Of a stretch of 64,000 bases of DNA, positions 1 through 64,000 are shown in pieces (position 1 is the stretch's first letter; each line of letters begins with the position of its first letter). Source of the DNA: Nonlabens antarcticus (GTDB taxonomy: Bacteria > Bacteroidota > Bacteroidia > Flavobacteriales > Flavobacteriaceae). The translations under genes were made by a program, and so were the position numbers. Under the pieces are notes generated by a model. That model saw nothing but the letters and a program-made list of their open reading frames with translations, was not told the origin of the DNA and searched no databases. The DNA lies in NCBI RefSeq assembly GCF_015356755.1, contig NZ_JADFCO010000065.1, positions 434,001 to 498,000 on the forward strand, given 5' to 3'.

Positions 1-1
1 G

Positions 2-1222
2 TCAGAATATCCTATGGATTGGATCGATCAGGCATTTGCTTCTTTAAGCCAAATCACAGCAGAAAGTCTTCCTGACGGGCCGTTCACCAGCCTTATTGCA
101 GAAGGTATTATTCCAGGATTAGGCGGTATCGTGATCTTTATACCGCAGATTGCGTTTTTGTTCCTCTTTATCGCATTATTGGAGGAAAGTGGTTATATGA
201 GCAGGGTAGTTTTTTTAATGGACCACATCATGAAAAAATTTGGTTTGAGCGGGAAGAGTGTAGTACCGTTGATTTCAGGAACAGCTTGCGCGATTCCTGC
301 TGTTATGGCAACACGTAATATCGAGGACTGGAAGGAACGATTGATCACAATTCTAGTAGTTCCATTTACCACCTGTTCTGCTAGATTGCCGGTGTATTTG
401 ATTATCATCGCTTTAGTAATTCCAGATCAGGATATCTGGTGGTTCTTTGATTTAAAGGCGCTTACCTTAATGTTATTGTATTTGTTAGGCTTTGCTGCTG
501 CCATTGTCTCAGCTTGGGTTCTCAATAAAATCCTACCCATCAAACGTAAGTCTTTCTTTGTGATGGAAATGCCAGCTTACAAATTACCTATGTTTAAAAA
601 CGTTCTCATTACGGTAATTGAGAAAACTAAGAGTTTCGTTTTAGGTGCTGGAAAGATCATCATGGCGATTAGTATTGTTTTGTGGATTCTCGCCAGTTAT
701 GGAGTGGGGGATAAGTTTAATAATGCAGAGAGTATCGTTAAGGAACAGTATGCAGGTCAGGACGTAGAGGATAAAATAATTGAACAAAAAATAGCTTCAC
801 ATAAGCTTGAACACAGCTTTATAGGATATATAGGAAAAGCTATTGAGCCAGCGGTGCGACCGCTAGGTTATGATTGGAAAATAGGGATTGCGATCGTGAG
901 TTCTTTTGCGGCTCGAGAGGTGTTTGTTGGAACTCTAGCAACCATTTACAGTGTGGAAAATATAAAAGATGAGGACAAAATGAATGAAACCATCAAAAAC
1001 CGAATGCGGGCTGAGGTTAACCCCATACTAGGTGGTCCACTATTTACTTTTGCCAGCGGTATATCATTGATACTTTTCTATGCATTTGCAATGCAATGTA
1101 TGAGTACGCTCGCGATTGTAAAACGAGAAACAAACAGCTGGAAATGGCCTGCCATACAATTTACGGCAATGACTATCATAGCTTATTTTGCTGCTTTGGG
1201 AGCCTTTCAGATTCTGAAATAG
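2..1222 (+). CDS. feoB: Ferrous iron transporter FeoB, C-terminal part (5' end outside window)
   Basis: This is the membrane half of FeoB, the inner-membrane Fe(II) importer. The reading frame is open to the window edge; the first ATG at 14 is internal, because FeoB is normally about 700 residues and its N-terminal GTPase domain must lie upstream. The visible part has the two Gate domains: a GLGGIVIFIPQI stretch early on, the conserved CSARLPVY motif about 120 residues in, and a second half with FAAREVFVGTLATIYS. At least seven hydrophobic helices follow one another. A small Cys-rich protein gene follows at 1327, as is common for feoB. Identification is secure; only the start is missing. Confidence 0.95.
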   Translation, partial: SEYPMDWIDQAFASLSQITAESLPDGPFTSLIAEGIIPGLGGIVIFIPQIAFLFLFIALLEESGYMSRVVFLMDHIMKKFGLSGKSVVPLISGTACAIPAVMATRNIEDWKERLITILVVPFTTCSARLPVYLIIIALVIPDQDIWWFFDLKALTLMLLYLLGFAAAIVSAWVLNKILPIKRKSFFVMEMPAYKLPMFKNVLITVIEKTKSFVLGAGKIIMAISIVLWILASYGVGDKFNNAESIVKEQYAGQDVEDKIIEQKIASHKLEHSFIGYIGKAIEPAVRPLGYDWKIGIAIVSSFAAREVFVGTLATIYSVENIKDEDKMNETIKNRMRAEVNPILGGPLFTFASGISLILFYAFAMQCMSTLAIVKRETNSWKWPAIQFTAMTIIAYFAALGAFQILK

Positions 1223-1326
1223 GTAAAATGGCATAAGGCAGTCGGCGTGATTTTTGTATAAGTAAACAAAGAAACTAAGGCACAGTTTTAAGGTCTAAGT
1301 TCTTCATTAAAATTAAAGAAACGATC

Positions 1327-1458
1327 ATGATTTATCTACAATATATTCTATTAGCCATTGCAGCAGTAGGTGCTGTATTATGGTTATTTCGCAAGAGTTT
1401 TTTTCCTAAAAAATACGACTCTGGTAACTGTGGAGATGGGGATTGTGGGTGTCATTAA
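1327..1458 (+). CDS. FeoB-associated Cys-rich mini membrane protein
   Basis: A 43-residue protein: an N-terminal hydrophobic helix (about residues 4-20), a short basic stretch (RKSFFPKK), and a C-terminal tail with Cys39, Cys44-like spacing seen as NCGDGDCGCH, giving three cysteines and a terminal histidine. This matches the FeoB-associated Cys-rich membrane protein family (Pfam FeoB_associated), usually encoded directly behind feoB and thought to help iron handling. It starts 104 bases after the feoB stop and ends just before a terminator, so it probably shares the feoB transcript. Its biochemical role is not established; the Cys tail suggests metal binding. Confidence 0.8.
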   Translation: MIYLQYILLAIAAVGAVLWLFRKSFFPKKYDSGNCGDGDCGCH

Positions 1459-1465
1459 ACATAAA

Positions 1466-1491
1466 AAAGCCCGTTCTTGCGAATGGGCTTT
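1466..1491. terminator. Bidirectional terminator between feoB unit and cold shock gene
   Basis: Stem AAAGCCC(G/T)TTC with loop TTGC and the complementary arm ending GGGCTTT. A-run before and T-rich run after allow it to work for both converging transcripts. Confidence 0.75.
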
Positions 1492-1515
1492 CTAAGTCTA
1501 GAAATATAACTTCAA

Positions 1516-1710
1516 TTACTGTATAACTCTAACGTTTACAGCGTTCATTCCTTTTTTACCTTCTTGTTCTTCATACTCAACTTTGTCTCCTTCTCTAACC
1601 TCATCGATTAGTCCGGTGACGTGCACGAAGCAGTCTTGATTTGTTCCATCCTCAACGACGAATCCAAAACCTTTTGATTCATTGAAAAATTTTACGGTGC
1701 CTTGTTTCAT
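1516..1710 (-). CDS. cspA: Cold shock domain protein (CspA family)
   Basis: A 64-residue single-domain nucleic-acid-binding protein. The RNP1 motif KGFGFV is at residues 13-18 and the RNP2-like DCFVH at 26-30, on the usual five-stranded OB fold. Family members bind single-stranded RNA or DNA and act as RNA chaperones. The start follows the family pattern MxxGTVKFFN. A perfect Bacteroidota -7 box lies about 27 bases upstream. It is monocistronic, facing the feoB unit. Which of several csp paralogues it is cannot be told from this window. Confidence 0.92.
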   Translation of the reverse strand: MKQGTVKFFNESKGFGFVVEDGTNQDCFVHVTGLIDEVREGDKVEYEEQEGKKGMNAVNVRVIQ

Positions 1711-1736
1711 GGTAATAAATTATAATAATTAGACAA

Positions 1737-1744
1737 CAAATGTA
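1737..1744 (-). promoter_or_regulatory. -7 promoter element of the cold shock gene
   Basis: On the minus strand this reads TACATTTG, a perfect match to the Bacteroidota consensus TAnnTTTG, 26 bases before the ATG. No clear -33 TTG was found at the right distance, so only the -7 box is proposed. Confidence 0.4.
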
Positions 1745-1821
1745 GCAGGAAAATTTTTAATCCATATTATAAGCGAATTATTTTCTTTCTTTTCACTATT
1801 GTTAATGTGCTATGCGTTAGA

Positions 1822-2304
1822 CTATTTAGGAGCGCCGTCTAAGTAAATCGCTGCTCCTTTCACACTGCGATCGTACATCACAATACTTCCAGCAACAGAT
1901 ACATTTAAACTTTTCGGCGTATCAAATCTAATGAGTTGGTGTGATTTTTCAATCGCTTTTTTTGTCAATCCATTATCCTCTGCTCCTAATAAATAGACAC
2001 AATTACGAGGGTGTTGAAAATCAGCTAGAAGTTTAGCTTTGGAGTTTAATTCTACACCTATGAGCATGGCGCCTTTAGGCAGGTGTGCATAGAAATCATC
2101 AAAAGTCTTGTAGTGAAAATAGGGTAGGGAAGTCACAGCATTATGAGTGTCGCTGGCCTGTTTTGCATATCGATTGCCTATAGTAAAAATAAAACTGGCG
2201 CCTAGATTTTGTGCACTGCGCCATAGAACACCCAGATTCTCCGGAGTTTTCCCATTTTCTATCCCAATGCCGAAATATCCGGCTTCTAAATTATCAATAA
2301 TCAT
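1822..2304 (-). CDS. SpoU/TrmH-family RNA 2'-O-methyltransferase
   Basis: A 160-residue SPOUT-fold methyltransferase without an N-terminal substrate-binding domain. The three SpoU motifs are present: motif 1 ENLGVLWRSAQNLGA (22-36, with Arg29), motif 2 YLLGAEDNGL (104-113), and motif 3 LNVSVAGSIVMYDR (133-146), which forms the SAM-binding knot. Such enzymes methylate ribose in tRNA or rRNA; the substrate cannot be assigned here. Its ATG overlaps the recQ stop (ATGA), so it is translationally coupled to recQ. Confidence 0.88.
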   Translation of the reverse strand: MIIDNLEAGYFGIGIENGKTPENLGVLWRSAQNLGASFIFTIGNRYAKQASDTHNAVTSLPYFHYKTFDDFYAHLPKGAMLIGVELNSKAKLLADFQHPRNCVYLLGAEDNGLTKKAIEKSHQLIRFDTPKSLNVSVAGSIVMYDRSVKGAAIYLDGAPK

Positions 2305-4466
2305 ACGGCGGTGGTAATGCGCGCTTCAACAACAGCCATTCCGAGCCGCAGCTGTCCGTAGCCGATTTTTCCATCAAAATGATCGAAAATAGGTTTAAGC
2401 GAATTTTCTTTTTGATAATTAGGCAGCATCTTTTCCAGCATTTCTAAATCAACTCCCTCTAGCAATTTCTCAACATCCACATCTCTATGGGAAGCATACC
2501 GCTTGCCTATATGTGCTAGAATAGTGTCAGCTTTCAAGCCTCTTTCTACTGCAATTTCATCTATACTTTTTCCATTCCAGAATAATTCCACGCTGTCCAT
2601 TACGGTATCTGTAAGACCGCCAGATTTTGCTTTTTTACGGGATTTTTTTTTGGGAGCTTCATCGCGATACACAAAATCTTCCGTTCTAGATTCTTTGTAA
2701 TCTTGAATTACTTTCAAAAACCCAAAAGCATATTTGTCATGTTTGTGGGTTCCTACACCAGTAATATCGGCAAACTGATTATCGTCCAGCGGTATTCTAC
2801 TAGCAATATCTTTTAAGGTCGCGTCACTGAAAACCATGTAGGGTGCGATACTTTCCTTGCGGGCAAGATCTGTTCGCAATTCTTTAAGGGCATCGTAAAG
2901 TTTACGGTTGACGTCTGTGGGTAATTCTGTAGTCGGTTGTGAAGTTTTCGCAGCGATGTCCTCTGGCTTAGGAATAACAGCGAGTTGAACGGCACGGTTA
3001 TCAAACAGCACTTCTTTGGACTGCTCCGTTAATTTCATGTGATTTTGCTCATGAAATGCAATTTCCAGCAAGCCTTGATTGATCATTTGGATGATATATT
3101 GTTGCCAGTTGCTCCAGGAAATTTCCCTACCGGTACCGTACGTTTTGATGACGTGAAAACCGCTTTCCATCACGCCGGCATTATTTGCACCGCGCAACAC
3201 ATCGATCAACAGGGTCAGGGAGCATTGTTCCTTCATCCTGTAAACGGCGCTAAGAGCCATTTGAGCTTGAACGGTAGCGTCAAAAAAGTCAGGTTTATTG
3301 AGACAGACATCACAGTTGCCACAATCTTCCGGTAAATATTCATTAAAATAGGAGAGTAACATGCGCCTGCGGCAGGTAAGCGCTTCACCAAATTGTTTCA
3401 TGCGCTCCAGTTTGGCCAGCTGTACTTCACTATTGCCGCTCGTCTCTGCAAACCGGCGCAGTTGCATCACATCTGCATAGCTGTGGAAAAGCAGTGCTCT
3501 CGATTCAATGCCATCCCGACCAGCACGACCTATTTCCTGATAATACCCCTCAATATTTTTAGGCATATTGTAATGGATCACAAATCGCACATTTGACTTG
3601 TCAATTCCCATCCCAAAAGCAATGGTCGCTACCACGATCTTGATCTCATCCTTTATAAATCGCTCTTGCACGCTTTCGCGAAAGCGGTTTTCCAGACCAG
3701 CATGGTAAGCTGCCGCAGAGTAGCCGTAGCTCTTCAATTTGCTGGAAAGGCTCTCACAGCTCTTGCGGCTCAAACAATAAATAATGCCGGATTCACCTTC
3801 GTATTTTTTGAGGAATCTACGTATTTGTGAAATTCTATTATTGCCGGGACGCACTTCCAGCATAATATTAGGACGGTCAAAGGATGCAATATATTCTTTA
3901 CCATCACTGATGGTAAGCTGTTTTTTAATGTCAGATCTGGTCGCTCGATCTGCCGTTGCCGTTAGGGCAATCAAGTTGGCGTCTGGGAAGGATTTTTTAA
4001 GATAGGCGAGTTGGGTGTATGCCGGTCTAAAATCGTGACCCCAAGTCGAAATACAGTGCGCCTCATCCACCGCGATCAAAGAAACGGTTATGGATGCCAG
4101 GTAATTTTGAAGCAGGGAAATACTCTCTGGCGCTACGTAAAGTAGTTTCAAACTGCCGTCCTGCAATTGCAAGATTACATCTTGTTGTTGCGTGGACTCC
4201 TGTGAACTATTAAAAAACCCAGCGGCAATACCGTTAGCATTAAGGGCATCCACTTGATCTTTCATAAGAGCGATAAGTGGCGATATAACTAGGGTGACTC
4301 CTTCCAGCATCAAAGCGGGAAGTTGAAAACACATTGATTTTCCACCGCCTGTAGGCATCACGACCATCAGGTCTTTTTTGTTCAGGACATCATCTATAAT
4401 TTCCTCTTGCAACGGTCGGAAACTATCATAACCAAAATGCTTTTTAAGCAATTCTAATTTTTTCAT
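2301..4466 (-). CDS. recQ: ATP-dependent DNA helicase RecQ
   Basis: A 3'-5' DNA helicase for recombination and repair, 721 residues. Seen in order: Walker A TGGGKS (39-44), DEAH box (134-137), motif VI QEIGRAGRDG (310-319), the RQC zinc cysteines C365, C382, C385 and C388, an HRDC domain (about 520-600), and a C-terminal helix-turn-helix-like segment (DSVELFWNGKSIDEIAVERG). I chose the ATG at 4466 because MKKLELLKKHFGYDSFRPLQ is the family N-terminus; an upstream in-frame ATG at 4529 would add 21 unconserved residues. A copy of the 16-base palindrome lies inside the gene, encoding RFRES. It precedes the SpoU gene with a 4-base overlap. Confidence 0.96.
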   Translation of the reverse strand: MKKLELLKKHFGYDSFRPLQEEIIDDVLNKKDLMVVMPTGGGKSMCFQLPALMLEGVTLVISPLIALMKDQVDALNANGIAAGFFNSSQESTQQQDVILQLQDGSLKLLYVAPESISLLQNYLASITVSLIAVDEAHCISTWGHDFRPAYTQLAYLKKSFPDANLIALTATADRATRSDIKKQLTISDGKEYIASFDRPNIMLEVRPGNNRISQIRRFLKKYEGESGIIYCLSRKSCESLSSKLKSYGYSAAAYHAGLENRFRESVQERFIKDEIKIVVATIAFGMGIDKSNVRFVIHYNMPKNIEGYYQEIGRAGRDGIESRALLFHSYADVMQLRRFAETSGNSEVQLAKLERMKQFGEALTCRRRMLLSYFNEYLPEDCGNCDVCLNKPDFFDATVQAQMALSAVYRMKEQCSLTLLIDVLRGANNAGVMESGFHVIKTYGTGREISWSNWQQYIIQMINQGLLEIAFHEQNHMKLTEQSKEVLFDNRAVQLAVIPKPEDIAAKTSQPTTELPTDVNRKLYDALKELRTDLARKESIAPYMVFSDATLKDIASRIPLDDNQFADITGVGTHKHDKYAFGFLKVIQDYKESRTEDFVYRDEAPKKKSRKKAKSGGLTDTVMDSVELFWNGKSIDEIAVERGLKADTILAHIGKRYASHRDVDVEKLLEGVDLEMLEKMLPNYQKENSLKPIFDHFDGKIGYGQLRLGMAVVEARITTAV
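3671..3686. repeat. 16-bp palindrome, perfect copy, inside recQ
   Basis: CGCTTTCGCGAAAGCG. In the recQ frame it encodes RFRES (residues 261-265), in the loop between helicase motifs IV and V. Confidence 0.95.
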
Positions 4467-4637
4467 GAGATTATATAAGTTTGTATGGCGTATAAAAGTT
4501 GAAGCTATAAAGTTACAAAAACGGCACAAGTATTGAGTTTTTAAAAGTTGTACTTAGGTGATCAGAAAACTTATGGATAAGACTCCAGATCAAAAACCTA
4601 GATTCCAAATGTTTTATATTTACCCATTATCTATCTC

Positions 4638-5450
4638 ATGAAAAATCTTTTTTTCCTATTTCTTACTCTAGGATGCACTTGCGCGACAGCTCAATCTATT
4701 AATGATTACAAGTATGTTATTGTAGAGAATCAATATGAGTTTCAGAATTCTGCTAATGAATATCGGTTGAATGAGCTCATGGAATTTTTATTACAGAAAT
4801 ACGGATTTGAAACTTACCGTAATAATGAAATTCTTCCCACAGATCTTAATCGTGGTCTTTGTAACAGTATGCAATTAAAAGTTGAAAAATCTGGAATACT
4901 TTGGGCAGACATCGATGCAAGGTTAGAAGATTGTTCTGGAAATGTATTGTTTAAAACGAAGGCGGCTAGAGGTACAGAAAAAGATTATCAAAAGGCATAC
5001 TTCAGTGCTGTACGCGAATCTTTTGAGTCTTTTGAAAGGTTAAAATATAAATATAACGGAGGTGAAAATTTAGAGCAATCGACTTCAATCGCTGTCGCCA
5101 TTGGTAAAGAAGTAAAGTCTGAGACTATTACTATTAAAGCAACAGACACTGCGCTTTCAAACAATAAGCAAACAAAAACGGAGGAGCTGCCTATAAATAG
5201 TGATAAGTCCATAGCATATGATTTTGAAGATATCTCAAATACCGAATATGCTTTGAAATTTAATGAGTCTAATGATTCCTTGAAGCTATATCAGTATGGC
5301 GTTGCAGTAGGTTCAGGACGTAAAACGGCTGCTGGAGTTTACTTAATTACTACCTCATCTTTCACGGGAGTAGGTTTCATGGAAAATGAGAAATTTGTCA
5401 TTGAATACGACGCAAACGGAGATCTAATGAGAATTATTCTAGAAAAATAG
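4638..5450 (+). CDS. Secreted protein of unknown function
   Basis: I do not recognise this 270-residue protein. It has a clear N-terminal signal peptide (hydrophobic residues 4-14, then CTCATAQS, cleavage after about residue 19). The first 140 residues look like one mixed alpha/beta domain with DYKYVIVENQYEFQ near the start, a paired Cys in the DCSG turn, and a predicted amphipathic helix. A low-complexity Ser/Thr/Lys linker follows, and then a short C-terminal beta-rich domain (YALKFNESNDSLKLYQYG onward). It is a single-gene unit with a TATATTTA -7-like box just upstream. Probably periplasmic or surface exposed. Confidence 0.75.
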   Translation: MKNLFFLFLTLGCTCATAQSINDYKYVIVENQYEFQNSANEYRLNELMEFLLQKYGFETYRNNEILPTDLNRGLCNSMQLKVEKSGILWADIDARLEDCSGNVLFKTKAARGTEKDYQKAYFSAVRESFESFERLKYKYNGGENLEQSTSIAVAIGKEVKSETITIKATDTALSNNKQTKTEELPINSDKSIAYDFEDISNTEYALKFNESNDSLKLYQYGVAVGSGRKTAAGVYLITTSSFTGVGFMENEKFVIEYDANGDLMRIILEK

Positions 5451-5827
5451 CTCTGATCATTTTAGTATTTAGAGAAGTGCTCTTTCTAAAGAATATTAGA
5501 AACTGACGAAACATCCAGGTGTTAAGTTTGCATGACATTTTAATCTTAATCTTCCAGCCATAAACTTGACTGTCAACAAACAATTTAAGTAATGTTTGAG
5601 TTGGTAATTTTATTAAATTAAGAAGTAAAAATGAGTTGAGATTTCTTTACTTAACTCTCCGGAAATTCCAAACCGAGAGAATCTCACCGCTTTATTATCT
5701 CCAGTATAAAAAAAGCTTTGTTGAATTGTTTTCATTCTATCCATGTGTGTTATTAATGAGTAGTAAATACTTTTTTGAAACACGGGAGTCTGTCTTTTAA
5801 TTTCTAATTTGCAATTGAAATTTCAAT
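5451..5827. other. Intergenic, 377 bases
   Basis: AT-rich gap between the secreted protein gene and recJ. A weak 7-bp hairpin (TTTCTAA/TTAGAAA, 5483-5502) without a T-run is the only terminator-like structure. A near-consensus -7 box (CTAATTTG, one base short) lies about 20 bases before recJ. I see no gene here. Confidence 0.5.
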
Positions 5828-7522
5828 ATGCGCTGGACTCTTAAACCACTACCAGATCCTAAATTACAAAACAAGCTTTCTAACGATCTGAATATAGATC
5901 CAGTTCTTGCTGGCTTGCTGGTACAACGAGGCGTAGACACTTTCGCGAAAGCGAAATCATTTTTCCGCCCCTCATTAAACGAGTTGCACGACCCATTTCT
6001 AATGAAAGATATGGATCTTGCGGTTACACGCATTCAGAAAGCGGTTGAAAATCAAGAGAATATTCTAGTTTATGGTGATTATGATGTGGACGGTACGACT
6101 AGTGTTGCACTGGTTTCCTCATTTCTACAATCGTATTATCCCAAGGTAGCTACTTATATTCCAGATCGTTATGAGGAAGGTTATGGTGTAAGTTATCAAG
6201 GTATCGAGTTTGCTCATGACAATGATTTCACTCTTATCATCGCTTTAGATTGCGGTGTTAAAGCCATTGATAAGGTCGCTTATGCAAAGGAAAAGGGAGT
6301 TGATTTCATCATTTGCGACCACCACAGACCTGGAAAGACGTTGCCTGATGCAGTGGCTGTCCTAGATCCCAAACGAGCAGATTGCGATTATCCCTTTGAT
6401 GAGCTTTGCGGCTGTGGTGTTGGTTTCAAATTATGTCAGGCGATAACGAGTTCTAATAATTGGAATTTTGATATACTAATTCCCTATTTGGATTTAGTAG
6501 CAACAGCAATAGGTGCAGATATTGTCCCTATAAATGGAGAAAATAGGATTCTTGCTTTTCACGGTTTGCATGTGATTAATACGAGCCCACGGGCGGGTTT
6601 TCAAGCTATAATTTCGCAATTAAATAAAGATAAGCTTACAGCAACTGATGTGGTTTTTACGATCGCTCCACGTATCAATGCCGCTGGTCGTATGAAACAT
6701 GGACTTCATGCGGTACAGTTACTAACGGAAACGAACCTAGAGAAAGCTGTGAAATTTGCTAAAGAGATTGAACAATTCAATACAGATCGTAAGGAAACAG
6801 ATCGCTCTATTACCATTGAGGCGCTAGATCAAATATTGGATTCTTGCGAGACAGAGCGGTACTCTACGGTAGTTTATAATCCAGAATGGCACAAAGGGGT
6901 CATAGGAATTGTAGCGTCCCGATTAATGGAAAAATATTACAGACCTACACTAGTGTTTACTAAAAGTGGAGATTACCTCGCCGCAAGTGCTCGTAGTGTG
7001 AGAGGATTTGATGTTTATAACGCGCTGGAACAATGCTCAGAGTTTATCGAGCAATTTGGTGGACATATGTATGCTGCAGGTCTTACTCTAAAAGAGGAAA
7101 ACTTTGAAGCTTTCAAAAACCGATTTGAAGAGGTTGTTTGTGGAACAATTAAAATGCAACAACGTACGGAGGAAATATTGATTGATTGTCAGCTTCCATT
7201 TAGTTCTATCACGAATAAATTCTACCGCATACTTCAGCAAATGGAACCATTCGGTCCAGAGAATATGACACCCGTTTTCCTAACAGAAAAAGTGATAGAT
7301 ACCGGTTACGCAAAAACAGTAGGAGCTGACGATAATCATTTGAAATTATGCATTACAACGCAAAAGAAGAACGATTTGAAATTTAACGCTATCGGTTTTA
7401 ATCTGGGAGATAAATGTGATTTGATTAAAACTCAAAAAACTTTCAGTGCCGCATATTCCATTGATCTCAATACATGGCAGGGTGTTTCCAGCTTACAGTT
7501 GCGACTGCGGGATATTCAGTAA
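5828..7522 (+). CDS. recJ: Single-stranded-DNA-specific exonuclease RecJ
   Basis: A 5'-3' ssDNA exonuclease of the DHH phosphoesterase superfamily, 564 residues, normal length. Metal-binding motifs: DYDVDGT (84-90), Asp141 in ALDCGV, and the DHH triad in CDHHRPG (163-169). The DHHA1 domain with FGGHMYAAGL is in the last third, and the OB-fold substrate domain is C-terminal. It acts in RecFOR recombination and mismatch repair. A near-perfect copy of the palindrome lies at codons 37-42, read as FAKAK, in a poorly conserved N-terminal segment. Apparently monocistronic, converging on the response regulator. Confidence 0.95.
   Translation: MRWTLKPLPDPKLQNKLSNDLNIDPVLAGLLVQRGVDTFAKAKSFFRPSLNELHDPFLMKDMDLAVTRIQKAVENQENILVYGDYDVDGTTSVALVSSFLQSYYPKVATYIPDRYEEGYGVSYQGIEFAHDNDFTLIIALDCGVKAIDKVAYAKEKGVDFIICDHHRPGKTLPDAVAVLDPKRADCDYPFDELCGCGVGFKLCQAITSSNNWNFDILIPYLDLVATAIGADIVPINGENRILAFHGLHVINTSPRAGFQAIISQLNKDKLTATDVVFTIAPRINAAGRMKHGLHAVQLLTETNLEKAVKFAKEIEQFNTDRKETDRSITIEALDQILDSCETERYSTVVYNPEWHKGVIGIVASRLMEKYYRPTLVFTKSGDYLAASARSVRGFDVYNALEQCSEFIEQFGGHMYAAGLTLKEENFEAFKNRFEEVVCGTIKMQQRTEEILIDCQLPFSSITNKFYRILQQMEPFGPENMTPVFLTEKVIDTGYAKTVGADDNHLKLCITTQKKNDLKFNAIGFNLGDKCDLIKTQKTFSAAYSIDLNTWQGVSSLQLRLRDIQ
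5938..5953. repeat. 16-bp palindrome, 15/16 copy, inside recJ
   Basis: CACTTTCGCGAAAGCG, one mismatch to the consensus. Translated as TFAKA near the RecJ N-terminus. Confidence 0.85.
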
Positions 7523-7524
7523 AT

Positions 7525-7932
7525 CTAATCGGTGTTTTCAGAGCTATTCACCATCATGATATTTTGTAAGCTCTTTACTGAAACAGGTTTTATGATGAAA
7601 TCATTGATATCCTTATAAAGTTTAGACTTTTCTTTGTCTCTGGGATCGATGGATGAACTTACCATATAAAGAGTAATTGATGTTCTATCTGCTACATGAA
7701 CAAATTCATCTAGAAACTGCCATCCATCTAAAACAGGCATATTTATGTCTAACAATATAATGTCTGGATAATCTTTAACACAGTTGATCAATTGCAGTTT
7801 TTCTAAAGCATCCCTTCCATTATTAAACACATCAATTTTATGAGCGAGATCGTTTTTTTCTAACAACCTCTTTATTGTGAAAGTATAAATCGCATCGTCA
7901 TCGATGATCCAGGCGTGTGTTTTGGCCATCAT
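7525..7932 (-). CDS. Stand-alone receiver domain response regulator
   Basis: A 135-residue CheY-like receiver with no output domain. Acidic pocket DDD at residues 11-13, phosphoacceptor Asp62 in LLDINMP, a Ser-rich switch position (VSSS, 91-94) and conserved Lys115 in IIKP are all present, so it should be phosphorylatable. The gene starts one base after the end of the PAS histidine kinase gene and is surely co-transcribed; that kinase is the obvious phosphodonor. Output must be by protein interaction. Either of two adjacent start codons may be used. Confidence 0.9.
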   Translation of the reverse strand: MMAKTHAWIIDDDAIYTFTIKRLLEKNDLAHKIDVFNNGRDALEKLQLINCVKDYPDIILLDINMPVLDGWQFLDEFVHVADRTSITLYMVSSSIDPRDKEKSKLYKDINDFIIKPVSVKSLQNIMMVNSSENTD

Positions 7933-7933
7933 A

Positions 7934-9757
7934 TTACAATGTTATTTTAAAGGTGGTTCCTACATCTATCTGGCTCTGTACTCTTATGCTACCGCCCATA
8001 GCTTCTACTTGATTTTTAGTCATGTAAAGTCCTAAGCCGCGAGCATCTGCATTGCCATGGAATGTTTTATACATCCCAAATACTTTATGTCCATTAAGCT
8101 TCATATCAATGCCTTTCCCATTGTCCTGAAAGATAATACGACACTTGCCATTATATTTGAATGCCTTGATAACAATTCTCGTTTGCACGTTTTTTTTGCG
8201 GTACTTGATACTATTTGTCAAAAGGTTGAGTAAAATACTTTCTAAGTATGCGGGCGATGCATCTATGGTAAAATCATCATCCACATCCACATCCACATTC
8301 ACATTATTTGTTTTAATGTTCGTAGAAATGTTCTCCATTACTTTAAAAATGTTTTCTTTAAGATAAATAGTACTAAGCTCAATTTTATCAGTATTTAAGG
8401 CGACAACTTGGTTTAAATGGTCAATAGTTTCTGATAGTTGTGTGCTGGATGAATTCAATAGATGAATGATGCTATTCTTATCTGCTTCTTTAGTTTCTTG
8501 TTGATATAACTGCAACAAAACCTCAAAATTACTGGAGTGAGATCTCAAATTATGAGATACTATGTGTGCAAAATTAAGTAGGCGTTGGTTTTGTCGTTCC
8601 ACATAGGAGGTAAACGTTTTAAGCTCCTGTTCTTTCTTTTTGATTTCAGAAATATCCACAATCTGAATGACGAGATCAACTGGATCGCCGTTTTCATCTT
8701 CTATTAAAGTCCCTACTATGGAACATATAACAAATCTACCTGTAGATTTTTTAAGGTTTATATCAATGGTTAAGTGATCAATTTTCTTATTGAGTAGGTC
8801 CGTAACAGAATTGAAAAGAACGGGAAATTCAGTTTTAGAAATAAACTCGCCCAGTGAGGCTGTTTTTATATGTTCTTGGTCAAAATTAAGTAATTCGCAA
8901 ATAGATGGATTTGCTTGAGTAATTTTTAAATCTATGGGATCAATCACTAACATGCCAACTCCTGAGGCTTCAAAAACATCATGGAATTTTTTTGACGCAT
9001 GTTTAAATCTTATATCAGAGGTGACCTTATCTGTAATATCTTCAAAAGTTCCAAACTGTCGTATGCAATTACCTTTGAACATTTCTGCCTTCATCACACT
9101 GCGCACCCATCTTTCATTTCCTTTTGCGGTAATGATTTGAAGGTCGACGTCAAACTGCTCGCCAGTAAGACGGGATGTGGTAAACATTTGCGTGATAATT
9201 TCCTGATTAATACCGGGCTTGTAAAAATTTAGTGCAGACATTACATCTGGTACATAGTCTAAATCTAGCTCATGGATTTTTTTAGTGACATCTGACCAGT
9301 ATAACTCTCCCGTCAAATAACTAATCTCCCAAGATCCTATTTTTGCTTTGTCTGATGCATCTAAAAGAAGTTGATGCTCCCTGTCTATCTTCAACCTAGC
9401 ATTCATGGATTCGGTAATGTTTTCTGATGTCATCACCATTCCATTAACGATCTGGCTTTTATCATAAGTGGGATTAACACTCCATCTAAGCCACAATTCG
9501 CTTCCATCTTTCCTGATAAATTTTTCAGCGGCATTTGATTCGTAACAACCAGATAAGACACGCAAATGTACTTCACGCCAGTTTTTACTAGTATTCGGGA
9601 ACAGATCGTAATGGTTCATTCCTACGATATTATCAAGATTTAATTTATGATCATCGCACCATTTTTTAGAATGGATGATATAATTTAAATCCTTATCAAG
9701 GTAAGCTATAGCTATGGGAGCTTGTAGTAATGAAGGATTAGGGGGAGAGTTGTCCAT
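7934..9757 (-). CDS. Triple-PAS sensor histidine kinase
   Basis: A 607-residue soluble kinase with no membrane segment. Three PAS/PAC domains lie at about 10-115, 130-245 and 252-372, then a short coiled coil, the H-box FAHIVSHNLRSH with His402, and an HATPase domain ending in the N box (LLTNSIKYRKK), G1 (DNGKGIDM) and G2 (GLGLYMTK). The HNLR-type H-box is common in Bacteroidota. It likely senses an intracellular small-molecule, redox or light cue through the PAS domains and passes phosphate to the receiver encoded one base downstream. The ligand cannot be deduced. Confidence 0.92.
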   Translation of the reverse strand: MDNSPPNPSLLQAPIAIAYLDKDLNYIIHSKKWCDDHKLNLDNIVGMNHYDLFPNTSKNWREVHLRVLSGCYESNAAEKFIRKDGSELWLRWSVNPTYDKSQIVNGMVMTSENITESMNARLKIDREHQLLLDASDKAKIGSWEISYLTGELYWSDVTKKIHELDLDYVPDVMSALNFYKPGINQEIITQMFTTSRLTGEQFDVDLQIITAKGNERWVRSVMKAEMFKGNCIRQFGTFEDITDKVTSDIRFKHASKKFHDVFEASGVGMLVIDPIDLKITQANPSICELLNFDQEHIKTASLGEFISKTEFPVLFNSVTDLLNKKIDHLTIDINLKKSTGRFVICSIVGTLIEDENGDPVDLVIQIVDISEIKKKEQELKTFTSYVERQNQRLLNFAHIVSHNLRSHSSNFEVLLQLYQQETKEADKNSIIHLLNSSSTQLSETIDHLNQVVALNTDKIELSTIYLKENIFKVMENISTNIKTNNVNVDVDVDDDFTIDASPAYLESILLNLLTNSIKYRKKNVQTRIVIKAFKYNGKCRIIFQDNGKGIDMKLNGHKVFGMYKTFHGNADARGLGLYMTKNQVEAMGGSIRVQSQIDVGTTFKITL

Positions 9758-9898
9758 GAGGGGAATTGGAAAAATGAAAATAGATAGTTTTAAACAGTAT
9801 CTAGTTGAATTAATATCAAGCTTTCTAAAAATAGATAAAAGACACTAACATCCGATTAAAACCATTGATAATCATCTTAAAATAGCTTTTAATCGATT

Positions 9899-10660
9899 TT
9901 ATTTTGCTTCATATTTTATTAAATCAAAGCTTTTCCCGTCATAAACTCCATAAGTGTAGTGGTTTATCCAATCTCCCAGGTTGTAGTATGTCGATAAATC
10001 GTTGAGGTTAATTTTCATAGGTAGATGACGGTGACCAAAAATGAAATAGTCATAATGCCTAGAATCTAATTTACGTTTGGAATACTGAGCGAGCCACTCT
10101 CTTTCCTCCCCTAAAAACACCGCATCCTCATCACCTGAAATTATTTTATTCTTGACTGATAAGTGTCTCGCAAGTCGCACTCCCAGATCAGGATGGATCC
10201 ATTTAAAACACCATTGAAAAAAGGGATTTGTAAATACCTTCTTCATCCGTTTGTAGCCTTTGTCGCCAGGCCCCTTGCCATCACCATGACCTATCAGGAA
10301 TCTTTTACCATTGAATTCAAATTCTTTGGGCTCATGATAAACGGGAATACCTAGCTCATCCTCAAAGTAACCGAACATCCACAAATCATGATTGCCTACA
10401 AAAAAATAAATGGGAATACCGCTATCACGTATTTCGGCGAGTTTCCCCAGCACGCGCACTTGACCTTTGGGAACAACGGTTTTATACTCAAACCAGAAAT
10501 CGAACAAATCACCTAATAAAAAAATCGCAGCTGCGTCTTCCTTTACCATATCCAGCCATTGCAAAAACTTGCGTTCCCGCGGTTTGCTTAATTTTGGGGT
10601 AGGAGCGCCCAAATGATTATCACTGGAAAAATATATTTTTTTACCTTCAGGAATTTGCAT
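9899..10660 (-). CDS. lpxH: LpxH-like UDP-2,3-diacylglucosamine diphosphatase
   Basis: A calcineurin-like metallophosphoesterase, 253 residues. Metal-ligand motifs: SSDNHLG (Asp14, His16), GDLFDFW (Asp51), GNHDLW (Asn90, His91), GHGDG (His125) and GHRHLP near the C-terminus. The family includes LpxH, which splits UDP-2,3-diacylglucosamine to lipid X in lipid A synthesis, and Bacteroidota homologues of this size are so annotated. I chose ATG 10660 (MQIPEGKKIYFSSDNHLG); the in-frame ATG at 10720 adds 20 unconserved residues. Peripheral inner-membrane location expected. Exact substrate is inferred from family. Confidence 0.85.
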   Translation of the reverse strand: MQIPEGKKIYFSSDNHLGAPTPKLSKPRERKFLQWLDMVKEDAAAIFLLGDLFDFWFEYKTVVPKGQVRVLGKLAEIRDSGIPIYFFVGNHDLWMFGYFEDELGIPVYHEPKEFEFNGKRFLIGHGDGKGPGDKGYKRMKKVFTNPFFQWCFKWIHPDLGVRLARHLSVKNKIISGDEDAVFLGEEREWLAQYSKRKLDSRHYDYFIFGHRHLPMKINLNDLSTYYNLGDWINHYTYGVYDGKSFDLIKYEAK

Positions 10661-10779
10661 GGGTTCAAAGATAGGAATATCGTAGAGTTGAATACAAACC
10701 AGACACTTTCTACCGATCAACTTTTTATTGGAATGAGGCTTTCGCAGCTCAATAATGGCGCTAAAAGTTTTTCCGTGTT

Positions 10780-10795
10780 CGCTTTCGCGAAAGCG
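10780..10795. repeat. 16-bp palindrome, perfect copy, intergenic
   Basis: CGCTTTCGCGAAAGCG in the divergent gap between the LpxH-like gene and the AlbA_2 gene. Confidence 0.95.
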
Positions 10796-10847
10796 TTTTC
10801 ATCACAAAGCCATATTTAAATCAATGTCATGAACTATATTTAAGTCC

Positions 10848-11984
10848 ATGATTAACAAGCGTCTTCTCGTTAAAAACCTGCTTGCTCACAACGATGAGAA
10901 TAGTTTTTATGATAAGAAATTGCGGGTAGATCTGTCCCATAAGGAAGGCAAAGCAAAGTTTTTGAAACATATTTGCGCGCTTTCAAACTCAAATCCCGCG
11001 AATGATAGCTTTATAGTGGTAGGTGTGGATGACCGCAAGAATGAAATTATAGGAGTGGATTTTTTTGATGATTCAAAACTTCAAAATTTGATCAATGCAT
11101 ACTTAGAAAACCCACCATTGGTACAATATGAAAATGTACCATTCCCACATTTACCGGCAGATAAAGTAGTGGGGTTAGTAACCATACGAGCTCAAAACGG
11201 CATTACAGCATTGCGTAAAAATATCTGGAAGTATTATGGTGGAGCCGTTTTTTTTAGGGATGGAAGCATTTCAATGCCTAAGGATTTTGGCATCAGGGTA
11301 GAAGATGTAAACTCTGCCATTGTTGCAGAAATTGAGAAGAATGCCAGCAATAACATTGAGTTGACCCTCGATAGAGTGCAAGATTTTATGAACCGGCGAG
11401 AAAATGGCTTAGAAGCTTTTTATAAAGTTTTCAAGGAGCAATTTGTGATTTGCTGGTCAGGAAAAGTAAGGCTCAAAAACGACCAGGAATATTATTACCG
11501 GGTGGATATTGAGATGGTTAACGAGCACGTTAGGTTGTTTTACAGCACCCTTGACGAGGTTCAGATAAGCTATGACGAGCATAGTTTTAGTATTCTGGAG
11601 TTTGTGGAATTAGGCCTGGGAGACCGTCAGACTTATTACCCGTTAGAACGACAAACCTTCCGGTTTTTTCCAAATGGCACTTATAAGTTAGAAAATAAGA
11701 TTTTATTTAATCCGCCATATTACGATAGAAAAACTTTGCACCACATATACAATGCAAATTTATCCTTGTTGGCAAAAATAGCCTTAGGCTCTGATTTAAC
11801 AGCAAGAGAGCTTATTGACTTGCGCAACATGCCAGAGACGATGCTCATTTGTCAATTCAATAATGTGGGGGAGCCTATGGAAAAAATGAAGGCACAATAC
11901 CGTCATTTGAAAAAATATTCTGAAACCTATAAGGCTTATAAAGAGTCCTTGCGTATCTTGAGGAAGGTAAAATATAATTCTTGA
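10848..11984 (+). CDS. AlbA_2 (Schlafen-like) domain protein
   Basis: A 378-residue protein. Residues about 10-160 match the Schlafen AlbA_2 domain: an acidic lead (ENSFYDKKLRVDLSHKEGKAKFLKHICALSN) followed by FIVVGVDDRKNEIIGVD and a GxxxFFRDGSIS turn. AlbA_2 domains bind nucleic acid or nucleotides and are often joined to regulators or toxins. The C-terminal 200 residues are unlike anything I can name. Its stop overlaps the start of the downstream phosphatase (TTGA), so the two products are made in a coupled fashion. A TATATTTA box lies about 15 bases before the ATG. Function unknown. Confidence 0.8.
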   Translation: MINKRLLVKNLLAHNDENSFYDKKLRVDLSHKEGKAKFLKHICALSNSNPANDSFIVVGVDDRKNEIIGVDFFDDSKLQNLINAYLENPPLVQYENVPFPHLPADKVVGLVTIRAQNGITALRKNIWKYYGGAVFFRDGSISMPKDFGIRVEDVNSAIVAEIEKNASNNIELTLDRVQDFMNRRENGLEAFYKVFKEQFVICWSGKVRLKNDQEYYYRVDIEMVNEHVRLFYSTLDEVQISYDEHSFSILEFVELGLGDRQTYYPLERQTFRFFPNGTYKLENKILFNPPYYDRKTLHHIYNANLSLLAKIALGSDLTARELIDLRNMPETMLICQFNNVGEPMEKMKAQYRHLKKYSETYKAYKESLRILRKVKYNS

Positions 11985-12724
11985 GAACACTTGTTATAGG
12001 AGACATTCATGGCGGTTATCGCGCATTGAAACAATTACTGGAGCGACTCGATTTGCAGCCAGATGACCAGCTCATCTTTATGGGGGACTATGTGGATGGA
12101 TGGTCAGAAAGCTATGAGGTTATTGAGACCTTAATATCGCTTTCGCGAAAGCGGAAGCTCGACAATCATACAGCTCCTATTTTTCTACGTGGCAATCATG
12201 ATGAGTTGGTACTTGATTTTCTAGTCAAAGGAGAAGAAAATGAACAATGGTTGTACCACGGCGGCTCCAGTACTGTAAAGAGCTATGCAGATAGAACAGA
12301 TGCTGAAATTGCAATACACGTTGCATTTCTCACAGATGGGTTGATTAATTTTCACGAAGACAGAAATAACGGCTATTTCCACGCGGGATTTCACAACCTA
12401 AACGGTCCGCATTATGAATATTATAAAAACCTGCCCTACTGGGATCGATCTCTTTGGGAAATGGCATTGTGTATAGATCCAAATCTCGATGTAGATCATC
12501 CCAGATTTCCAAACAGATTAAAGCTTTACAAAGAAATATTTATAGGTCACACACCTACAACGCGACTGGATTCAATGGAACCTTTAAATGCAGCTAACAT
12601 CTGGAATGTAGATACGGGAGCAGCTTTTACTGGGCCATTGACGGCATTGTGTGTAGAAACAAAAGAATTCTGGCAAAGCGATCCACTACCAGGTTTATAT
12701 CCAGATGAAAAAGGTAGGAATTGA
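11981..12724 (+). CDS. PPP-type metallophosphoesterase (serine/threonine phosphatase-like)
   Basis: A 247-residue calcineurin-like phosphatase with metal motifs GDIHGG (7-12), GDYVDGW (37-43), RGNHDE and GHTPT, and a C-terminal NVDTGAAF, as in bacterial PrpA/ApaH-type enzymes. The start is TTG at 11981, overlapping the TGA of the AlbA_2 gene; there is no better ATG, because the catalytic GDIHGG begins at residue 7. A palindrome copy in the frame encodes LSRKR at about residue 54-58, between metal motifs. Substrate may be phosphoprotein or a dinucleoside polyphosphate. Confidence 0.88.
   Translation: MRTLVIGDIHGGYRALKQLLERLDLQPDDQLIFMGDYVDGWSESYEVIETLISLSRKRKLDNHTAPIFLRGNHDELVLDFLVKGEENEQWLYHGGSSTVKSYADRTDAEIAIHVAFLTDGLINFHEDRNNGYFHAGFHNLNGPHYEYYKNLPYWDRSLWEMALCIDPNLDVDHPRFPNRLKLYKEIFIGHTPTTRLDSMEPLNAANIWNVDTGAAFTGPLTALCVETKEFWQSDPLPGLYPDEKGRN
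12138..12153. repeat. 16-bp palindrome, perfect copy, inside phosphatase gene
   Basis: CGCTTTCGCGAAAGCG, read as LSRKR in the phosphatase frame. Confidence 0.95.
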
Positions 12725-12870
12725 TCTTTCATAAGACGAAACGATCAATATTTCTCAAATTTTAGTTTTCATAGAATAACTGATGCAGACGAAATTGACG
12801 GTCCACAGTATTACACATTTTTACTAACTTCAAACCTTGAATGTAAACCAGCCAACCTAAAACCTAACCC

Positions 12871-14001
12871 ATGGGAATATTTGATAAAATAAAAGAAAAA
12901 CTCAGCCACGAATTCATCGATATTATCGAATGGCTAGATTATACGGACGATACTATTGCTCATCGTTTTGAACGGTATCAGAATGAGATTAAAAACGGAG
13001 CAAAACTGATCGTGCGCGAGGGGCAAACCGCCGTTTTTGTAAATGAAGGCAAGCTTGCTGACGTTTTCAAACCTGGAACTTATGAGCTTACCACAGAAAA
13101 TATGCCCATTCTTTCCACGATTAAAGGATGGAAATACGGTTTCAACTCGCCTTTCAAAGCTGAGGTCTATTTCGTCAACACACATTTGTTTACAGATGAG
13201 AAATGGGGAACTAAAAACCCCATTACACTTAGCGATGAGCGCTTTGGGCTTGTGGAGATTAGAGCCTTCGGGACCTATGCTTTCAAAATTGCTGATGCCG
13301 GTAAATTCATTGTGGACATCGTTGGGACTGACAATAACTTTACCAATTTTGAAATTAATGAACATTTAAAAAGTCTCATTGCTACCAGGTTTACAGACAC
13401 GGTAGGCGAGGCAAACCTCCCTATTGAACTTTATGCAGCAAACACATCAGAGCTTTCTGATACCTGTCGCGAGGTTATGAAACCAGAGTTTTTGAGCGTT
13501 GGAATCTCCTTAGAGAAATTCTACATCGAGAATGTTTCCATGCCAGAAGATCTCAAGAAAGAGATCTTTGAATACAGCCGCATCGATAAAATTGACCTGG
13601 ATAAGCTAACCAAATTCAAAACTGCTAAAGCGATTGAAGCAGCAGCCCTAAATGAAGGCGGAACGGCAGGTGCAGGAATGGGGATGGGAATGGGATTTGT
13701 GCTAGCACAGCAAATGGGTGGCATGATGTCACCACAAATGGGCGGCCAACAAGTTGCACCTCAAAATCAAGCCGCAGCCATGCCGCCACCTATGCCACAA
13801 GCAGTTCAGTATTTCTATGCTGCAAATGGCGTACAAACAGGACCAGTACCCTTTGATCAATTACGCGCATTATTTGCAGGAAGAACCGTGAATCGTGATA
13901 CTCTAATATGGAAAAGTGGTATGGAAGCCTGGAAACCATTGAATGAAGTAGAAGAGTTGAAGACGTTCTTAGGAGGGAATACGCCACCGCCTCTGCCATA
14001 A
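12871..14001 (+). CDS. SPFH-domain protein with C-terminal GYF_2 domain
   Basis: A 376-residue protein. Residues about 40-260 form an SPFH/virion-core-type domain (GQTAVFVNEGKLADVFKPGTYEL at its start, RIDKIDLDKLTKFK near its end). A Gly/Met/Gln-rich linker (about 265-310) follows, then a GYF_2 domain (about 315-370: YFYAANGVQTGPVPFDQLR, TLIWKSGMEAWKPL). There is no signal peptide or clear membrane helix, so it probably sits at the membrane by association. SPFH proteins scaffold membrane microdomains. The next gene, a zinc-ribbon membrane protein, is a recurrent neighbour and likely partner. Confidence 0.88.
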   Translation: MGIFDKIKEKLSHEFIDIIEWLDYTDDTIAHRFERYQNEIKNGAKLIVREGQTAVFVNEGKLADVFKPGTYELTTENMPILSTIKGWKYGFNSPFKAEVYFVNTHLFTDEKWGTKNPITLSDERFGLVEIRAFGTYAFKIADAGKFIVDIVGTDNNFTNFEINEHLKSLIATRFTDTVGEANLPIELYAANTSELSDTCREVMKPEFLSVGISLEKFYIENVSMPEDLKKEIFEYSRIDKIDLDKLTKFKTAKAIEAAALNEGGTAGAGMGMGMGFVLAQQMGGMMSPQMGGQQVAPQNQAAAMPPPMPQAVQYFYAANGVQTGPVPFDQLRALFAGRTVNRDTLIWKSGMEAWKPLNEVEELKTFLGGNTPPPLP

Positions 14002-14315
14002 ATCTCAAATCTCAAAAAAAATCCAATTCCGATGTCAGTTCGAGTGCAGTCGAGAACATTTGTGTAAATACATTTCGCTAGCGAAAATTGCCTATTCTCG
14101 ATTTGCTCCTTCTGCACCGCTCAAGTAGGAACTCAAATCTCGTGTTGCCGATTTTTAAACTGAATATTGATAACTTAATCCACATCGTAATTTTGAATAT
14201 TGACAATCGGCAAATAGATTGCCGCAACCAAAACAGAATATGTCATAGGAAATCAAGTTTTACGAAGTAAAACACAAATCAACAATTGGCAATCGTATGA
14301 ACCAACCCTGACCTT
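14002..14315. other. Intergenic, 314 bases, hairpin-rich
   Basis: Lies between the SPFH and zinc-ribbon genes. Contains the palindrome TTTCGCTAGCGAAA (14073-14086), distantly like the 16-base element, two GAATATTGA repeats near 14161 and 14193, and a minus-strand hairpin followed by CTTGATT (14251-14273) shared with two other places in the window. No gene seen. Confidence 0.5.
14251..14273 (-). repeat. Hairpin-CTTGATT dispersed repeat, copy A
   Basis: Minus strand: GTTTTAC TTC GTAAAAC, a perfect 7-bp stem, running directly into TTGATT. The tail AAAACTTGATT is shared with 27514-27524 and 57722-57732. Confidence 0.5.
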
Positions 14316-15410
14316 GTGAGTTCAAAAACAACAAATTCCGAAAGAAAAAAATCCTGTGTCAATTGCGGCGCAGAGTTGACCTATGAGCCGGGAACGGATA
14401 CGATTACCTGTGATTATTGTGGGTATGTAGAAAATATTGATCAAGAGATCCAACCTTTTAAGGAGCTCGAATTGCGCACCTATTTGGATGCTATGGGAGC
14501 GCAATCCCACTCTATGGAGATGACGATGTTACATTGTTCCAATTGTGGCGCGACCCAGCATGTAGAGGATAATTACAAATCACTTCATTGCGTGTATTGT
14601 ACGGCACCGCTAATCATTGAAGATCAAGTTACGGAGAATTGGATCCTACCAGGAGCAGTAGTGCCCTTTTCATTTAAGGTAGATAAAGCGCACCAGATTT
14701 TTAAAAAGTGGGTGGACGGATTGTGGTGGGCGCCTAATAATTTGCAACGCGCCAGTTTGAGCCCAGATTATACAAAAGGCCTTTATGTGCCTTTCTGGAC
14801 CTTTGATGCACAGCTTTCCTCTAGCTATTCTGGTGAGCGAGGTGATTATTATTATGTAACCGTAACTCGAGGTTCAGGAAAGAATAAGCGCACCACTCAA
14901 GAAAGACGCACCAGGTGGTCCTCTGCCTCTGGTAACATCTCCGGTTTTGTAGATGATACCTTAGTTCAAGCGACAATGAATCAGTCCATAAAGCTTCCCG
15001 GTGCCGTGGTGCGTTGGAAGTTGGAAGATCTCAAAACTTTTGATACCAGCTATCTCGCCGGTTATGTTACAGAAAAGTACACGATACCATTGAGGGACGG
15101 GCATTTAAATGCCACCGAAAAAGCAGAAGATATTGCCAAAAACTGGATACGTCAGGACATAGGTGGGGACGAACAGCGCATCGACGATATGGATATGAAA
15201 CTTGCAGACGAGACCTTCAAACATGTCTTGCTACCTCTTTATATAAGCTCCTATAATTTCAATAACAAACGCTATAGCTTTTATGTCAACGGCCAGACCG
15301 GTGCGATATATGGCTATCGTCCTTATTCGTTTTGGAAGATATTCCTGGCGATCTTAGCCTGCTTGATCGTTGTGGGAGCTATCGTTTTTCTCGTAAATAT
15401 GAATTCATAA
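14316..15410 (+). CDS. Double zinc-ribbon, single-pass membrane protein
   Basis: A 364-residue protein with two Cys4 zinc ribbons: CVNCG...CDYCG (residues about 14-37) and CSNCG...CVYC (about 74-95). A soluble middle part has a beta-rich segment with SSSYSGERGDYYYVTVTRG, and one membrane helix near the C-terminus (FWKIFLAILACLIVVGAIVF). Similar proteins are sometimes mislabelled as TFIIB-type zinc finger or primosomal helicase; no helicase motif is present. The start is GTG. Placement next to the SPFH/GYF gene suggests the two work together at the membrane. Confidence 0.82.
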   Translation: MSSKTTNSERKKSCVNCGAELTYEPGTDTITCDYCGYVENIDQEIQPFKELELRTYLDAMGAQSHSMEMTMLHCSNCGATQHVEDNYKSLHCVYCTAPLIIEDQVTENWILPGAVVPFSFKVDKAHQIFKKWVDGLWWAPNNLQRASLSPDYTKGLYVPFWTFDAQLSSSYSGERGDYYYVTVTRGSGKNKRTTQERRTRWSSASGNISGFVDDTLVQATMNQSIKLPGAVVRWKLEDLKTFDTSYLAGYVTEKYTIPLRDGHLNATEKAEDIAKNWIRQDIGGDEQRIDDMDMKLADETFKHVLLPLYISSYNFNNKRYSFYVNGQTGAIYGYRPYSFWKIFLAILACLIVVGAIVFLVNMNS

Positions 15411-15425
15411 GAAGTAGGGAAAGTT

Positions 15426-15441
15426 CGCTTTCGCGAAAGCG
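15426..15441. repeat. 16-bp palindrome, perfect copy, intergenic
   Basis: CGCTTTCGCGAAAGCG, 16 bases after the zinc-ribbon gene stop. It may double as a hairpin in the 3' end of that transcript but has no T-run. Confidence 0.95.
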
Positions 15442-15543
15442 GAATATTTACAAAAGTGAGTGTATAAAAAATCAGGGAAGCCAAATGAGAACGCGTTACA
15501 CCTTGATTGAGATTTACCGAATGATTCAAATTAAATTATAAAA

Positions 15544-15568
15544 AAACCCTGAAATAGATTCAGGGTTT
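15544..15568 (-). terminator. Terminator of the ALDH gene, usable on both strands
   Basis: Perfect 10-bp stem AAACCCTGAA/TTCAGGGTTT with a 5-base loop. On the minus strand it runs into TTTTTT. Confidence 0.75.
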
Positions 15569-15624
15569 GATAATGAACAGAATGTAATATTGATTAGCCT
15601 CAGCAAATCAATAACTATAAATTT

Positions 15625-17178
15625 TTACAACTCAAATTTAATACCTTGTGAAAGAGGTAATTCTGTTGTGTAATTGATAGTGTTCGTTTGTCTTCTCATA
15701 TATACCTTCCAGGCATCACTACCAGACTCACGTCCACCGCCAGTATCTTTCTCTCCACCAAAGGCGCCGCCTATCTCTGCACCGCTTGTTCCTATATTGA
15801 CATTAGAAATACCGCAGTCAGATCCAGCAACGCTCAAAAAGTGTTCTGCTTCTCTCAAGTTATTTGTCATGATCGCACTGGACAATCCCTGATTCACACC
15901 ATTTTGCAATTCTATCGCATTCTCAACATTACCGCTATATTTCAATAGATATAATACGGGTGCAAATGTTTCATGCTGGACGATTTTCATATCGTTGCTA
16001 GCTTCTGCAATCGCTGGTTTAACATAGCAACCACTTTCAAAACCTTTACCTTCTAAAACGCCGCCTTCCACGATGATCTTACCACCTTCCTTCACGACTT
16101 GTTCGAGAGCGTTTTGATATCCCTTAACGGCATCTTTATCGATAACTGGCCCTACATGATTGTTCTCATCCAGCGGGTTACCTATTTTCAATTGTTTGTA
16201 GGCATCTACAACGGCTGTTTTTACTTTATCATACATGGATTCATGAATGATTAAGCGTCTGGTTGATGTACAACGTTGTCCAGCGGTTCCCACAGCACCA
16301 AACACAGCGCCTATGACCGTCATTTTAATATCAGCATCCGGAGTTACAATGATGGCATTGTTACCACCTAATTCCAACAATGATTTACCTAAACGTTCCC
16401 CTACTTTACTCGCAACGATTTTCCCCATTCTTGTGGAACCTGTAGCGCTGATTAAAGGAACACGTTTGTCCGTTGTCATCATCTCGCCTACTTTATAATC
16501 ACCGTTTATTAAACAAGAAATTCCCTCTGGGAGATTGTTGTTTTTGAGGACTTTGGCAATGATATTTTGACAAGCAACTCCAGTCAAGGGAGTTTTCTCA
16601 CTTGGTTTCCAGATACAAACGTCACCAGAGACCCACGCTAGAGCTGTATTCCACGCCCAAACGGCAACGGGAAAATTAAAGGCACTAATAATTCCAACAA
16701 CTCCTAAAGGATGGTATTGCTCGTACATTCTATGGCCAGGACGTTCAGAATGCATGGTCAATCCATGCAACTGTCTTGAAAGACCTACTGCAAAATCACA
16801 GATGTCAATCATCTCCTGAACTTCACCCAGACCTTCTTGGTAGGATTTTCCCATTTCGTAAGAAACGAGTTTTCCTAGCGGCTCCTTTAAACGACGCAGC
16901 TCATCACCAAACTGGCGTACGATCTCCCCACGTAATGGCGCTGGCTTTAATCTCCAATCTTTAAATGCTTTTTGTGCGGCATCAATGACTTTCTCATAGT
17001 CTGCGGCAGTGGTTGTGGTAACTCTTGCAATTTCTGCTCCATCCACTGGAGAGGAAGAAATAATTTCATCTCCGTTTCCAAAATTTTCGTTTCCCGTAGA
17101 AGTTCCTTTGTTTACTTTTTGAACGCCCAATTGTTTTAGGGCTTCATCAATACCAAAAGCTTTCGCTATATCTGACAT
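15625..17178 (-). CDS. Aldehyde dehydrogenase, ALDH7 (alpha-aminoadipic semialdehyde) type
   Basis: A 517-residue NAD-dependent aldehyde dehydrogenase. Catalytic Cys is in GTAGQRCTSTRRL, general-base Glu in LELGGNN, and the Rossmann glycine motif in SATGSTRMG. SAFNFPVAVWAWNTALAW and the VGPVIDKDAV region are characteristic of the ALDH7/antiquitin group, which oxidises alpha-aminoadipic semialdehyde in lysine catabolism (the same reaction as AmaB/PcD). No other lysine-degradation gene is beside it, so the pathway assignment rests on subfamily only. Ends 57 bases before a strong terminator. Confidence 0.92.
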   Translation of the reverse strand: MSDIAKAFGIDEALKQLGVQKVNKGTSTGNENFGNGDEIISSSPVDGAEIARVTTTTAADYEKVIDAAQKAFKDWRLKPAPLRGEIVRQFGDELRRLKEPLGKLVSYEMGKSYQEGLGEVQEMIDICDFAVGLSRQLHGLTMHSERPGHRMYEQYHPLGVVGIISAFNFPVAVWAWNTALAWVSGDVCIWKPSEKTPLTGVACQNIIAKVLKNNNLPEGISCLINGDYKVGEMMTTDKRVPLISATGSTRMGKIVASKVGERLGKSLLELGGNNAIIVTPDADIKMTVIGAVFGAVGTAGQRCTSTRRLIIHESMYDKVKTAVVDAYKQLKIGNPLDENNHVGPVIDKDAVKGYQNALEQVVKEGGKIIVEGGVLEGKGFESGCYVKPAIAEASNDMKIVQHETFAPVLYLLKYSGNVENAIELQNGVNQGLSSAIMTNNLREAEHFLSVAGSDCGISNVNIGTSGAEIGGAFGGEKDTGGGRESGSDAWKVYMRRQTNTINYTTELPLSQGIKFEL

Positions 17179-17224
17179 GTAATCTGTTTTTTAATGATTT
17201 TTAAATTAATATGGAAAAGAATAT

Positions 17225-17980
17225 TTATTCTTTCCAGTCTTGAAGTCTTTCAAGGTACAAATAGCTTTCCACAAATTTCCTATGTTCTGGATTTGTCATT
17301 TTTTCTACCAGATTCAAGGCAGAAATATAACTAGCTAGATTACCATTAGAAGAGCTGAATTTTCCATCCTCTACAAAAGTTACCGCACCATCATCCTGTA
17401 CCTTTAAGTTGGGATAATCTTTTTGTAACTGTTCACCACCGCCTATCCAGGTAACAATCTTCTTTCCATCTGCAATACCAGATTCACCTATAAGTTGAGC
17501 TCCAGCGCAATTGCTCACGGTATAAGTGGTTTCTTTATTTTTCTTTATTATAAAATCTACAATTTCCTTATTATGAACCTGCGCATACATATCATAGGCG
17601 CTGGGCACAAAGAGAGCAGTCAATTTTGGACAGTTTTCAAAGGTATAATCTGGAACGAAGTGCATTCCTTCTTCCGTGGTAATCGGGTTTTTCGTTTGCG
17701 CAATTGAAATAACGTTGAAAAGCCGCTCACCGCTTTCACTGGCTTTTGCAAAAACATCAGAAGTGGCAATGACCTCACTTTGAAGAACACCGTTATACAT
17801 TAAAAGTCCAATTGTAGGTAGCTTAGGATCAAACGGTCTCAAATGTTTCGTCAGTGTATCTGATTCCGTTTTTATGGAATCCTTACTTTCAGTCTTAGTG
17901 CTTTTATCCGTTTTGTCTTTGTTACAGCTTATTAATAGAGCGATACAAAGAAATGTAATTCCTAGGTGTAACTTATTCAT
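17225..17980 (-). CDS. DJ-1/PfpI-family lipoprotein
   Basis: A 251-residue protein. The N-terminus is a lipoprotein signal with lipobox LISC (Cys19), then a charged Lys/Asp/Ser-rich linker to about residue 50. The rest is a DJ-1/PfpI glutamine-amidotransferase-like fold, with the nucleophile elbow SNCAGAQLIGESGIADGKK giving the reactive Cys. Family members include glyoxalase III-like, chaperone and AraC-sensor forms; membrane-anchored versions are less well understood. It follows gpsA with a 29-base gap on the same strand and may be co-transcribed. Confidence 0.85.
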   Translation of the reverse strand: MNKLHLGITFLCIALLISCNKDKTDKSTKTESKDSIKTESDTLTKHLRPFDPKLPTIGLLMYNGVLQSEVIATSDVFAKASESGERLFNVISIAQTKNPITTEEGMHFVPDYTFENCPKLTALFVPSAYDMYAQVHNKEIVDFIIKKNKETTYTVSNCAGAQLIGESGIADGKKIVTWIGGGEQLQKDYPNLKVQDDGAVTFVEDGKFSSSNGNLASYISALNLVEKMTNPEHRKFVESYLYLERLQDWKE

Positions 17981-18009
17981 TGCTTTATTCCTCGAGGTTT
18001 GAACGCTTA

Positions 18010-19005
18010 TTAATCCAGCTTTTCCGATAATTTTTTAAATGTTTTCTTTGGGTTCTTATTCTCGTAGAGAATTTCATAAACTGCATCTAAAATAGGTGTT
18101 TTTACCTCGTGCTTCTGGATGATTTCATAAGCACTCTTAGTGGCATAATAACCCTCTGCAACCATGCTCATCTCTAGTTGCGCACTGCGCACTGTATATC
18201 CTTTTCCGAGCATATTGCCAAAAAGTCGGTTCCTAGAAAAGATGGAGTATCCAGTAACCAGTAAGTCGCCCAGATAGGCGCTGTCGTTAATATTACGCTT
18301 CATCTTGTGAACCTTTTTGATGTAGCGCTTCATTTCACGTATCGCATTAGACATCAATACACTTTGAAAGTTATCTCCATAACCTAATCCATGAGCGATA
18401 CCAGCAGCAATGGCATAAATATTTTTAAGAACCGCGGCATACTCTGTTCCTATTATATCATCACTAATCTTGCAATTGATATAATCACTCTCAAAATAAG
18501 CAGCGAGTTGTTGTGCTTTTTCTTGATCAGCACAGGCAACAGTGAGATAGGATAAGCGCTCTAAAGCCACTTCTTCTGCATGACAAGGGCCTGTGATAAC
18601 GCCGATGTCGTTGAGGTCTAACCCGTAATTTTTACTGAAATATTCACCCACAATAAGACCAGCCTCTGGCACAATACCTTTAATGGCAGTGACTACCGTC
18701 TTTCCCTCAAATGTCACCGTTAGCGGCTCAAGCTCTGAATGCAGAAACGCACTGGGAATGGCAAAAATGCAGACATCAGCATACGTAACGATTTCATTAA
18801 TATCATTTGACAACTTGAGTTTTTCAATGTCAAATTCTACACTGCTCAGATAGTTGGGATTATGATCATTGCGTTTTATGTGTTCAATTGCATAAGCACT
18901 GCGCATGTACCACCCCACTTCATTGAGATTTTCACACAGCATTTTTACTATAGCAGTAGCCCAGCTACCGCCACCTAAAACTGCTATTTTAAGATCTTTT
19001 TCCAT
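18010..19005 (-). CDS. gpsA: Glycerol-3-phosphate dehydrogenase [NAD(P)+]
   Basis: A 331-residue enzyme that makes sn-glycerol-3-phosphate from dihydroxyacetone phosphate for phospholipid synthesis. Nucleotide-binding motif VLGGGSWATAI (9-19), the substrate-site motif KGI (about 110), GPCHAEEVA, and the catalytic lysine in AAVLKNIYAIAAGIAHGLGYGDN are present. Cytosolic. It is the first gene after a 473-base non-coding region; a near-consensus TATCTTTA box lies just upstream on the minus strand. Confidence 0.94.
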   Translation of the reverse strand: MEKDLKIAVLGGGSWATAIVKMLCENLNEVGWYMRSAYAIEHIKRNDHNPNYLSSVEFDIEKLKLSNDINEIVTYADVCIFAIPSAFLHSELEPLTVTFEGKTVVTAIKGIVPEAGLIVGEYFSKNYGLDLNDIGVITGPCHAEEVALERLSYLTVACADQEKAQQLAAYFESDYINCKISDDIIGTEYAAVLKNIYAIAAGIAHGLGYGDNFQSVLMSNAIREMKRYIKKVHKMKRNINDSAYLGDLLVTGYSIFSRNRLFGNMLGKGYTVRSAQLEMSMVAEGYYATKSAYEIIQKHEVKTPILDAVYEILYENKNPKKTFKKLSEKLD

Positions 19006-19478
19006 AAAAAATGATAATAGGTAAAGATACCATTTTTAGCTCTAAGGCTCTTAACGTTTGCCAGGGTGATCATAGTTGTATGTTACTTGAAATATTTCGC
19101 TTTCGCGAAAGCGAAAACAACATCTTCATTCAAAAATTGTTTGAGTTATGTATCAGTAAACAATCTGCGTAATTCAAACGGGCTGAAAGTGTAAAGCTGT
19201 GAATTAACAAGCATTTAACCGTGGTTTGTGATTGTTTAGGCAATGATTATTTCGATCTTTACAATGATGTGAATCACAATAAGGGAGTCTAGGTTTAGTC
19301 AAAAAAAATTGATCTTATTTCAATCTAAAAATTTCTATTTCGGCTAATAATTGTTCTGCAACTTTTCCGGGTGGTTTCAAAAATATTAAATGAAAAATTA
19401 AGTCTTTTATTAAAAAGACAGAAGATTTGGTTGGTTGGAAGCCGCCTGTTTACCTATCAAATGGTTGCGGGCGGTTTT
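19006..19478. other. Intergenic, 473 bases, possible small RNA on the plus strand
   Basis: Lies between gpsA (start) and nadD (end), both on the minus strand. It holds a palindrome copy (19098-19113), a perfect 7-bp hairpin GTCTTTT/AAAAGAC with loop ATTA (19402-19419), and a plus-strand terminator (19439-19480). As no plus-strand gene lies here, a non-coding RNA ending at that terminator is possible. I found no ORF and no convincing promoter. Confidence 0.35.
19098..19113. repeat. 16-bp palindrome, perfect copy, intergenic
   Basis: CGCTTTCGCGAAAGCG; symmetry extends three bases further on each side (19095-19116). Confidence 0.95.
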
Positions 19479-19480
19479 TT
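19439..19480 (+). terminator. Plus-strand intrinsic terminator without an upstream gene
   Basis: Stem AAGCCGCC/GGCGGTTT (one G-U pair) with a 23-base loop holding a small inner ACC/GGT pairing, followed by a run of six T on the plus strand. On the minus strand the stem is not followed by T, so it does not suit nadD. Suggests an unannotated plus-strand transcript. Confidence 0.5.
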
Positions 19481-20066
19481 ATTTATAAAAACTCATTTCT
19501 TCTATATATTGATAAACTTTATGATGCAAAAAATAGGGTAGATCTTGTCCAGCGGTAATGCCATTTCTAATCATGGTGGATGAAATCTCCATAATAGGGG
19601 CATCAATTTTAATAATGGAAGGATGATTGATTAATTCTTCAGGCACCTTCCCTGCAGAAATCCTAGGGTAAACAATGATGCGATAATCCTCCAACAACAC
19701 CTTGTAATTTTTCCATTTAGGTAAGCTTTTCAGGTTGTCCTCTCCCATAATTAGAAAAAATTCCTTTTCAGGATATTTTTCTTGAAGATGAATCAAGGTA
19801 TTCACGGTGTAATTAGGTTGTGGTAAATTGAACTCTATGTTACTAGGTTTAATTTTAAAATATTCCTGTGTAGCAATTTCAACCATATGTAATCGCTGAT
19901 AATCCTCTAGTAAAGAATTCTTTTTTTTTAGCGGATTATGAGGCGTAACAACCATCCATATTTCAGAAAGCTCGCTATTTTCTATAAGGTAGTTAGCAAT
20001 AGCCAGATGGCCTATGTGAACAGGGTTGAAGGTTCCAAAGTATAGGCCAATTCTATTTTTCTTCAT
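19479..20066 (-). CDS. nadD: Nicotinate-nucleotide adenylyltransferase
   Basis: A 195-residue nucleotidyltransferase forming deamido-NAD from nicotinate mononucleotide and ATP. Shows GLYFGTFNPVHIGH (7-20, with the HxGH motif), TPHNPLKK, and C-terminal ISSTMIR (ISxTxxR). I chose ATG 20066, which puts the GxFNPxHxGH motif at the usual distance from the start; an upstream in-frame ATG at 20102 would add 12 residues. The start lies 14 bases inside the end of gmk, so the yicC-gmk-nadD genes form a tight operon. Confidence 0.94.
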   Translation of the reverse strand: MKKNRIGLYFGTFNPVHIGHLAIANYLIENSELSEIWMVVTPHNPLKKKNSLLEDYQRLHMVEIATQEYFKIKPSNIEFNLPQPNYTVNTLIHLQEKYPEKEFFLIMGEDNLKSLPKWKNYKVLLEDYRIIVYPRISAGKVPEELINHPSIIKIDAPIMEISSTMIRNGITAGQDLPYFLHHKVYQYIEEMSFYK

Positions 20067-20652
20067 CGCTAGGCACTGATTTTGAAATAAATTCCTGAAC
20101 AACCCTTATGGCTTTCTCCTTTGCCTGTGTAAGGTCATCGTTTTTAATAATCACATCAAATTGCGGTGCTGTTGCCATCTCAGTGCTTGCTTTTGCCACA
20201 CGCATTGCAATTTTCTCATGAGATTCTGTCTTTCTTTTTTTCAAACGTATCTGCAATTCATTGATGGAGGGTGGTTTGATAAAAATAGCCAACGTCCTTT
20301 CAGGGAACTTCTTTTTAAGTCTCAAACCACCTACAACGTCAATGTCAAAAATTACGTTTTTGCCTTTTGCCCACAGGCGCTCCACTTCGGTTTTGAGCGT
20401 TCCGTAGAATTGGTCTTGATAAACCTCTTCAAACTCTAGGAAATCCTCGTTACGTATGCGGTTCTTAAACTCCTTAATTCCTAAAAAATAGTAATCTTTT
20501 CCATCTTTTTCATTGCCTCGTGGTTCTCTAGAAGCTGCGCTTATTGAAAAAGCAAGATTCAATTCTTTTTGTTTTAATAAGTGGCGTACTAACGTTGTCT
20601 TTCCTGCCCCAGATGGCGCGCTAAAAACGATTAGTTTAGGTAATACTTCCAT
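20053..20652 (-). CDS. gmk: Guanylate kinase
   Basis: A 199-residue GMP kinase (GMP + ATP to GDP + ADP). P-loop SAPSGAGKTT (11-20), GMP-binding SREPR and DYYF segments, and the FDIDVVGG motif are present. The order yicC-gmk-nadD is frequent in Bacteroidota and the genes abut: gmk begins directly after the yicC stop and overlaps nadD by 14 bases. Cytosolic, purine salvage and (p)ppGpp-sensitive metabolism in general. Confidence 0.96.
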   Translation of the reverse strand: MEVLPKLIVFSAPSGAGKTTLVRHLLKQKELNLAFSISAASREPRGNEKDGKDYYFLGIKEFKNRIRNEDFLEFEEVYQDQFYGTLKTEVERLWAKGKNVIFDIDVVGGLRLKKKFPERTLAIFIKPPSINELQIRLKKRKTESHEKIAMRVAKASTEMATAPQFDVIIKNDDLTQAKEKAIRVVQEFISKSVPSDEEK

Positions 20653-21519
20653 TTATAATACGTTAAGCATTTGTTCTTTTATTTTTTCTAACTCATCCTT
20701 CATTTGAACCACCATTTGCTGCATGGCAGCATGGTTTGCCTTACTGCCTATGGTGTTGATTTCCCGACCTATTTCCTGAGAGATAAAACCAAGTTTCTTG
20801 CCTTGAGAATCTGGCGTTTCCATGGTTTCCTTGAAATAATTAAGATGATTTTTGAGTCTTACTTTTTCCTCTGTGATATCGTATTTTTCTAGATAATAGA
20901 TAAGCTCTTGTTCAAACCTATTCTCATCTACCTTCTCTTTTAGATCTTCAACAGCTTTCTCAAGACGGGTACGAACCTCATCTAATCGAGATTTGTCTTC
21001 TTTGATCACTTCATCCAGTAAATTAGAAATATTAGAAATACGTTTTTCAAATTCGCTTTTTAGAATACTACCTTCCTTATTGCGAAACTCATTAACTGCT
21101 TGCAAACAATTTTTAAAAATGTCTATAATAGCCGTGAACTCAGTTTCATCAACCTCAGTTTGAGTGCTGATAAAGACATCTGGGAACGTAGCGGCAATTT
21201 CTACCAGTTTGATTTTTTCATTATCGTTGATCTGATCGATTGTACAGAGCTGGGAGATGTAGGCCTCAATTTTGGCGATATCTAATTGCTGTCCAGAGGT
21301 GCTTCCTGTTTCCTCTATATAAAGGGATACATCTACTTTTCCCCTAGAGAGCTGTGCGGCTATAATCTGGCGTAATTCAAGCTCTTTCTCGCGGTAGGCA
21401 GATGGCAGTCTTAAGTTTAGATCTAGGGTTTTACTATTCAACGTCCGTATTTCTACTGTAATCTTACGTTGTGGAAGCTGGCTTACAGACTTGCCATATC
21501 CAGTCATGGATGTAATCAT
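20653..21519 (-). CDS. YicC/YloC-family endoribonuclease
   Basis: A 288-residue protein of the YicC family, starting MITSMTGYGKS as nearly all members do and ending in the conserved DUF1732 part (KLGFISQEIGREINTIGSKAN). The middle is a long coiled coil with many Glu/Lys. YicC of E. coli is an RNase involved in small-RNA decay; conservation of the Glu-rich C-terminus supports the same activity here. First gene of the yicC-gmk-nadD operon. Confidence 0.92.
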   Translation of the reverse strand: MITSMTGYGKSVSQLPQRKITVEIRTLNSKTLDLNLRLPSAYREKELELRQIIAAQLSRGKVDVSLYIEETGSTSGQQLDIAKIEAYISQLCTIDQINDNEKIKLVEIAATFPDVFISTQTEVDETEFTAIIDIFKNCLQAVNEFRNKEGSILKSEFEKRISNISNLLDEVIKEDKSRLDEVRTRLEKAVEDLKEKVDENRFEQELIYYLEKYDITEEKVRLKNHLNYFKETMETPDSQGKKLGFISQEIGREINTIGSKANHAAMQQMVVQMKDELEKIKEQMLNVL

Positions 21520-21559
21520 GCTATTAAATTAAGCAGGCAAAGATAAAGGAATCATTAAC

Positions 21560-22159
21560 CTAGCTCAAATTGTAAGCCTCTTGATCCATTTTACCACGCA
21601 AACGACTTAATGATTGCTGCCGTATTCCCAGATAGGAAGCTATATCCTTAAGCGGCAGGCGCTCTTCCATATGCTTGTAACGATCCATGAATTTTAAATA
21701 TCTCGTCGTTGCGTCATTTGTAATCATGCGGGATTTTTCATCCAGCATTTGATGGTATCGTCTCATCATTATTTTCTGAAAAGCAGGAGAAAGTCCAGGA
21801 TATAATTTGTTGATATACACAAAATCCTGATGCTTGAAGCACATAACCTCACCAGCCTCAATGCATGTAATTTGTATGTTAGAAGGGGTCTGATCTATAA
21901 AACTATACATAGAGGTAATGACATCATTCTCTGCCGTAAAACGTACCGTATGAAGATCACCGTATTCATCTATGATAGATCCTTTAACGATACCAGACTT
22001 GACAAAATAAATATTGTCACTCACTTCACCTAGATGAAGTATGATTTCCTTTTTTTTAATTTTAACCACTTCTAACATGCTGAATATTTCAGTAGCATAT
22101 TTTAAGGATGGCTTATCGCCATCACCCGTTAGGTCGAGAAGAAATTCTGGTAACTGCAT
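21560..22159 (-). CDS. Crp/Fnr-family transcriptional regulator
   Basis: A 199-residue regulator with an N-terminal cyclic-nucleotide-binding beta-roll (about 25-120: LHLGEVSDNIYFVKSGIVKG) and a C-terminal helix-turn-helix (about 165-190: PLKDIASYLGIRQQSLSRLRG). No Fnr-type cysteine cluster is visible and the phosphate-binding cassette is degenerate, so cAMP binding is doubtful. This is a common Bacteroidota subgroup with unknown ligands. It is transcribed away from hemD and sits upstream of yicC by 40 bases, so it may be the promoter-proximal gene of that unit. Confidence 0.9.
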   Translation of the reverse strand: MQLPEFLLDLTGDGDKPSLKYATEIFSMLEVVKIKKKEIILHLGEVSDNIYFVKSGIVKGSIIDEYGDLHTVRFTAENDVITSMYSFIDQTPSNIQITCIEAGEVMCFKHQDFVYINKLYPGLSPAFQKIMMRRYHQMLDEKSRMITNDATTRYLKFMDRYKHMEERLPLKDIASYLGIRQQSLSRLRGKMDQEAYNLS

Positions 22160-22571
22160 TATATTTTTACTCTTTTCATTGTAAATATCGTATAAATCAA
22201 CCTTTTACACAAAAATTACGATACATATTAAAACTTTTATTTAAAGCTATAGGAATACAGGAATAACTTAATATTTCCATTCTTAAAACCATATACCAAA
22301 ATATCAATTTTAGTTTTTCAAAAATTAATGAACAGGAGGTTTGATAAGAATCAATCACAATAGCCTTTCGTAAACAATTATTATGTCATGTTTTATGAAA
22401 TCTCTTACACCATAGTTGGAAATAAAATTCATTTATAAATCGACAGTTTTAACTTACTGGAGATTAAAGTATTGGAAAACAATACATAAACACTCGACTT
22501 ATTTCAATTGCAAATCGATTAAATGATGCTTTTAATCGGGATTTGATATTTGATATGTAAATTTGATACTA
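22160..22571. other. Intergenic, 412 bases, divergent promoter region
   Basis: AT-rich gap between the Crp/Fnr-type gene (minus) and hemD (plus). A perfect TAnnTTTG box (TAAATTTG, 22558-22565) ends six bases before the hemD ATG. I saw no Crp-like dyad, terminator or ORF of note. Confidence 0.4.
22558..22565 (+). promoter_or_regulatory. -7 promoter element before hemD
   Basis: TAAATTTG, perfect match to TAnnTTTG. The close spacing to ATG 22572 would give an almost leaderless mRNA; no good -33 partner was found, so this could also be chance in AT-rich DNA. Confidence 0.3.
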
Positions 22572-23243
22572 ATGAAATTAACCGTAGGCACACTTGTATC
22601 CACAAAGAAACTGAGTTTTCCGCAGCAGCAACTTGTGGAGCATAGTGGTGTGGGTCTCATTCATTACGATATTCTTAAGATCAAAACACGGTTAGTTAAT
22701 GAAGTTCCAGAGAACCTGATGAATGTTATTATTACCAGTAAAAATGCCATTCCTGCGGCAGTACACTGGAAAGATCACATCAAGAATATTTACTGCGTGG
22801 GCGATACGACAGCTGAAAAGTTGGTTTTCAATGGATTTCTGCCTCAAATGGTAGCTTCTGATTCTAAAACTCTGGCCGATAAGATCATTTCAAGTAATCC
22901 CGACCACACTTTTACCTATATGTGCGGTGATCACCGGCGGGATGAAATTCCGCAGTTATTTGAGGAAAATGAAATCCTGTTAAATGAGGTAATTGTTTAT
23001 GAATCTAAGGTCGTTGAGAAGGCCTTTGATCGTATTTTTGCAGCGGTTTTGTTTTACAGTCCTCGAGGGGTTTACGCTTTCGCGAAAGCGAACAAGCATC
23101 AACCACAGTGCGCAGTTTGCATAGGCGAAACGACCGCAGAAGCAGCGCGGGAAATGTTTCCCAACGTGGTGATTGCGAACAAACAAACCGTTGAAAATGT
23201 ATTGACAACCGCCATAAAACTATTGCGAGATGATAAAAAATGA
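22572..23243 (+). CDS. hemD: Uroporphyrinogen-III synthase
   Basis: A 223-residue enzyme that cyclises hydroxymethylbilane to uroporphyrinogen III. The fold is poorly conserved in sequence, but the [29 protein letters not shown] and [10 protein letters not shown] segments are diagnostic, and the gene directly precedes and overlaps hemE by 14 bases. I took ATG 22572 rather than the in-frame TTG at 22563. A perfect palindrome copy within the gene encodes AFAKA just after the conserved FYSPRGV segment. Confidence 0.92.
23075..23090. repeat. 16-bp palindrome, perfect copy, inside hemD
   Basis: CGCTTTCGCGAAAGCG, read as AFAKA in the HemD frame. Confidence 0.95.
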
Positions 23244-24249
23244 TTTGTTCCTACGTGCTTTAAAAGGAGAAACCGTTGAGCGACCTCCCGTGTGGATGAT
23301 GCGCCAGGCTGGACGTTATTTGCCGGACTTCATGAAATTGAAGGCTAAATATGACTTTTTTACCCGTTGCCAGACTCCAGAGCTCGCTACAGAAATTACC
23401 GTGATGCCCATTGATCAAATAGGTCCTGATGCGGCGATTCTTTTTTCAGATATTCTAGTCATTCCTCAAGCTATGAATATTCATGTGGAAATGAAACCAG
23501 GGATCGGACCATGGTTGCCTAATCCCATTAGAACTGCCGCAGATCTTGATAGAGTTGTAGTTCCAGATGTTGCAGATTCCTTGAGTTATGTGATGGAAGC
23601 GATTGATATGACTAAGGATGCGCTCGCTAATCGAGTGCCGCTTATAGGTTTTGCAGGATCACCATGGACGATTTTATGTTACTGCGTTCAAGGTCAGGGA
23701 AGCAAGAATTTTGACAAGGCTAAGGAATTCTGTTTTACACAACCAGAGGCGGCACATGATTTATTACAGCGCATTACAGATACAACTATTGCCTATTTAC
23801 ATGAAAAAGTGAAGCATGGAGTAGATGCAGTTCAGGTTTTTGACTCTTGGGGTGGTATGTTATCGCCTGTGGATTATCAGGAATTTTCCTGGAAATACAT
23901 TCAGCAGATTATTGACTCCTTAAAGCCGGTAACAGAAGTTATCGTTTTCGGTAAAGGCTGCTGGTTTGCCTTGAATGATATGGCTAAAAGTGGAGCAGCG
24001 GCATTAGGGGTTGACTGGACCTGTAGCGCCCGCAATGCACGCTATCTTTCTGGTGGTAATATTACCCTTCAAGGTAACTTTGATCCCTCTCGTTTATTCT
24101 CGCCACCAGCGACGATTAAAAAGATGGTAAAGCAGATGATTGATGAATTTGGCAAGGACAAATTTGTAGCAAATCTAGGTCACGGTATTCTACCTAATAT
24201 TCCCGTAGCAAATGCGCAGGCATTTGTAGATGCGGTGAAGGAATACTAA
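23230..24249 (+). CDS. hemE: Uroporphyrinogen decarboxylase
   Basis: A 339-residue enzyme turning uroporphyrinogen III into coproporphyrinogen III. Signature [15 protein letters not shown] (residues about 18-32), [11 protein letters not shown], the FAGSPWT loop and GHGILPNIP near the C-terminus are all present; length is normal. Overlaps hemD by 14 bases and is followed one base later by trkH, so transcription continues into the potassium transporter. Confidence 0.97.
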
Positions 24250-24250
24250 A

Positions 24251-25587
24251 ATGAAAAAGGTATTTAGAAAGTACAATCGGTTTCTATTAACACTTACCCC
24301 ACAAAGAAACCTAGTTAAGGATTTTTTATCTATAATCTCATTGGTGCGCTTTTACTATGCATGCCTTTCTCCAGAAAAACGGACTTGTCCATAGTGGATA
24401 TGTTCTTTGCATCTACCTCAGCCATTTCTACCACAGGATTGTTGACCTTAAGCATGGCTGATGATTTCACGTTGTTCGGTCAGATGGTGATTATGTTGCT
24501 CTTTCAAATAGGCGGTATAGGGTACATGACATTTACCACTTACATTTTAATTAATACAAGTAGGAAAGCTTCTCAATGGCGCACGCGCATATTAGGAGCA
24601 GCATTTTCTATACCTAATACACTCAAGCTTCAACCATTTTTAAAGTCGGTTATTATTTATACGATCCTGTTTGAAACCCTGGGGACTGTATTTTTCTACA
24701 TAGGTTTTGCAGATCAAGATTGGGGATTTTGGGAACGGCTTTATAACAGTTTATTCCACAGCATTAGTGCGTTCTGTACCGCAGGATTTAGTCTGTTTAA
24801 CTCTGGTTTTACAGAATATGTAGGCGATGGCTGGATTAACTTTACCATATCTTTTCTCGCTATTGCTGGCTCTTTAGGGTTCATTGTATTTACAGATCTA
24901 TGGCTCAAACTCACTCAGAAAGCCCATCGCGTGAGTTTTACTTCTAAACTGATCGTATCAGGATTCTCTATACTATTAATCATAGGAACGGTTATTACTT
25001 TTTTCGCGGAGCCAGAAGTGGTTGCCTTAGACATGCCTACTCGGTTTTATGCCGCCTTTTTTCAGCCTATGAGCGCTATGACAACTGTAGGTTTCAATAC
25101 TATGGATTTTGGGGCTTATGGGCTTCCCGTGGTTATGATTACCATCATGTTGATGTATATAGGAGCATCGCCATCCGGTACCTCTGGAGGGTTGAAGATT
25201 ACCACATTAGTAGCAACCATAGCTTATTTACGCAGTAAGTTGAAAAACAGTGTGGATGTTACATTTTTAAACAGACATATTCCTAATGAGCGGGTAAGTG
25301 TTGCCGTTTCTACCTTTATATTTTACTTCATGATCAGTTTTCTTGGGATACTGTTATTGACTTTTACTGAAATCCAACCGCTGGAAAAAATTGCTTTTGA
25401 GGTATTGTCAGCTTTGGGAACGGTAGGATTATCCATGGGAATAACGGCAGATTTGACATTGTTTGGTAAAATTGTGGTGATCTTTTTGATGTTTGTTGGT
25501 AGATTGGGCGTATTGACCTTTGGGCTTGCTATAAGTAGGGCCTACATTGATCATGGGAATGTTAGAGATGAAGATATTGCGGTTTAG
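24251..25587 (+). CDS. trkH: TrkH/KtrB-type potassium uptake subunit, interrupted by a -1 frameshift
   Basis: The intact protein would be about 445 residues, the usual KtrB/TrkH length. From ATG 24251 the frame encodes MKKVFRKYNRFLLTLTPQRN and then stops at codon 48. The body continues in the -1 frame: IYNLIGALLLCMPFSRK follows directly when the ribosome, or a missing T, shifts at 24322-24328 (T TTT TTA). The body has all four selectivity filters: TSAISTTGL, SAFCTAGFS, AMTTVGFN and ALGTVGLS. ATG 24361, the first in the downstream frame, would start inside the first helix and is not a real start. No trkA/ktrA partner gene lies nearby. It follows hemE by one base. Confidence 0.85.
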
Positions 25588-25694
25588 GTAATACGATAAA
25601 ATTCATTTTCCAATGTAGATCATACAAAGTGATAAGATTAATAATGCCGTCTTTATAAGTTTACAACACAATTGAAAATCTGATTGAGTCTATA

Positions 25695-26474
25695 ATGATC
25701 AAGAACATCCTGACTGCACTTAAAGCTTACGGCTCCAGTTTTAAACTGATGAGCACATTAGGGCTGTGGAAATATTTTTTGGTTCCTATGTGCATCAGTT
25801 TTTTGTTTGCTGTATTAATAGGATTTGCGGCTTATGGGTTATCCGATAATCTTGCTGGTTTTTTAGCACGCATTTGGATCTGGGAAACAGGATCACAAAC
25901 GTTTACCGCTTTCGCGGAAGTTTTAAGTGTGATCTTCATTGTTATCATAGGACTGTTAGTGTACAAGCACTTTGTAATGGCATTGAGCGCTCCATTCATG
26001 TCGCCGGTTTCTGAGAAGATAGAGAAATTCCTGTATCCAGATTTGCAGCAGGATGCCACGCACCGTGTTACTTCTAATGCTTCACAACTTTATCGTGGGG
26101 TCCACATCAATATCAGGAATCTGGGTTTTGAATTACTAATAACTATTCCATGTTTACTTCTTAGTTTGATTCCGGTTTTTGGGATTGTTTTTTGGATTAT
26201 TGGATTTCTTGTACAATCGTATTACGCAGGATTTGGAAATATGGATTATACACTGGAACGCCACTTTAAGTACAAGGACAGCATTCGTTTTGTAAAGAGC
26301 CATAGAGGGTTTGCCATAGGTAACGGTATTGTTTTTAATGCGGTATTGTTGATTCCTATTATTGGAATAATTCTAGTGTTGCCCATATCTGTCACCGCAG
26401 CCAGTAAAACAACGCTAGAGCTGTTGCATCAACAAAAATTAGGTAGAGTTCCCTCGCCAGACGTTGCGGTATAA
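25695..26474 (+). CDS. EI24/CysZ-like membrane protein
   Basis: A 259-residue inner-membrane protein with about four helical hairpins (hydrophobic stretches near 27-48, 70-95, 145-180 and 205-235). The APFMSPVSEKIEKFL segment, the QSYYAGFGNMDYTLERH segment and the C-terminal GNGIVFNAVLLIPIIG are typical of the EI24 domain family, which includes the sulfate permease CysZ. Transport substrate here is unknown. It lies between trkH and hemF on the same strand. A degraded palindrome copy encodes AFAEV in a loop. Confidence 0.82.
   Translation: MIKNILTALKAYGSSFKLMSTLGLWKYFLVPMCISFLFAVLIGFAAYGLSDNLAGFLARIWIWETGSQTFTAFAEVLSVIFIVIIGLLVYKHFVMALSAPFMSPVSEKIEKFLYPDLQQDATHRVTSNASQLYRGVHINIRNLGFELLITIPCLLLSLIPVFGIVFWIIGFLVQSYYAGFGNMDYTLERHFKYKDSIRFVKSHRGFAIGNGIVFNAVLLIPIIGIILVLPISVTAASKTTLELLHQQKLGRVPSPDVAV
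25907..25922. repeat. 16-bp palindrome, degenerate copy (13/16), inside EI24 gene
   Basis: CGCTTTCGCGGAAGTT; three mismatches to consensus. Read as AFAEV. Confidence 0.55.
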
Positions 26475-26501
26475 AGTAACTTTGTAGATTATACAGATTA
26501 T

Positions 26502-27416
26502 ATGGATTCCCAGAAAGACGCCTTTTATTCGTTCATTCAAGAACTTCAAGATACCATTACTGCCAGACTGGAACAGCTGGATGGTAAAGCCACTTTTCAT
26601 CAGGATGAATGGCATCGGGAAGAAGGCGGTGGCGGTCTTTCAAGAGTTATTCAAGACGGTGATGTATTTGAAAAAGGAGGCGTTAACATAAGCGCTGTTC
26701 ACGGTGCGCTTCCTGCAGCGATGCAAAATTATTTCAAAGTTCCTGATGCCGATTTTTATGCCACCGGAATCAGTCTGGTGATTCATCCTTTGAATCCTAT
26801 GGTTCCCACGGTTCATGCAAATTTTAGATATTTTGAGATGTATGATAAGCTGGGTGAAATGGTGGATTGCTGGTTTGGTGGTGGACTGGATTTGACACCT
26901 TATTACCTGTTTGAAGAAGATGCTCAGCATTTTCATCAAGTTTGTAAAGACGTTTGTGATCGCCATGCCGTTGCTGATTATGAGCTGTTCAAAACTAAAT
27001 GTGATGAATATTTCCACAATCCACACCGCAATGAGGCACGAGGAATAGGTGGACTGTTTTACGACTATTGTCGCGCAACAGACGAACACTCCATGAAGGA
27101 CTGGCTCGAATTCCAAAAGGACATGGGAAGCCATTTCTTAGAAGCATACATTCCCATAGCGGAAAAAAGAAAAGATCTAGATTATACACCAGAAAACCGA
27201 AAATGGCAGGAAATACGCCGTGGTCGCTATGTAGAATTTAATCTGGTTCACGATAAGGGAACTCTTTTCGGTTTAAAGACAAATGGAAGGATTGAAAGTA
27301 TCTTAATGAGTTTGCCACCTACGGTGCAATGGAAATATGACCATCATCCAGAAGCTGGTTCTAAAGAAGCAGAGCTTGTTGCCGTATTAGAAAATCCTAG
27401 AGAATGGGTATCCTAA
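26502..27416 (+). CDS. hemF: Oxygen-dependent coproporphyrinogen III oxidase
   Basis: A 304-residue enzyme oxidising coproporphyrinogen III to protoporphyrinogen IX with O2. Family signatures: EEGGGGLSRVIQDGDVFEKG (about 45-63), ISLVIHPLNPMVPTVHANFRYF, WFGGGLDLTPYYLFEEDA and GRYVEFNLVHDKGT. Its presence with hemD, hemE and, elsewhere in the window, hemH shows the protoporphyrin-dependent route to haem in an aerobe. Last gene of the hem-trkH-EI24 unit. Confidence 0.97.
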   Translation: MDSQKDAFYSFIQELQDTITARLEQLDGKATFHQDEWHREEGGGGLSRVIQDGDVFEKGGVNISAVHGALPAAMQNYFKVPDADFYATGISLVIHPLNPMVPTVHANFRYFEMYDKLGEMVDCWFGGGLDLTPYYLFEEDAQHFHQVCKDVCDRHAVADYELFKTKCDEYFHNPHRNEARGIGGLFYDYCRATDEHSMKDWLEFQKDMGSHFLEAYIPIAEKRKDLDYTPENRKWQEIRRGRYVEFNLVHDKGTLFGLKTNGRIESILMSLPPTVQWKYDHHPEAGSKEAELVAVLENPREWVS

Positions 27417-27481
27417 TACCCCAAATCTTAAAAGAAACTAGAGGTTAGAGACAGTGATCAAGAATTTGTAAAATTTTGTTT

Positions 27482-27524
27482 TGCTTACTTCGAAAAGCTT
27501 TGCACCGCGTCGCAAAACTTGATT
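27482..27524 (+). repeat. Hairpin-CTTGATT dispersed repeat, copy B
   Basis: An imperfect hairpin AAGCTTTGC/GCAAAACTT (27496-27520, one mismatch) leading into GATT; the tail CAAAACTTGATT and the preceding TTACTTCG recall copy A. Between hemF and queD. Confidence 0.45.
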
Positions 27525-27534
27525 AGTGAATGCC

Positions 27535-27576
27535 TATATTCATAAGGGTAGACTTAAGTCTACCCTTATGAATATA
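27535..27576. repeat. 42-bp perfect palindrome between convergent genes
   Basis: Every one of 21 base pairs matches, with no spacer; the centre is AGACTTAAGTCT. It sits between the ends of hemF and queD and, in RNA, would give a long perfect hairpin working for both transcripts. No T-run follows on either strand, so it is not a standard intrinsic terminator. Confidence 0.9.
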
Positions 27577-27590
27577 TATATAATTGAGAA

Positions 27591-28043
27591 TTACAAATTA
27601 TCACTCGCAAACCACTCAGCATAGCTGGTTTCAGTTTCTCTTAAGCGCAAAGAAAATAACTGGATGTTTTCCGGTAATCTAGAAGAAATTTTCTCAGCAA
27701 AATCCTGAATCATCATTTCGCTAGTAGGCTGGTAATCGGCTAGGATTACATCGTGACCGCGAGATTTGAGCTCTGCCGCAAGTTCCACGTGTGGGGAGTT
27801 TTTATTAAAAACCGTAGCATGATCAAATGGATCTACCACTTCTTCTTTTACAATTTTCTTCAAATCGCCAAAATCGATAACCATTCCATATTTTACATTG
27901 CTGGAATCGTTGATGGGTTGCCCTAAAACTGTCACTGCAAGTTTATAGCTATGTCCATGTACATTGCGACATTTCCCGTCATAACCATGTAACGCATGGC
28001 CTGTTTCAAACGTAAATTCCTTAGTAATTCTAACAGTTCCCAT
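27591..28043 (-). CDS. queD: 6-carboxytetrahydropterin synthase (QueD)
   Basis: A 150-residue member of the 6-pyruvoyl-tetrahydropterin synthase family, which makes 6-carboxytetrahydropterin in queuosine synthesis. Zinc ligands His16, His29 and His31 lie in TGHALHG and NVHGHSY; the catalytic Cys25 is in GKCRN, and DHATVFN plus RETETSYAEW complete the site. No other queuosine gene is near. The upstream small membrane protein gene overlaps it by one base. Confidence 0.92.
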   Translation of the reverse strand: MGTVRITKEFTFETGHALHGYDGKCRNVHGHSYKLAVTVLGQPINDSSNVKYGMVIDFGDLKKIVKEEVVDPFDHATVFNKNSPHVELAAELKSRGHDVILADYQPTSEMMIQDFAEKISSRLPENIQLFSLRLRETETSYAEWFASDNL

Positions 28044-28177
28044 TATCGGTTTTTAAAGAATTTTTTATAGACCACAACTACGATCAGAATAATTCCGATA
28101 AACAGAAAGATCCCAACGCCACCCATAAATCGAGAGAGCTCAATAAACCAATTACTTTCCTGGAGTAACACAAGCAT
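28043..28177 (-). CDS. Small single-pass membrane protein, 44 residues
   Basis: MLVLLQESNWFIELSRFMGG followed by a strong membrane helix (GIFLFIGIILIVVVVY) and a basic end KKFFKNR. Not a recognised family. The stop overlaps the queD ATG by one base (TAATG), which supports translation. A longer in-frame ATG at 28273 would add 32 residues of no evident conservation and no hydrophobic character; I prefer the short form. Function unknown. Confidence 0.55.
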   Translation of the reverse strand: MLVLLQESNWFIELSRFMGGVGIFLFIGIILIVVVVYKKFFKNR

Positions 28178-28381
28178 GGATTTTAATTTTGTTGTAAAGA
28201 TACTATTTTGGGGTTCATTATCGATGCTGGAGCTTGCGTTAGGGACCTGCCTGCTAAAAGACACGACAACCACGTTGTAATGAAAATCCTTTTTAGGGAA
28301 TGCGCTGCAGCTCTTAAAAAGATTAAAACGGATAGCTCGCTAGCAGGGAACATTTTACATCATTATCAAAACAGACTAATT

Positions 28382-28397
28382 CGCTTTCGCGAAAGCG
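28382..28397. repeat. 16-bp palindrome, perfect copy, intergenic
   Basis: CGCTTTCGCGAAAGCG, just before the end of the MATE gene on the minus strand; symmetry extends two further bases each side. Confidence 0.95.
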
Positions 28398-28411
28398 AAA
28401 TCACATCTACA

Positions 28412-29746
28412 TCAAACCATCTTATCCAGTCTTTTCTTGAACTTGAAATGTAGAAAAGCAGCCCTGCCAATCATCCATGCAAAAAATGCAAACCAGATCG
28501 CCTTGAGCTCAAAACCCAGATAATCAAATGCTAGTAAAACAGGCACAAAAATTACTAAGGTAACCATCAACAGAAGATTGCGCAGGTATGGTGCCTCGCC
28601 CCAACCCTTGAAAATACCATCATAAACAAAGGCAACGGCATTAATGGGTTGCATGATTAAAATGATGAAAAAGGTTTCAACAAACAGCGCGTCAACGCGA
28701 GCATCATCTGTAAACCAACTACCTATATAATTGTAAAACAACGCACAAAGGAGCGCTAAAACGATAGAAACACCTACACCAAACGTGTTTGTCTTGACCG
28801 CAAGATATTTCAGGGAAGCCCGATCCCCAGCTCCCAGCAATCTGCCGCCTATGGCATTTCCCGCATTAGCAAACCCATCGATAAAGAAGGAGAAAAACAG
28901 CCAGATGTTCATGAGAATGGCATGGGTCGCGGCTTCTTCCACTCCATAAGAATTTGCATATCTATAGGAGAGGTAGATGCAAACGTTGATCGCCACGGTA
29001 CGCAAGAAGAAATTTGCCGTGAGTTTTATATGTTGGCCCAGTAGGAAGTGAGGTGTCCATTTGTGAATCCACAGGGAGAATGGGGTTCTTCTAAAGAAAT
29101 AAAACAGAGCAATAATAAGCATGGTAGATTGTGCTATCAAGCTGGCAATAGCGGCGCCTTTCAGTCCCAAAGGATCTAGGACTCCTTCAATTCCATAGAC
29201 CAACAAATAATCCAAAATGACATTAACAAGCGCACCAGAAATACTGGCAATCATTGCCCAGTGGGTATTCTGCAGCCCACGGAAAATCCCGAATATTGCA
29301 AAGGCACTCAAGGTTAATGGAAATCCTAACGCACGTATTTGATAATAGGAAGCGGTGAGTTCGAGAACGTCTCCCTTAGCACTGTACAAACTGAATATAA
29401 AAGTTGCCAGTGGCGCTGTTATAGCATAGATAATAATGCCCATTAAGATATTTATCCATATCACTTGTGGGATCAGATCATTGATTTTGTCTAGCGAATT
29501 GTTTCCCAGCGCTTTTGATACAATGCTGGATATCGAGGTTTTGGTTTGGGCGAGTGTCCATATTACCGTACTCAAAAAAGCTCCTGCCAGTCCAACAGCT
29601 GCCAGCGCATCCACGCTATTATTTTCCATGTTTCCTATGATCGCAATATCGGTAATGCTGATTACCGGCTCTGCAATCCCAGCGATAATGGCTGGAAACG
29701 CGAGTTTGAGAATATCATTTGTTGAAATGTTGATGGCTGGTTTCAC
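28412..29746 (-). CDS. MATE-family efflux transporter (DinF-like)
   Basis: A 444-residue, 12-helix multidrug and toxin extrusion protein. Two MatE repeats are visible, the first opening with LAFPAIIAGIAEPVISITDIAIIG and the second around FFLRTVAINVCIYLSYRYA. It carries GNAIGGRLLGAGDRASL between helices, as in DinF-type members. It probably exports cationic drugs or metabolites using Na+ or H+. Reads away from the tRNA-Ala gene. A second, more MepA-like MATE is at 60.3 kb. Confidence 0.9.
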   Translation of the reverse strand: MKPAINISTNDILKLAFPAIIAGIAEPVISITDIAIIGNMENNSVDALAAVGLAGAFLSTVIWTLAQTKTSISSIVSKALGNNSLDKINDLIPQVIWINILMGIIIYAITAPLATFIFSLYSAKGDVLELTASYYQIRALGFPLTLSAFAIFGIFRGLQNTHWAMIASISGALVNVILDYLLVYGIEGVLDPLGLKGAAIASLIAQSTMLIIALFYFFRRTPFSLWIHKWTPHFLLGQHIKLTANFFLRTVAINVCIYLSYRYANSYGVEEAATHAILMNIWLFFSFFIDGFANAGNAIGGRLLGAGDRASLKYLAVKTNTFGVGVSIVLALLCALFYNYIGSWFTDDARVDALFVETFFIILIMQPINAVAFVYDGIFKGWGEAPYLRNLLLMVTLVIFVPVLLAFDYLGFELKAIWFAFFAWMIGRAAFLHFKFKKRLDKMV

Positions 29747-29824
29747 GATGCAAACTTAGGATTTATGAATTCAATTACGCCTCGCAAAATCATCGGAAAG
29801 TGTATATTTGCCGTCTCAAATTTT

Positions 29825-29898
29825 GGGGGATTAGCTCATTTGGCTAGAGCGCTTGCCTGGCAGGCAAGAGGTGACCGGTTCGAATCCGGTATTCTCCA
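29825..29898 (+). tRNA. tRNA-Ala (anticodon GGC)
   Basis: A 74-base cloverleaf: acceptor arms GGGGGAT/ATTCTCC with discriminator A, D arm GCTC...GAGC, anticodon stem CTTGC/GCAAG around loop CTGGCAG (anticodon GGC), and T arm CCGGTTCGAATCCGG. The G3-T70 wobble pair is the alanine identity element. CCA is not encoded. Stands alone, not in a tRNA cluster. Confidence 0.95.
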
Positions 29899-29932
29899 CG
29901 ATCACTCACGACTGCGTCGTGAATGAAAACAT

Positions 29933-30038
29933 AAGAAGCCCATCAAGTAATTTCACTTGAATGGGTTTTGTTGTTTTTATGCACCAGCCTTTTTTTAGGC
30001 GGGCAGTTGTAATTGCAGTACTGGAGATCAACGGATCT
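29933..30038 (+). repeat. Direct repeat block downstream of tRNA-Ala, copy 1
   Basis: About 106 bases beginning AAGAAGCCCATCAAGTAATT and ending CAACGGATCT. Nearly identical to copy 2 starting 150 bases later (about nine in ten positions by eye). Each copy begins with a terminator hairpin. Confidence 0.85.
29936..29968 (+). terminator. tRNA-Ala terminator, first copy
   Basis: Stem AAGCCCAT plus CAAGT pairing with ACTTG plus ATGGGTT, then TTTGTTGTTTTT. Confidence 0.65.
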
Positions 30039-30082
30039 GCAATCCGCTTTTTGAAATGTAGAAAAACTGGATCATACCTATT

Positions 30083-30187
30083 AAGAAGCCCATCAAGTAA
30101 TTTCACTTGAATGGGCTTTGTCGTTTTTAGGCACCAGCCTTTTTTTGACTGGCAGTTGTAATTGCAGGACTGGAGATTAACGGATCT
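30083..30187 (+). repeat. Direct repeat block downstream of tRNA-Ala, copy 2
   Basis: About 105 bases, second copy of the block at 29933. The 44 bases between the copies are unrelated to them. No second tRNA precedes it, so this looks like duplication of the tRNA 3' flank or a recombination remnant. Confidence 0.85.
30086..30118 (+). terminator. tRNA-Ala terminator, second copy
   Basis: Same hairpin as the first copy, with a full GCCCAT/ATGGGC outer stem and a TTTGTCGTTTTT tail. Confidence 0.65.
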
Positions 30188-30283
30188 TTGTTCAGGCTTC
30201 TAGTTTACCTCTTTCAGGAAGTATTCTGTTTTCCTAAAAGGGAAAGTTCAACTCGATTTGTAATACGTATTTGACTTTTAAGT

Positions 30284-30760
30284 TCACCTACTTTGAAGTA
30301 TCTCAAAATGTTTTTTAAAGATAATAAAGGGAGTTCTATGTCCATTTTCCTCGAAGGTGTGAATAAAATTGGCTTCTTTGCTTTTCAAATAATTTATTGT
30401 TTGTGATGGTATTACAACATCATCGTGAACTCCTAAAACAATAGTGTGTAAAATGCTCTCGTTACTGACCATTTCCACAGGCGGTTTGCGAATGTTATTT
30501 CTTTCTAATGATGGATTAAATAGTAAGCTGGGAATTTTAAATAAATTGCTTAGATGATAACCCAGATGACCACCCATACTACTTCCTATGATAAGATCAA
30601 CTTTAGTTTCTTCACAGATTTTTTTCAGATCTGAAAAAATGTTTTCCGAATTATTTTCATAATTAAGAAGCGGGTGAAAAACAGCATGAGCTTCTTTAAG
30701 CCAGTCAATCTTATCAGATATATTTCTGGACATTAAACCATGTAAATATAGAATTGTCAT
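30284..30760 (-). CDS. YqiA/YcfP-type alpha/beta hydrolase
   Basis: A 158-residue minimal alpha/beta hydrolase. It opens MTILYLHGLMSR (oxyanion region), has a nucleophile elbow GSSMGG (about 68-73), an Asp in VLGVHDDVV and a His in ENGHRTP, giving a complete Ser-Asp-His triad. Family members are esterases of uncertain substrate. It ends in a long gap and follows the larger hydrolase gene on the same strand after 49 bases. Confidence 0.82.
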   Translation of the reverse strand: MTILYLHGLMSRNISDKIDWLKEAHAVFHPLLNYENNSENIFSDLKKICEETKVDLIIGSSMGGHLGYHLSNLFKIPSLLFNPSLERNNIRKPPVEMVSNESILHTIVLGVHDDVVIPSQTINYLKSKEANFIHTFEENGHRTPFIIFKKHFEILQSR

Positions 30761-30809
30761 TGTTTTCCTATTTGGGTTAGGTTATTCATCAAGTATTTAA
30801 AATATTGAA

Positions 30810-31643
30810 TTATTTTAAAAAATTAATGGTGCACTGAACAGCTTGTCGCAAATCAGCTGGCATTAATTTGGATTCCCACGGGTGCGAGGCACCGAAGGTA
30901 TGTCCCGCATTCCTAAGCAGCGATAATTGACCATAATTACTGGCTTTTTTCAATCGATAAGCATCATTGACGGGTACGGTTTCATCACCTGTTCCATGAA
31001 CTATTAAATGTGGGATTTTAAGATTTGAAGCGGCGTTAAGAATGTTGAGTTTTTCCTTATTTATCTCAAAATCTTCATACATCTGATAATAGAGAGGCAT
31101 GTCCTGATGCGTACGACCATTTTTCACATAGTAAACGCCGTCTTTTTTCCATTTTTCTAAATCTGCTCCAGATGGAAAGCGTTCTTCATAATCTGCCACG
31201 CCCGCCATGGTAACTATTTTTTTTATGCGGTGATCACTCGCCGCGGCAATGGTTGTAATCCCGCCAGCTCTGGAGTGACCTATAATATTTATTTGATCCT
31301 TAAATATGGGTAGGTCTGACAATTCTAACCAGTCTAGAACTCTTACTAAATCGCGAACTTCCAGGCTGTAATTATTGTTGCCGAATGCCTCAAGGTTTGG
31401 AAAGTCAATCGGTTGCTCTTGTGTGCCGCCATTGTGTGAGAAGTTAAATTTGATGAATAGGAATCCCGCTTTCGCGAAAGCGTCTCCCATTAAATTCCAC
31501 GCTCCCCAGTCTTTATAACCTTTCAACCCGTGACAGAACACCACAACCGGCAGTTTATTTTCCGTAGGGGTAAAAGTGTAATCCAGCAAAATGGATTTTC
31601 CGTTTTCTGATGCAATTTGAATGTTGTTTTTTTGATTCATCAT
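30810..31643 (-). CDS. Alpha/beta hydrolase (dienelactone hydrolase-like peptidase/esterase)
   Basis: A 277-residue alpha/beta hydrolase: CHGLKGYKDWG oxyanion loop (about 37-47), nucleophile elbow GHSRAGG (about 122-128), Asp in HGTGDETVP and His in NAGHTFG. Probably a cytosolic esterase or acyl-peptidase-like enzyme. Its ATG overlaps the AddB-like stop by four bases (ATGA), so it is the second gene of that unit. A palindrome copy encodes AFAKA in MGDAFAKAGF. Confidence 0.87.
   Translation of the reverse strand: MMNQKNNIQIASENGKSILLDYTFTPTENKLPVVVFCHGLKGYKDWGAWNLMGDAFAKAGFLFIKFNFSHNGGTQEQPIDFPNLEAFGNNNYSLEVRDLVRVLDWLELSDLPIFKDQINIIGHSRAGGITTIAAASDHRIKKIVTMAGVADYEERFPSGADLEKWKKDGVYYVKNGRTHQDMPLYYQMYEDFEINKEKLNILNAASNLKIPHLIVHGTGDETVPVNDAYRLKKASNYGQLSLLRNAGHTFGASHPWESKLMPADLRQAVQCTINFLK
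31467..31482. repeat. 16-bp palindrome, perfect copy, inside alpha/beta hydrolase gene
   Basis: CGCTTTCGCGAAAGCG, read as AFAKA on the minus strand. Confidence 0.95.
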
Positions 31644-34372
31644 ACAGGTTTTTCTATTAATGGAATTTCTGGATTGAATAACTCTCTGATTAAGTCTATG
31701 AGTTGGATTTCAAATTCATCTAAAACCTCGTTATCTATAGTTTTAAGCTCAAATCTAGTTTTGGGCTTCACAGCAAAAGATATAAATCCACTGTTGAAAT
31801 TTTTAAAGCTAATGATTCCAGCTTCTGCAGTTTTCACAGAATGGCTTTTCATGTAGAGGTAAGCATACATCAAAACCTGAAAGGCTTTAGAACGCTCATA
31901 ATCTGATATTAATACTGAATAATCATTATCTACGGCAACATTGCGCTGGTTCACGCTGCCGCTTTTATAATCGATAATACGTAATGTTCCATCAAGTCGA
32001 TCAACGCGATCTATTTTACCGTGTAACTTAATGATCCCTATTTTAGGAATTTCAATAGAGGTACTCAATTCCTGTTCAACGCTTTCAATAATCAACTCCC
32101 TTCCCGCAGCGACCAACTCCCTATCGCTATTAATCATCTTTTTAACGTAGTGCAGTGACACTTCATAAATAATTTTATTCTTACCCGTCGGCTGAGATTG
32201 GGATAGATAGCATTTTTTATAGGCCAGATCTAACTCTAAAGGGATTTGTTTTTCTATGAGTTTGAAATCCGCATCGGTTAGTACTATTTTTTGATATTTT
32301 TGATATAAACGGTCCAGTGCCTCATGAATAATGGATCCCATTGTGTTTAATGCAATGTCTTCCTCTACATCTTCAAGATCTGAAATCGATAGGATTTTAT
32401 TTGCAAAAAAATCGATCGGATTACGCACATATCCGGTCAATGAAGATGGCGAGAATCCTTTTGCTGCAATCTCTTTTAAACGGTCGAAATAAAGATCATT
32501 TTTAGTAATTTGTATAAGTTCGTTTTTTACGGCATTTACTTTGTGATAATAATTAGTTTGGGTTAGTTTATGATTAGGTAAAGTATCTGTTTCTAGTTGT
32601 AACAGGAATCTACTTTTCTCACCACCACCTAATGTGTCAGATTCTGAATTATATATAAAAGTTGCTTGATCACAGCGGTGTAATAATCTATAAAAGTGAT
32701 AGGCATAAACGCTGTCTTTCTCTGTATACGTAGGTAATCCAAAGGAGCGTTTCATCTCATAGGGAATGTATGAAGAATGTGATTTTCCTGCTGGAAGTAC
32801 GCCCTCGTTAACAGACAGCATTATCACATTTTTAAAATCGAGGGCTCTGGTTTCCAGTAATCCCATTAATTGTAGGCCTTTTATGGGTTCACCTATAAAA
32901 TCTAGTTTTTTTAACGGTAAGATTTGTCTAAGTAAATAGGCGAGCGTCCTAAGGTCGTTTATGTTGTTGTTCTCTCTAACAAGCTGGATCAATTCATCCT
33001 GAACTTCCGTCATGCCTAGCAATTGTTCTAATTCGAGTTTCGAATTTTTTAAGGTCATTAATTGTTTCTTTAATTGCTCTAATAACTGATCGACAAGTTT
33101 CAAAATCTCTTTTGGGTCCTTGAGAGGAGTCATCAAAATGTGTAAAAAGGAACCAGTATCTGGCCTTAATTTCTCTAGATTCACATAGATTAAATTTTCT
33201 CTGCGTATCTTTTGAATTGCCTCAGAAACCTGAACCGGTGATAAGATCGAGGCAAAGGAGGATTCTAGAACCCGAATTATATTTTTATAGTAAAAACCAT
33301 CAACACTATGCTCTTTATGTAACTTAAATATGTCGAGAAAAAAGGAGGAGATGGGCAATTGATCTAGACTCAAACCCATTGTGATGTTAAACGCCTTTAC
33401 ATTATCGGGCATGGCGCTTAATAATGGTAGGAGTAGAGCCTCATCGGCTAGAATTACCGCTGTTTCTTTTAGCTCTGCTTCTGATAGTACGGACAAATAA
33501 GAACTGGCTGCCTGCACCATTCCTAAATTACCTGTAGTACTAATGAAGTTTAATTCTTTGGGTTCTGAATAATTTTGAGATATAAAGTCAAGTTCTTTTC
33601 CTTTATAGTAACTCCAGTGATCGCGATGTTCTCTTATAAATTTTCCAGCTTCATGATAAGACCTATCAATAAAATAAGTATCAGCATCCCAGAAAATTAA
33701 TGAGTTTCCTCGATTCAACATTAGTTGAATTATTTTTGATTCTGCAGTGTTAAGTGCGTTAAGTCCTATGAAAACAGTTAATTCTTGGGTTTTTTCAGGG
33801 TTCTCTACCGACTGCGCTTTCGCGAAAGCGGTTCTATAGGCAAGACCTTGATACGCCACTTTATTTGAGAAGAGAACCTCTGTTAAAGATGTATAATATT
33901 TATAGAGTTGTTTCCAAAAACTCAAATATTGAGTGATCATCTGAGTTGGATTTGCATCAAGGGACCAGTGTCTGTCCGTATCTAAAGCTTTAAAATTCCC
34001 TAAATAATCAAAGAATTGTTCTGTATCCACCAGATAGCGATCGATCTCATTAAAATCTTGTAGAATTGTGGGTGCCCAACCTATGAAAGTATCAAAGTTA
34101 TCCCGCTTCCCTTCAGGCTCAACCATGCAATAAGCCTGATAGAAATAGGGTAGAATATCGAGATCTGCTAAAATATGCAAACCTGACTTTTCCTGAATAA
34201 AGTCCTCAATACTTTGCGTTTGAGGCTCGAAAACAGGTTGACTCAACTTTTTGGCTATGGCTTTATTTAAAAAAACACCCACTCGTCTGCTAGGCACCAC
34301 ATAATGGACACTCACGGGATCAATTCCTTGAGATGTCAGTTTATTTAATACGGTTTCTATAAAGGTATGCAT
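31640..34372 (-). CDS. AddB-like PD-(D/E)XK nuclease/inactive helicase subunit
   Basis: A 910-residue protein that pairs with the UvrD-type protein at 37.2 kb to form an AddAB/RecBCD-like end-resection complex. The N-terminal and middle parts are degenerate UvrD-like (VPSRRVGVFLNKAIA replaces a Walker A), as expected for AddB. The C-terminus holds the nuclease: FSPSSLTGYVRNPIDFFANKI, IIHEALDRLY, and catalytic RIIDYKSGS with QVLMYAYLY. Four iron-sulphur cysteines of classical AddB are not evident. A palindrome copy encodes AFAKA at about residue 182-186. Confidence 0.88.
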   Translation of the reverse strand: MHTFIETVLNKLTSQGIDPVSVHYVVPSRRVGVFLNKAIAKKLSQPVFEPQTQSIEDFIQEKSGLHILADLDILPYFYQAYCMVEPEGKRDNFDTFIGWAPTILQDFNEIDRYLVDTEQFFDYLGNFKALDTDRHWSLDANPTQMITQYLSFWKQLYKYYTSLTEVLFSNKVAYQGLAYRTAFAKAQSVENPEKTQELTVFIGLNALNTAESKIIQLMLNRGNSLIFWDADTYFIDRSYHEAGKFIREHRDHWSYYKGKELDFISQNYSEPKELNFISTTGNLGMVQAASSYLSVLSEAELKETAVILADEALLLPLLSAMPDNVKAFNITMGLSLDQLPISSFFLDIFKLHKEHSVDGFYYKNIIRVLESSFASILSPVQVSEAIQKIRRENLIYVNLEKLRPDTGSFLHILMTPLKDPKEILKLVDQLLEQLKKQLMTLKNSKLELEQLLGMTEVQDELIQLVRENNNINDLRTLAYLLRQILPLKKLDFIGEPIKGLQLMGLLETRALDFKNVIMLSVNEGVLPAGKSHSSYIPYEMKRSFGLPTYTEKDSVYAYHFYRLLHRCDQATFIYNSESDTLGGGEKSRFLLQLETDTLPNHKLTQTNYYHKVNAVKNELIQITKNDLYFDRLKEIAAKGFSPSSLTGYVRNPIDFFANKILSISDLEDVEEDIALNTMGSIIHEALDRLYQKYQKIVLTDADFKLIEKQIPLELDLAYKKCYLSQSQPTGKNKIIYEVSLHYVKKMINSDRELVAAGRELIIESVEQELSTSIEIPKIGIIKLHGKIDRVDRLDGTLRIIDYKSGSVNQRNVAVDNDYSVLISDYERSKAFQVLMYAYLYMKSHSVKTAEAGIISFKNFNSGFISFAVKPKTRFELKTIDNEVLDEFEIQLIDLIRELFNPEIPLIEKPV
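33815..33830. repeat. 16-bp palindrome, perfect copy, inside AddB-like gene
   Basis: CGCTTTCGCGAAAGCG, read as AFAKA on the minus strand. Confidence 0.95.
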
Positions 34373-34415
34373 GGTAATTATGAAGTTGAATCGATCTTAA
34401 AAATAAGGCATAAAA

Positions 34416-34441
34416 AAACGCCATCTGTCAAGATGGCGTTT
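34416..34441 (-). terminator. Terminator of ompA
   Basis: Perfect 11-bp stem AAACGCCATCT/AGATGGCGTTT with a 4-base loop; on the minus strand it runs into seven T. Separates ompA from the AddB-like gene. Confidence 0.85.
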
Positions 34442-34465
34442 CTAAAATGATTTTAAATTACTGAA

Positions 34466-35830
34466 TTACTTTTTCAAGTTAATTTCAGTACGTCTGTTTT
34501 GTTGTTTTCCAGCTGCAGTACTATTGTCAGCGATAGGCTTACTCTCACCGAAACCTTCAGCAGATAATCTATTGCTTTCAATACCACCATTAACTAGATA
34601 TCTAAGTACAGAATTAGCTCTTTCGTCAGATAATTTTTGGTTAGAAGCTTCAGATCCTACACTATCGGTATGACCGTCGATAGAAAATTTAGCATCTGGA
34701 TACTTTTCTAAGATTGTAATTATATCCTTAAGAGTTTGAGCAGATTCCTTTTGGATAGAATACTTAGCTGTATCAAACAAGATTGTTCTAGCATAAGCAT
34801 TCAATTGTTTTTGCTCTTCCATAGTTGGTACTGCAGGACGTGGACATCCTTGAAGTTCAGCAACACCTGCTTCATTAGGACATTTGTCATCTTTATCAGC
34901 TATTCCATCACCATCTGTATCAGGACAACCGTTGAATTTAGCTAAACCAGCAACAGTAGGACATTCATCATCTTTGTCAGCAATACCATCACCATCTGTA
35001 TCAGGACATCCATTAAGCGCTACTAAACCTGCAACCTCAGGACATTCATCATCTTTATCAAGTACAGTGTCACCATCTGTGTCAGGACAACCATTGGTAG
35101 CAGCAGGACCTGCAACTAATGGACATGCATCCTCACTATCTTTTATACCATCACCATCAGAATCAGGACAACCATTGAATTGTTCTAGACCTGGAGTCTC
35201 AGGACATTCATCTTTATTGTCTGGAATACCGTCACCATCAGTATCAACAGCTCCCCATGCAAACTTAATCCCGGCTACATGCTGGAAGTGTTTAGGGCTT
35301 GCATCTTCAAATGCATGCTTGTAAGTAGTTTGAACATTAAAATAAACGCTTTCAGCTAATCTAATGTCAAATCCTACTGTACCATTAAAGGTACCGAAAG
35401 AAATGTCATCTATAAATTGATAAGAACCACCAATACCAAGGTAAGGATTGAATAAGTCGCTACCGTTGTAGATTTCACGAAGATTATATCTAAGTCCACC
35501 ATCAAAACTGTAATATGCCATGTCACTTACTCTTGTGTCGCCTACTCGATCAATTTTGCTCAAAGAAGCTGCAAGAGTTGAAACAATACCATCACCAATA
35601 TAATAGCCCACCTCAACACGAGTAGGGGCGGTTAAAATGTTATAGTGATCCACATTAAAGAATTCATCAAAGTATCCTCCTAATCCTTGATCTTCCTCAC
35701 CTACGGGATAAAGATCAATAGCAGTGACACCTACAGAAACTGCAAAGCGGTTTGTCTCGTCTTGTGCTTGAACAATACCTGCAGAAAGCAAGATTGCACC
35801 AGCAATAAACAATTTAAAATAATTTTTCAT
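34466..35830 (-). CDS. OmpA-family outer membrane protein with thrombospondin type 3 repeats
   Basis: A 454-residue outer-membrane protein. Signal peptide ([18 protein letters not shown], cut after VQAQ), an eight-stranded beta-barrel (about 25-190), five calcium-binding thrombospondin type 3 repeats of the form DTDGDGIxDxxDxCP (about 193-328), and a C-terminal OmpA peptidoglycan-binding domain (about 340-454, [10 protein letters not shown]-like core and [15 protein letters not shown]). Typical of major Bacteroidota OMPs that tether the outer membrane to the wall. A good promoter lies just upstream and a strong terminator downstream: monocistronic and likely highly expressed. Confidence 0.95.
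34845..35250 (-). repeat. In-frame tandem repeats encoding thrombospondin type 3 units
   Basis: Five related units of about 70-80 bases each, coding for DTDGDG-type calcium loops separated by CP and GCP. The last two units are the most alike, suggesting recent duplication or gene conversion inside ompA. Confidence 0.85.
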
Positions 35831-35858
35831 GTTGGTTTAATTTAGATTTACAACTGAG

Positions 35859-35888
35859 CAAAAATAATTTGTTCTTAGTCAATTGCAA
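35859..35888 (-). promoter_or_regulatory. Bacteroidota promoter of ompA
   Basis: On the minus strand: TTG (-33), 19 bases, then TATTTTTG (-7), a perfect TAnnTTTG with ideal spacing, 28 bases before the ATG. Confidence 0.6.
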
Positions 35889-35940
35889 GCATTATGGTTT
35901 AAAATTATTGTAATTAGATAACTACCAAACGGATAAACTG

Positions 35941-37140
35941 TTAATTTTTGATAATATTTAGGGCTTTTCCTACTTTTTCAAAGGCATTAATAGCTTTATC
36001 CAGGTGTGCTTGAGAATGGGCAGCACTTAATTGTACTCTAATACGAGCCTTTTCCTTAGGTACTACGGGAAAAAAGAAGCCAATTACATAAATTCCTTCC
36101 TCCAGCAACATATCTGCCATCTTCTGTGACAGTTTTGCATCGTATAACATTACGGGAACAATTGCGCTCTCTCCATCGACAAAATCAAAGCCTAATTTTT
36201 GCATTCCTTTTTTGAAATAGGCGGTATTCGATTGCACTTTTTCAATTAGGTCAGTGCTGGAATCTATCAGTTCTAAAGCTTTTATGGAAGCGCCTACAAT
36301 AGAAGGTGCTAGAGAATTAGAGAAAAGGTAAGGTCTTGAACGCTGGCGTAAGATTTCAATCACCTCTTTATTTGCACAAGTATAACCACCCATTGCACCA
36401 CCCAAAGCTTTTCCTAATGTCCCTGTCACTATATCGATGCGACCTAGTACACCTTTAGCTTCTAGAGATCCACGACCTGTGTCACCTAAGAAACCTGCGG
36501 CGTGACATTCATCTACCATTACAAGTGCGTCATACTTATCTGCGAGATCACAGATTTTATCTAGAGGAGCTAATATCCCATCCATGGAAAATACACCGTC
36601 AGTTACAATCACCTTATGACGCGCTCCATCTTCATTAGCCTGCTTTAATTGCTTCTCCAGGTCAGTCATGTCTGCATTTGCATAACGGTATCGCGCTGCT
36701 TTACATAAACGAACGCCATCAATAATGGAAGCGTGATTTAAAGAATCTGAAATGATAGCATCCTCTTTTCCTAATAACGGTTCAAATACACCGGCATTAG
36801 CATCAAAACACGCTGCATATAATATGGTGTCTTCCATACCATAGAAATCGGCAAGTTTTTGTTCTAGTTCCTTGTGAATATCTTGAGTTCCACAAATGAA
36901 TCGTACAGAACTCATTCCAAAACCATGACTGTCGAGTGTATCTTTAGCTGCTTGTATCACCTCTGGATGTGAGGAAAGACCTAAGTAATTGTTGGCACAG
37001 AAGTTAATAACCTCGCTGCCGTCTTCTAAAGTGATTACCGCATCTTGAGGCGATGTGATAATGCGCTCCTTTTTATAAAGACCGGCGTCCTTTATCTCGT
37101 CCAGTTCTTTTTGTAGAAATTCTTGAATTGCTCCGTACAT
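35941..37140 (-). CDS. kbl: Glycine C-acetyltransferase (2-amino-3-ketobutyrate CoA ligase)
   Basis: A 399-residue PLP enzyme of the alpha-oxoamine synthase family. It splits 2-amino-3-oxobutyrate with CoA to glycine and acetyl-CoA in threonine breakdown. Motifs: [12 protein letters not shown] near the N-terminus, [10 protein letters not shown] (PLP pyridine contact) and the Schiff-base lysine in [27 protein letters not shown] separates Kbl from BioF/HemA-type relatives. No threonine dehydrogenase gene is beside it. Monocistronic. Confidence 0.93.
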
Positions 37141-37181
37141 AATATGCTTCTTTTCTCACAAAGATAACGACTATAAAACAT

Positions 37182-40100
37182 CTAGCTCCAGCTCACGATG
37201 TTCAAATCGTCTGTATAGATTAAGATCTTGCGATCAATCGTATATCCCATAGAGATCAATAATGTGCCATAACCTTCAAGCTGTAATTTATGTTTCTCAT
37301 TCTCGCCACCCGTTTTGTAATCTATAATGATTATGGATTTTCCTTTTCTAACTAATCGATCTGGAATAGCCTTACTACCATCGGTTTTTAAAATTCCTTT
37401 TTCATTGATTCCATCAACTCCTTTTTCATAATAGATTGCTAGATCAGGATGAAAAATGATTTTTCTTATTTTATCAATCAATTCTTGGCCTTCAACATCA
37501 GTAAAGCTGCGATCCAGTGTCACAGCGTCCTCAACATCTTCTAGGCCTGCAACGTCTGATAATAGCGACAAGTAATAATGCAATTGCGTTCCAGCTTCAA
37601 TTGCATCAATGGCACCGCTTGCCCATAACAACCCTTTACGCGTAGAAAATGTAGACCTATTGGTCAAGTGACTTACAAAATAGCTGTCCATCAATTCGCT
37701 TGTAGCCACCGCAGTTTTTTTAGAGATTTTAAGAGAAGATCCATTTTGTGCTGTCTTATAGCCGTTCTTTTCTTCAAGTTCCCAACTGGATTTATCGATG
37801 AACTCCATCAGTAATTTGCTGTAGTTTTTCTTTTCCTTTTTATTTTCAAGACAACTCACATACAGCTGTTCCTTAGCACGCGTAAAGGCTACATATAAGG
37901 TATTGATCTGATCCATTTCTGCTTTTGAAAGTTGTTCTAAGTACATTTCTGACGCTGGCTGTGGATATTGTAAACACTCTTTCTTAAGCGAAATATACAG
38001 GTGTTCAAATCCTTGATACTCCTCTGCTGTTACTGGCATCCATCCCGTAACATCTCTCGCATCATCTAGAATCACATCACAATAGGGAACGATTACTACT
38101 GGAAATTCTAGACCTTTAGACTTGTGAATTGTCATTATCTGGACTGCTGTAGGATCATCTGCGGCAGGAACGCTCAAGCCATTTTGCTTGTGTTCCCACT
38201 GCTCTAAAAATGCTGATGCGGTCTTTTGAAGTCCTGCGGCAAATTCAAATACAAATTCCAGAAATGCCTGCAACCTCATGTCATGATTCTTTAATAAATC
38301 CAGTGCGACTGCTGCTTTTTCGGTTGCTTGAAATAAGGGCGCTTTCGCGAAAGCGAGATAGACATCACCCTCACTACTCAATATATTTTTAGAAATATCC
38401 TTAAGACTGGTATGCAAATGTTCCTGGATAAAATCATGGATGTCACCCAAGTTTTGTAGGAGGGCATATTGCAATAAAAATTCATAACGTGGCTGTTGCT
38501 GCTCTGGATAGAGACACATTCTCATGTATTGAACCAGCAATTGAACGCGTGGTGAAGCCGCTACTAATAAACTATCGCTGGAAACCACGCTCATATCGTT
38601 GCGCACTAAATATTGCGCAATTTCATCGCCTTGTTTCTTCTTACGTACTAAAACACAGATCTCATTAGGTGCAAAACCAGCATCAAGTGCCTGATCTATT
38701 TGCCGCTTGACGTGCAGCGGGTAAATGGTATTTAATTCTTCATCTTCTTCTAACGCCTCCTTTTCATCGCCGTCTAAAAAGTCGATCTGAACATATCCGC
38801 CGGTTTTATGAGTGGGTTCTTGATGAAGGTATTCTTGATAGAGGTTTTTATAAAGCTCGCTGCTGAGGTATCCACCATAATGATTGAAAAAGGCATTGTT
38901 GAAAGAAATAATGCCATCATAACTGCGCCAGTTTGTACCTAGCGTTACATTACTTTTCTCTTGCATGAACAGTTGATCACCAGTGAGAATATTTAGAAAC
39001 TGATCTGCATCGCCACCTCGCCATCGATAAATGGATTGCTTTGCATCACCTACCAGCATAAGGCTACCGCGAGTACCATCAGGACGTTCCTGACTAATAG
39101 GATTTTCAATAAGCGGCATGAGGTTTTCCCATTGCATGCGACTGGTATCCTGAAATTCATCCACAAAGTAATGACGGTAGCGCTCGCCTAATCGTTCATA
39201 AACAAATGGTGCGGGCTGATCTTTTATCTGTCTCGATAGAATGCCATTAAATTCATGTATAGGCACGATCTGCTCATCTGCTGTAATTTTATCTATTTCT
39301 TTGATCAGTTCATTGAGTAGAGAAAGCGCAGTGATACTGGATAATGCATTGCGATGCATTGAAATAACACCGGATTGTTCTTGAAATTCCTGAATGAGAC
39401 TTGCAAGTTCTGCCTGTTTATTATCTATTAAATCCTTATTCCCAGCTGCACTAGTTCCCGCAACCGATTCTGTCAAGGCTTTGTCTAAATATTTTTGCTG
39501 CCCATTGGGAGGTATGTTGTTTTCAGCAATCTTTTTAATCCATCCATAAATACCTCTAGATTTTCCCGAGAAATCATCTGATGTTAGACCATTAGAATCA
39601 TAATAGGAAATGAGGTCTTTACCTTGTTTCACCAGGCTTGTTTCGGCGCTGTTGATTAATTCATATAATTTTTTGCGTAATAGCAGAAAATCGGCAATGG
39701 TTTTTGTCTTGAGATGTTCTAGATAATGATAATGAGATTCACTCAAAATCAAACGGGCCACATTGTGTAGGTCAAATTCAATATCCCAACTTTTTCCTTC
39801 GTCAATTTTAGAAAGGGAGAATTCGATGAGTAATTTAGTCAGTTGTTTTTCTTTCCCAGCTCTTGAGAGCAGGTTATGAATAGCTTTAGAAATCAGGCTA
39901 TCGCTATCCAACTCAATTTCAAAACCATCTGGCAACTCCACTTCGCGAGCAAACGTCCTTAGAATCCTGTGATTAAAACTGTCAATGGTGACAATATCAA
40001 ACGCCGCATAGTCGTGCAGAAGTTTCTGCTCGATATTGATTGCTTTAGTCCGCAGTTGGTCATCGTTCATTCCAGTTTCTATCTGGATGTGATCTTTGAT

Positions 40101-40328
40101 GGTCTGTAATTCTTCAGGTAAATTTTTCTGAGTTAAATGATGCAAGTTCTCTAGGATGCGCTGCTTCATTTCGGCCACCGCTTTATTTGTAAATGTTACC
40201 GCCAGGATTTCTCGATAGCCATTGTGGAAATTGCTTTTGAAGAGTAATGTCAAATAATCTCTTGCAAGAGTATATGTTTTTCCTGAACCTGCGCTGGCGC
40301 TATAGAATGTAGTGGGCTGATGCTGCAT
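37182..40328 (-). CDS. UvrD/Rep-type helicase-nuclease, AddA-like
   Basis: A 1048-residue SF1 helicase with a C-terminal nuclease. Motifs: Walker A SASAGSGKTYTL (about 10-21), DEFQDTSRMQW, GDAKQSIYRWRGGD, MTIHKSKGLEFPVV and YVAFTRAKEQLYVS, then a RecB-type nuclease core IIIIDYKTGG near the C-terminus. It should unwind and resect double-strand breaks with the AddB-like protein encoded at 31.6-34.4 kb. I chose ATG 40328 because the family Walker A lies about nine residues from the start; ATG 40343 is also possible. A palindrome copy encodes AFAKA. Confidence 0.92.
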   Translation of the reverse strand: MQHQPTTFYSASAGSGKTYTLARDYLTLLFKSNFHNGYREILAVTFTNKAVAEMKQRILENLHHLTQKNLPEELQTIKDHIQIETGMNDDQLRTKAINIEQKLLHDYAAFDIVTIDSFNHRILRTFAREVELPDGFEIELDSDSLISKAIHNLLSRAGKEKQLTKLLIEFSLSKIDEGKSWDIEFDLHNVARLILSESHYHYLEHLKTKTIADFLLLRKKLYELINSAETSLVKQGKDLISYYDSNGLTSDDFSGKSRGIYGWIKKIAENNIPPNGQQKYLDKALTESVAGTSAAGNKDLIDNKQAELASLIQEFQEQSGVISMHRNALSSITALSLLNELIKEIDKITADEQIVPIHEFNGILSRQIKDQPAPFVYERLGERYRHYFVDEFQDTSRMQWENLMPLIENPISQERPDGTRGSLMLVGDAKQSIYRWRGGDADQFLNILTGDQLFMQEKSNVTLGTNWRSYDGIISFNNAFFNHYGGYLSSELYKNLYQEYLHQEPTHKTGGYVQIDFLDGDEKEALEEDEELNTIYPLHVKRQIDQALDAGFAPNEICVLVRKKKQGDEIAQYLVRNDMSVVSSDSLLVAASPRVQLLVQYMRMCLYPEQQQPRYEFLLQYALLQNLGDIHDFIQEHLHTSLKDISKNILSSEGDVYLAFAKAPLFQATEKAAVALDLLKNHDMRLQAFLEFVFEFAAGLQKTASAFLEQWEHKQNGLSVPAADDPTAVQIMTIHKSKGLEFPVVIVPYCDVILDDARDVTGWMPVTAEEYQGFEHLYISLKKECLQYPQPASEMYLEQLSKAEMDQINTLYVAFTRAKEQLYVSCLENKKEKKNYSKLLMEFIDKSSWELEEKNGYKTAQNGSSLKISKKTAVATSELMDSYFVSHLTNRSTFSTRKGLLWASGAIDAIEAGTQLHYYLSLLSDVAGLEDVEDAVTLDRSFTDVEGQELIDKIRKIIFHPDLAIYYEKGVDGINEKGILKTDGSKAIPDRLVRKGKSIIIIDYKTGGENEKHKLQLEGYGTLLISMGYTIDRKILIYTDDLNIVSWS
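38340..38355. repeat. 16-bp palindrome, perfect copy, inside AddA-like gene
   Basis: CGCTTTCGCGAAAGCG, read as AFAKA (LAFAKAPLF) on the minus strand. Confidence 0.95.
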
Positions 40329-40673
40329 ACCCAAATTTACCAATTAATGATCATTGTTATAGGTATGAAGGCGGTAGAAAGATAAAAGACTTTAGAGGGT
40401 AGTTGTAGCGTGGGAAAACGGATTGAGTTTTGAGTCATCCTACCGAAATGTCAAAATTAGATTAAGAAAAGCTCTCCTCTAGGGAAATGTCCGATGGGTA
40501 AAGGTGATCCTATCGGTACTTGTTAGCTAAATTGATTTCAGAACCAGCCCATCAAAAAGTCTTTTCCCACCGTTAATGTTTATGCATATTATAACACCTA
40601 CAATTTTATGTAAAGCCATTGTTGATGTAACTTTATACCTAAGCACTGAATAACTAACTAAAAATATAAAATA
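40329..40673. other. Intergenic, 345 bases, divergent promoter region
   Basis: Between the AddA-like gene (minus) and the superoxide dismutase gene (plus). A 7/8 match to the -7 box, TAACTTTA (40628-40635), lies 38 bases before the sod ATG with a TTTTATG about 20 bases upstream. No ORF or terminator seen. Confidence 0.35.
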
Positions 40674-41282
40674 ATGGCTTTCGAATTACCAAAATTAGAT
40701 TACGCATATGACGCGTTAGAACCAAGTATAGATGCAAAAACAATGGAGATTCACCATACAAAGCATCATCAAGGATATACTGATAAATTAAATGCCGCAA
40801 TTAAAGGCACAGAATACGAAGGGAAGACAATTGAGAACATTCTCAAGAATGTTGACATGGAAAACAAAGCAGTTAGAAATAATGGCGGCGGATTTTATAA
40901 CCACAGCCTTTTCTGGAAAATCATGTCTCCAAATGGTGGAGGTCATCCTTCAGGCGAATTGAAAACAGCGATCGAAAAAGAATTCGGTAGCTATGAAGAA
41001 TTCAAAACTAAATTTGAAGAAACGGCTAAAGGCCAGTTCGGTTCAGGTTGGGCATTCTTATGTGTTCATGAAGGTGGGAAAGTAGCCATTTGTGGATGTC
41101 CTAATCAGGACAACTCCTTAATGCCTGGTGTAGGATGTGGTGGAACACCAGTTCTAGGATTAGACGTTTGGGAACACGCATACTACTTGAAATATCAAAA
41201 CAAACGCCCAGATTACGTGAGCGCATTTTTTGATGTTATCAACTGGGAAGAAGTTTCAAAAATCTATGCTCAGAATAAATAG
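40674..41282 (+). CDS. sodA: Superoxide dismutase, Mn/Fe family
   Basis: A 202-residue cytosolic dismutase converting superoxide to O2 and H2O2. Metal ligands: His27 (MEIHHTKHH), His77 (FYNHSLFW), Asp164 and His168 (DVWEHAYY). Gly-Gly-Gly before His77 and the NQD at 144-146 are Mn-type signatures. Unusual are four cysteines, Cys130, Cys140, Cys142 and Cys155, the last three around the NQD loop in place of the usual STPNQD; they could form a disulfide or redox switch. Monocistronic, with a strong terminator 22 bases downstream. Confidence 0.95.
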
Positions 41283-41303
41283 TCTGTAGCAACTCAAATC
41301 AAG

Positions 41304-41339
41304 AAAGCCCTTTGAATGTAGATTCAAAGGGCTTTTTTT
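41304..41339. terminator. Terminator of sod, also usable by the RDD gene
   Basis: Perfect 14-bp stem AAAGCCCTTTGAAT/ATTCAAAGGGCTTT with loop GTAG, then a T-run on the plus strand. Confidence 0.85.
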
Positions 41340-41760
41340 ATTTTCCAATATAATGTTTAGAAACGACTATAGTATCTGCCCATAAGTCTCCAACTCTTTG
41401 ATGATATTCTGTACTTTGTATAACAACAAACCCTACCAAACCAAAAAAGAACATATCAATTGGATCTAATAAATGTCTTTTGAAAGACTCAAGAAATGTT
41501 AGTTTTCGATTGATTCCACTTTTGGGTATGGGCTTGATACCGACAATAGTGTTTCCAAAAGTTGCACCGAGTTTTATCTCTACACCTACAGTAAGTACAG
41601 ACCAACAACCGAAAATAAGAATAGAATAAAGACCATTCATTGAGCTAAGCCCATTTTGATCTTTTGGGATTAGGTAAAGAATCATAATAATTGATAAAAA
41701 ATAAATTAATGCGTAGTCTATCAATCCTGCGAAAAATCTTCTTCCTAAAAATGATTTCAT
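41338..41760 (-). CDS. RDD-family membrane protein
   Basis: A 140-residue protein with three hydrophobic segments and the RDD signature near its N-terminus (GRRFFAGLIDYALIYF, with Arg and Asp), then KLGATFGNTIVGIKP and HQRVGDLWADTIVV. RDD proteins are small inner-membrane proteins of uncertain, possibly transport or ion-homeostasis function. I chose ATG 41760; the longer frame would need a TTG start. It follows the PurF-like gene by 17 bases, so it is probably in that transcript. Confidence 0.85.
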   Translation of the reverse strand: MKSFLGRRFFAGLIDYALIYFLSIIMILYLIPKDQNGLSSMNGLYSILIFGCWSVLTVGVEIKLGATFGNTIVGIKPIPKSGINRKLTFLESFKRHLLDPIDMFFFGLVGFVVIQSTEYHQRVGDLWADTIVVSKHYIGK

Positions 41761-41777
41761 TACTACTATCTTAATTA

Positions 41778-43676
41778 TCAATAAGCCCGTTCATCATTCT
41801 TCTCATAGAAATTGATAAAGGCTTTATTTACGACACGATTTCCACCATCTGTTGGATAGTTTCCTGTAAAATACCAATCCCCTAAATTCTTAGGGCAAGC
41901 TTTATGAAGATTATCCACCGTTTGATAGATCACATCAACTTTTGCATTAATTGTTTCATCAGAGAGTAACTCTGCTATTTTGTCTGAGATTTCTTCATAT
42001 GTAAATGGATCGTAGAATTCCTTGACATAATTGATGACATCGCGATCTTCGTATTCTAATTGTAATTTACACTTCTCGTAAACTTCTTTTATGACTGATT
42101 CCGTCCCGCGGTCTTTGTGCAAATGCAGTGCTGCTTGAAAGGCAACTAATCCTTCCAGTCGTGCCATATCAATCCCATAACAATCAGGATATCTGATTTG
42201 TGGTGCACTCGATACAATCACAATGCTTTTAGGGTTCAATCGATCCATCATTTTGAGAATGGATTTTTTCAAGGTAGTACCGCGAACTATGGAATCATCA
42301 ATGATCACTAAGTTATCAGTAGGTTTGACCACACCATAAGTAACGTCGTAAACGTGTGCCACTAGATCATCGCGGGAGGAATCCTCTGTAATAAAGGTGC
42401 GCAGTTTTGCGTCTTTAATGGCAATTTTCTCAGTGCGCAGCTTTCGCGAAAGCGTCTTTTCAACCTGCTCCGCAGTTAGTTTGCCTTCTCCAGCAAGAAT
42501 GGCATCTCTTTTCTGCTCGTTTAAAACTTGGTGTCCAGCTTCGATCATCCCGTAGAAGGAAGTTTCTGCTGTATTTGGAATGTAAGAGAAAACGCTGTGA
42601 TCAATGTCACCACCTATTTTCTCCATGATTTTAGGAAATAATAATTTCCCAAGCATTTTGCGTTCCTGATAGATTTCTGCATCGCTACCGCGGGAGAAAT
42701 AAATGCGTTCAAAAGAACAAGCCTTGCGTTCTAGTGGCTCGCTAATCTGATCTAAAGTCACAGTACCATCTTTCTTAATGATGATCGCTTTACCAGGGTC
42801 TAGTTCGTGAACGTCCTCAAATCTGGCATTAAACGCGGTCTGGATTACTGGGCGTTCACTTGCTACTACCACAACCTCGTCATCCTGATAATAATAAGCG
42901 GGCCTTATGCCAGCGGGATCGCGCAGTAAAAAGGCATCACCGTGTCCCATTAAACCACCCATCGCATAACCACCATCCCAATCGCGGGCACTTTTACGTA
43001 GGATTTTAGCAACATTGATTTCTTCGGCGATTTTAGGAGAAGCTTCAATTTTTGAAAATCCTTTCTTCTTAAATTTCTTGTATAATTTCCGAACCTCGTT
43101 GTCCTGGAAATGCCCCACTTTTTCCATCACCGTTACGGTGTCTGCCATATCTTTGGGGTGTTGACCTAGTTCTACGAGCTTATTAAAAAGCTTAGCAACG
43201 TTTGTCATATTGAAGTTACCAGCCATAATCAGGTTGCGATGCATCCAGTTATTCTGCCGTAAAAAGGGATGAACCGCTTCTATGGAATTTTTACCAAAGG
43301 TTCCATAACGCACGTGTCCCATCAACAATTCTCCCACATAGGGAATGTTCTTTTTTTGAGAATCAACATCATCCTTCATTTCTGGATGAGCCACCATTTC
43401 TTCATTGATCCGATTATTAATCTGCGAAAAAATATCTTGAATAGGTTGTGATTCATTGCTGCGCACTCGAGAAATGTAGCGTTCCCCAGGTTTCACATCT
43501 AACTTGATACTAGCAAACCCAGCGCCATCCTGACCGCGGTTGTGCTGCTTTTCCATCATTAAGTACATCTTGTTGATGCCGTAAAATGCCGTGCCGTATT
43601 TTTCCTTATAATATTCCAGCGGCTTTAACAACCGGATTAAAGCAATACCACATTCATGTTTTAATTCATCGCTCAT
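41778..43676 (-). CDS. Long PurF-like class II amidotransferase/phosphoribosyltransferase
   Basis: A 632-residue paralogue of amidophosphoribosyltransferase, which uses glutamine and PRPP to make phosphoribosylamine. Nucleophile Cys9 (HECGIALI) would be exposed after removal of an eight-residue propeptide; GHVRYGT and AGNFNM complete the glutaminase, and VIIDDSIVRGTTL is the PRPP loop. It is about 130 residues longer than typical PurF, the extra lying in several insertions (about 75-120, 195-225 and 380-440). In Bacteroidota a shorter PurF usually exists elsewhere, so this may have another role. A palindrome copy encodes LSRKL. Confidence 0.85.
   Translation of the reverse strand: MSDELKHECGIALIRLLKPLEYYKEKYGTAFYGINKMYLMMEKQHNRGQDGAGFASIKLDVKPGERYISRVRSNESQPIQDIFSQINNRINEEMVAHPEMKDDVDSQKKNIPYVGELLMGHVRYGTFGKNSIEAVHPFLRQNNWMHRNLIMAGNFNMTNVAKLFNKLVELGQHPKDMADTVTVMEKVGHFQDNEVRKLYKKFKKKGFSKIEASPKIAEEINVAKILRKSARDWDGGYAMGGLMGHGDAFLLRDPAGIRPAYYYQDDEVVVVASERPVIQTAFNARFEDVHELDPGKAIIIKKDGTVTLDQISEPLERKACSFERIYFSRGSDAEIYQERKMLGKLLFPKIMEKIGGDIDHSVFSYIPNTAETSFYGMIEAGHQVLNEQKRDAILAGEGKLTAEQVEKTLSRKLRTEKIAIKDAKLRTFITEDSSRDDLVAHVYDVTYGVVKPTDNLVIIDDSIVRGTTLKKSILKMMDRLNPKSIVIVSSAPQIRYPDCYGIDMARLEGLVAFQAALHLHKDRGTESVIKEVYEKCKLQLEYEDRDVINYVKEFYDPFTYEEISDKIAELLSDETINAKVDVIYQTVDNLHKACPKNLGDWYFTGNYPTDGGNRVVNKAFINFYEKNDERAY
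42439..42454. repeat. 16-bp palindrome, 15/16 copy, inside PurF-like gene
   Basis: AGCTTTCGCGAAAGCG; one mismatch at the outer base. Read as TLSRKL in an insertion of the PurF-like protein. Confidence 0.85.
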
Positions 43677-43705
43677 AGCACTCAGGGGAAAATAGAGTTA
43701 AAAAA

Positions 43706-43726
43706 AGCCCGAAAATCTTTCGGGCT
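43706..43726 (-). terminator. Terminator between the PfkB kinase gene and the PurF-like gene
   Basis: Perfect 9-bp stem AGCCCGAAA/TTTCGGGCT, loop of three; six A on the plus strand give a T-run on the minus strand. It probably lowers read-through into the PurF-like gene. Confidence 0.75.
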
Positions 43727-43736
43727 GGTGTTTATA

Positions 43737-44660
43737 TTAGTTTGTTATTTCAAATTTCGTTAGCGACTTGAATTGCTCAAGTCTGCTGCTGATCTCGTCA
43801 TTCGTAACCGTTTGCATTCTCTCGGTTCCAAACTTCTCTACCGCAAAGGAGGCAAAGTTTGATCCATAAATAATCGCACGTTTCATGTTTTCAAAACTGT
43901 AATCTTTACTTGCTGCAAGGAACCCAGCAAAACCACCGGCAAATGTATCTCCAGCTCCAGTAGGGTCAAAAACTTCTTCTAATGGTAAAGCGGGTGCAAA
44001 AAAGATATCTCCTTTATGGAATAACAAAGCACCATGCTCTCCTTTTTTGATAACTACAAACTTAGGACCCATCTCATGAATCTTCTTCGCAGCAGTTACA
44101 AGGCTGTACTCACCAGATAATTGTCTTGCTTCTTCATCATTAATAGTGATAACGTCAACTTTGGCAATGACCTCTTTCAATAAATCCAGTGCGCTGTCCA
44201 TCCAGAAATTCATAGTGTCTAGAATGTGAAGATCAGCATCCTTAGTTTGCTCGATCACTCCCAATTGTACTGCTGGATGTAAATTCCCTAGCATTACTAC
44301 ATTCGCATCCTTAAATTGTTCTGGAACTACTGGTTTAAAATCGGCTAGTACATTGAGTTCTGTGGCAAGTGTGTCGCGCGTGTTCATATCATTATGATAT
44401 TTACCACTCCAGAAAAAAGTTTTCCCGTCTGCAACGATCTCGATTCCTTCAATATTCATTCCTCGATCTTCCAGCATCGTTAGGTAGTTTTCTGGAAAAT
44501 CTCCACCTACAACGCTCACTAATCCTACCTCAGTATTGAAATGTGAAGCTGCTAACCCGATAAAGGTTGCCGCACCACCTAGAATTTTATCTGTTTTGCC
44601 GAATGGCGTCTCAATCGCATCAAATGCTACCGTTCCTACTACTACCAATTTACTCATCAA
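43737..44660 (-). CDS. PfkB-family sugar/nucleoside kinase
   Basis: A 307-residue ribokinase-fold kinase. The N-terminal GGAATFIGLAAS glycine motif and the C-terminal DPTGAGDTFAGGFAGF (anion hole with catalytic Asp) are intact. Sugar or nucleoside substrate cannot be assigned; the lid region resembles adenosine/inosine kinase relatives more than ribokinase. It sits upstream of the PurF-like gene on the same strand, an association that hints at purine or ribose phosphate metabolism. Two ATGs in a row start the gene. Confidence 0.88.
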   Translation of the reverse strand: MMSKLVVVGTVAFDAIETPFGKTDKILGGAATFIGLAASHFNTEVGLVSVVGGDFPENYLTMLEDRGMNIEGIEIVADGKTFFWSGKYHNDMNTRDTLATELNVLADFKPVVPEQFKDANVVMLGNLHPAVQLGVIEQTKDADLHILDTMNFWMDSALDLLKEVIAKVDVITINDEEARQLSGEYSLVTAAKKIHEMGPKFVVIKKGEHGALLFHKGDIFFAPALPLEEVFDPTGAGDTFAGGFAGFLAASKDYSFENMKRAIIYGSNFASFAVEKFGTERMQTVTNDEISSRLEQFKSLTKFEITN

Positions 44661-44723
44661 GAAGAATTTTGTGCAAAAATAAACTTTTTAGATGGCAAAA
44701 CTGCTGGCTAGAATCACAAGGAT

Positions 44724-45398
44724 TTATGATTCTATAGAAGCAATCTCTTTCAACGCATCGCTTTCAATCCTAGATTGCTTGTAATCATTCACAGCAACGT
44801 CTATCATAGCTCTTGCAATAGTTTGAGGATGAATGGTGCGGTACTTTTTAAAACTTCCAACTAACAATGGATCGATCAATTTCTGGAATTTTCCCCATAG
44901 ATCTTCAAAGGTTCTTTTTTCTTGTCGATCGCCACTTATAAGTGCAGGCTGTACAAAATAACAACGCTCAAATTCAAGTTTTTCAATGTCCCGCTCCATC
45001 TCGCCTTTCCCTTTATTATAACTGAATCTGCTATTAGGGTCTGCTCCTAGCGCAGATATAGCAATTACCTTATTTATGCCGTTTTCTCTCGCCGTTTTTG
45101 CTACATCTACAGGTAAATCGTGCTCAATGCGATAATATTCCTCAGAATCTGGCGTATTAGCTTTAGTTGTTCCCGTGCAAATAAAAAGATGATCACCTTG
45201 AAGTTCCTCTTTATACGTTGTGGGATCAAATAAATCTGCAAGATAATTCTCGTGCTTTGGGTGGTTGTTGGGAATACGCTTTCGCGAAAGCGTAATTACT
45301 TTCTCATACCTGCTATCTTCTAGCAGTTGTAGTAATAATGTAGAACCTACTAGTCCTGTTGCGCCGATGATAACCGCGCTTAATCCTTTATTTTCCAT
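44724..45398 (-). CDS. NAD(P)-binding Rossmann oxidoreductase (atypical SDR, HTATIP2-like)
   Basis: A 224-residue atypical short-chain dehydrogenase. Dinucleotide motif IIGATGLVGSTLL (11-23), then CTGTTKANTPDSEEYYRIEHDLP, ISALGADPNSRFSYNKGKGEME (active-site Tyr/Lys), and the C-terminal IHPQTIARAM segment seen in this group. Such proteins are often of unknown substrate. A palindrome copy encodes LSRKR right after the first beta strand (VITLSRKRIPNN), replacing the usual cofactor-specificity loop residues. Confidence 0.83.
   Translation of the reverse strand: MENKGLSAVIIGATGLVGSTLLLQLLEDSRYEKVITLSRKRIPNNHPKHENYLADLFDPTTYKEELQGDHLFICTGTTKANTPDSEEYYRIEHDLPVDVAKTARENGINKVIAISALGADPNSRFSYNKGKGEMERDIEKLEFERCYFVQPALISGDRQEKRTFEDLWGKFQKLIDPLLVGSFKKYRTIHPQTIARAMIDVAVNDYKQSRIESDALKEIASIES
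45277..45292. repeat. 16-bp palindrome, perfect copy, inside Rossmann oxidoreductase gene
   Basis: CGCTTTCGCGAAAGCG, read as LSRKR on the minus strand. Confidence 0.95.
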
Positions 45399-45479
45399 AC
45401 CTACAATGTATCACATGAAGCTCATTAATTGTCTTAGTTTTTAGCCAAGATTTAGTCAGCTGGACATTCATGAAACGAC

Positions 45480-45487
45480 TAATTTTG
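45480..45487 (+). promoter_or_regulatory. -7 promoter element of dinB
   Basis: TAATTTTG, perfect TAnnTTTG, ending four bases before the dinB ATG at 45492. If used, the mRNA would be leaderless or nearly so. Confidence 0.4.
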
Positions 45488-45491
45488 CGAT

Positions 45492-46577
45492 ATGTCACTT
45501 GAGGATCGGAAAATTATACATGTGGATATGGATGCTTTTTATGCGTCTGTAGAACAGCTTGATGCGCCAGAATTGAGAGGTAAACCTATTGCGGTAGGTG
45601 GAGGTAGCCAGCGCGGCGTGGTCGCTGCGGCAAGTTATGAAGCACGTAAATATGGTGTGCGCAGCGCCATGCCCAGTGTAACAGCAAAGCGTTTGTGTCC
45701 AGATTTGATTTTTGTAAAAGCCAGGTTTGAACGATATCGTGAAGTTTCCCAACAGATAAGAGAGATATTTTTAGATTATACAGACCTGGTCGAGCCGCTA
45801 TCTCTAGATGAAGCTTATCTAGATGTTACTGAAAATAAACTCCATTATCCCAGCGCAACTATTATCGCTTATGATATACGACGGCGGATATATGAAACTA
45901 CAGGATTGACGGCAAGTGCTGGAATCTCGGTAAATAAATTTATTGCCAAAGTCGCTAGCGATTACAACAAACCCAATGGACAAAAAACGATTGTTCCTGA
46001 TGAGGTTTTAGAATTTTTAGAAGAACTGGAAATTCGCAAGTTTCACGGCATAGGAAAAGTGACGGCTGAAAAAATGTACCAACACGGCATTTTCACCGGC
46101 GCAGATCTCAAGACTAAGCCAGTTGAATATCTTGCAGAGCATTTTGGGAAAAGTGGGGTATATTATTTCAACATCGTTCGTGGAATCCATAATAGTGCCG
46201 TAAAGCCAGATAGAATCCGTAAGTCGCTGGGAGCTGAGCGTACTTTTTCAGATAATATTTCTAGCGAAATCTTTATGATGGAACGTCTAGACCATATTGC
46301 GGAAGAAATAGAAAAACGACTTGCTAAAAATGAAGTCGCAGGAAAAACCATCACTTTAAAAATCAAATACAGCGATTTCAAAATGCAGACTCGCAGTAAG
46401 ACTGTTTCTTATTTCGTTTCTAAAAAGGCGGAGATATTAGAAATCGCTACGGAGCTGGTACGGCAAGAAAGTTTTAGAGAAAGCGTCCGGTTACTGGGAT
46501 TGTCTCTTAGTAATCTCAATACAGAAGATAAAGAAGAGGAAGACCTTGTAGAGGTTCAATTAGAATTTTTGTTTTGA
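45492..46577 (+). CDS. dinB: DNA polymerase IV (Y family)
   Basis: A 361-residue translesion polymerase. Catalytic acidic residues are in HVDMDAFYASVEQ (Asp10, Asp12) and PLSLDEAYLDVT (Asp-Glu about 103-104); KPIAVGGGSQRGVVAAASYEARKYGVRSAM forms the fingers, helix-hairpin-helix ITAEK-type (FHGIGKVTAEKMYQHGI) follows, and the little finger ends the protein. It lacks an obvious C-terminal beta-clamp peptide beyond VQLEFLF, which itself fits the QLxLF clamp motif. Monocistronic. Confidence 0.96.
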   Translation: MSLEDRKIIHVDMDAFYASVEQLDAPELRGKPIAVGGGSQRGVVAAASYEARKYGVRSAMPSVTAKRLCPDLIFVKARFERYREVSQQIREIFLDYTDLVEPLSLDEAYLDVTENKLHYPSATIIAYDIRRRIYETTGLTASAGISVNKFIAKVASDYNKPNGQKTIVPDEVLEFLEELEIRKFHGIGKVTAEKMYQHGIFTGADLKTKPVEYLAEHFGKSGVYYFNIVRGIHNSAVKPDRIRKSLGAERTFSDNISSEIFMMERLDHIAEEIEKRLAKNEVAGKTITLKIKYSDFKMQTRSKTVSYFVSKKAEILEIATELVRQESFRESVRLLGLSLSNLNTEDKEEEDLVEVQLEFLF

Positions 46578-46906
46578 AAAATCTTAAACTCAACTTGATT
46601 GCTAATTTCGGATAGAAAATAAATGAAAAAGCTTCTATTCCTGGAAATAAGAAACGTGTACAAATTAGGCGAAAGCGAACTCTTTTCGGAAAGGTGGGCA
46701 AAGAGAGCGAGAGCGAACTTAGACAAGAAAGGGCGAAGGTGCATAAAGTCTATACTTAGTTCCAAATCGGAAAGAAACTTTCTTGATAATCGATAGAGGT
46801 CAAAGCAAAGCAATAAAATCACAAAAAAAACGCTGGTAAAACTCAAAGGTTTTAACAGCGTTCATAATATTCAGTTTTCTAGTTCTTTCGCCTTCATCTT
46901 CACCAG
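46578..46906. other. Intergenic, 329 bases, with decayed repeat pieces
   Basis: Between the ends of dinB and pyk. GCGAAAGCGAACT (46669-46681) and GCGAGAGCGAACT (46707-46719) look like half-copies of the 16-base palindrome. The pyk terminator is at 46829-46862. ORFs here overlap dinB or the terminator antisense and are not credible. Confidence 0.45.
46829..46862 (-). terminator. Terminator of pyk
   Basis: Stem AACGCTG plus TAAAAC pairing with GTTTTA plus CAGCGTT (one mismatch); eight A just before it give a T-run on the minus strand. Confidence 0.8.
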
Positions 46907-48340
46907 TTACTCAATTTCACTAACTCGTAACGTATTCACCATTCCTTTATCGGTTACTGGCATCGCGGCGAGATTTATCAGGAAATCCCCTTTTTCAACA
47001 AACTTATTTTCCACGGCAAATTGATTGACGTCCTCAATAGTCTCATCAGTACTTACAAAACGATTGTAACTAAATGCTTGAACTCCCCACAGTAAACTAA
47101 GCTGTGTTAGGATTCTGCTATTACTGGTAAAGGTTAAGATATGAGCTGCTGGTCTCCATGCACTTATTTGGAATGCCGTGTAACCACTGTTTGTCATAGT
47201 AGTTATGGCTTTTGCATTGATCTCGTTAGCCATTTTAGCAGCGTGATAACATACTGATTTCGTGATGTAACGTTTAGTTTTTATGTGCGGCGCCTCGTGA
47301 GGAACTTTTATCAAGTCACTATCTTCAACACTGCGGCAGATGCTTGCCATTTTTTCAATAACCTGAACTGGATATTGACCTACAGAAGTCTCTCCAGATA
47401 ACATTACAGCATCAGCACCATCCATGACAGAGTTTGCCACATCATTTACTTCTGCTCTGGTGGGTGTTAAACTGGTAATCATCGTTTCCATCATTTGCGT
47501 GGCGATAATTACAGGAATACGAGCTTTTTTTGCTTTTAAAACCAGTTGCTTTTGAATCAATGGTACTTCATGGGCAGGGATCTCAACTCCTAAATCTCCA
47601 CGAGCTACCATTAAACCATCACAATAAGCAACGATTTTATCGATATTTTGAACTGCTTCAGGTTTTTCGATTTTGGCGATAATCGGAATTTTATGCTCAG
47701 AATGTTCGCCTATCAATTCTTGAAGCTGGATTAAGTCACGACTGTGACGTACAAAAGATAATGCCATCCAATCCACCTGAAGTTCACAAGCAAATTTTGC
47801 ATCAATAATGTCTTTTTCTGTTAAGGCAGGAAGGGAAACATTAGTTTGTGGGAGGTTAACTCCTTTTTTAGAACGTAGTGGACCACCTTGTATAACTTTT
47901 GTTAACACGTTGCTCTCGCGGTCAGTTTTAACGACTTCAAACATGAGCTTACCGTCGTCTAACAAGATTCTTTCACCTGCTTGAACATCTTTAGGAAAAT
48001 GATCATAGTTCATGTAAACACGCTCTGCTGTTCCTTTGAATGGCTTTCCAGTAGAAAATGTAATGTGATCACCAGGATGCACAACAATTTCTTCAGCCAT
48101 AACACCTACACGCAATTTAGGTCCTTGTAAATCTCCCAAAATGCCTACCGCAAACCCATGTTCTTCATTCAGTTCCCTTATCATTTGTACTCGTTCTCGT
48201 ACGTCAGCATGATCTGCATGAGAAAAATTAATACGGAAAACGTTCACTCCCGCAATTATCATTTTCAGTAATACATCTTTAGTCGCCGTTGCAGGACCTA
48301 GAGTTGCAACAATTTTAGTCTTTTTAGGAATACTCTTCAT
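46907..48340 (-). CDS. pyk: Pyruvate kinase
   Basis: A 477-residue glycolytic enzyme turning phosphoenolpyruvate and ADP into pyruvate and ATP. Signature IAKIEKPEAV with the catalytic lysine (about 220-229), LMVARGDLGVE (Mg and K+ site), ATQMMETM and GADAVMLSGETSVGQYP are intact. The C-terminal allosteric domain is full length. It overlaps the IPExxxVDY-family gene by one base and ends the acpP-fabF-rnc cluster. Confidence 0.97.
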   Translation of the reverse strand: MKSIPKKTKIVATLGPATATKDVLLKMIIAGVNVFRINFSHADHADVRERVQMIRELNEEHGFAVGILGDLQGPKLRVGVMAEEIVVHPGDHITFSTGKPFKGTAERVYMNYDHFPKDVQAGERILLDDGKLMFEVVKTDRESNVLTKVIQGGPLRSKKGVNLPQTNVSLPALTEKDIIDAKFACELQVDWMALSFVRHSRDLIQLQELIGEHSEHKIPIIAKIEKPEAVQNIDKIVAYCDGLMVARGDLGVEIPAHEVPLIQKQLVLKAKKARIPVIIATQMMETMITSLTPTRAEVNDVANSVMDGADAVMLSGETSVGQYPVQVIEKMASICRSVEDSDLIKVPHEAPHIKTKRYITKSVCYHAAKMANEINAKAITTMTNSGYTAFQISAWRPAAHILTFTSNSRILTQLSLLWGVQAFSYNRFVSTDETIEDVNQFAVENKFVEKGDFLINLAAMPVTDKGMVNTLRVSEIE

Positions 48341-48828
48341 TATTCAAATATTAAATTGTCACTGTGTTTGATAGACAAATAATCTATCTCATAAACAGAA
48401 ATGACTTGGGGGATTTCGATGATGTCTTTGAGCAGTTTTTCTAAAGGATAATGCTCAGCATCCTTTTCAATTTTAATCAGGTAATCTACTTTTCGGTATT
48501 CCTTTATTAGTGTTGTTTTAACTACTGTAGGTTCCTCATTGTCAAACAAACTTCCTGAGCTTGACACCTCTTTATGTTGAGCCTTACAATGATTTGCCAC
48601 TAAAATGAGATTAACGTTGTGCTCTACATCTTCATAGAGGTAAACTGGAAATTGTGCTACATATTCCTGCATATTGACATCCTGATCTCTGGCTTCTCGT
48701 TTAAAAGAAATTTTTAAATGCCTGTTGATCAAAAAAGCCATGCGGTAGGGCTCCACACTGGCGTGTATTCCTATGAGAACAAATGGATCTTCCTCTATTT
48801 CCCAACCTGCAATTTTATGTAGTCCCAT
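48340..48828 (-). CDS. IPExxxVDY-family protein
   Basis: A 162-residue protein of a Bacteroidota-specific family named for a C-terminal motif, seen here as IPQVISVYEIDY (about residues 142-153). The rest is mixed alpha/beta without known catalytic residues. Function unknown. Its constant location between rnc and pyk in flavobacteria suggests a role tied to one of them. I chose ATG 48828 (MGLHKIAGWEIEEDPF); an upstream in-frame ATG at 48852 adds eight residues. Confidence 0.8.
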   Translation of the reverse strand: MGLHKIAGWEIEEDPFVLIGIHASVEPYRMAFLINRHLKISFKREARDQDVNMQEYVAQFPVYLYEDVEHNVNLILVANHCKAQHKEVSSSGSLFDNEEPTVVKTTLIKEYRKVDYLIKIEKDAEHYPLEKLLKDIIEIPQVISVYEIDYLSIKHSDNLIFE

Positions 48829-49041
48829 AGTAACCACAAAGGTAAAAGACAATCTACAACATTGCAGCTTGTAGCTAGTTATTATCAGCTGTTTATCTGC
48901 GAAAACGTTTAAGTAATTGAAGTCGCATTAATTACATGCTGTCCTTACCCACTACATGCCTGATAAAAGCGTTAGGAAAAAAGAAATTTTAGCGGAAGCA
49001 AAATAATAGCTTCCATCTTAATTTATAGTCACAATCCTTAA

Positions 49042-49788
49042 CTAAGAGCTAGATATCTTATCCTGCAAAGCAAAAAACGCTCTTTTACTAGCTTTTTCTT
49101 CTGCCTTTTTCTTAGATGTTGCTCGAGCCTTAGCAATGACTCGTTTATCTATAGAAAGCTTTACGGCAAAGTGTCTTACTTCATTATGACCGGTATCTTC
49201 ATACACATGAAAATCAAAAGAATTTTTGTTTTTCTGACACCATTCAATTAGCAAGCTTTTATAGGAAATAACTTTCCCGTTGAGAATCTCAATATCGACA
49301 TAAGGAGCTACAACCTTTTTGCAAATAAACCTTTTACAAGTTTTATAACCTTTATCGAGGTAGACTGCGCCAATTAATGCTTCAAATAAATTGCCATGAA
49401 TATTATTGCCAAAATGCTTTTTAGGAACCTGGGTTTGTGCAAAAGAAATAAGGCCAAAATCTTGACCCAACTCATTCAAATGTTCCCGACTCACTATCTT
49501 AGAACGCATTTTAGTCAAATAACCTTCATCGCCGCTAGGAACCTCGTTGTAAATATATTCTGCAATCACGGCTCCCAGTATAGCGTCTCCCAGAAATTCT
49601 AAACGTTCATAGCTTAAAACGTTTCCATCATCACCTTTAAGTCCCATAGATTTATGGGTAAAGGCTGTCTGGTACAGCAGCATATCTTTAGGAGAAAATC
49701 CAGTAATTCTTTTAATTCCTTCTTGCAGAGTCTCGGTTTCTTTATTGGGTAGTTTTCGAGATTTGAAAAGGCTTTGGATACGATTCAT
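49042..49788 (-). CDS. rnc: Ribonuclease III
   Basis: A 248-residue double-strand-specific RNase for rRNA processing and mRNA turnover. Catalytic signature ERLEFLGDAILG (about 61-72), a second acidic site in GNLFEALIGAVYLDKGY (Glu and Asp), and a dsRNA-binding domain at the C-terminus (SYKSLLIEWCQKN, KAEEKASKRAFFAL). Fifteen bases after fabF on the same strand, so part of the acpP-fabF-rnc operon. Confidence 0.96.
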   Translation of the reverse strand: MNRIQSLFKSRKLPNKETETLQEGIKRITGFSPKDMLLYQTAFTHKSMGLKGDDGNVLSYERLEFLGDAILGAVIAEYIYNEVPSGDEGYLTKMRSKIVSREHLNELGQDFGLISFAQTQVPKKHFGNNIHGNLFEALIGAVYLDKGYKTCKRFICKKVVAPYVDIEILNGKVISYKSLLIEWCQKNKNSFDFHVYEDTGHNEVRHFAVKLSIDKRVIAKARATSKKKAEEKASKRAFFALQDKISSS

Positions 49789-49803
49789 CTGTTTTTGCAG
49801 ATC

Positions 49804-51051
49804 CTAGATCTTTCTAAAAGCGATACAACAGTTATGACCGCCGAAACCGAAAGTATTGCTAAGCGCAACATTTACCTCTCGTTTTTCTGCCTGGTTAAGG
49901 ATTAGATGTAAAGAAGGATCTATGTTCTCATCAGCAGTAACGTGATTAATGGTAGGAGGAATAATCCCATGATTAATCGCCATAACACTGGCAATCGACT
50001 CAATAGCTCCAGCTGCACCTAATAGATGCCCTGTCATTGACTTTGTAGAATTGATGCTAATCTTAGGAGCGTGATCACCAAAAACAGCTTTAATAGCCTT
50101 CAGTTCTGCCACATCACCTAATGGAGTAGAAGTACCGTGCGTGTTGATGTGATCTACATCCTCCGCTTTAATACCGGCATTTTCTAAGGTATTTTTCATT
50201 ACCGCCATAACGCCTTTTCCTTCAGGGTCAGGTGCAGTAATATGGTAAGCGTCGCTAGAGAAACCACCACCGATGACTTCGGCATAGATTTTTGCTCCGC
50301 GTGCTTTTGCGTATTCGTAACTTTCCAAAACTAGAGCTCCAGCACCTTCACCCAGTACAAATCCATCTCTAGTCGCATCGAATGGCCTACTGGCAGTTTC
50401 TGGACTTTCATTGCGGGTAGATAAAGCATGCATGGCATTAAAACCACCCATACCAGCTTGCGTGATAGCAGCTTCAGAACCACCTGTAATTATTACATCA
50501 CAATGACCTAACCTTATATAATTAACAGCATCCAGCATAGCGTTAGCACTGGAAGCACAAGCAGAAACCGTCGTGTAGTTAGGTCCCATAAAACCATACT
50601 TGATGGAAATGTGGGCTGGAGCGATATCTGCAATCATTTTAGGGATGAAGAATGGATTAAAACGCGGCACACCGTTACCGGCAGCAAACGCCTTGACCTC
50701 TTCTTGGAATGTTTCTAGACCGCCTATTCCAGCACCCCAGATAACTCCGACCCTATTTCTATCAATAGAGTCGGTGTCTAATCCAGAGTCAGCAATAGCC
50801 TCATCACCAGCAACCACAGCGTACTGTGCAAACCGGTCCATGCGCCTTGCTTCCTTGCGGTCCATGAAATCTTCAACATTAAAGTTTTTGATCTCACAAG
50901 CGAATTTTGTCTTGAAATGTTCGGTATCAAAATACGTGATAGGAGCGCAACCGCTCTTACCTGCCTTTAATGCCTCCCAATATTCCTCTAGGTTATTGCC
51001 TATAGGAGTAAGGGCACCCATTCCAGTTATAACAACTCGCTTCAATTCCAT
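49804..51051 (-). CDS. fabF: Beta-ketoacyl-ACP synthase II
   Basis: A 415-residue condensing enzyme of type II fatty-acid synthesis. Active-site Cys is in TTVSACASSANAM, with His in HGTSTPLGD and His in GHLLGAAGAIES; the N-terminal RVVITGMGALTPIG is canonical. It elongates acyl-ACP with malonyl-ACP, the carrier being encoded ten bases upstream. Full length. Confidence 0.97.
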   Translation of the reverse strand: MELKRVVITGMGALTPIGNNLEEYWEALKAGKSGCAPITYFDTEHFKTKFACEIKNFNVEDFMDRKEARRMDRFAQYAVVAGDEAIADSGLDTDSIDRNRVGVIWGAGIGGLETFQEEVKAFAAGNGVPRFNPFFIPKMIADIAPAHISIKYGFMGPNYTTVSACASSANAMLDAVNYIRLGHCDVIITGGSEAAITQAGMGGFNAMHALSTRNESPETASRPFDATRDGFVLGEGAGALVLESYEYAKARGAKIYAEVIGGGFSSDAYHITAPDPEGKGVMAVMKNTLENAGIKAEDVDHINTHGTSTPLGDVAELKAIKAVFGDHAPKISINSTKSMTGHLLGAAGAIESIASVMAINHGIIPPTINHVTADENIDPSLHLILNQAEKREVNVALSNTFGFGGHNCCIAFRKI

Positions 51052-51061
51052 GTACTCTTAA

Positions 51062-51298
51062 TTAAGCTTTTGCTTCTTCTATATAGGAAACAGCTTGACC
51101 TACAGTAGCAATGTTTTCTGCTTGATCGTCTGGGATCTGGATATCAAATTCTTTTTCGAATTCCATGATCAGCTCGACGGTGTCAAGTGAGTCAGCGCCT
51201 AGGTCGTTTGTGAAGCTCGCTTCAGTTACTACCTCGTTTTCGTCTACTCCTAGTTTATCAACGATAATCGCTTTAACTCTTGATGCAATGTCAGACAT
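51062..51298 (-). CDS. acpP: Acyl carrier protein
   Basis: A 78-residue acidic helical protein carrying the acyl chain in fatty-acid synthesis. The phosphopantetheine attachment Ser is in [12 protein letters not shown] (Ser37). First gene of the acpP-fabF-rnc cluster, with a perfect -7 box upstream. Diverges from purN over a 134-base promoter region. Confidence 0.97.
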
Positions 51299-51327
51299 AA
51301 TAATCTTGTTTTAATTTTAATGAATGG

Positions 51328-51335
51328 CAAAAATA
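51328..51335 (-). promoter_or_regulatory. -7 promoter element of the acpP cluster
   Basis: On the minus strand TATTTTTG, perfect TAnnTTTG, 29 bases before the acpP ATG. The same box as in the ompA promoter; no clear -33 at ideal spacing. Confidence 0.45.
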
Positions 51336-51432
51336 ACAAACTTTGGGACAAAATAGCAGTTCTTTGATTTAAGTGGACAATCATCTGTCATTTTTTTAGA
51401 CCACTTCCCAACCTCATCCCTATATTTAACCC

Positions 51433-51996
51433 ATGAAGAAACTCGTACTTTTTGCAAGTGGCAGTGGTTCAAACGTTCAGGCGATACTAGATCATTTCAC
51501 TAATTCTGACCAGATTCAAGTCTCTCTGATATTGTCTAACAACCCACTAGCAGGTGTTTTAGAACGGGCCAAAAAGGCCCAGGTGGAGTGTTTAGTATTT
51601 AATAAGTTTGCTTTCGCGGAAGCGGGCTCCATCCACAAAATACTGCAACAAATCAATCCAGACCTGATCATTCTCGCGGGCTTTTTATGGAAAATACCCA
51701 ATTTCATGGTGACAGAATTTTCTGAAAAAATTATAAATATCCATCCAGCACTTCTTCCCAAATACGGAGGGAAAGGCATGTATGGCAGTCACGTTCACAA
51801 TGCTGTGGTCGCAAATCAAGAGGTAGAAAGCGGGATTACCATCCATTATGTCAATGAGAATTATGATGAAGGCGCGATCATCAAACAGGCCGTTTGCAAC
51901 ATTCTTCCTTCAGACACTCCAGCTGACGTTGCCCGTAAAATCCACGATCTGGAACAGCAATATTTTCCCATAACCATTGAAAAACTGTTGCAGTGA
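51433..51996 (+). CDS. purN: Phosphoribosylglycinamide formyltransferase
   Basis: A 187-residue enzyme of purine synthesis (GAR to FGAR with 10-formyl-THF). N-terminal LFASGSGSNVQAI (PRPP-like phosphate site), catalytic IINIHPALLPKYGGKGMYG (Asn, His) and Asp in NYDEGAII are present. A palindrome copy (one in degenerate form) encodes AFAEA at residues about 60-64. The next gene, rnhA, begins inside the purN stop codon (GTGA). Confidence 0.95.
   Translation: MKKLVLFASGSGSNVQAILDHFTNSDQIQVSLILSNNPLAGVLERAKKAQVECLVFNKFAFAEAGSIHKILQQINPDLIILAGFLWKIPNFMVTEFSEKIINIHPALLPKYGGKGMYGSHVHNAVVANQEVESGITIHYVNENYDEGAIIKQAVCNILPSDTPADVARKIHDLEQQYFPITIEKLLQ
51609..51624. repeat. 16-bp palindrome, degenerate copy (14/16), inside purN
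   Basis: TGCTTTCGCGGAAGCG; read as AFAEA in PurN. Confidence 0.7.
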
Positions 51997-52481
51997 AAGA
52001 AGAAGTACATATATATACAGACGGCAGCTCGCGTGGGAATCCAGGCCCAGGAGGTTACGGGATCGTCATGGAACAAATAGGACGCAATTTTAAAAAGGAG
52101 TTTGCCCAGGGCTATCGCAAGACGACCAATAATCGTATGGAATTGCTTGCCGTTATTGTTGCTCTAGAAAAAATAAAAAGACCAGAAATCCCGATCACGG
52201 TTTTCACCGACAGTAAATATGTGAGCGATGCGGTCAATAAAAAATGGATCGATGGCTGGATCAAACGCAAATGGAAAAACGTTAAGAATGTCGATCTGTG
52301 GAAACGTTTTATAAAGGCCTACAATCAAGCACCAGCAAAATTTACCTGGATCAAAGGCCACAACGATCACCCGCAAAACGAACGCTGCGATCAACTGGCA
52401 GTTTATGCCGCCACGCATAAAAAAAATCACCTAGTTGACGAAGGTTATGAGGCTGGGGAGAAGAATTTATTTAAGAAGTAA
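51993..52481 (+). CDS. rnhA: Ribonuclease HI
   Basis: A 162-residue RNase H1 that cuts RNA in RNA-DNA hybrids. Catalytic carboxylates: Asp in IYTDGSSRGNPGPGGYG (about 10), Glu in NNRMELLAV (about 50), Asp in TDSKYV (about 72), plus His and Asp in GHNDHPQNERCDQLA. The start is GTG at 51993, overlapping the purN stop; no ATG precedes the first catalytic Asp. Probably translated by re-initiation after purN. Confidence 0.95.
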   Translation: MKEEVHIYTDGSSRGNPGPGGYGIVMEQIGRNFKKEFAQGYRKTTNNRMELLAVIVALEKIKRPEIPITVFTDSKYVSDAVNKKWIDGWIKRKWKNVKNVDLWKRFIKAYNQAPAKFTWIKGHNDHPQNERCDQLAVYAATHKKNHLVDEGYEAGEKNLFKK

Positions 52482-52503
52482 TTGCTAAAAATCAAGATTA
52501 AAA

Positions 52504-53133
52504 ATGAAATCATTATTCAATAAAGTGCTTTTAATTATAATATTAATTAATACAAACATACTTATCGCACAAGACCAGTCCATTGATGCTAAAAAATTTG
52601 ATTATGGAATCCATGTAGGTGTGAATAGCGCAAATGTAACAGAGTTTTCCAGTGGCGATGCTAGAATAGGATTAAGCGCAGGTTTATATGGGAAATATAA
52701 TTTTAGCGACTCTGGTTTTTCTGTGCGAACGGGTGCGAACTATTCGGAACAAGGAGTTAAAAATCTAGATGAAACCATTGAGGGCGATGTGATAAACCTT
52801 AAATATTCAGGTGATAGAGATTGGAACGTCATTCAAATTCCGTTGATTTTTCAATATACCTACGAGAAGAAAATCGGAATCTTTTTAGGCCCTCAACTTA
52901 GTTTCTTGACAGAGAAAGAAGAATCAACTCAAAACCCTATTTTTTCTGGGGTTGTAGGAGTAGAAGCCTTTTTCACACAACACGTGTTTGCAAGACTTCA
53001 ATATGATAATTCTTTTACGAAAGCATTTACAGGATTAAACCAACGAAATTTTCCAGGAGGTGCCGGACGTGGAACCATAACCACTGAGGCAAAACAATAC
53101 GTTTTTAATTTGTCCGTGGGATATCAATTTTGA
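52504..53133 (+). CDS. Outer-membrane beta-barrel protein (PorT-like porin family)
   Basis: A 209-residue protein with a signal peptide (MKSLFNKVLLIIILINTNILIAQ) and alternating hydrophobic/polar strands ending in aromatic FNLSVGYQF, the usual C-terminal barrel strand recognised by BamA. Resembles the OMP_b-brl_2 group, eight strands. Function not known; a structural or transport role at the outer membrane is likely. It follows rnhA by 22 bases and is followed by the CYTH gene after seven. Confidence 0.8.
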   Translation: MKSLFNKVLLIIILINTNILIAQDQSIDAKKFDYGIHVGVNSANVTEFSSGDARIGLSAGLYGKYNFSDSGFSVRTGANYSEQGVKNLDETIEGDVINLKYSGDRDWNVIQIPLIFQYTYEKKIGIFLGPQLSFLTEKEESTQNPIFSGVVGVEAFFTQHVFARLQYDNSFTKAFTGLNQRNFPGGAGRGTITTEAKQYVFNLSVGYQF

Positions 53134-53140
53134 AAGTCTA

Positions 53141-53605
53141 ATGCAAGAAATCGAACGCAAATTCCTAGTCAAGAGTACCGACTTCCTGAAAAATATTAAA
53201 GGAAAAAAGATTGTACAAGGTTACTTAAGCAGCGATCCAGAGCGCAATGTACGGGTGCGCATTAAAGGCAATCTAGCATTCCTGACAATAAAAGGAATCT
53301 CCAACACCTCAGGCACCAGCCGTTTTGAGTGGGAAAAGGAAATCGACCTAAATGAAGCTGAAGCGCTCCTCAAACTATGCCTTCCTGGCATTATCGACAA
53401 AACCAGATATGAGGTCGCCGCAGGCGAGCACACCTTTGAAGTGGACGTTTTTGAAGGAGAAAACAAAGGGCTCATTATTGCTGAGATTGAACTGAAAGAT
53501 GAAAACGACTCGTTTCAAAAACTAGATTGGTTAGGTGATGAGGTGACTGGAGATATAAGGTATTATAATTCTTATCTGGTAGATAAACCCTTTAAGAACT
53601 GGTGA
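53141..53605 (+). CDS. CYTH-domain protein (adenylate cyclase/triphosphatase family)
   Basis: A 154-residue single CYTH domain. The N-terminal EIERKFLV (ExExK) motif is exact, followed by RVRIKGNLAFLTIKG (basic triphosphate-binding strands) and acidic EVDVFEG, IAEIELKDE metal-binding strands. Bacterial members hydrolyse inorganic tripolyphosphate or nucleoside triphosphates, or act as class IV adenylate cyclases. Likely last gene of the purN-rnhA-OMP unit. Confidence 0.92.
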   Translation: MQEIERKFLVKSTDFLKNIKGKKIVQGYLSSDPERNVRVRIKGNLAFLTIKGISNTSGTSRFEWEKEIDLNEAEALLKLCLPGIIDKTRYEVAAGEHTFEVDVFEGENKGLIIAEIELKDENDSFQKLDWLGDEVTGDIRYYNSYLVDKPFKNW

Positions 53606-53770
53606 ATCAGGGCTGTCGTGTGAATGGATAAAATTTAAATGTGCTATTTCATTTGAGAATTTTGAGATATGATAATATCATGATATTACCAAATAAACGT
53701 GTTCTAGAAGCGAGCAATTTGATTTATAGGTACGTATTACCTAAGATATATTTCATTGATTAGCAACATT

Positions 53771-54541
53771 TTATAATATCTCTGAAACAATCCTCTTTCC
53801 CATATTCTTACGTTCATCAAACTCCGGTGCTTCTAGATTAAATTCTGCTGCTTTTTGATCGTAATAAGACCTTCTGGTTTCGTGCTTCTCACTAATGGCA
53901 TGGAGCAATGGTTGCTGGATATCGCCATGAATCACTTTTTCAATGACATCAATTAAATATTCGCGATCCGTTAAATTTATGGGTGCGTCTGGATTTGCAA
54001 TGTTCTTTTTTCCTGCGAGATATTTTACGGGATGTCGATCACCGCCTATGAGTCCGCCAGGACGGATGACGGTGGTGCTAGCCATGGCGTGATTTAGCAT
54101 TTGCTCGCCAGCAATGAGTTTTTTGCCTTTTTTATCGGTGGCATTTGCCGGGCTGGATTCGTTGTAATTGGGAATGTCTGCTGTCTCTTCAAATACAGCT
54201 GTGGTAGAGATGTAAATTAATTGTTTGATGCTATCGTGAGCATTGCAATTTTTGACGAGTAATTGGATACGCCCGGCATAATCACTCTCCGGATTTGCCC
54301 GCAACCCTGGCGGAATGTTGATTACGATTATACCTAACCCTTCCAGAAAATCATCAATTCCACCATCGATGAAAGTTTCCTGTAAATCCACCATATAAGG
54401 ATCAATTCCTGCATCCCGTAAATCATCTAGTTTTTCTATTCTGGTGGTAGTTCCTTTAACTTTTGCTCCCTTTTCAATAAGAGAAACTGCCAGCGGTTTT
54501 CCCAGCCAGCCACATCCCATAATTCCTATCGTTTTACTCAT
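53771..54541 (-). CDS. YeeZ-like NAD(P)-binding epimerase-type protein
   Basis: A 256-residue atypical SDR. The nucleotide motif is GIMGCGWLGKPLA (residues 6-18), typical of E. coli YeeZ relatives; QLIYISTTAVF holds the extended-SDR Ser/Thr and VIRPGGLIGGDRHP follows. Substrate unknown. I chose ATG 54541; it overlaps the M28 peptidase stop by eight bases. A longer frame from ATG 54586 would add 15 unconserved residues. Confidence 0.82.
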   Translation of the reverse strand: MSKTIGIMGCGWLGKPLAVSLIEKGAKVKGTTTRIEKLDDLRDAGIDPYMVDLQETFIDGGIDDFLEGLGIIVINIPPGLRANPESDYAGRIQLLVKNCNAHDSIKQLIYISTTAVFEETADIPNYNESSPANATDKKGKKLIAGEQMLNHAMASTTVIRPGGLIGGDRHPVKYLAGKKNIANPDAPINLTDREYLIDVIEKVIHGDIQQPLLHAISEKHETRRSYYDQKAAEFNLEAPEFDERKNMGKRIVSEIL

Positions 54542-56900
54542 TTTCCTCTGATTCTGTGGTGATATTTTTCTTGATGACGATCGCATCGTTTAGCACAAAC
54601 GGCATAGGCATTGTGTTTTCTGAACGGGCACTCACATCAAATCCTGGTTGCTTCAATAAGTCGAAACTAGCAGCATAAACCTCGAATTCTAGGGCTATTT
54701 GTGCATCAAAAGTCAACTCCATCACGAGCGGCGCATTGTTAGAAACATAATAGCTAATCATGCGATTGCCGCGACGTTTTGCAAACGGAATTCCGTCATT
54801 GTTCACGGGAACCGTAGCGCCATTGATTTTGGCGTTTGTAAATTGAAATTTTAGATCGCAAAATACTTCCCAGCGTTCCACTTTTCGCTCACTACTCACA
54901 ATCATTTTAATGCGGCGTTTTCCTTCAATGATCGTATCGACGGTAATTTCATGGTTAATTTCTGGCAACTCGACATATTTTGCTGGCGTTACATAAGTGA
55001 AGGCACCGGCATATTTTGAATCGATGGTATTAGAATTTAATTCTTTTGCTAGGGTTGGATTTTGGCCTATTTTTTCTTTTGTCCAGTCGCTCAAATTTTG
55101 GTCATAGGTTGCCCAGTTTGCCGTTTGTGAGTCAGCATCTGAGAGGTAGACTAAGCTGGTCTTTTGTGGTTGGGTTGGAGAGAATTCCGCTTTCGCGAAA
55201 GCGGAAAAAACAAAAACCCAACAAATAATCAACGAGATTATCCCCAGCACATCTTTTCTGCGGTAATGTCCCAAAATGGGTAGCAACAGACTGAACAATA
55301 GCGAACTCAAAATAGCTGCGACAAACAAAATCCCCATGCCCAGCGCCACTGGAAATGCCGTGACAAATGGCGCAAAAATAAATATGGCGGGCACTGAAAA
55401 CAGCAAGATCACGATGTAACTGGGACGTTTTCTAAATATATGCAGCCACAACATAACCAGACCTGCAAAAAGCGGAACGATGAAAAAACCTGCTCCCGGC
55501 AAATATGCTGCCGGTATTAATCCCGAATCACCTACTGGAAAAGCTACTAAAAGACAAATGATCCAAAGCAGAATGAGTGGCGCCACAAGATGACTGGTCA
55601 CACGATCTTTCCTGAAAAACAGATGGTATAAAAAGAATGAAACCGCAATCCCAAAAAACGCGGCAGCTCCTACCCACAAATAACCCGTAGCAGGAAAAAC
55701 AGCCGATTGCTCAATGTAAAAGTTGGTGGTTTGAAGCGCCTTCCACGTATAATTAGGCACCAGAAATCCTAAAATTAAACTCCCCAATAATGGTAGGAAA
55801 CCTATAAATGATTGCGGGATTGAAATCCGGTTTTTGCGTACGCCATAAATGATCAGAACGACGAGCAAAATACCGCTGAGAATAATTAACAACGGCATCC
55901 ATGAAAATGGATAGCTGACCATTTTTATTATGGGCAAAGGGAAATAAATATCATCCATTCCCTGCTCAATTTTGAGTCCATTGCTCAAATCCGCATCTGC
56001 CAGATAAGCGAGTAGAGGCATTAAATAACTGCCTTGGTGGGCTAGGGTATTGCGATCCAGATTTTCATAGGTATCCAGCTGAGTGTGATAATCAATGTGA
56101 TCACCGATAAAAGCAAAATTGAGTCCGTTAATAGAAGCTTTTTCCCGAAAAATGGTCAAATCCGTATCGTTTGGCAGTTTTTTGTAAATGCTGTAAGCTA
56201 GGGAATTGGCTACCGGATAATCCACATTTGCTTTTTTGAAAGCATTGATAATGTTGCGATTCCCGCCGTTTGTTTCCACCAGCATATAACTGGGTCCACC
56301 ACTACCGCGTGCTTCAAAGTTGAGCACCATTTTTACATCAGATGCCCAGCGGTGCTGGGTTACAAATAGATTAGCGCCGTTCAAGCCTAGTTCTTCACCG
56401 TCAGTAATAAGAATTATGACATCATTTTTAGGTTGATGATCTGTCAAATATGCACGAATTCCTTCTATAATAGTGGCGATTCCTGAGGCGGCATCACTAG
56501 CTCCCATGGCAGAGTGCGGGTCGCTGTCGTAATGACTCATGAGAACGATGGCGTCGTTTGTATTTGCAGTACCTTCAATACGCGCCATGATATTCACGGG
56601 TCTTGAAAGATTCCCGCTGGCATCGATATCAAAACCGGTTTGGGTTTCTGTTTTCAGCCCCATTTTATCTAGGGTGCGCTTTATGTAATTGCGGTTGTCT
56701 TCATGTCCAGCGCTACCCAGATAATGCGGAGCGGTAGACAATGCTTTCACATGTTGTAATGCTCTAGCGGTGGACCATTCATTTGCAGGTACATCATTTT
56801 TAACAGCGCTACTAGGAGTCTGACTCGAAAATGCATACCAAATCAAACCCATCAAAATAAGAAAGGATAACGCAGATGTTACATGTGATTTAGGTCTCAT
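54534..56900 (-). CDS. M28-family zinc peptidase with C-terminal membrane domain
   Basis: A 788-residue membrane-bound aminopeptidase. An N-terminal helix (about 8-24) anchors the protein; the M28 domain follows with zinc ligands in MSHYDSD, SDAASG, TDGEELGLNG and HIDYHTQLD. The second half has about eight membrane helices and a C-terminal periplasmic domain, an architecture like Fxna/ERMP1-type proteases. Outer leaflet or periplasmic peptide processing is likely. A palindrome copy encodes AFAKA directly after a membrane helix (WVFVFSAFAKAEFSPTQ). Confidence 0.9.
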   Translation of the reverse strand: MRPKSHVTSALSFLILMGLIWYAFSSQTPSSAVKNDVPANEWSTARALQHVKALSTAPHYLGSAGHEDNRNYIKRTLDKMGLKTETQTGFDIDASGNLSRPVNIMARIEGTANTNDAIVLMSHYDSDPHSAMGASDAASGIATIIEGIRAYLTDHQPKNDVIILITDGEELGLNGANLFVTQHRWASDVKMVLNFEARGSGGPSYMLVETNGGNRNIINAFKKANVDYPVANSLAYSIYKKLPNDTDLTIFREKASINGLNFAFIGDHIDYHTQLDTYENLDRNTLAHQGSYLMPLLAYLADADLSNGLKIEQGMDDIYFPLPIIKMVSYPFSWMPLLIILSGILLVVLIIYGVRKNRISIPQSFIGFLPLLGSLILGFLVPNYTWKALQTTNFYIEQSAVFPATGYLWVGAAAFFGIAVSFFLYHLFFRKDRVTSHLVAPLILLWIICLLVAFPVGDSGLIPAAYLPGAGFFIVPLFAGLVMLWLHIFRKRPSYIVILLFSVPAIFIFAPFVTAFPVALGMGILFVAAILSSLLFSLLLPILGHYRRKDVLGIISLIICWVFVFSAFAKAEFSPTQPQKTSLVYLSDADSQTANWATYDQNLSDWTKEKIGQNPTLAKELNSNTIDSKYAGAFTYVTPAKYVELPEINHEITVDTIIEGKRRIKMIVSSERKVERWEVFCDLKFQFTNAKINGATVPVNNDGIPFAKRRGNRMISYYVSNNAPLVMELTFDAQIALEFEVYAASFDLLKQPGFDVSARSENTMPMPFVLNDAIVIKKNITTESEENE
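55188..55203. repeat. 16-bp palindrome, perfect copy, inside M28 peptidase gene
   Basis: CGCTTTCGCGAAAGCG; symmetry extends three bases further each side. Read as AFAKA on the minus strand. Confidence 0.95.
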
Positions 56901-56909
56901 AAGTTGGTT

Positions 56910-57263
56910 TTAGGTATCGCGCTTTACAATCAGGAATTTGTCGTCTTCCATACTCAAATAACCTTGATCGTAGATGAAGTAGTAGATCGCTCCTTTTTTT
57001 GTGGTGTAGATGCTGGTAAAAAGAGTAAAATCAAAACCTTTAGAAAGCAATCTGTTTCTGGTAGTTGTAAACTTTCCCGATGGATTCAATTCATTGAGAA
57101 CACGCCAGTTTTTACGCAGGCGATTATTGATGTTGCGCATGAGCGCGCTGCTATCACGGTTCAATTTATTATTTGCCACATTGCGGCAATCATCGCTACA
57201 AAAACGCTTGTCTGCACGACCTCGAACCTCGTCGCCACACTCAGGACATTTTCTTACGGCCAT
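56910..57263 (-). CDS. Zinc-ribbon protein of unknown function
   Basis: A 117-residue cytosolic protein starting with a Cys4 zinc ribbon: CPECGDEVRGRADKRFCSDDC (cysteines 6, 9, 22 and 26), of the DUF2116-like type. A helical middle (NVANNKLNRDSSALMRNINNRLRKNWRVL) and a small beta-rich C-terminal part (TLFTSIYTTKKGAIYYFIYDQGYL) follow. Found in flavobacterial genomes as a conserved hypothetical; DNA or RNA binding is plausible. It is ten bases upstream of the M28 peptidase gene on the same strand. Confidence 0.8.
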   Translation of the reverse strand: MAVRKCPECGDEVRGRADKRFCSDDCRNVANNKLNRDSSALMRNINNRLRKNWRVLNELNPSGKFTTTRNRLLSKGFDFTLFTSIYTTKKGAIYYFIYDQGYLSMEDDKFLIVKRDT

Positions 57264-57365
57264 GATTTTTAGATTTTTATAAAAGTACTTAACTATTTAC
57301 AAACGCATATTTAAAAATCAAAATCAAAATTAAAATCAAAAAAAAACGGACATAAGATAACTCGC

Positions 57366-57380
57366 GTTCCCTGCGGGAAC
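57366..57380. repeat. Short hairpin GTTCCC-TGC-GGGAAC
   Basis: Perfect 6-bp stem with a 3-base loop. The right arm GCGGGAAC recurs at 58033-58040 (TTTTTGCGGGAACATCC) and, altered, at 57406-57420 (TTTTTGTGGGAGCATTC). Confidence 0.5.
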
Positions 57381-57501
57381 TCTCATGACCTAAGACAAAT
57401 GACCTTTTTGTGGGAGCATTCAATTTTCAAATTAAAACAATATCACTCTCAGATTTGTTCAGCAAATCTAAATTGCTTACTACTATTTTTAAAGTACGGA
57501 G

Positions 57502-57643
57502 TACTAAAAGCTCCTTTCCTAGAAATAGGAAAGGTGGATTCCTAAAATGGCACAGCCATATAGGAAGACGGATAGGTTGAAGTTCCATAGAGATTGATCC
57601 GTTTTAGGAATTTGACTCGAAGTTCATTGCAACTTCAATCACT
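57502..57643 (+). repeat. Structured repeat element, copy 1
   Basis: About 142 bases. Hairpin 1: CCTTTCCTA, loop GAAA, TAGGAAAGG (57513-57534). Hairpin 2: TTCCTA plus ATGGC, loop ACA, GCCAT plus TAGGAA (57539-57566). Hairpin 3: ACGGAT...ATCCGT (57568-57602). Hairpin 4: GAATTT...AAGTTC near 57608-57625. The GAAA loop favours the plus strand as the RNA strand. No protein can be read through it. Confidence 0.7.
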
Positions 57644-57664
57644 CGGAAAAGCGCTGACTTGCAA

Positions 57665-57682
57665 ATTTCAAAGTTTTGAAAT
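57665..57682. repeat. Hairpin ATTTCAAA-GT-TTTGAAAT
   Basis: Perfect 8-bp stem with two-base loop, first of three hairpins in a row between the two 141-base elements. Confidence 0.6.
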
Positions 57683-57690
57683 CCTAAATT

Positions 57691-57709
57691 GAAAAATCGG
57701 CGATTTTTC
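57691..57709. repeat. Hairpin GAAAAATC-GGC-GATTTTTC
   Basis: Perfect 8-bp stem with three-base loop. Confidence 0.6.
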
Positions 57710-57732
57710 TTTTGCAGTTGCAAAACTTGATT
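57709..57732 (+). repeat. Hairpin-CTTGATT dispersed repeat, copy C
   Basis: TTTTGCA GT TGCAAAA stem flowing into CTTGATT, as in copies at 14251 (minus) and 27482 (plus). Followed by TTGCC in copies B and C. Confidence 0.5.
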
Positions 57733-57761
57733 GCTGATTGCCAATTTTTAAATGAACGGGA

Positions 57762-57902
57762 TACCAAAAGCTCCTTTCCTAGAAATAGGAAAGGTGGATT
57801 CCTAAATGGCACAGCCATTTAGGGAGACGGATAGGTTGAAGTTCCATAGATATTGATCCATTTTAGGAACTTAACTGGAAGTTCATTGCAACAACAACCA
57901 CT
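57762..57902 (+). repeat. Structured repeat element, copy 2
   Basis: Second copy, 260 bases after the first and about nine-tenths identical by eye. Hairpin 1 is unchanged. Hairpin 2 is a continuous 12-bp stem, TTCCTAAATGGC/GCCATTTAGGGA, keeping pairing despite base changes. AAGTTCC pairs with GGAACTT here where copy 1 has GGAATTT (G-U). The pattern suggests selection on RNA or DNA structure. Confidence 0.7.
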
Positions 57903-58088
57903 CCTGATTGCGTTGTCGTTCACGGCGAATTCAATATAATCTTCGCCTGTTTCCAGCCGATGAGCTAACAATTACTATCAAGCTAATTAATATCTATATT
58001 TTTAAATAGTTCCAATAGAATTCTCCCTTTTTGCGGGAACATCCTCAGGACAACGGGTTCAGCAGAAGTGAAAATATTATGATCCGCT

Positions 58089-58104
58089 CATTTTCGCGGA
58101 AGCG
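58089..58104. repeat. 16-bp palindrome, degenerate copy (13/16), intergenic
   Basis: CATTTTCGCGGAAGCG, upstream of hemH. Confidence 0.5.
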
Positions 58105-58220
58105 AAATACCAACAAACCCTATTAAATTTATAATTCAGCCTAGGTTTAAACTTAGCAGAGGTAATGAACCTCCCTTTATGCCGACTATAAAACCACTAT
58201 TTTTGTTTAAAATTTTGCCC

Positions 58221-59255
58221 ATGAAAAAAGGAGTTCTTCTTGTAAATCTAGGTTCGCCAGAAACACCACAGCCCAAAGATGTCAAAACATATTTGGATGA
58301 ATTTTTAATGGACGAGCGTGTGATTGATCTTCCTTATATATTACGGGCAATTCTGGTAAAAGGAATCGTACTCAACACCCGACCTAAAAAAAGTGCGGAG
58401 GCGTATCAAAAGATATGGTGGGATGAAGGAAGTCCGTTGATTGTACTGTCAGAACGATTGCAGGAGAAGATTGATGAGTTCACAAGTGTTCCCATCGCAC
58501 TTGCGATGCGTTACGGTTCTATGACCATAGAAAAAGGAATGCAGGAATTGAATGATAAGGGAGTTACTGAGGTTTTATTAGTACCGCTATATCCACAGTT
58601 TGCGATGGCGACCACTGAAACTATTGTGGTAAAAGCCGATGAATTGCGGAAGGAGAAATTCCCGCACATGAACTTTACCCAAATGCCTCCTTTTTATAAC
58701 CATCCAGATTATATCAGGGTTCTATCTGAATCCATCAGAGAATCTCTGGAAGGTAAAGATTATGAGCATTTGTTATTCTCTTATCACGGTATTCCTAAAA
58801 GGCACATAAGAAAAAGTGATATTACCAATGGTCATTGTAAAATGGACGGTAAATGTTGCGAGACTCCATCACCGGCGCACCAGTTTTGTTACAGTCACCA
58901 GTGTAAAGAAGTTACTCGTCTTGTAGGTGAGTATCTGGAATTGGAAGATGGTACGTTTTCAACCTCGTTTCAATCCAGACTAGGGTTTGATCCATGGTTG
59001 ACGCCCTACACAGATCGTACGATAGAGCGCATGGGGCTGGGCGGTACTAAAAAACTCGCGATTGCCACACCAGCTTTTGTTAGTGACTGTTTAGAAACCC
59101 TAGAAGAAATTGCCATGGAAGGCGAGGAGATCTTTCATGAAGTAGGAGGAAAGGAGCTTCATGTTATCCCATGTTTAAATACACGCGAGGACTGGGTAAA
59201 AGTCTTAAGTCGCTGGGTTGATGAATGGGCAATGAGTGAACCGGCCGCAGTCTAG
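58221..59255 (+). CDS. hemH: Ferrochelatase
   Basis: A 344-residue enzyme inserting Fe(II) into protoporphyrin IX. Start GVLLVNLGSPETPQP, active-site His in LLFSYHGIPKRH (about 176-187), and C-terminal GFVSDCLETLEEI with conserved Glu. A Cys-rich insertion GHCKMDGKCCETPSPAH plus CYSHQC (about 200-225) is present, as in other Bacteroidota; whether it binds an Fe-S cluster is not shown. I chose ATG 58221 (MKKGVLLVNLGS) over the in-frame ATG at 58179. Separate from the hemDEF unit. Confidence 0.95.
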   Translation: MKKGVLLVNLGSPETPQPKDVKTYLDEFLMDERVIDLPYILRAILVKGIVLNTRPKKSAEAYQKIWWDEGSPLIVLSERLQEKIDEFTSVPIALAMRYGSMTIEKGMQELNDKGVTEVLLVPLYPQFAMATTETIVVKADELRKEKFPHMNFTQMPPFYNHPDYIRVLSESIRESLEGKDYEHLLFSYHGIPKRHIRKSDITNGHCKMDGKCCETPSPAHQFCYSHQCKEVTRLVGEYLELEDGTFSTSFQSRLGFDPWLTPYTDRTIERMGLGGTKKLAIATPAFVSDCLETLEEIAMEGEEIFHEVGGKELHVIPCLNTREDWVKVLSRWVDEWAMSEPAAV

Positions 59256-59320
59256 GTTTGATTTCTTTTAAACAATTGGCATTTTAAGATATCGCCATCA
59301 AAATAGATAAATAATAAAGC

Positions 59321-59351
59321 AAAACATCCGCCAACTGGCGGATGTTTTTTT
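59321..59351 (+). terminator. Terminator of hemH, usable on both strands
   Basis: Perfect 13-bp stem AAAACATCCGCCA/TGGCGGATGTTTT with a very short loop, then a T-run. Confidence 0.85.
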
Positions 59352-59410
59352 GTTTCTGAAATTTCTTCACAGTATTTGAGATTTCAATTTATTTGCTCTG
59401 ACAGCTTTTT

Positions 59411-60166
59411 CTATTCCTCTTCGTCTGCAGAGAAAACTTCGGCGAGTAAATCTTGTACCCGGTTCCAGGAATCTTTATCGGCTTCTTCATTATAGTCTAA
59501 CGGGAGATCGAATTCTTTTGCTTTTGCGTCAGCGTTCTTATTAGTGTAGGCATGAGTCACGCCGGGATAAGTTATGTATTCATAATAGACATCCAGTTCA
59601 TCCATGGCATTCGTCCAGGTTTCCACGCTTTCATCGCTTACAAAAGGATCGTCAGCGCCGTTTGCCACAACAACTCTTGCCGTCAGTTTATCATTAGGCA
59701 TAATGGGCAGTGCCACCTGAGAGTGGAATGCCATAACCGCTTTCAACGGAATCCCAGCATTTGCCATGCTTAATGTCATCGCACCACCAAAGCAGTATCC
59801 CACGGCCGCGGTTCTTGAGGCATCGACGATAGATTCCCTATGGAAAGCATCGAGTGCAGCAAGGAAAATTCCTTTGGCCGTTTCTGGATCATTTTTTACT
59901 GCGGTTGATAACTCTGTTGCATGTTCCGCTGTTGTAGCTACTTCTCCCGCGCCGTAAAAATCAACGACCATGGCAGCATAACCCAGTGCCGCATATTCAT
60001 CTGCGCGCCATTTTATATAGCCTGTGATCCCCCAAAATTCTGGGCATAACATTACGCCAGGTTTAGGAGCGACTTTATCGTTAGGTAGGGAAAGATAGCC
60101 TACATATTCCTTGTCTTGATATTCATAACTAATATCCAGACCCTGAAGTTGCGTCTTGTTTTTCAT
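59411..60166 (-). CDS. Dienelactone hydrolase family protein
   Basis: A 251-residue alpha/beta hydrolase with a cysteine nucleophile: GYCFGGAM (about 131-138), with Asp in NGADDPFV and His in GVTHAYTN, the DLH catalytic triad. LCPEFWGITGYI near the N-terminus is also DLH-like. Physiological substrate unknown; DLH members cleave lactones or activated esters. I chose ATG 60166 (MKNKTQLQGLDISYEY), avoiding 11 residues from the upstream in-frame ATG at 60199. Confidence 0.88.
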   Translation of the reverse strand: MKNKTQLQGLDISYEYQDKEYVGYLSLPNDKVAPKPGVMLCPEFWGITGYIKWRADEYAALGYAAMVVDFYGAGEVATTAEHATELSTAVKNDPETAKGIFLAALDAFHRESIVDASRTAAVGYCFGGAMTLSMANAGIPLKAVMAFHSQVALPIMPNDKLTARVVVANGADDPFVSDESVETWTNAMDELDVYYEYITYPGVTHAYTNKNADAKAKEFDLPLDYNEEADKDSWNRVQDLLAEVFSADEEE

Positions 60167-60250
60167 GTTTTTGTTTTGAAGATATTGATTTTTAATCATC
60201 CCAAATTTTAAAGAATAGTTAATCCTAATAAGGTTGTTTCTTAACTAGCT

Positions 60251-61717
60251 TTGTGCAAAATTACTTTTTTGTCCAAATCCATTATTCCATCAGATCGTAA
60301 CAAATCGTTGGAAAATAAATCTGATCCAGTTATTTCCTCTAATAAAAGTGCTTCTTTAGGTACAAAGTCTATTCCCAGTTTACTTATTGAACAGGCCGTT
60401 CCCGCCTCAATAGGGATTCTTGTGATGTCGCTCAATATTCTGGTCGATACTATTTTTGTAGGAAACTGGATAGGTTCCATTGCGATTGCGGCGATCAATG
60501 TAGTGTTGCCGATTTCTTTTTTTATCGCGGCTTTAGGAATGGCGATCGGTATAGGAGGTGCTAGTATCATTTCTCGAGCACTGGGAGCAAATGATCACGC
60601 AAAGGCAAAGCGCACTTTTGGGAACCAGGTATCGCTCACCGTTGTAATAACGGTGGTTCTGGTCATATTAGGATTGGTTTACATCAATAGTCTCGTTCCC
60701 GCATTTGGTGGAAAAGGCGATATTTTTGAACCTGCTAAAATCTATTATCGCATCGTTCTTTACGGTGTTCCCGTCCTCGCCTTGTGTATGATGGGGAATA
60801 ATGTGATCAGGGCAGAAGGGTCTCCCAGACACGCAATGGTCGCCATGTTGATTCCGTCCGTGGGGAATCTGGTTCTGGATTATATTTTAATAAATCAAAT
60901 GGATATGGGAATGGCAGGCGCAGCCTGGGCCACTACCATAAGTTATGGTTTGTGTTTTATGTATGTGGCTTGGTTTTTTCTGTCCGGTCGCAGCGAGTTG
61001 ATGCCGTCATTGCGTCAGTTATTACCCGACTGGCTCATCTTGAAAGAAATAGGCGCGCTGGGTTTTGTTACTTTGGGGAGACAGGCGACCGTGAGTATTT
61101 TATACTTAATCTTAAATAATATTCTGTTTGAATTGGGTGGTGAGGAAAGCGTTTCGGTTTTTGGGATAATTGGTAGGTTGATGATGTTTGCCATTTTTCC
61201 GGTGATGGGAATTACGCAAGGATTTCTTCCTATTGCAGGTTATAATTATGGAGCCCAACAATGGAAAAGAGTGCGAGAGGTTATTTTCGTTTCCATTAAA
61301 TACGCTTGTATTTTAGGAGTGGTAATTTTTATCTTGCTTTACGTTTTTGCGGCAGATATCGCCGGAGTGTTTATTGATAATGAAGTGGTTATTGAGCAAA
61401 CCACGGTGGCGATACGGATTGTGTTTTTTGCGGTTCCTATTATTGCGATTCAGTTGATAGGTGCGGCTTATTATCAAGCCATTGGTCGAGCTTTACCTGC
61501 ATTGATACTAACCTTGTTGCGCACAGGAATTATATTAATTCCGTTGATTCTGGTGATGAAAAATATTTACGGGATTGATGGCGTCTGGATGAGTTTCCCT
61601 ATTGCAGATGTTGCAAGTACTATTATCACCGCTTTTTTCCTGTGGAAAGCTATGCAGAAATTGCATAAGGCTCCAGAGGTGGAAATGGCACAGAAAACAA
61701 ATCAGGTTACAGAGTAG
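60251..61717 (+). CDS. MATE-family efflux transporter (MepA-like)
   Basis: A 488-residue, 12-helix antiporter. Membrane part begins SIPSLLIEQAVPASIGILVMSLNILVDTIFVGNWIG, with MGIGGASIISRALGAND and the second repeat opening with GALGFVTLGRQATVSILYLILNN. The start is not ATG: TTG at 60251 gives a 36-residue Ser/Lys-rich lead, and TTG at 60308 a shorter, more usual one. Likely exports toxic cations. Divergent from the dienelactone hydrolase gene. Confidence 0.88.
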   Translation: MCKITFLSKSIIPSDRNKSLENKSDPVISSNKSASLGTKSIPSLLIEQAVPASIGILVMSLNILVDTIFVGNWIGSIAIAAINVVLPISFFIAALGMAIGIGGASIISRALGANDHAKAKRTFGNQVSLTVVITVVLVILGLVYINSLVPAFGGKGDIFEPAKIYYRIVLYGVPVLALCMMGNNVIRAEGSPRHAMVAMLIPSVGNLVLDYILINQMDMGMAGAAWATTISYGLCFMYVAWFFLSGRSELMPSLRQLLPDWLILKEIGALGFVTLGRQATVSILYLILNNILFELGGEESVSVFGIIGRLMMFAIFPVMGITQGFLPIAGYNYGAQQWKRVREVIFVSIKYACILGVVIFILLYVFAADIAGVFIDNEVVIEQTTVAIRIVFFAVPIIAIQLIGAAYYQAIGRALPALILTLLRTGIILIPLILVMKNIYGIDGVWMSFPIADVASTIITAFFLWKAMQKLHKAPEVEMAQKTNQVTE

Positions 61718-61795
61718 CACTTTCTTTTCAGTTAGTTGTATTAATTTTATCTTGAAAAATAAACTTCTCTATTATTGCAGTAAGTGGTATTGTAT

Positions 61796-61811
61796 CGCTT
61801 TCGCGAAAGCG
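61796..61811. repeat. 16-bp palindrome, perfect copy, intergenic
   Basis: CGCTTTCGCGAAAGCG, between the MATE and thioesterase genes. Confidence 0.95.
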
Positions 61812-61881
61812 AACAAGAAAGCTGCTTGCAACGCATTATTAAGTCCGTCATAAAGTATTTACATTGCCTGATATTCCTCTT

Positions 61882-61889
61882 TATATTTG
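61882..61889 (+). promoter_or_regulatory. -7 promoter element of the thioesterase gene
   Basis: TATATTTG, perfect TAnnTTTG, 13 bases before the ATG at 61903; a TTG at 61864-61866 is a possible -33 at slightly short spacing. Confidence 0.5.
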
Positions 61890-61902
61890 CAAAAAAAGAA
61901 CT

Positions 61903-62385
61903 ATGTATTCGAAAGATTTTGATGTGCGGTGGAGTGATTTAGATGCTAATAGACACATGGCAAACAGTGCGTATCAGAATTTTATGAGTCACACGAGAAT
62001 GGCGTATTTGATTGATAATGGTTTTGGGCATAAAGAGATGGAAACCTATCAAACAGGACCGGTAATTTTTACCGAAAACATCTACTATTTCAGAGAAATC
62101 CATCAAGGAAAACCTATCACTGTCACTTGTGAATTGACAGGATTGAGTGCAGATGGTAGCCTGTTCAGTTTCCGCCATAATTTTTATGACCATAAGGGTA
62201 AAAATGTTGCCCGTGGTTTAATGATGGGAGCCTGGATGAATCTTAAGGAGCGAAAAATTACGGCCTTACATTCAGATTTATTGAGCAAGATCGAGAGTTT
62301 TTCTAAAGCTGATGAATTTAAAGAAATACATTTAAAGGAGACGAGGGCGCACGGTGAGGTACCATTAGATAGGACTGCTGTTTAA
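61903..62385 (+). CDS. Acyl-CoA thioesterase (hotdog fold, YbgC/4-HBT type)
   Basis: A 160-residue hotdog thioesterase. The catalytic motif is VRWSDLDANRHMANSAY (about residues 8-24, Asp in DxDxxxHxxN), followed by FTENIYYFREIHQGKPITV, typical of 4-hydroxybenzoyl-CoA-type enzymes. It probably hydrolyses an acyl-CoA in lipid or aromatic metabolism. I chose ATG 61903 (MYSKDFDVRWSDLDANRHM); the longer frame from 61864 would lie across the promoter. Single gene. Confidence 0.9.
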   Translation: MYSKDFDVRWSDLDANRHMANSAYQNFMSHTRMAYLIDNGFGHKEMETYQTGPVIFTENIYYFREIHQGKPITVTCELTGLSADGSLFSFRHNFYDHKGKNVARGLMMGAWMNLKERKITALHSDLLSKIESFSKADEFKEIHLKETRAHGEVPLDRTAV

Positions 62386-62476
62386 ATTATGTAGTGGGAA
62401 AAGAAATTACCTGCGGTCTTATATCTGGATTAAAAGTCAAAATAATTGCGAGGGATTCTGTTTGGAATACCACACG

Positions 62477-63541
62477 TTATTGGGAAGTATCTATTTGAAT
62501 TTCAAGAGGTATCGAAACTTTAAAACTAGCCCCTTTGCCTTTTCCATCACTAAAAGGTTCTAGCAAGCCATTGTGTTTTTCAACAATGCGTTTTGCTAAA
62601 TACAGACCAAGTCCAGTACTAAGTTCTCCATTAGTTCCCAAATGACCTGGAACGAATTTCTTAAATAATACCTTTTCAATGGATTCATCAAATCCAACAC
62701 CGCTATCTTCTACAGTTATTTCTAAAAATTGATTGCTGGTTTTTTCTTTAAAGTAAATCTCGCCACTCTCTTGGGAAAACTTGATGGCATTACTTAATAG
62801 AATATCAAAAATCTGTTTTAAACCTATTTGATGACCATACATCATAGTCGATTCAGACAACGTATTTATAGCTTTAACTCCTTTCTGGTTCAAAGCCGTT
62901 TTGTTATTATCAATAACTTCGTTGATAAGAGCTGCAGCTGATAAGGCTTCGAAACTTTTCACGCCTATTTCAATCTGTTTAGTCTTCAATATTCTTAACA
63001 TGTCTTCTAGAAACTTAAGTTGTTTTGAAGCTATCTCTTCCAATAGGTCTAGGTTTGACTGCCGCTCTTGAAGACGTTCACCATTCTCTTTTAAAAATCC
63101 GATGATTTGAAGAGTTTGTGCTATCGGTGTTCTCAGATCGTGAGAAATCAATTCAGTTACTTCTTCTTTCTCCTTATTTATTTCATCTAAACGTAGTATC
63201 GTGAATTGGATATTTTTAAGCATTTCACCCACTTCATCAGAATACTCGTGCGGTAAATTAGGAACGATGTTTTGCTCCACGTAATTTTTCAATGCTATTT
63301 TACCTAGAATAATGGGTTTTAATAGAGAGTCGAGAATTTTTAAAGTTAAAGCTGTAGCACCTAGGGTTAATCCTAAGGTTATCAAAATAAAAGTTGATGT
63401 AGATATTTCAGTTGCAAATAGGGCATAAAAAACAAGACCCAATAAAGGAATGTGGATTCCGAGAAAAGCTATAAATAGAAATTTATAAGAGTATTTCTTA
63501 AGAAACGATAGTTTAGAAAGCGAATGATAAGTTTTCATCAT
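62477..63541 (-). CDS. Membrane-bound sensor histidine kinase
   Basis: A 354-residue kinase with two N-terminal membrane helices (about 22-42 and 48-68) and no sizeable periplasmic loop, so it probably senses within or at the membrane. HisKA H-box ELISHDLRTPIAQ (His near 135), then HATPase with N box FDILLSNAIKFS, G1 EDSGVGFDES and GLGLYLAKR. No response regulator gene adjoins it. Two ATGs in a row at 63538/63541 start the gene. Confidence 0.88.
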   Translation of the reverse strand: MMKTYHSLSKLSFLKKYSYKFLFIAFLGIHIPLLGLVFYALFATEISTSTFILITLGLTLGATALTLKILDSLLKPIILGKIALKNYVEQNIVPNLPHEYSDEVGEMLKNIQFTILRLDEINKEKEEVTELISHDLRTPIAQTLQIIGFLKENGERLQERQSNLDLLEEIASKQLKFLEDMLRILKTKQIEIGVKSFEALSAAALINEVIDNNKTALNQKGVKAINTLSESTMMYGHQIGLKQIFDILLSNAIKFSQESGEIYFKEKTSNQFLEITVEDSGVGFDESIEKVLFKKFVPGHLGTNGELSTGLGLYLAKRIVEKHNGLLEPFSDGKGKGASFKVSIPLEIQIDTSQ

Positions 63542-64000
63542 TAACAAATTAGCAGTGATATTTCTTTAAGGTAAATATTGAGATTTCTTTTAAGATAAGG
63601 CCCAATATTACTTTTGTTTTCGACTAAACACAGCGAAAGGGTTAATAATCTCATGTAGTAAAAAAGTAGCGGCGGTATTCATAAAATCTTTTAAAATAGA
63701 TATGTTATTGAAGTATTGGTAATCATCCTTGAAAACGTGAAACTTAATTTTTTGATTGAAAAATGTTTTGATCATTTAAATTTTACGGTGTTTAATTCAA
63801 AGGTGAATCAATTAATTATTTTCAAAAAGTGATAGTAATTCGCCTAGATGATCATAAGAAAACGTGTCAAATTTGTGGATTACTGCCATAATATTCAGAG
63901 ACGATTTTTTTTCAATGATTCAATTTGATCGATTCTTTTTAAAGATGTTTTTAGCAATAAATAATAATTTAGGACATTAGACTCTGATTTATAAATAGTT
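63542..64000. other. Intergenic to window end, 459 bases
   Basis: AT-rich. Apart from the small ORF at 63608-63775, I see no gene, terminator or repeat before the window ends. Confidence 0.4.
63608..63775 (-). CDS. Small ORF of 55 residues, possible gene
   Basis: Reads MIKTFFNQKIKFHVFKDDYQ, then a helical stretch with DFMNTAATFLLHEIINPFAVFSRKQK. Not recognised. The amino-acid mix is protein-like rather than shadow-like and it lies upstream of the kinase gene on the same strand (67-base gap). No clear promoter or RBS, so this is tentative. Confidence 0.3.
   Translation of the reverse strand: MIKTFFNQKIKFHVFKDDYQYFNNISILKDFMNTAATFLLHEIINPFAVFSRKQK

Follow-up and report, generated by a model that had tools for sequence, protein, structure and literature searches.

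Why does one palindrome recur throughout 64 kb of the Nonlabens antarcticus chromosome, and what kind of protein might read it? The repeat is a double-stranded palindrome, GCTTTCGCGAAAGC, of 14–16 bp, in which the outer C and G are less strict; a literature search found no description of it. By analogy with known systems, we propose, with a probability of roughly 40%, that it may be a self-DNA uptake signal of natural transformation.

Results

The window, i.e., the whole stretch of 64 kb analysed here, holds 18 sites: 13 exact, two with one mismatch (5938 and 42439), one with two, and two with three. The initial annotation had placed 18 copies, every coordinate of which proved correct. Upon recounting the mismatch classes, the three copies that it had described as weaker resolved into one with two mismatches (51609) and two with three each (25907 and 58089). 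The sites, to which no strand is assigned, are as follows.

3671..3686, exact, inside a RecQ-like helicase gene
5938..5953, one mismatch, inside a recJ-like gene; intact core at the equivalent place in G242, G394 and G190
10780..10795, exact, intergenic
12138..12153, exact, coding; core intact in G010 and G242, altered at one position in G394
15426..15441, exact, intergenic
19098..19113, exact, intergenic; exact in G394 too
23075..23090, exact, coding; exact in all three aligned Nonlabens relatives
25907..25922, three mismatches, coding
28382..28397, exact, intergenic
31467..31482, exact, coding
33815..33830, exact, inside a nuclease gene (PDDEXK_1 domain) that we take to be AddB-like
38340..38355, exact, inside a helicase gene (UvrD domains), presumably AddA-like
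42439..42454, one mismatch, inside a gene assumed to be PurF-like
45277..45292, exact, coding
51609..51624, two mismatches, coding
55188..55203, exact, coding
58089..58104, three mismatches, intergenic
61796..61811, exact, intergenic

The average over 100 dinucleotide shuffles of the window was 0.17 sites, and no shuffle had more than 2. In the 3.27-Mb genome from which the window derives, the exact 16-mer occurs 480 times, far from the order-3 Markov expectation of 0.0004 that the whole-genome count proposed at the outset was to be held against, and a reversed control 16-mer has 0 copies. The corresponding expectation per 64 kb, about 8e-6, agrees with the earlier estimate of about 1 in 100,000. 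Over four genomes, the excess over the Markov model is 1e5- to 1e7-fold. Restriction of the copies to the window, a possibility raised initially, did not hold, as they are spread genome-wide and occur in other genomes. The core TTTCGCGAAA is present in 559–1107 copies in six genomes (Nonlabens and Dokdonia-type) and in 0–34 copies in the other 391 sampled Flavobacteriaceae; the motif belongs to these two marine groups.

The initial annotation was reminded of HIP1 of cyanobacteria. The likeness holds in kind, both being strict, highly iterated palindromes that recur in the coding as well as the non-coding DNA of related genera, and does not extend to sequence, length, or taxon. HIP1 is given as the 8-bp GCGATCGC and has been linked to methyltransferases (PMC4390886), whereas the motif described here spans 14–16 bp with flanking arms, and even spacing was measured for this motif alone. 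A by-product of methylation or mismatch repair, akin to the methyltransferase-driven ratchet proposed for HIP1, would have this precedent (PMC4390886) and would suit a palindrome containing CGCG/TCGCGA. Yet among the 24 TCGCGA words in the window, 15 fall in the motif, and the 9 outside it are near the base-composition estimate of about 9. We also know of no methyltransferase site as long as a fixed unit of 10–16 bp with arms, a length that speaks against such an enzyme and makes this origin quite unlikely.

How are the copies placed with respect to genes? In three of four genomes, sites are 3–9 times as dense between genes as in coding DNA, with little coding avoidance in G190 (0.171 vs 0.225 per kb). 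About half or more of all copies are nonetheless coding, and their use of all three frames, together with the intergenic copies, rules out a codon or peptide artefact. At four coding sites, 8 of 12 comparisons between orthologous positions keep the core at a background identity of 66–76%. Conservation of position between species, together with the even spacing, makes the plain product of a mutational hotspot, one of the origins first considered, unlikely. A mobile or replicative repeat (REP/MITE-like, an RNA hairpin, or a terminator) scattered by insertion could account for a palindrome in many near-identical copies, but the orthologous sites compared differ by substitutions and not by 16-base insertions, which rules out an insertion element, and the flanks inspected have no longer unit in common. 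The symmetric, A-rich, G-poor arms of about 15–30 bp that flank the palindrome neither pair nor co-vary, and convergent gene ends are not favoured (0.98 sites per kb, vs 1.09 at divergent and 1.65 at tandem ends), so that a hairpin, terminator, or RNA element can be dismissed. With half or more of the copies lying in coding sequence in three frames, scattering by insertion is very improbable.

The spacing of the sites is unusually regular. The coefficient of variation (CV) of the 18 sites in the window is 0.338, and only 2 of 100,000 random placements were equally even. In three of four sampled genomes (the window genome, G242, and G206), the CV is 0.34–0.58, compared with about 1 by chance. 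Gaps under 1 kb number 1 of 67 in G242 (CV 0.48; 15.5 expected) and 6 of 71 in G206 (CV 0.57; 18.4 expected). The sites of G190 are not even (CV 0.88, from a small sample of 10 sites in 60 kb). Mean gaps are 3.4–4.1 kb, and over 172 gaps the likelihood of the next site increases with distance from the last. An island of 53 kb with TraG, MobB relaxase, integrase, and BREX genes, of conjugative type, contains two bare cores; between the exact copies that border it, no copy with two or fewer mismatches occurs. Temperate-type phages carry the motif; the one lytic Nonlabens phage inspected does not.

Could the sites organise the chromosome? A nucleoid or SMC-loading type of protein, binding as a dimer and delimiting domains some 3.5 kb long, would be consistent with the even spacing and few short gaps, the symmetric, footprint-like arms, the conserved positions, and the spread of sites over the whole chromosome of G190. 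The motif is palindromic, as are parS and the sites of Noc, MatP, and SlmA type, which are read by dimers. Against such a role stand the near absence of sites from the 53-kb island, the site-free lytic phage, and the lack of an extra ParB-type protein in the five other carriers or of any candidate among the families searched, and we consider it possible though rather doubtful. ParB_N has a single match in each of those five carriers and two more, of about 600 aa, in the window genome. Unlike parS, the motif is not bound to the origin or terminus, with no such bias in G190 (24 stretches of this one genome), and canonical parS exists besides it, 1–2 per carrier genome. The motif shows neither the parS consensus, nor confinement to a few near-origin sites, nor a cognate ParB. 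The initially suggested segregation role, if exerted through ParB, is not supported in view of the single ParB_N of the five carriers, the separate parS, and the absence of origin or terminus confinement in G190; the ParB_N counts, separate parS, and whole-chromosome spread likewise rule out an expanded parS or Noc system.

A Chi-like signal that halts a processive helicase-nuclease and thereby protects self DNA was also considered. Its density would be alike (mean gap 3.9 kb for Chi), temperate-type phages carry sites, and G and T predominate on the strand 5′ of each site, a composition favoured by RecA. A single-strand reader, however, needs no palindrome, yet the half-site CGAAAGCG hardly occurs alone: 15 of 16 occurrences on the plus strand of the window lie inside motif copies. 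Chi is asymmetric, strand-biased (27:10 in our E. coli yardstick), and randomly spaced (CV 1.08), whereas the motif is palindromic, which leaves it neither asymmetric nor strand-biased, and evenly spaced in three of four sampled genomes. The tree of AddB-like proteins does not group the carriers and, with the E. coli comparison, argues against an AddB-like nuclease as reader. A Chi-like function is therefore unlikely.

We return to the uptake signal and to the machinery that would serve it. ComEC was found in 22 of 22 genomes, and a DUF5689 protein in 29 of 30, its gene following the end of a barrel-like open reading frame in all 29 loci inspected (barrels judged by eye). This arrangement resembles RA0C_RS04920/04915 of Riemerella, which are reported as required for transformation in an organism described as lacking pilus homologs (PMC8459023). 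Flavobacteriaceae can transform without type IV pili, and a preference for own DNA is reported for R. columbina (PMC7965970). The pilus/secretion ATPase family PF00437 scored above the cut-off in one of 22 genomes, the Nonlabens carrier G242, leaving five of six carriers without such a match. The trees of ComEC, DUF5689, and the barrel fragment do not unite the carriers; hence no receptor is identified, and specificity residing in any of these three is unsupported. More broadly, no motif-binding protein was found among the families examined (ParB_N, AddB-like, ComEC, DUF5689, and barrel). As a separate observation, one well-supported barrel clade draws 13 of its 16 rows from iterated-motif genomes, compared with 4 of the 13 remaining rows (Fisher 0.0095 with descent ignored, a lead only).

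A second iterated motif, TTTCCGAAG, occurs in other Flavobacteriaceae genera. Among 24 genomes computed, it exceeds the Markov expectation about 100-fold in G076 and 3.5–10-fold in eight others. In seven of these genera it is independent of gene strand (24 sense, 26 antisense), as expected of a genus "dialect"; in G076 it leans antisense (8:20). The occurrence of both sense and antisense copies rules out a codon or peptide artefact. Its spacing is uneven in G076 (CV 0.87 over joined stretches, 1.20 over 40 kb) and has a CV of 0.66–1.47 in seven other genera, with few sites each. This uneven spacing and the antisense lean in G076 weigh against the uptake reading. An apparent depletion in Nonlabens disappears against the Markov expectation. 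Literature matches to TTTCCGAAG-like strings, among those listed, seem from their titles to be primers or constructs.

Discussion

Two proteobacterial families are known to take up DNA sequence-selectively, and their signals, USS in Pasteurellaceae and DUS in Neisseriaceae, form lineage dialects, as the palindrome appears to do. Like them, the palindrome is massively over-represented, with hundreds of copies of a core with A/T-rich flanks, relatively evenly distributed, and sparse in coding and newly acquired DNA, the latter judged from one island and the coding scarcity being clear in three of four genomes and barely so in G190. Unlike them, it is longer, has a palindromic core, and is carried by six genomes, five of them without a pilus/secretion ATPase match over the cut-off and thus without sign of a type IV pilus-type uptake machine. 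The weak coding avoidance and uneven spacing of the G190 sites also count against the uptake reading. A paper on Haemophilus describes a fairly even distribution as expected from drive, and uptake sequences as rarer within coding sequence and recently gained segments (PMC7811141); those treated in another account are not palindromes (PMC1939737). Because the motif is palindromic and no receptor was found, we do not class it as a proven uptake sequence; by analogy, its distribution is the pattern of one kept by molecular drive. A literature search found no report of transformation in Nonlabens or Dokdonia.

We propose the following model. DNA fragments with the site would be preferred by a protein at the cell surface or in the periplasm, which is probably a symmetric dimer. 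As such fragments recombine into the chromosome, the site would spread by molecular drive until nearly every fragment of a few kb has one, and even spacing would follow. Recognition at uptake, maintenance by drive, and a dimeric receptor are the steps that we infer as most likely.

What would such a signal mean? Were the sites architectural instead, their regular recurrence every 3.5 kb or so would amount to a novel type of chromosome landmark. We tentatively suggest that pilus-independent, sequence-selective uptake may operate in Flavobacteriaceae with dialects that differ by genus, many genera using TTTCCGAAG and Nonlabens and Dokdonia using GCTTTCGCGAAAGC. These two groups are not sisters, and a common dialect, if true, could let genes exchange freely between them; the motif would then also mark DNA that has passed through Nonlabens or Dokdonia, the metal-efflux islands found in other genera being one example. 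If confirmed, a signal for self DNA in Flavobacteriaceae would account for the reported preference of Riemerella columbina for its own DNA, give access to transformation machinery that works without type IV pili, and serve as a marker of gene flow among marine bacteria.

An iterated symmetric site

The 18 copies of a 16-base palindrome that the initial annotation had described in the window are all present, 13 of them exact, two with one mismatch, one with two and two with three. The supposed excess over chance likewise holds genome-wide: in the 3.27 Mb genome to which the window belongs, 480 exact 16-mers occur against 0.0004 expected from an order-3 Markov model, and the reversed 16-mer, used as a control, has 0 occurrences in the same 3.27 Mb. 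The core, TTTCGCGAAA (10 bases), occurs 691 times, with about 4 expected under the same model. Degenerate copies retain this core, and the three bases at one of their edges are frequently missing.

The bases flanking the palindrome (its arms) were profiled over 372 arms, leaving out 15 stray matches and eleven island stretches. At positions 2-15 outward G makes up 1-16% (median 8%), compared with 17-20% past position 30, and A content is 24-75%; intergenic sites taken alone (162 arms) give the same profile. Since the arm profile is symmetric and the two arms of one site agree no better than shuffled partners (0.293 versus 0.289), a hairpin was rejected and the unit is most plausibly a symmetric site recognised in double-stranded DNA. 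In the Dokdonia-type genome G190, the next position outward is G in 89%, the one after it C in 87%, and the third G in 57% only. Judged by eye, with words also counted, flanks tend towards TTC-motif-GAA in Nonlabens and TA-motif-TA in Dokdonia.

Spacing and placement

Sites with at most two mismatches are evenly spaced in three genomes, with a coefficient of variation (CV) of gaps, near 1 for random placement, of 0.38 in the window (16 sites), 0.48 in the Nonlabens relative G242 (68 sites) and 0.57 in the Dokdonia-type genome G206 (72 sites); the 10 sites of G190 (CV 0.88) do not differ from random. All 18 window sites together give a CV of 0.338, an evenness reached in 2 of 100,000 random placements. 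In 172 gaps pooled from the first three genomes, the hazard is 0.02 per kb at distances below 0.5 kb, rises to about 0.6 at 3-5 kb and, after falling to 0.39 at 5-6 kb, reaches 1.1 at 6-8 kb. As a yardstick, E. coli Chi over 150 kb has 37 sites, a CV of 1.08 and a strand ratio of 27:10.

The main rival to the proposed self-DNA uptake signal is a nucleoid role for the palindrome. Across 24 stretches (465 kb) of the single contig of G190, which hold 89 cores at 1.0-6.7 per 20 kb, no trend of core density towards origin or terminus is visible; parS lies at 1.02 Mb. ParB_N has a single hit in each of five motif-dense genomes (carriers); the window genome has three hits, two of which lie within ORFs of about 600 aa.

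With coding DNA taken as ORFs of at least 100 aa, sites per kb in coding and intergenic DNA are 0.179 and 0.612 in the window, 0.130 and 1.193 in G242, 0.178 and 1.424 in G206, and 0.171 and 0.225 in G190. Coding sites use all three frames, AFAKA being commonest (87 of 155).

Distribution and conservation

Among 397 sampled Flavobacteriaceae genomes, 48 contain the exact 16-mer and only six are dense in it: four of the window's genus (480, 495, 579 and 448 copies), G206 (630) and G190 (153). The remaining 42 have at most 13 copies each. Core counts are 559-1107 in the six carriers and 0-34 in the other 391 genomes. A scan of named genomes found at least 107 stretches with the motif; among the matches listed, 87 are titled Nonlabens or Dokdonia, five belong to strain BBFL7, and 15 come from other bacteria, with a single copy per stretch.

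Seven of the window's sites were set against their counterparts in relatives. For four coding sites in three Nonlabens relatives the core is kept in 8 of 12 comparisons, and the changes at these aligned sites are substitutions. One of three intergenic sites aligned across the motif, in the relative G394 only, and is exact there. The core of the recJ-like site is intact also in G190 and carries one change in G206.

In a tree of 30 genomes built on one PurF-like protein, which we take to be PurF, Nonlabens is not sister to the group of G190, G206 and G144, forcing at least two changes; the motif may have been gained twice, or gained once and then lost.

Mobile DNA and metal-efflux islands

On contig C58 of the window genome, a 53 kb island (45.6-98.9 kb) encodes TraG, a MobB relaxase, an integrase and the BREX proteins BrxC and PglZ. 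It contains two bare cores and is flanked at both ends by exact copies, between which no copy with at most two mismatches was found. By its gene content this region (45-100 kb) appears conjugative-element-like, and it is nearly motif-free.

The exact motif lies in 41 stretches of viral contigs; several of these, from high-GC contigs, look like chance. A Mu-like contig of 37.4 kb, encoding terminase, portal, tail-sheath and transposition proteins, has 7 cores in 27.9 kb (three non-overlapping stretches), and an integrase-bearing contig has 2 in 14 kb; the hosts of such contigs are putative. Nonlabens phage P12024S (35.7 kb) has 0 motif copies, compared with 7-9 at host density.

Metal-efflux gene islands of several motif-poor genera carry 2-4 palindromes in each of nine stretches, from seven genomes (G078, G101, G111, G087, G012, G144 and G337; gene names judged by eye). 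For like gene pairs, copies lie 933 bp apart in G078, G101 and G087, and 2446-2479 bp apart in G078, G144 and G012; for another pair they lie 2449-2481 bp apart in G111 and G087. Such like spacing for like gene pairs points to a putative common transferred source.

Candidate proteins and transformation genes

ComEC is present in all 22 genomes searched, and the pilus/secretion ATPase family exceeds the cut-off in G242 only. Riemerella, placed in this family by the authors of PMC8459023, lacks pilus homologs, and its requirements for transformation include ComEC, DprA, ComF and the operon RA0C_RS04920/04915 (PMC8459023). For R. columbina, PMC7965970 describes a preference for its own DNA and a k-mer survey giving A/T-rich words only.

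A DUF5689 protein occurs in 29 of 30 genomes (absent from G030), its gene directly following the end of a barrel-like ORF in the 29 loci read (the barrel judged by eye); three barrel fragments tested gave no Pfam match. Besides DUF5689, the protein of the window genome contains a choice-of-anchor J domain, a feature that PMC8459023 gives for RA0C_RS04920 too, and we infer that the two loci are the same operon. The protein is longer, over 650 aa, in G076, G054, G039 and G047. In its tree the G242 and G010 copies lie apart from those of the window genome and G394, though all are of the window's genus. Motif carriers are not united in trees of ComEC (20 genomes), DUF5689 (29), the barrel fragment (29) or an AddB-like protein (30). 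The last is 48-55% identical between the window and Nonlabens relatives, the PurF-like protein 84-85%. Genes noted in the window are:

10848-11984, SLFN_AlbA_2 and DUF5929 protein, beside an intergenic palindrome copy
31640-34372, AddB-like nuclease
37182-40343, AddA-like helicase, close to the former

A second iterated motif

A k-mer screen took 40 kb from each of 19 further genera, together with 105 kb from G076; TTTCCGAAG-type words came in the top five for G007, G045, G054, G063, G078 and G076. Counts of TTTCCGAAG in the 397 genomes reach 1166, both strands summed. Relative to Markov expectations derived from genome samples, it is enriched 103-fold in G076, 10 in G012, 9.8 in G063, 7.7 in G007, 6.5 in G045, 6.0 in G054, 5.0 in G100, 4.7 in G027 and 3.5 in G078, and stands at 0.5-2.0-fold in the other 15 of 24 genomes. 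The G076 site, TTAAAATTTCCGAAGnAAAAA, occurs on both strands with A/T-rich flanks (12 of 40 intergenic); its genic sites lean antisense (8:20), and the gaps between TTTCCGAAG copies in this genome are uneven (CV 0.87-1.20). Because a TTTC-C-GAA frame is common to both, this motif and the palindrome may be dialects of one system. In 60 kb of G190 a separate repeat is made up of ACAACGGTCT, seen 9 times, and AACGGTCTCG, seen 7 times.

Relation to uptake sequences

Within the literature text available, subscription journals lying mostly outside its scope, the 12-, 14- and 16-mer strings were not found and the 10-mer was, in 10 papers; under the same scope, there was no match for Nonlabens, Dokdonia and palindrome together, and the matches listed on iterated palindromes and on Bacteroidetes or Flavobacteriaceae uptake sequences, as far as their text extends, do not describe the element. 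The comparison with HIP1 draws on PMC4390886, and that with uptake sequences on PMC7811141 and PMC1939737. The palindrome has most of the testable features known for uptake sequences. The exceptions are the non-palindromic core and the pilus machine, whose ATPase family exceeds the cut-off in only 1 of 22 genomes. We therefore claim no membership of the class: by analogy, the palindrome would work like an uptake sequence.
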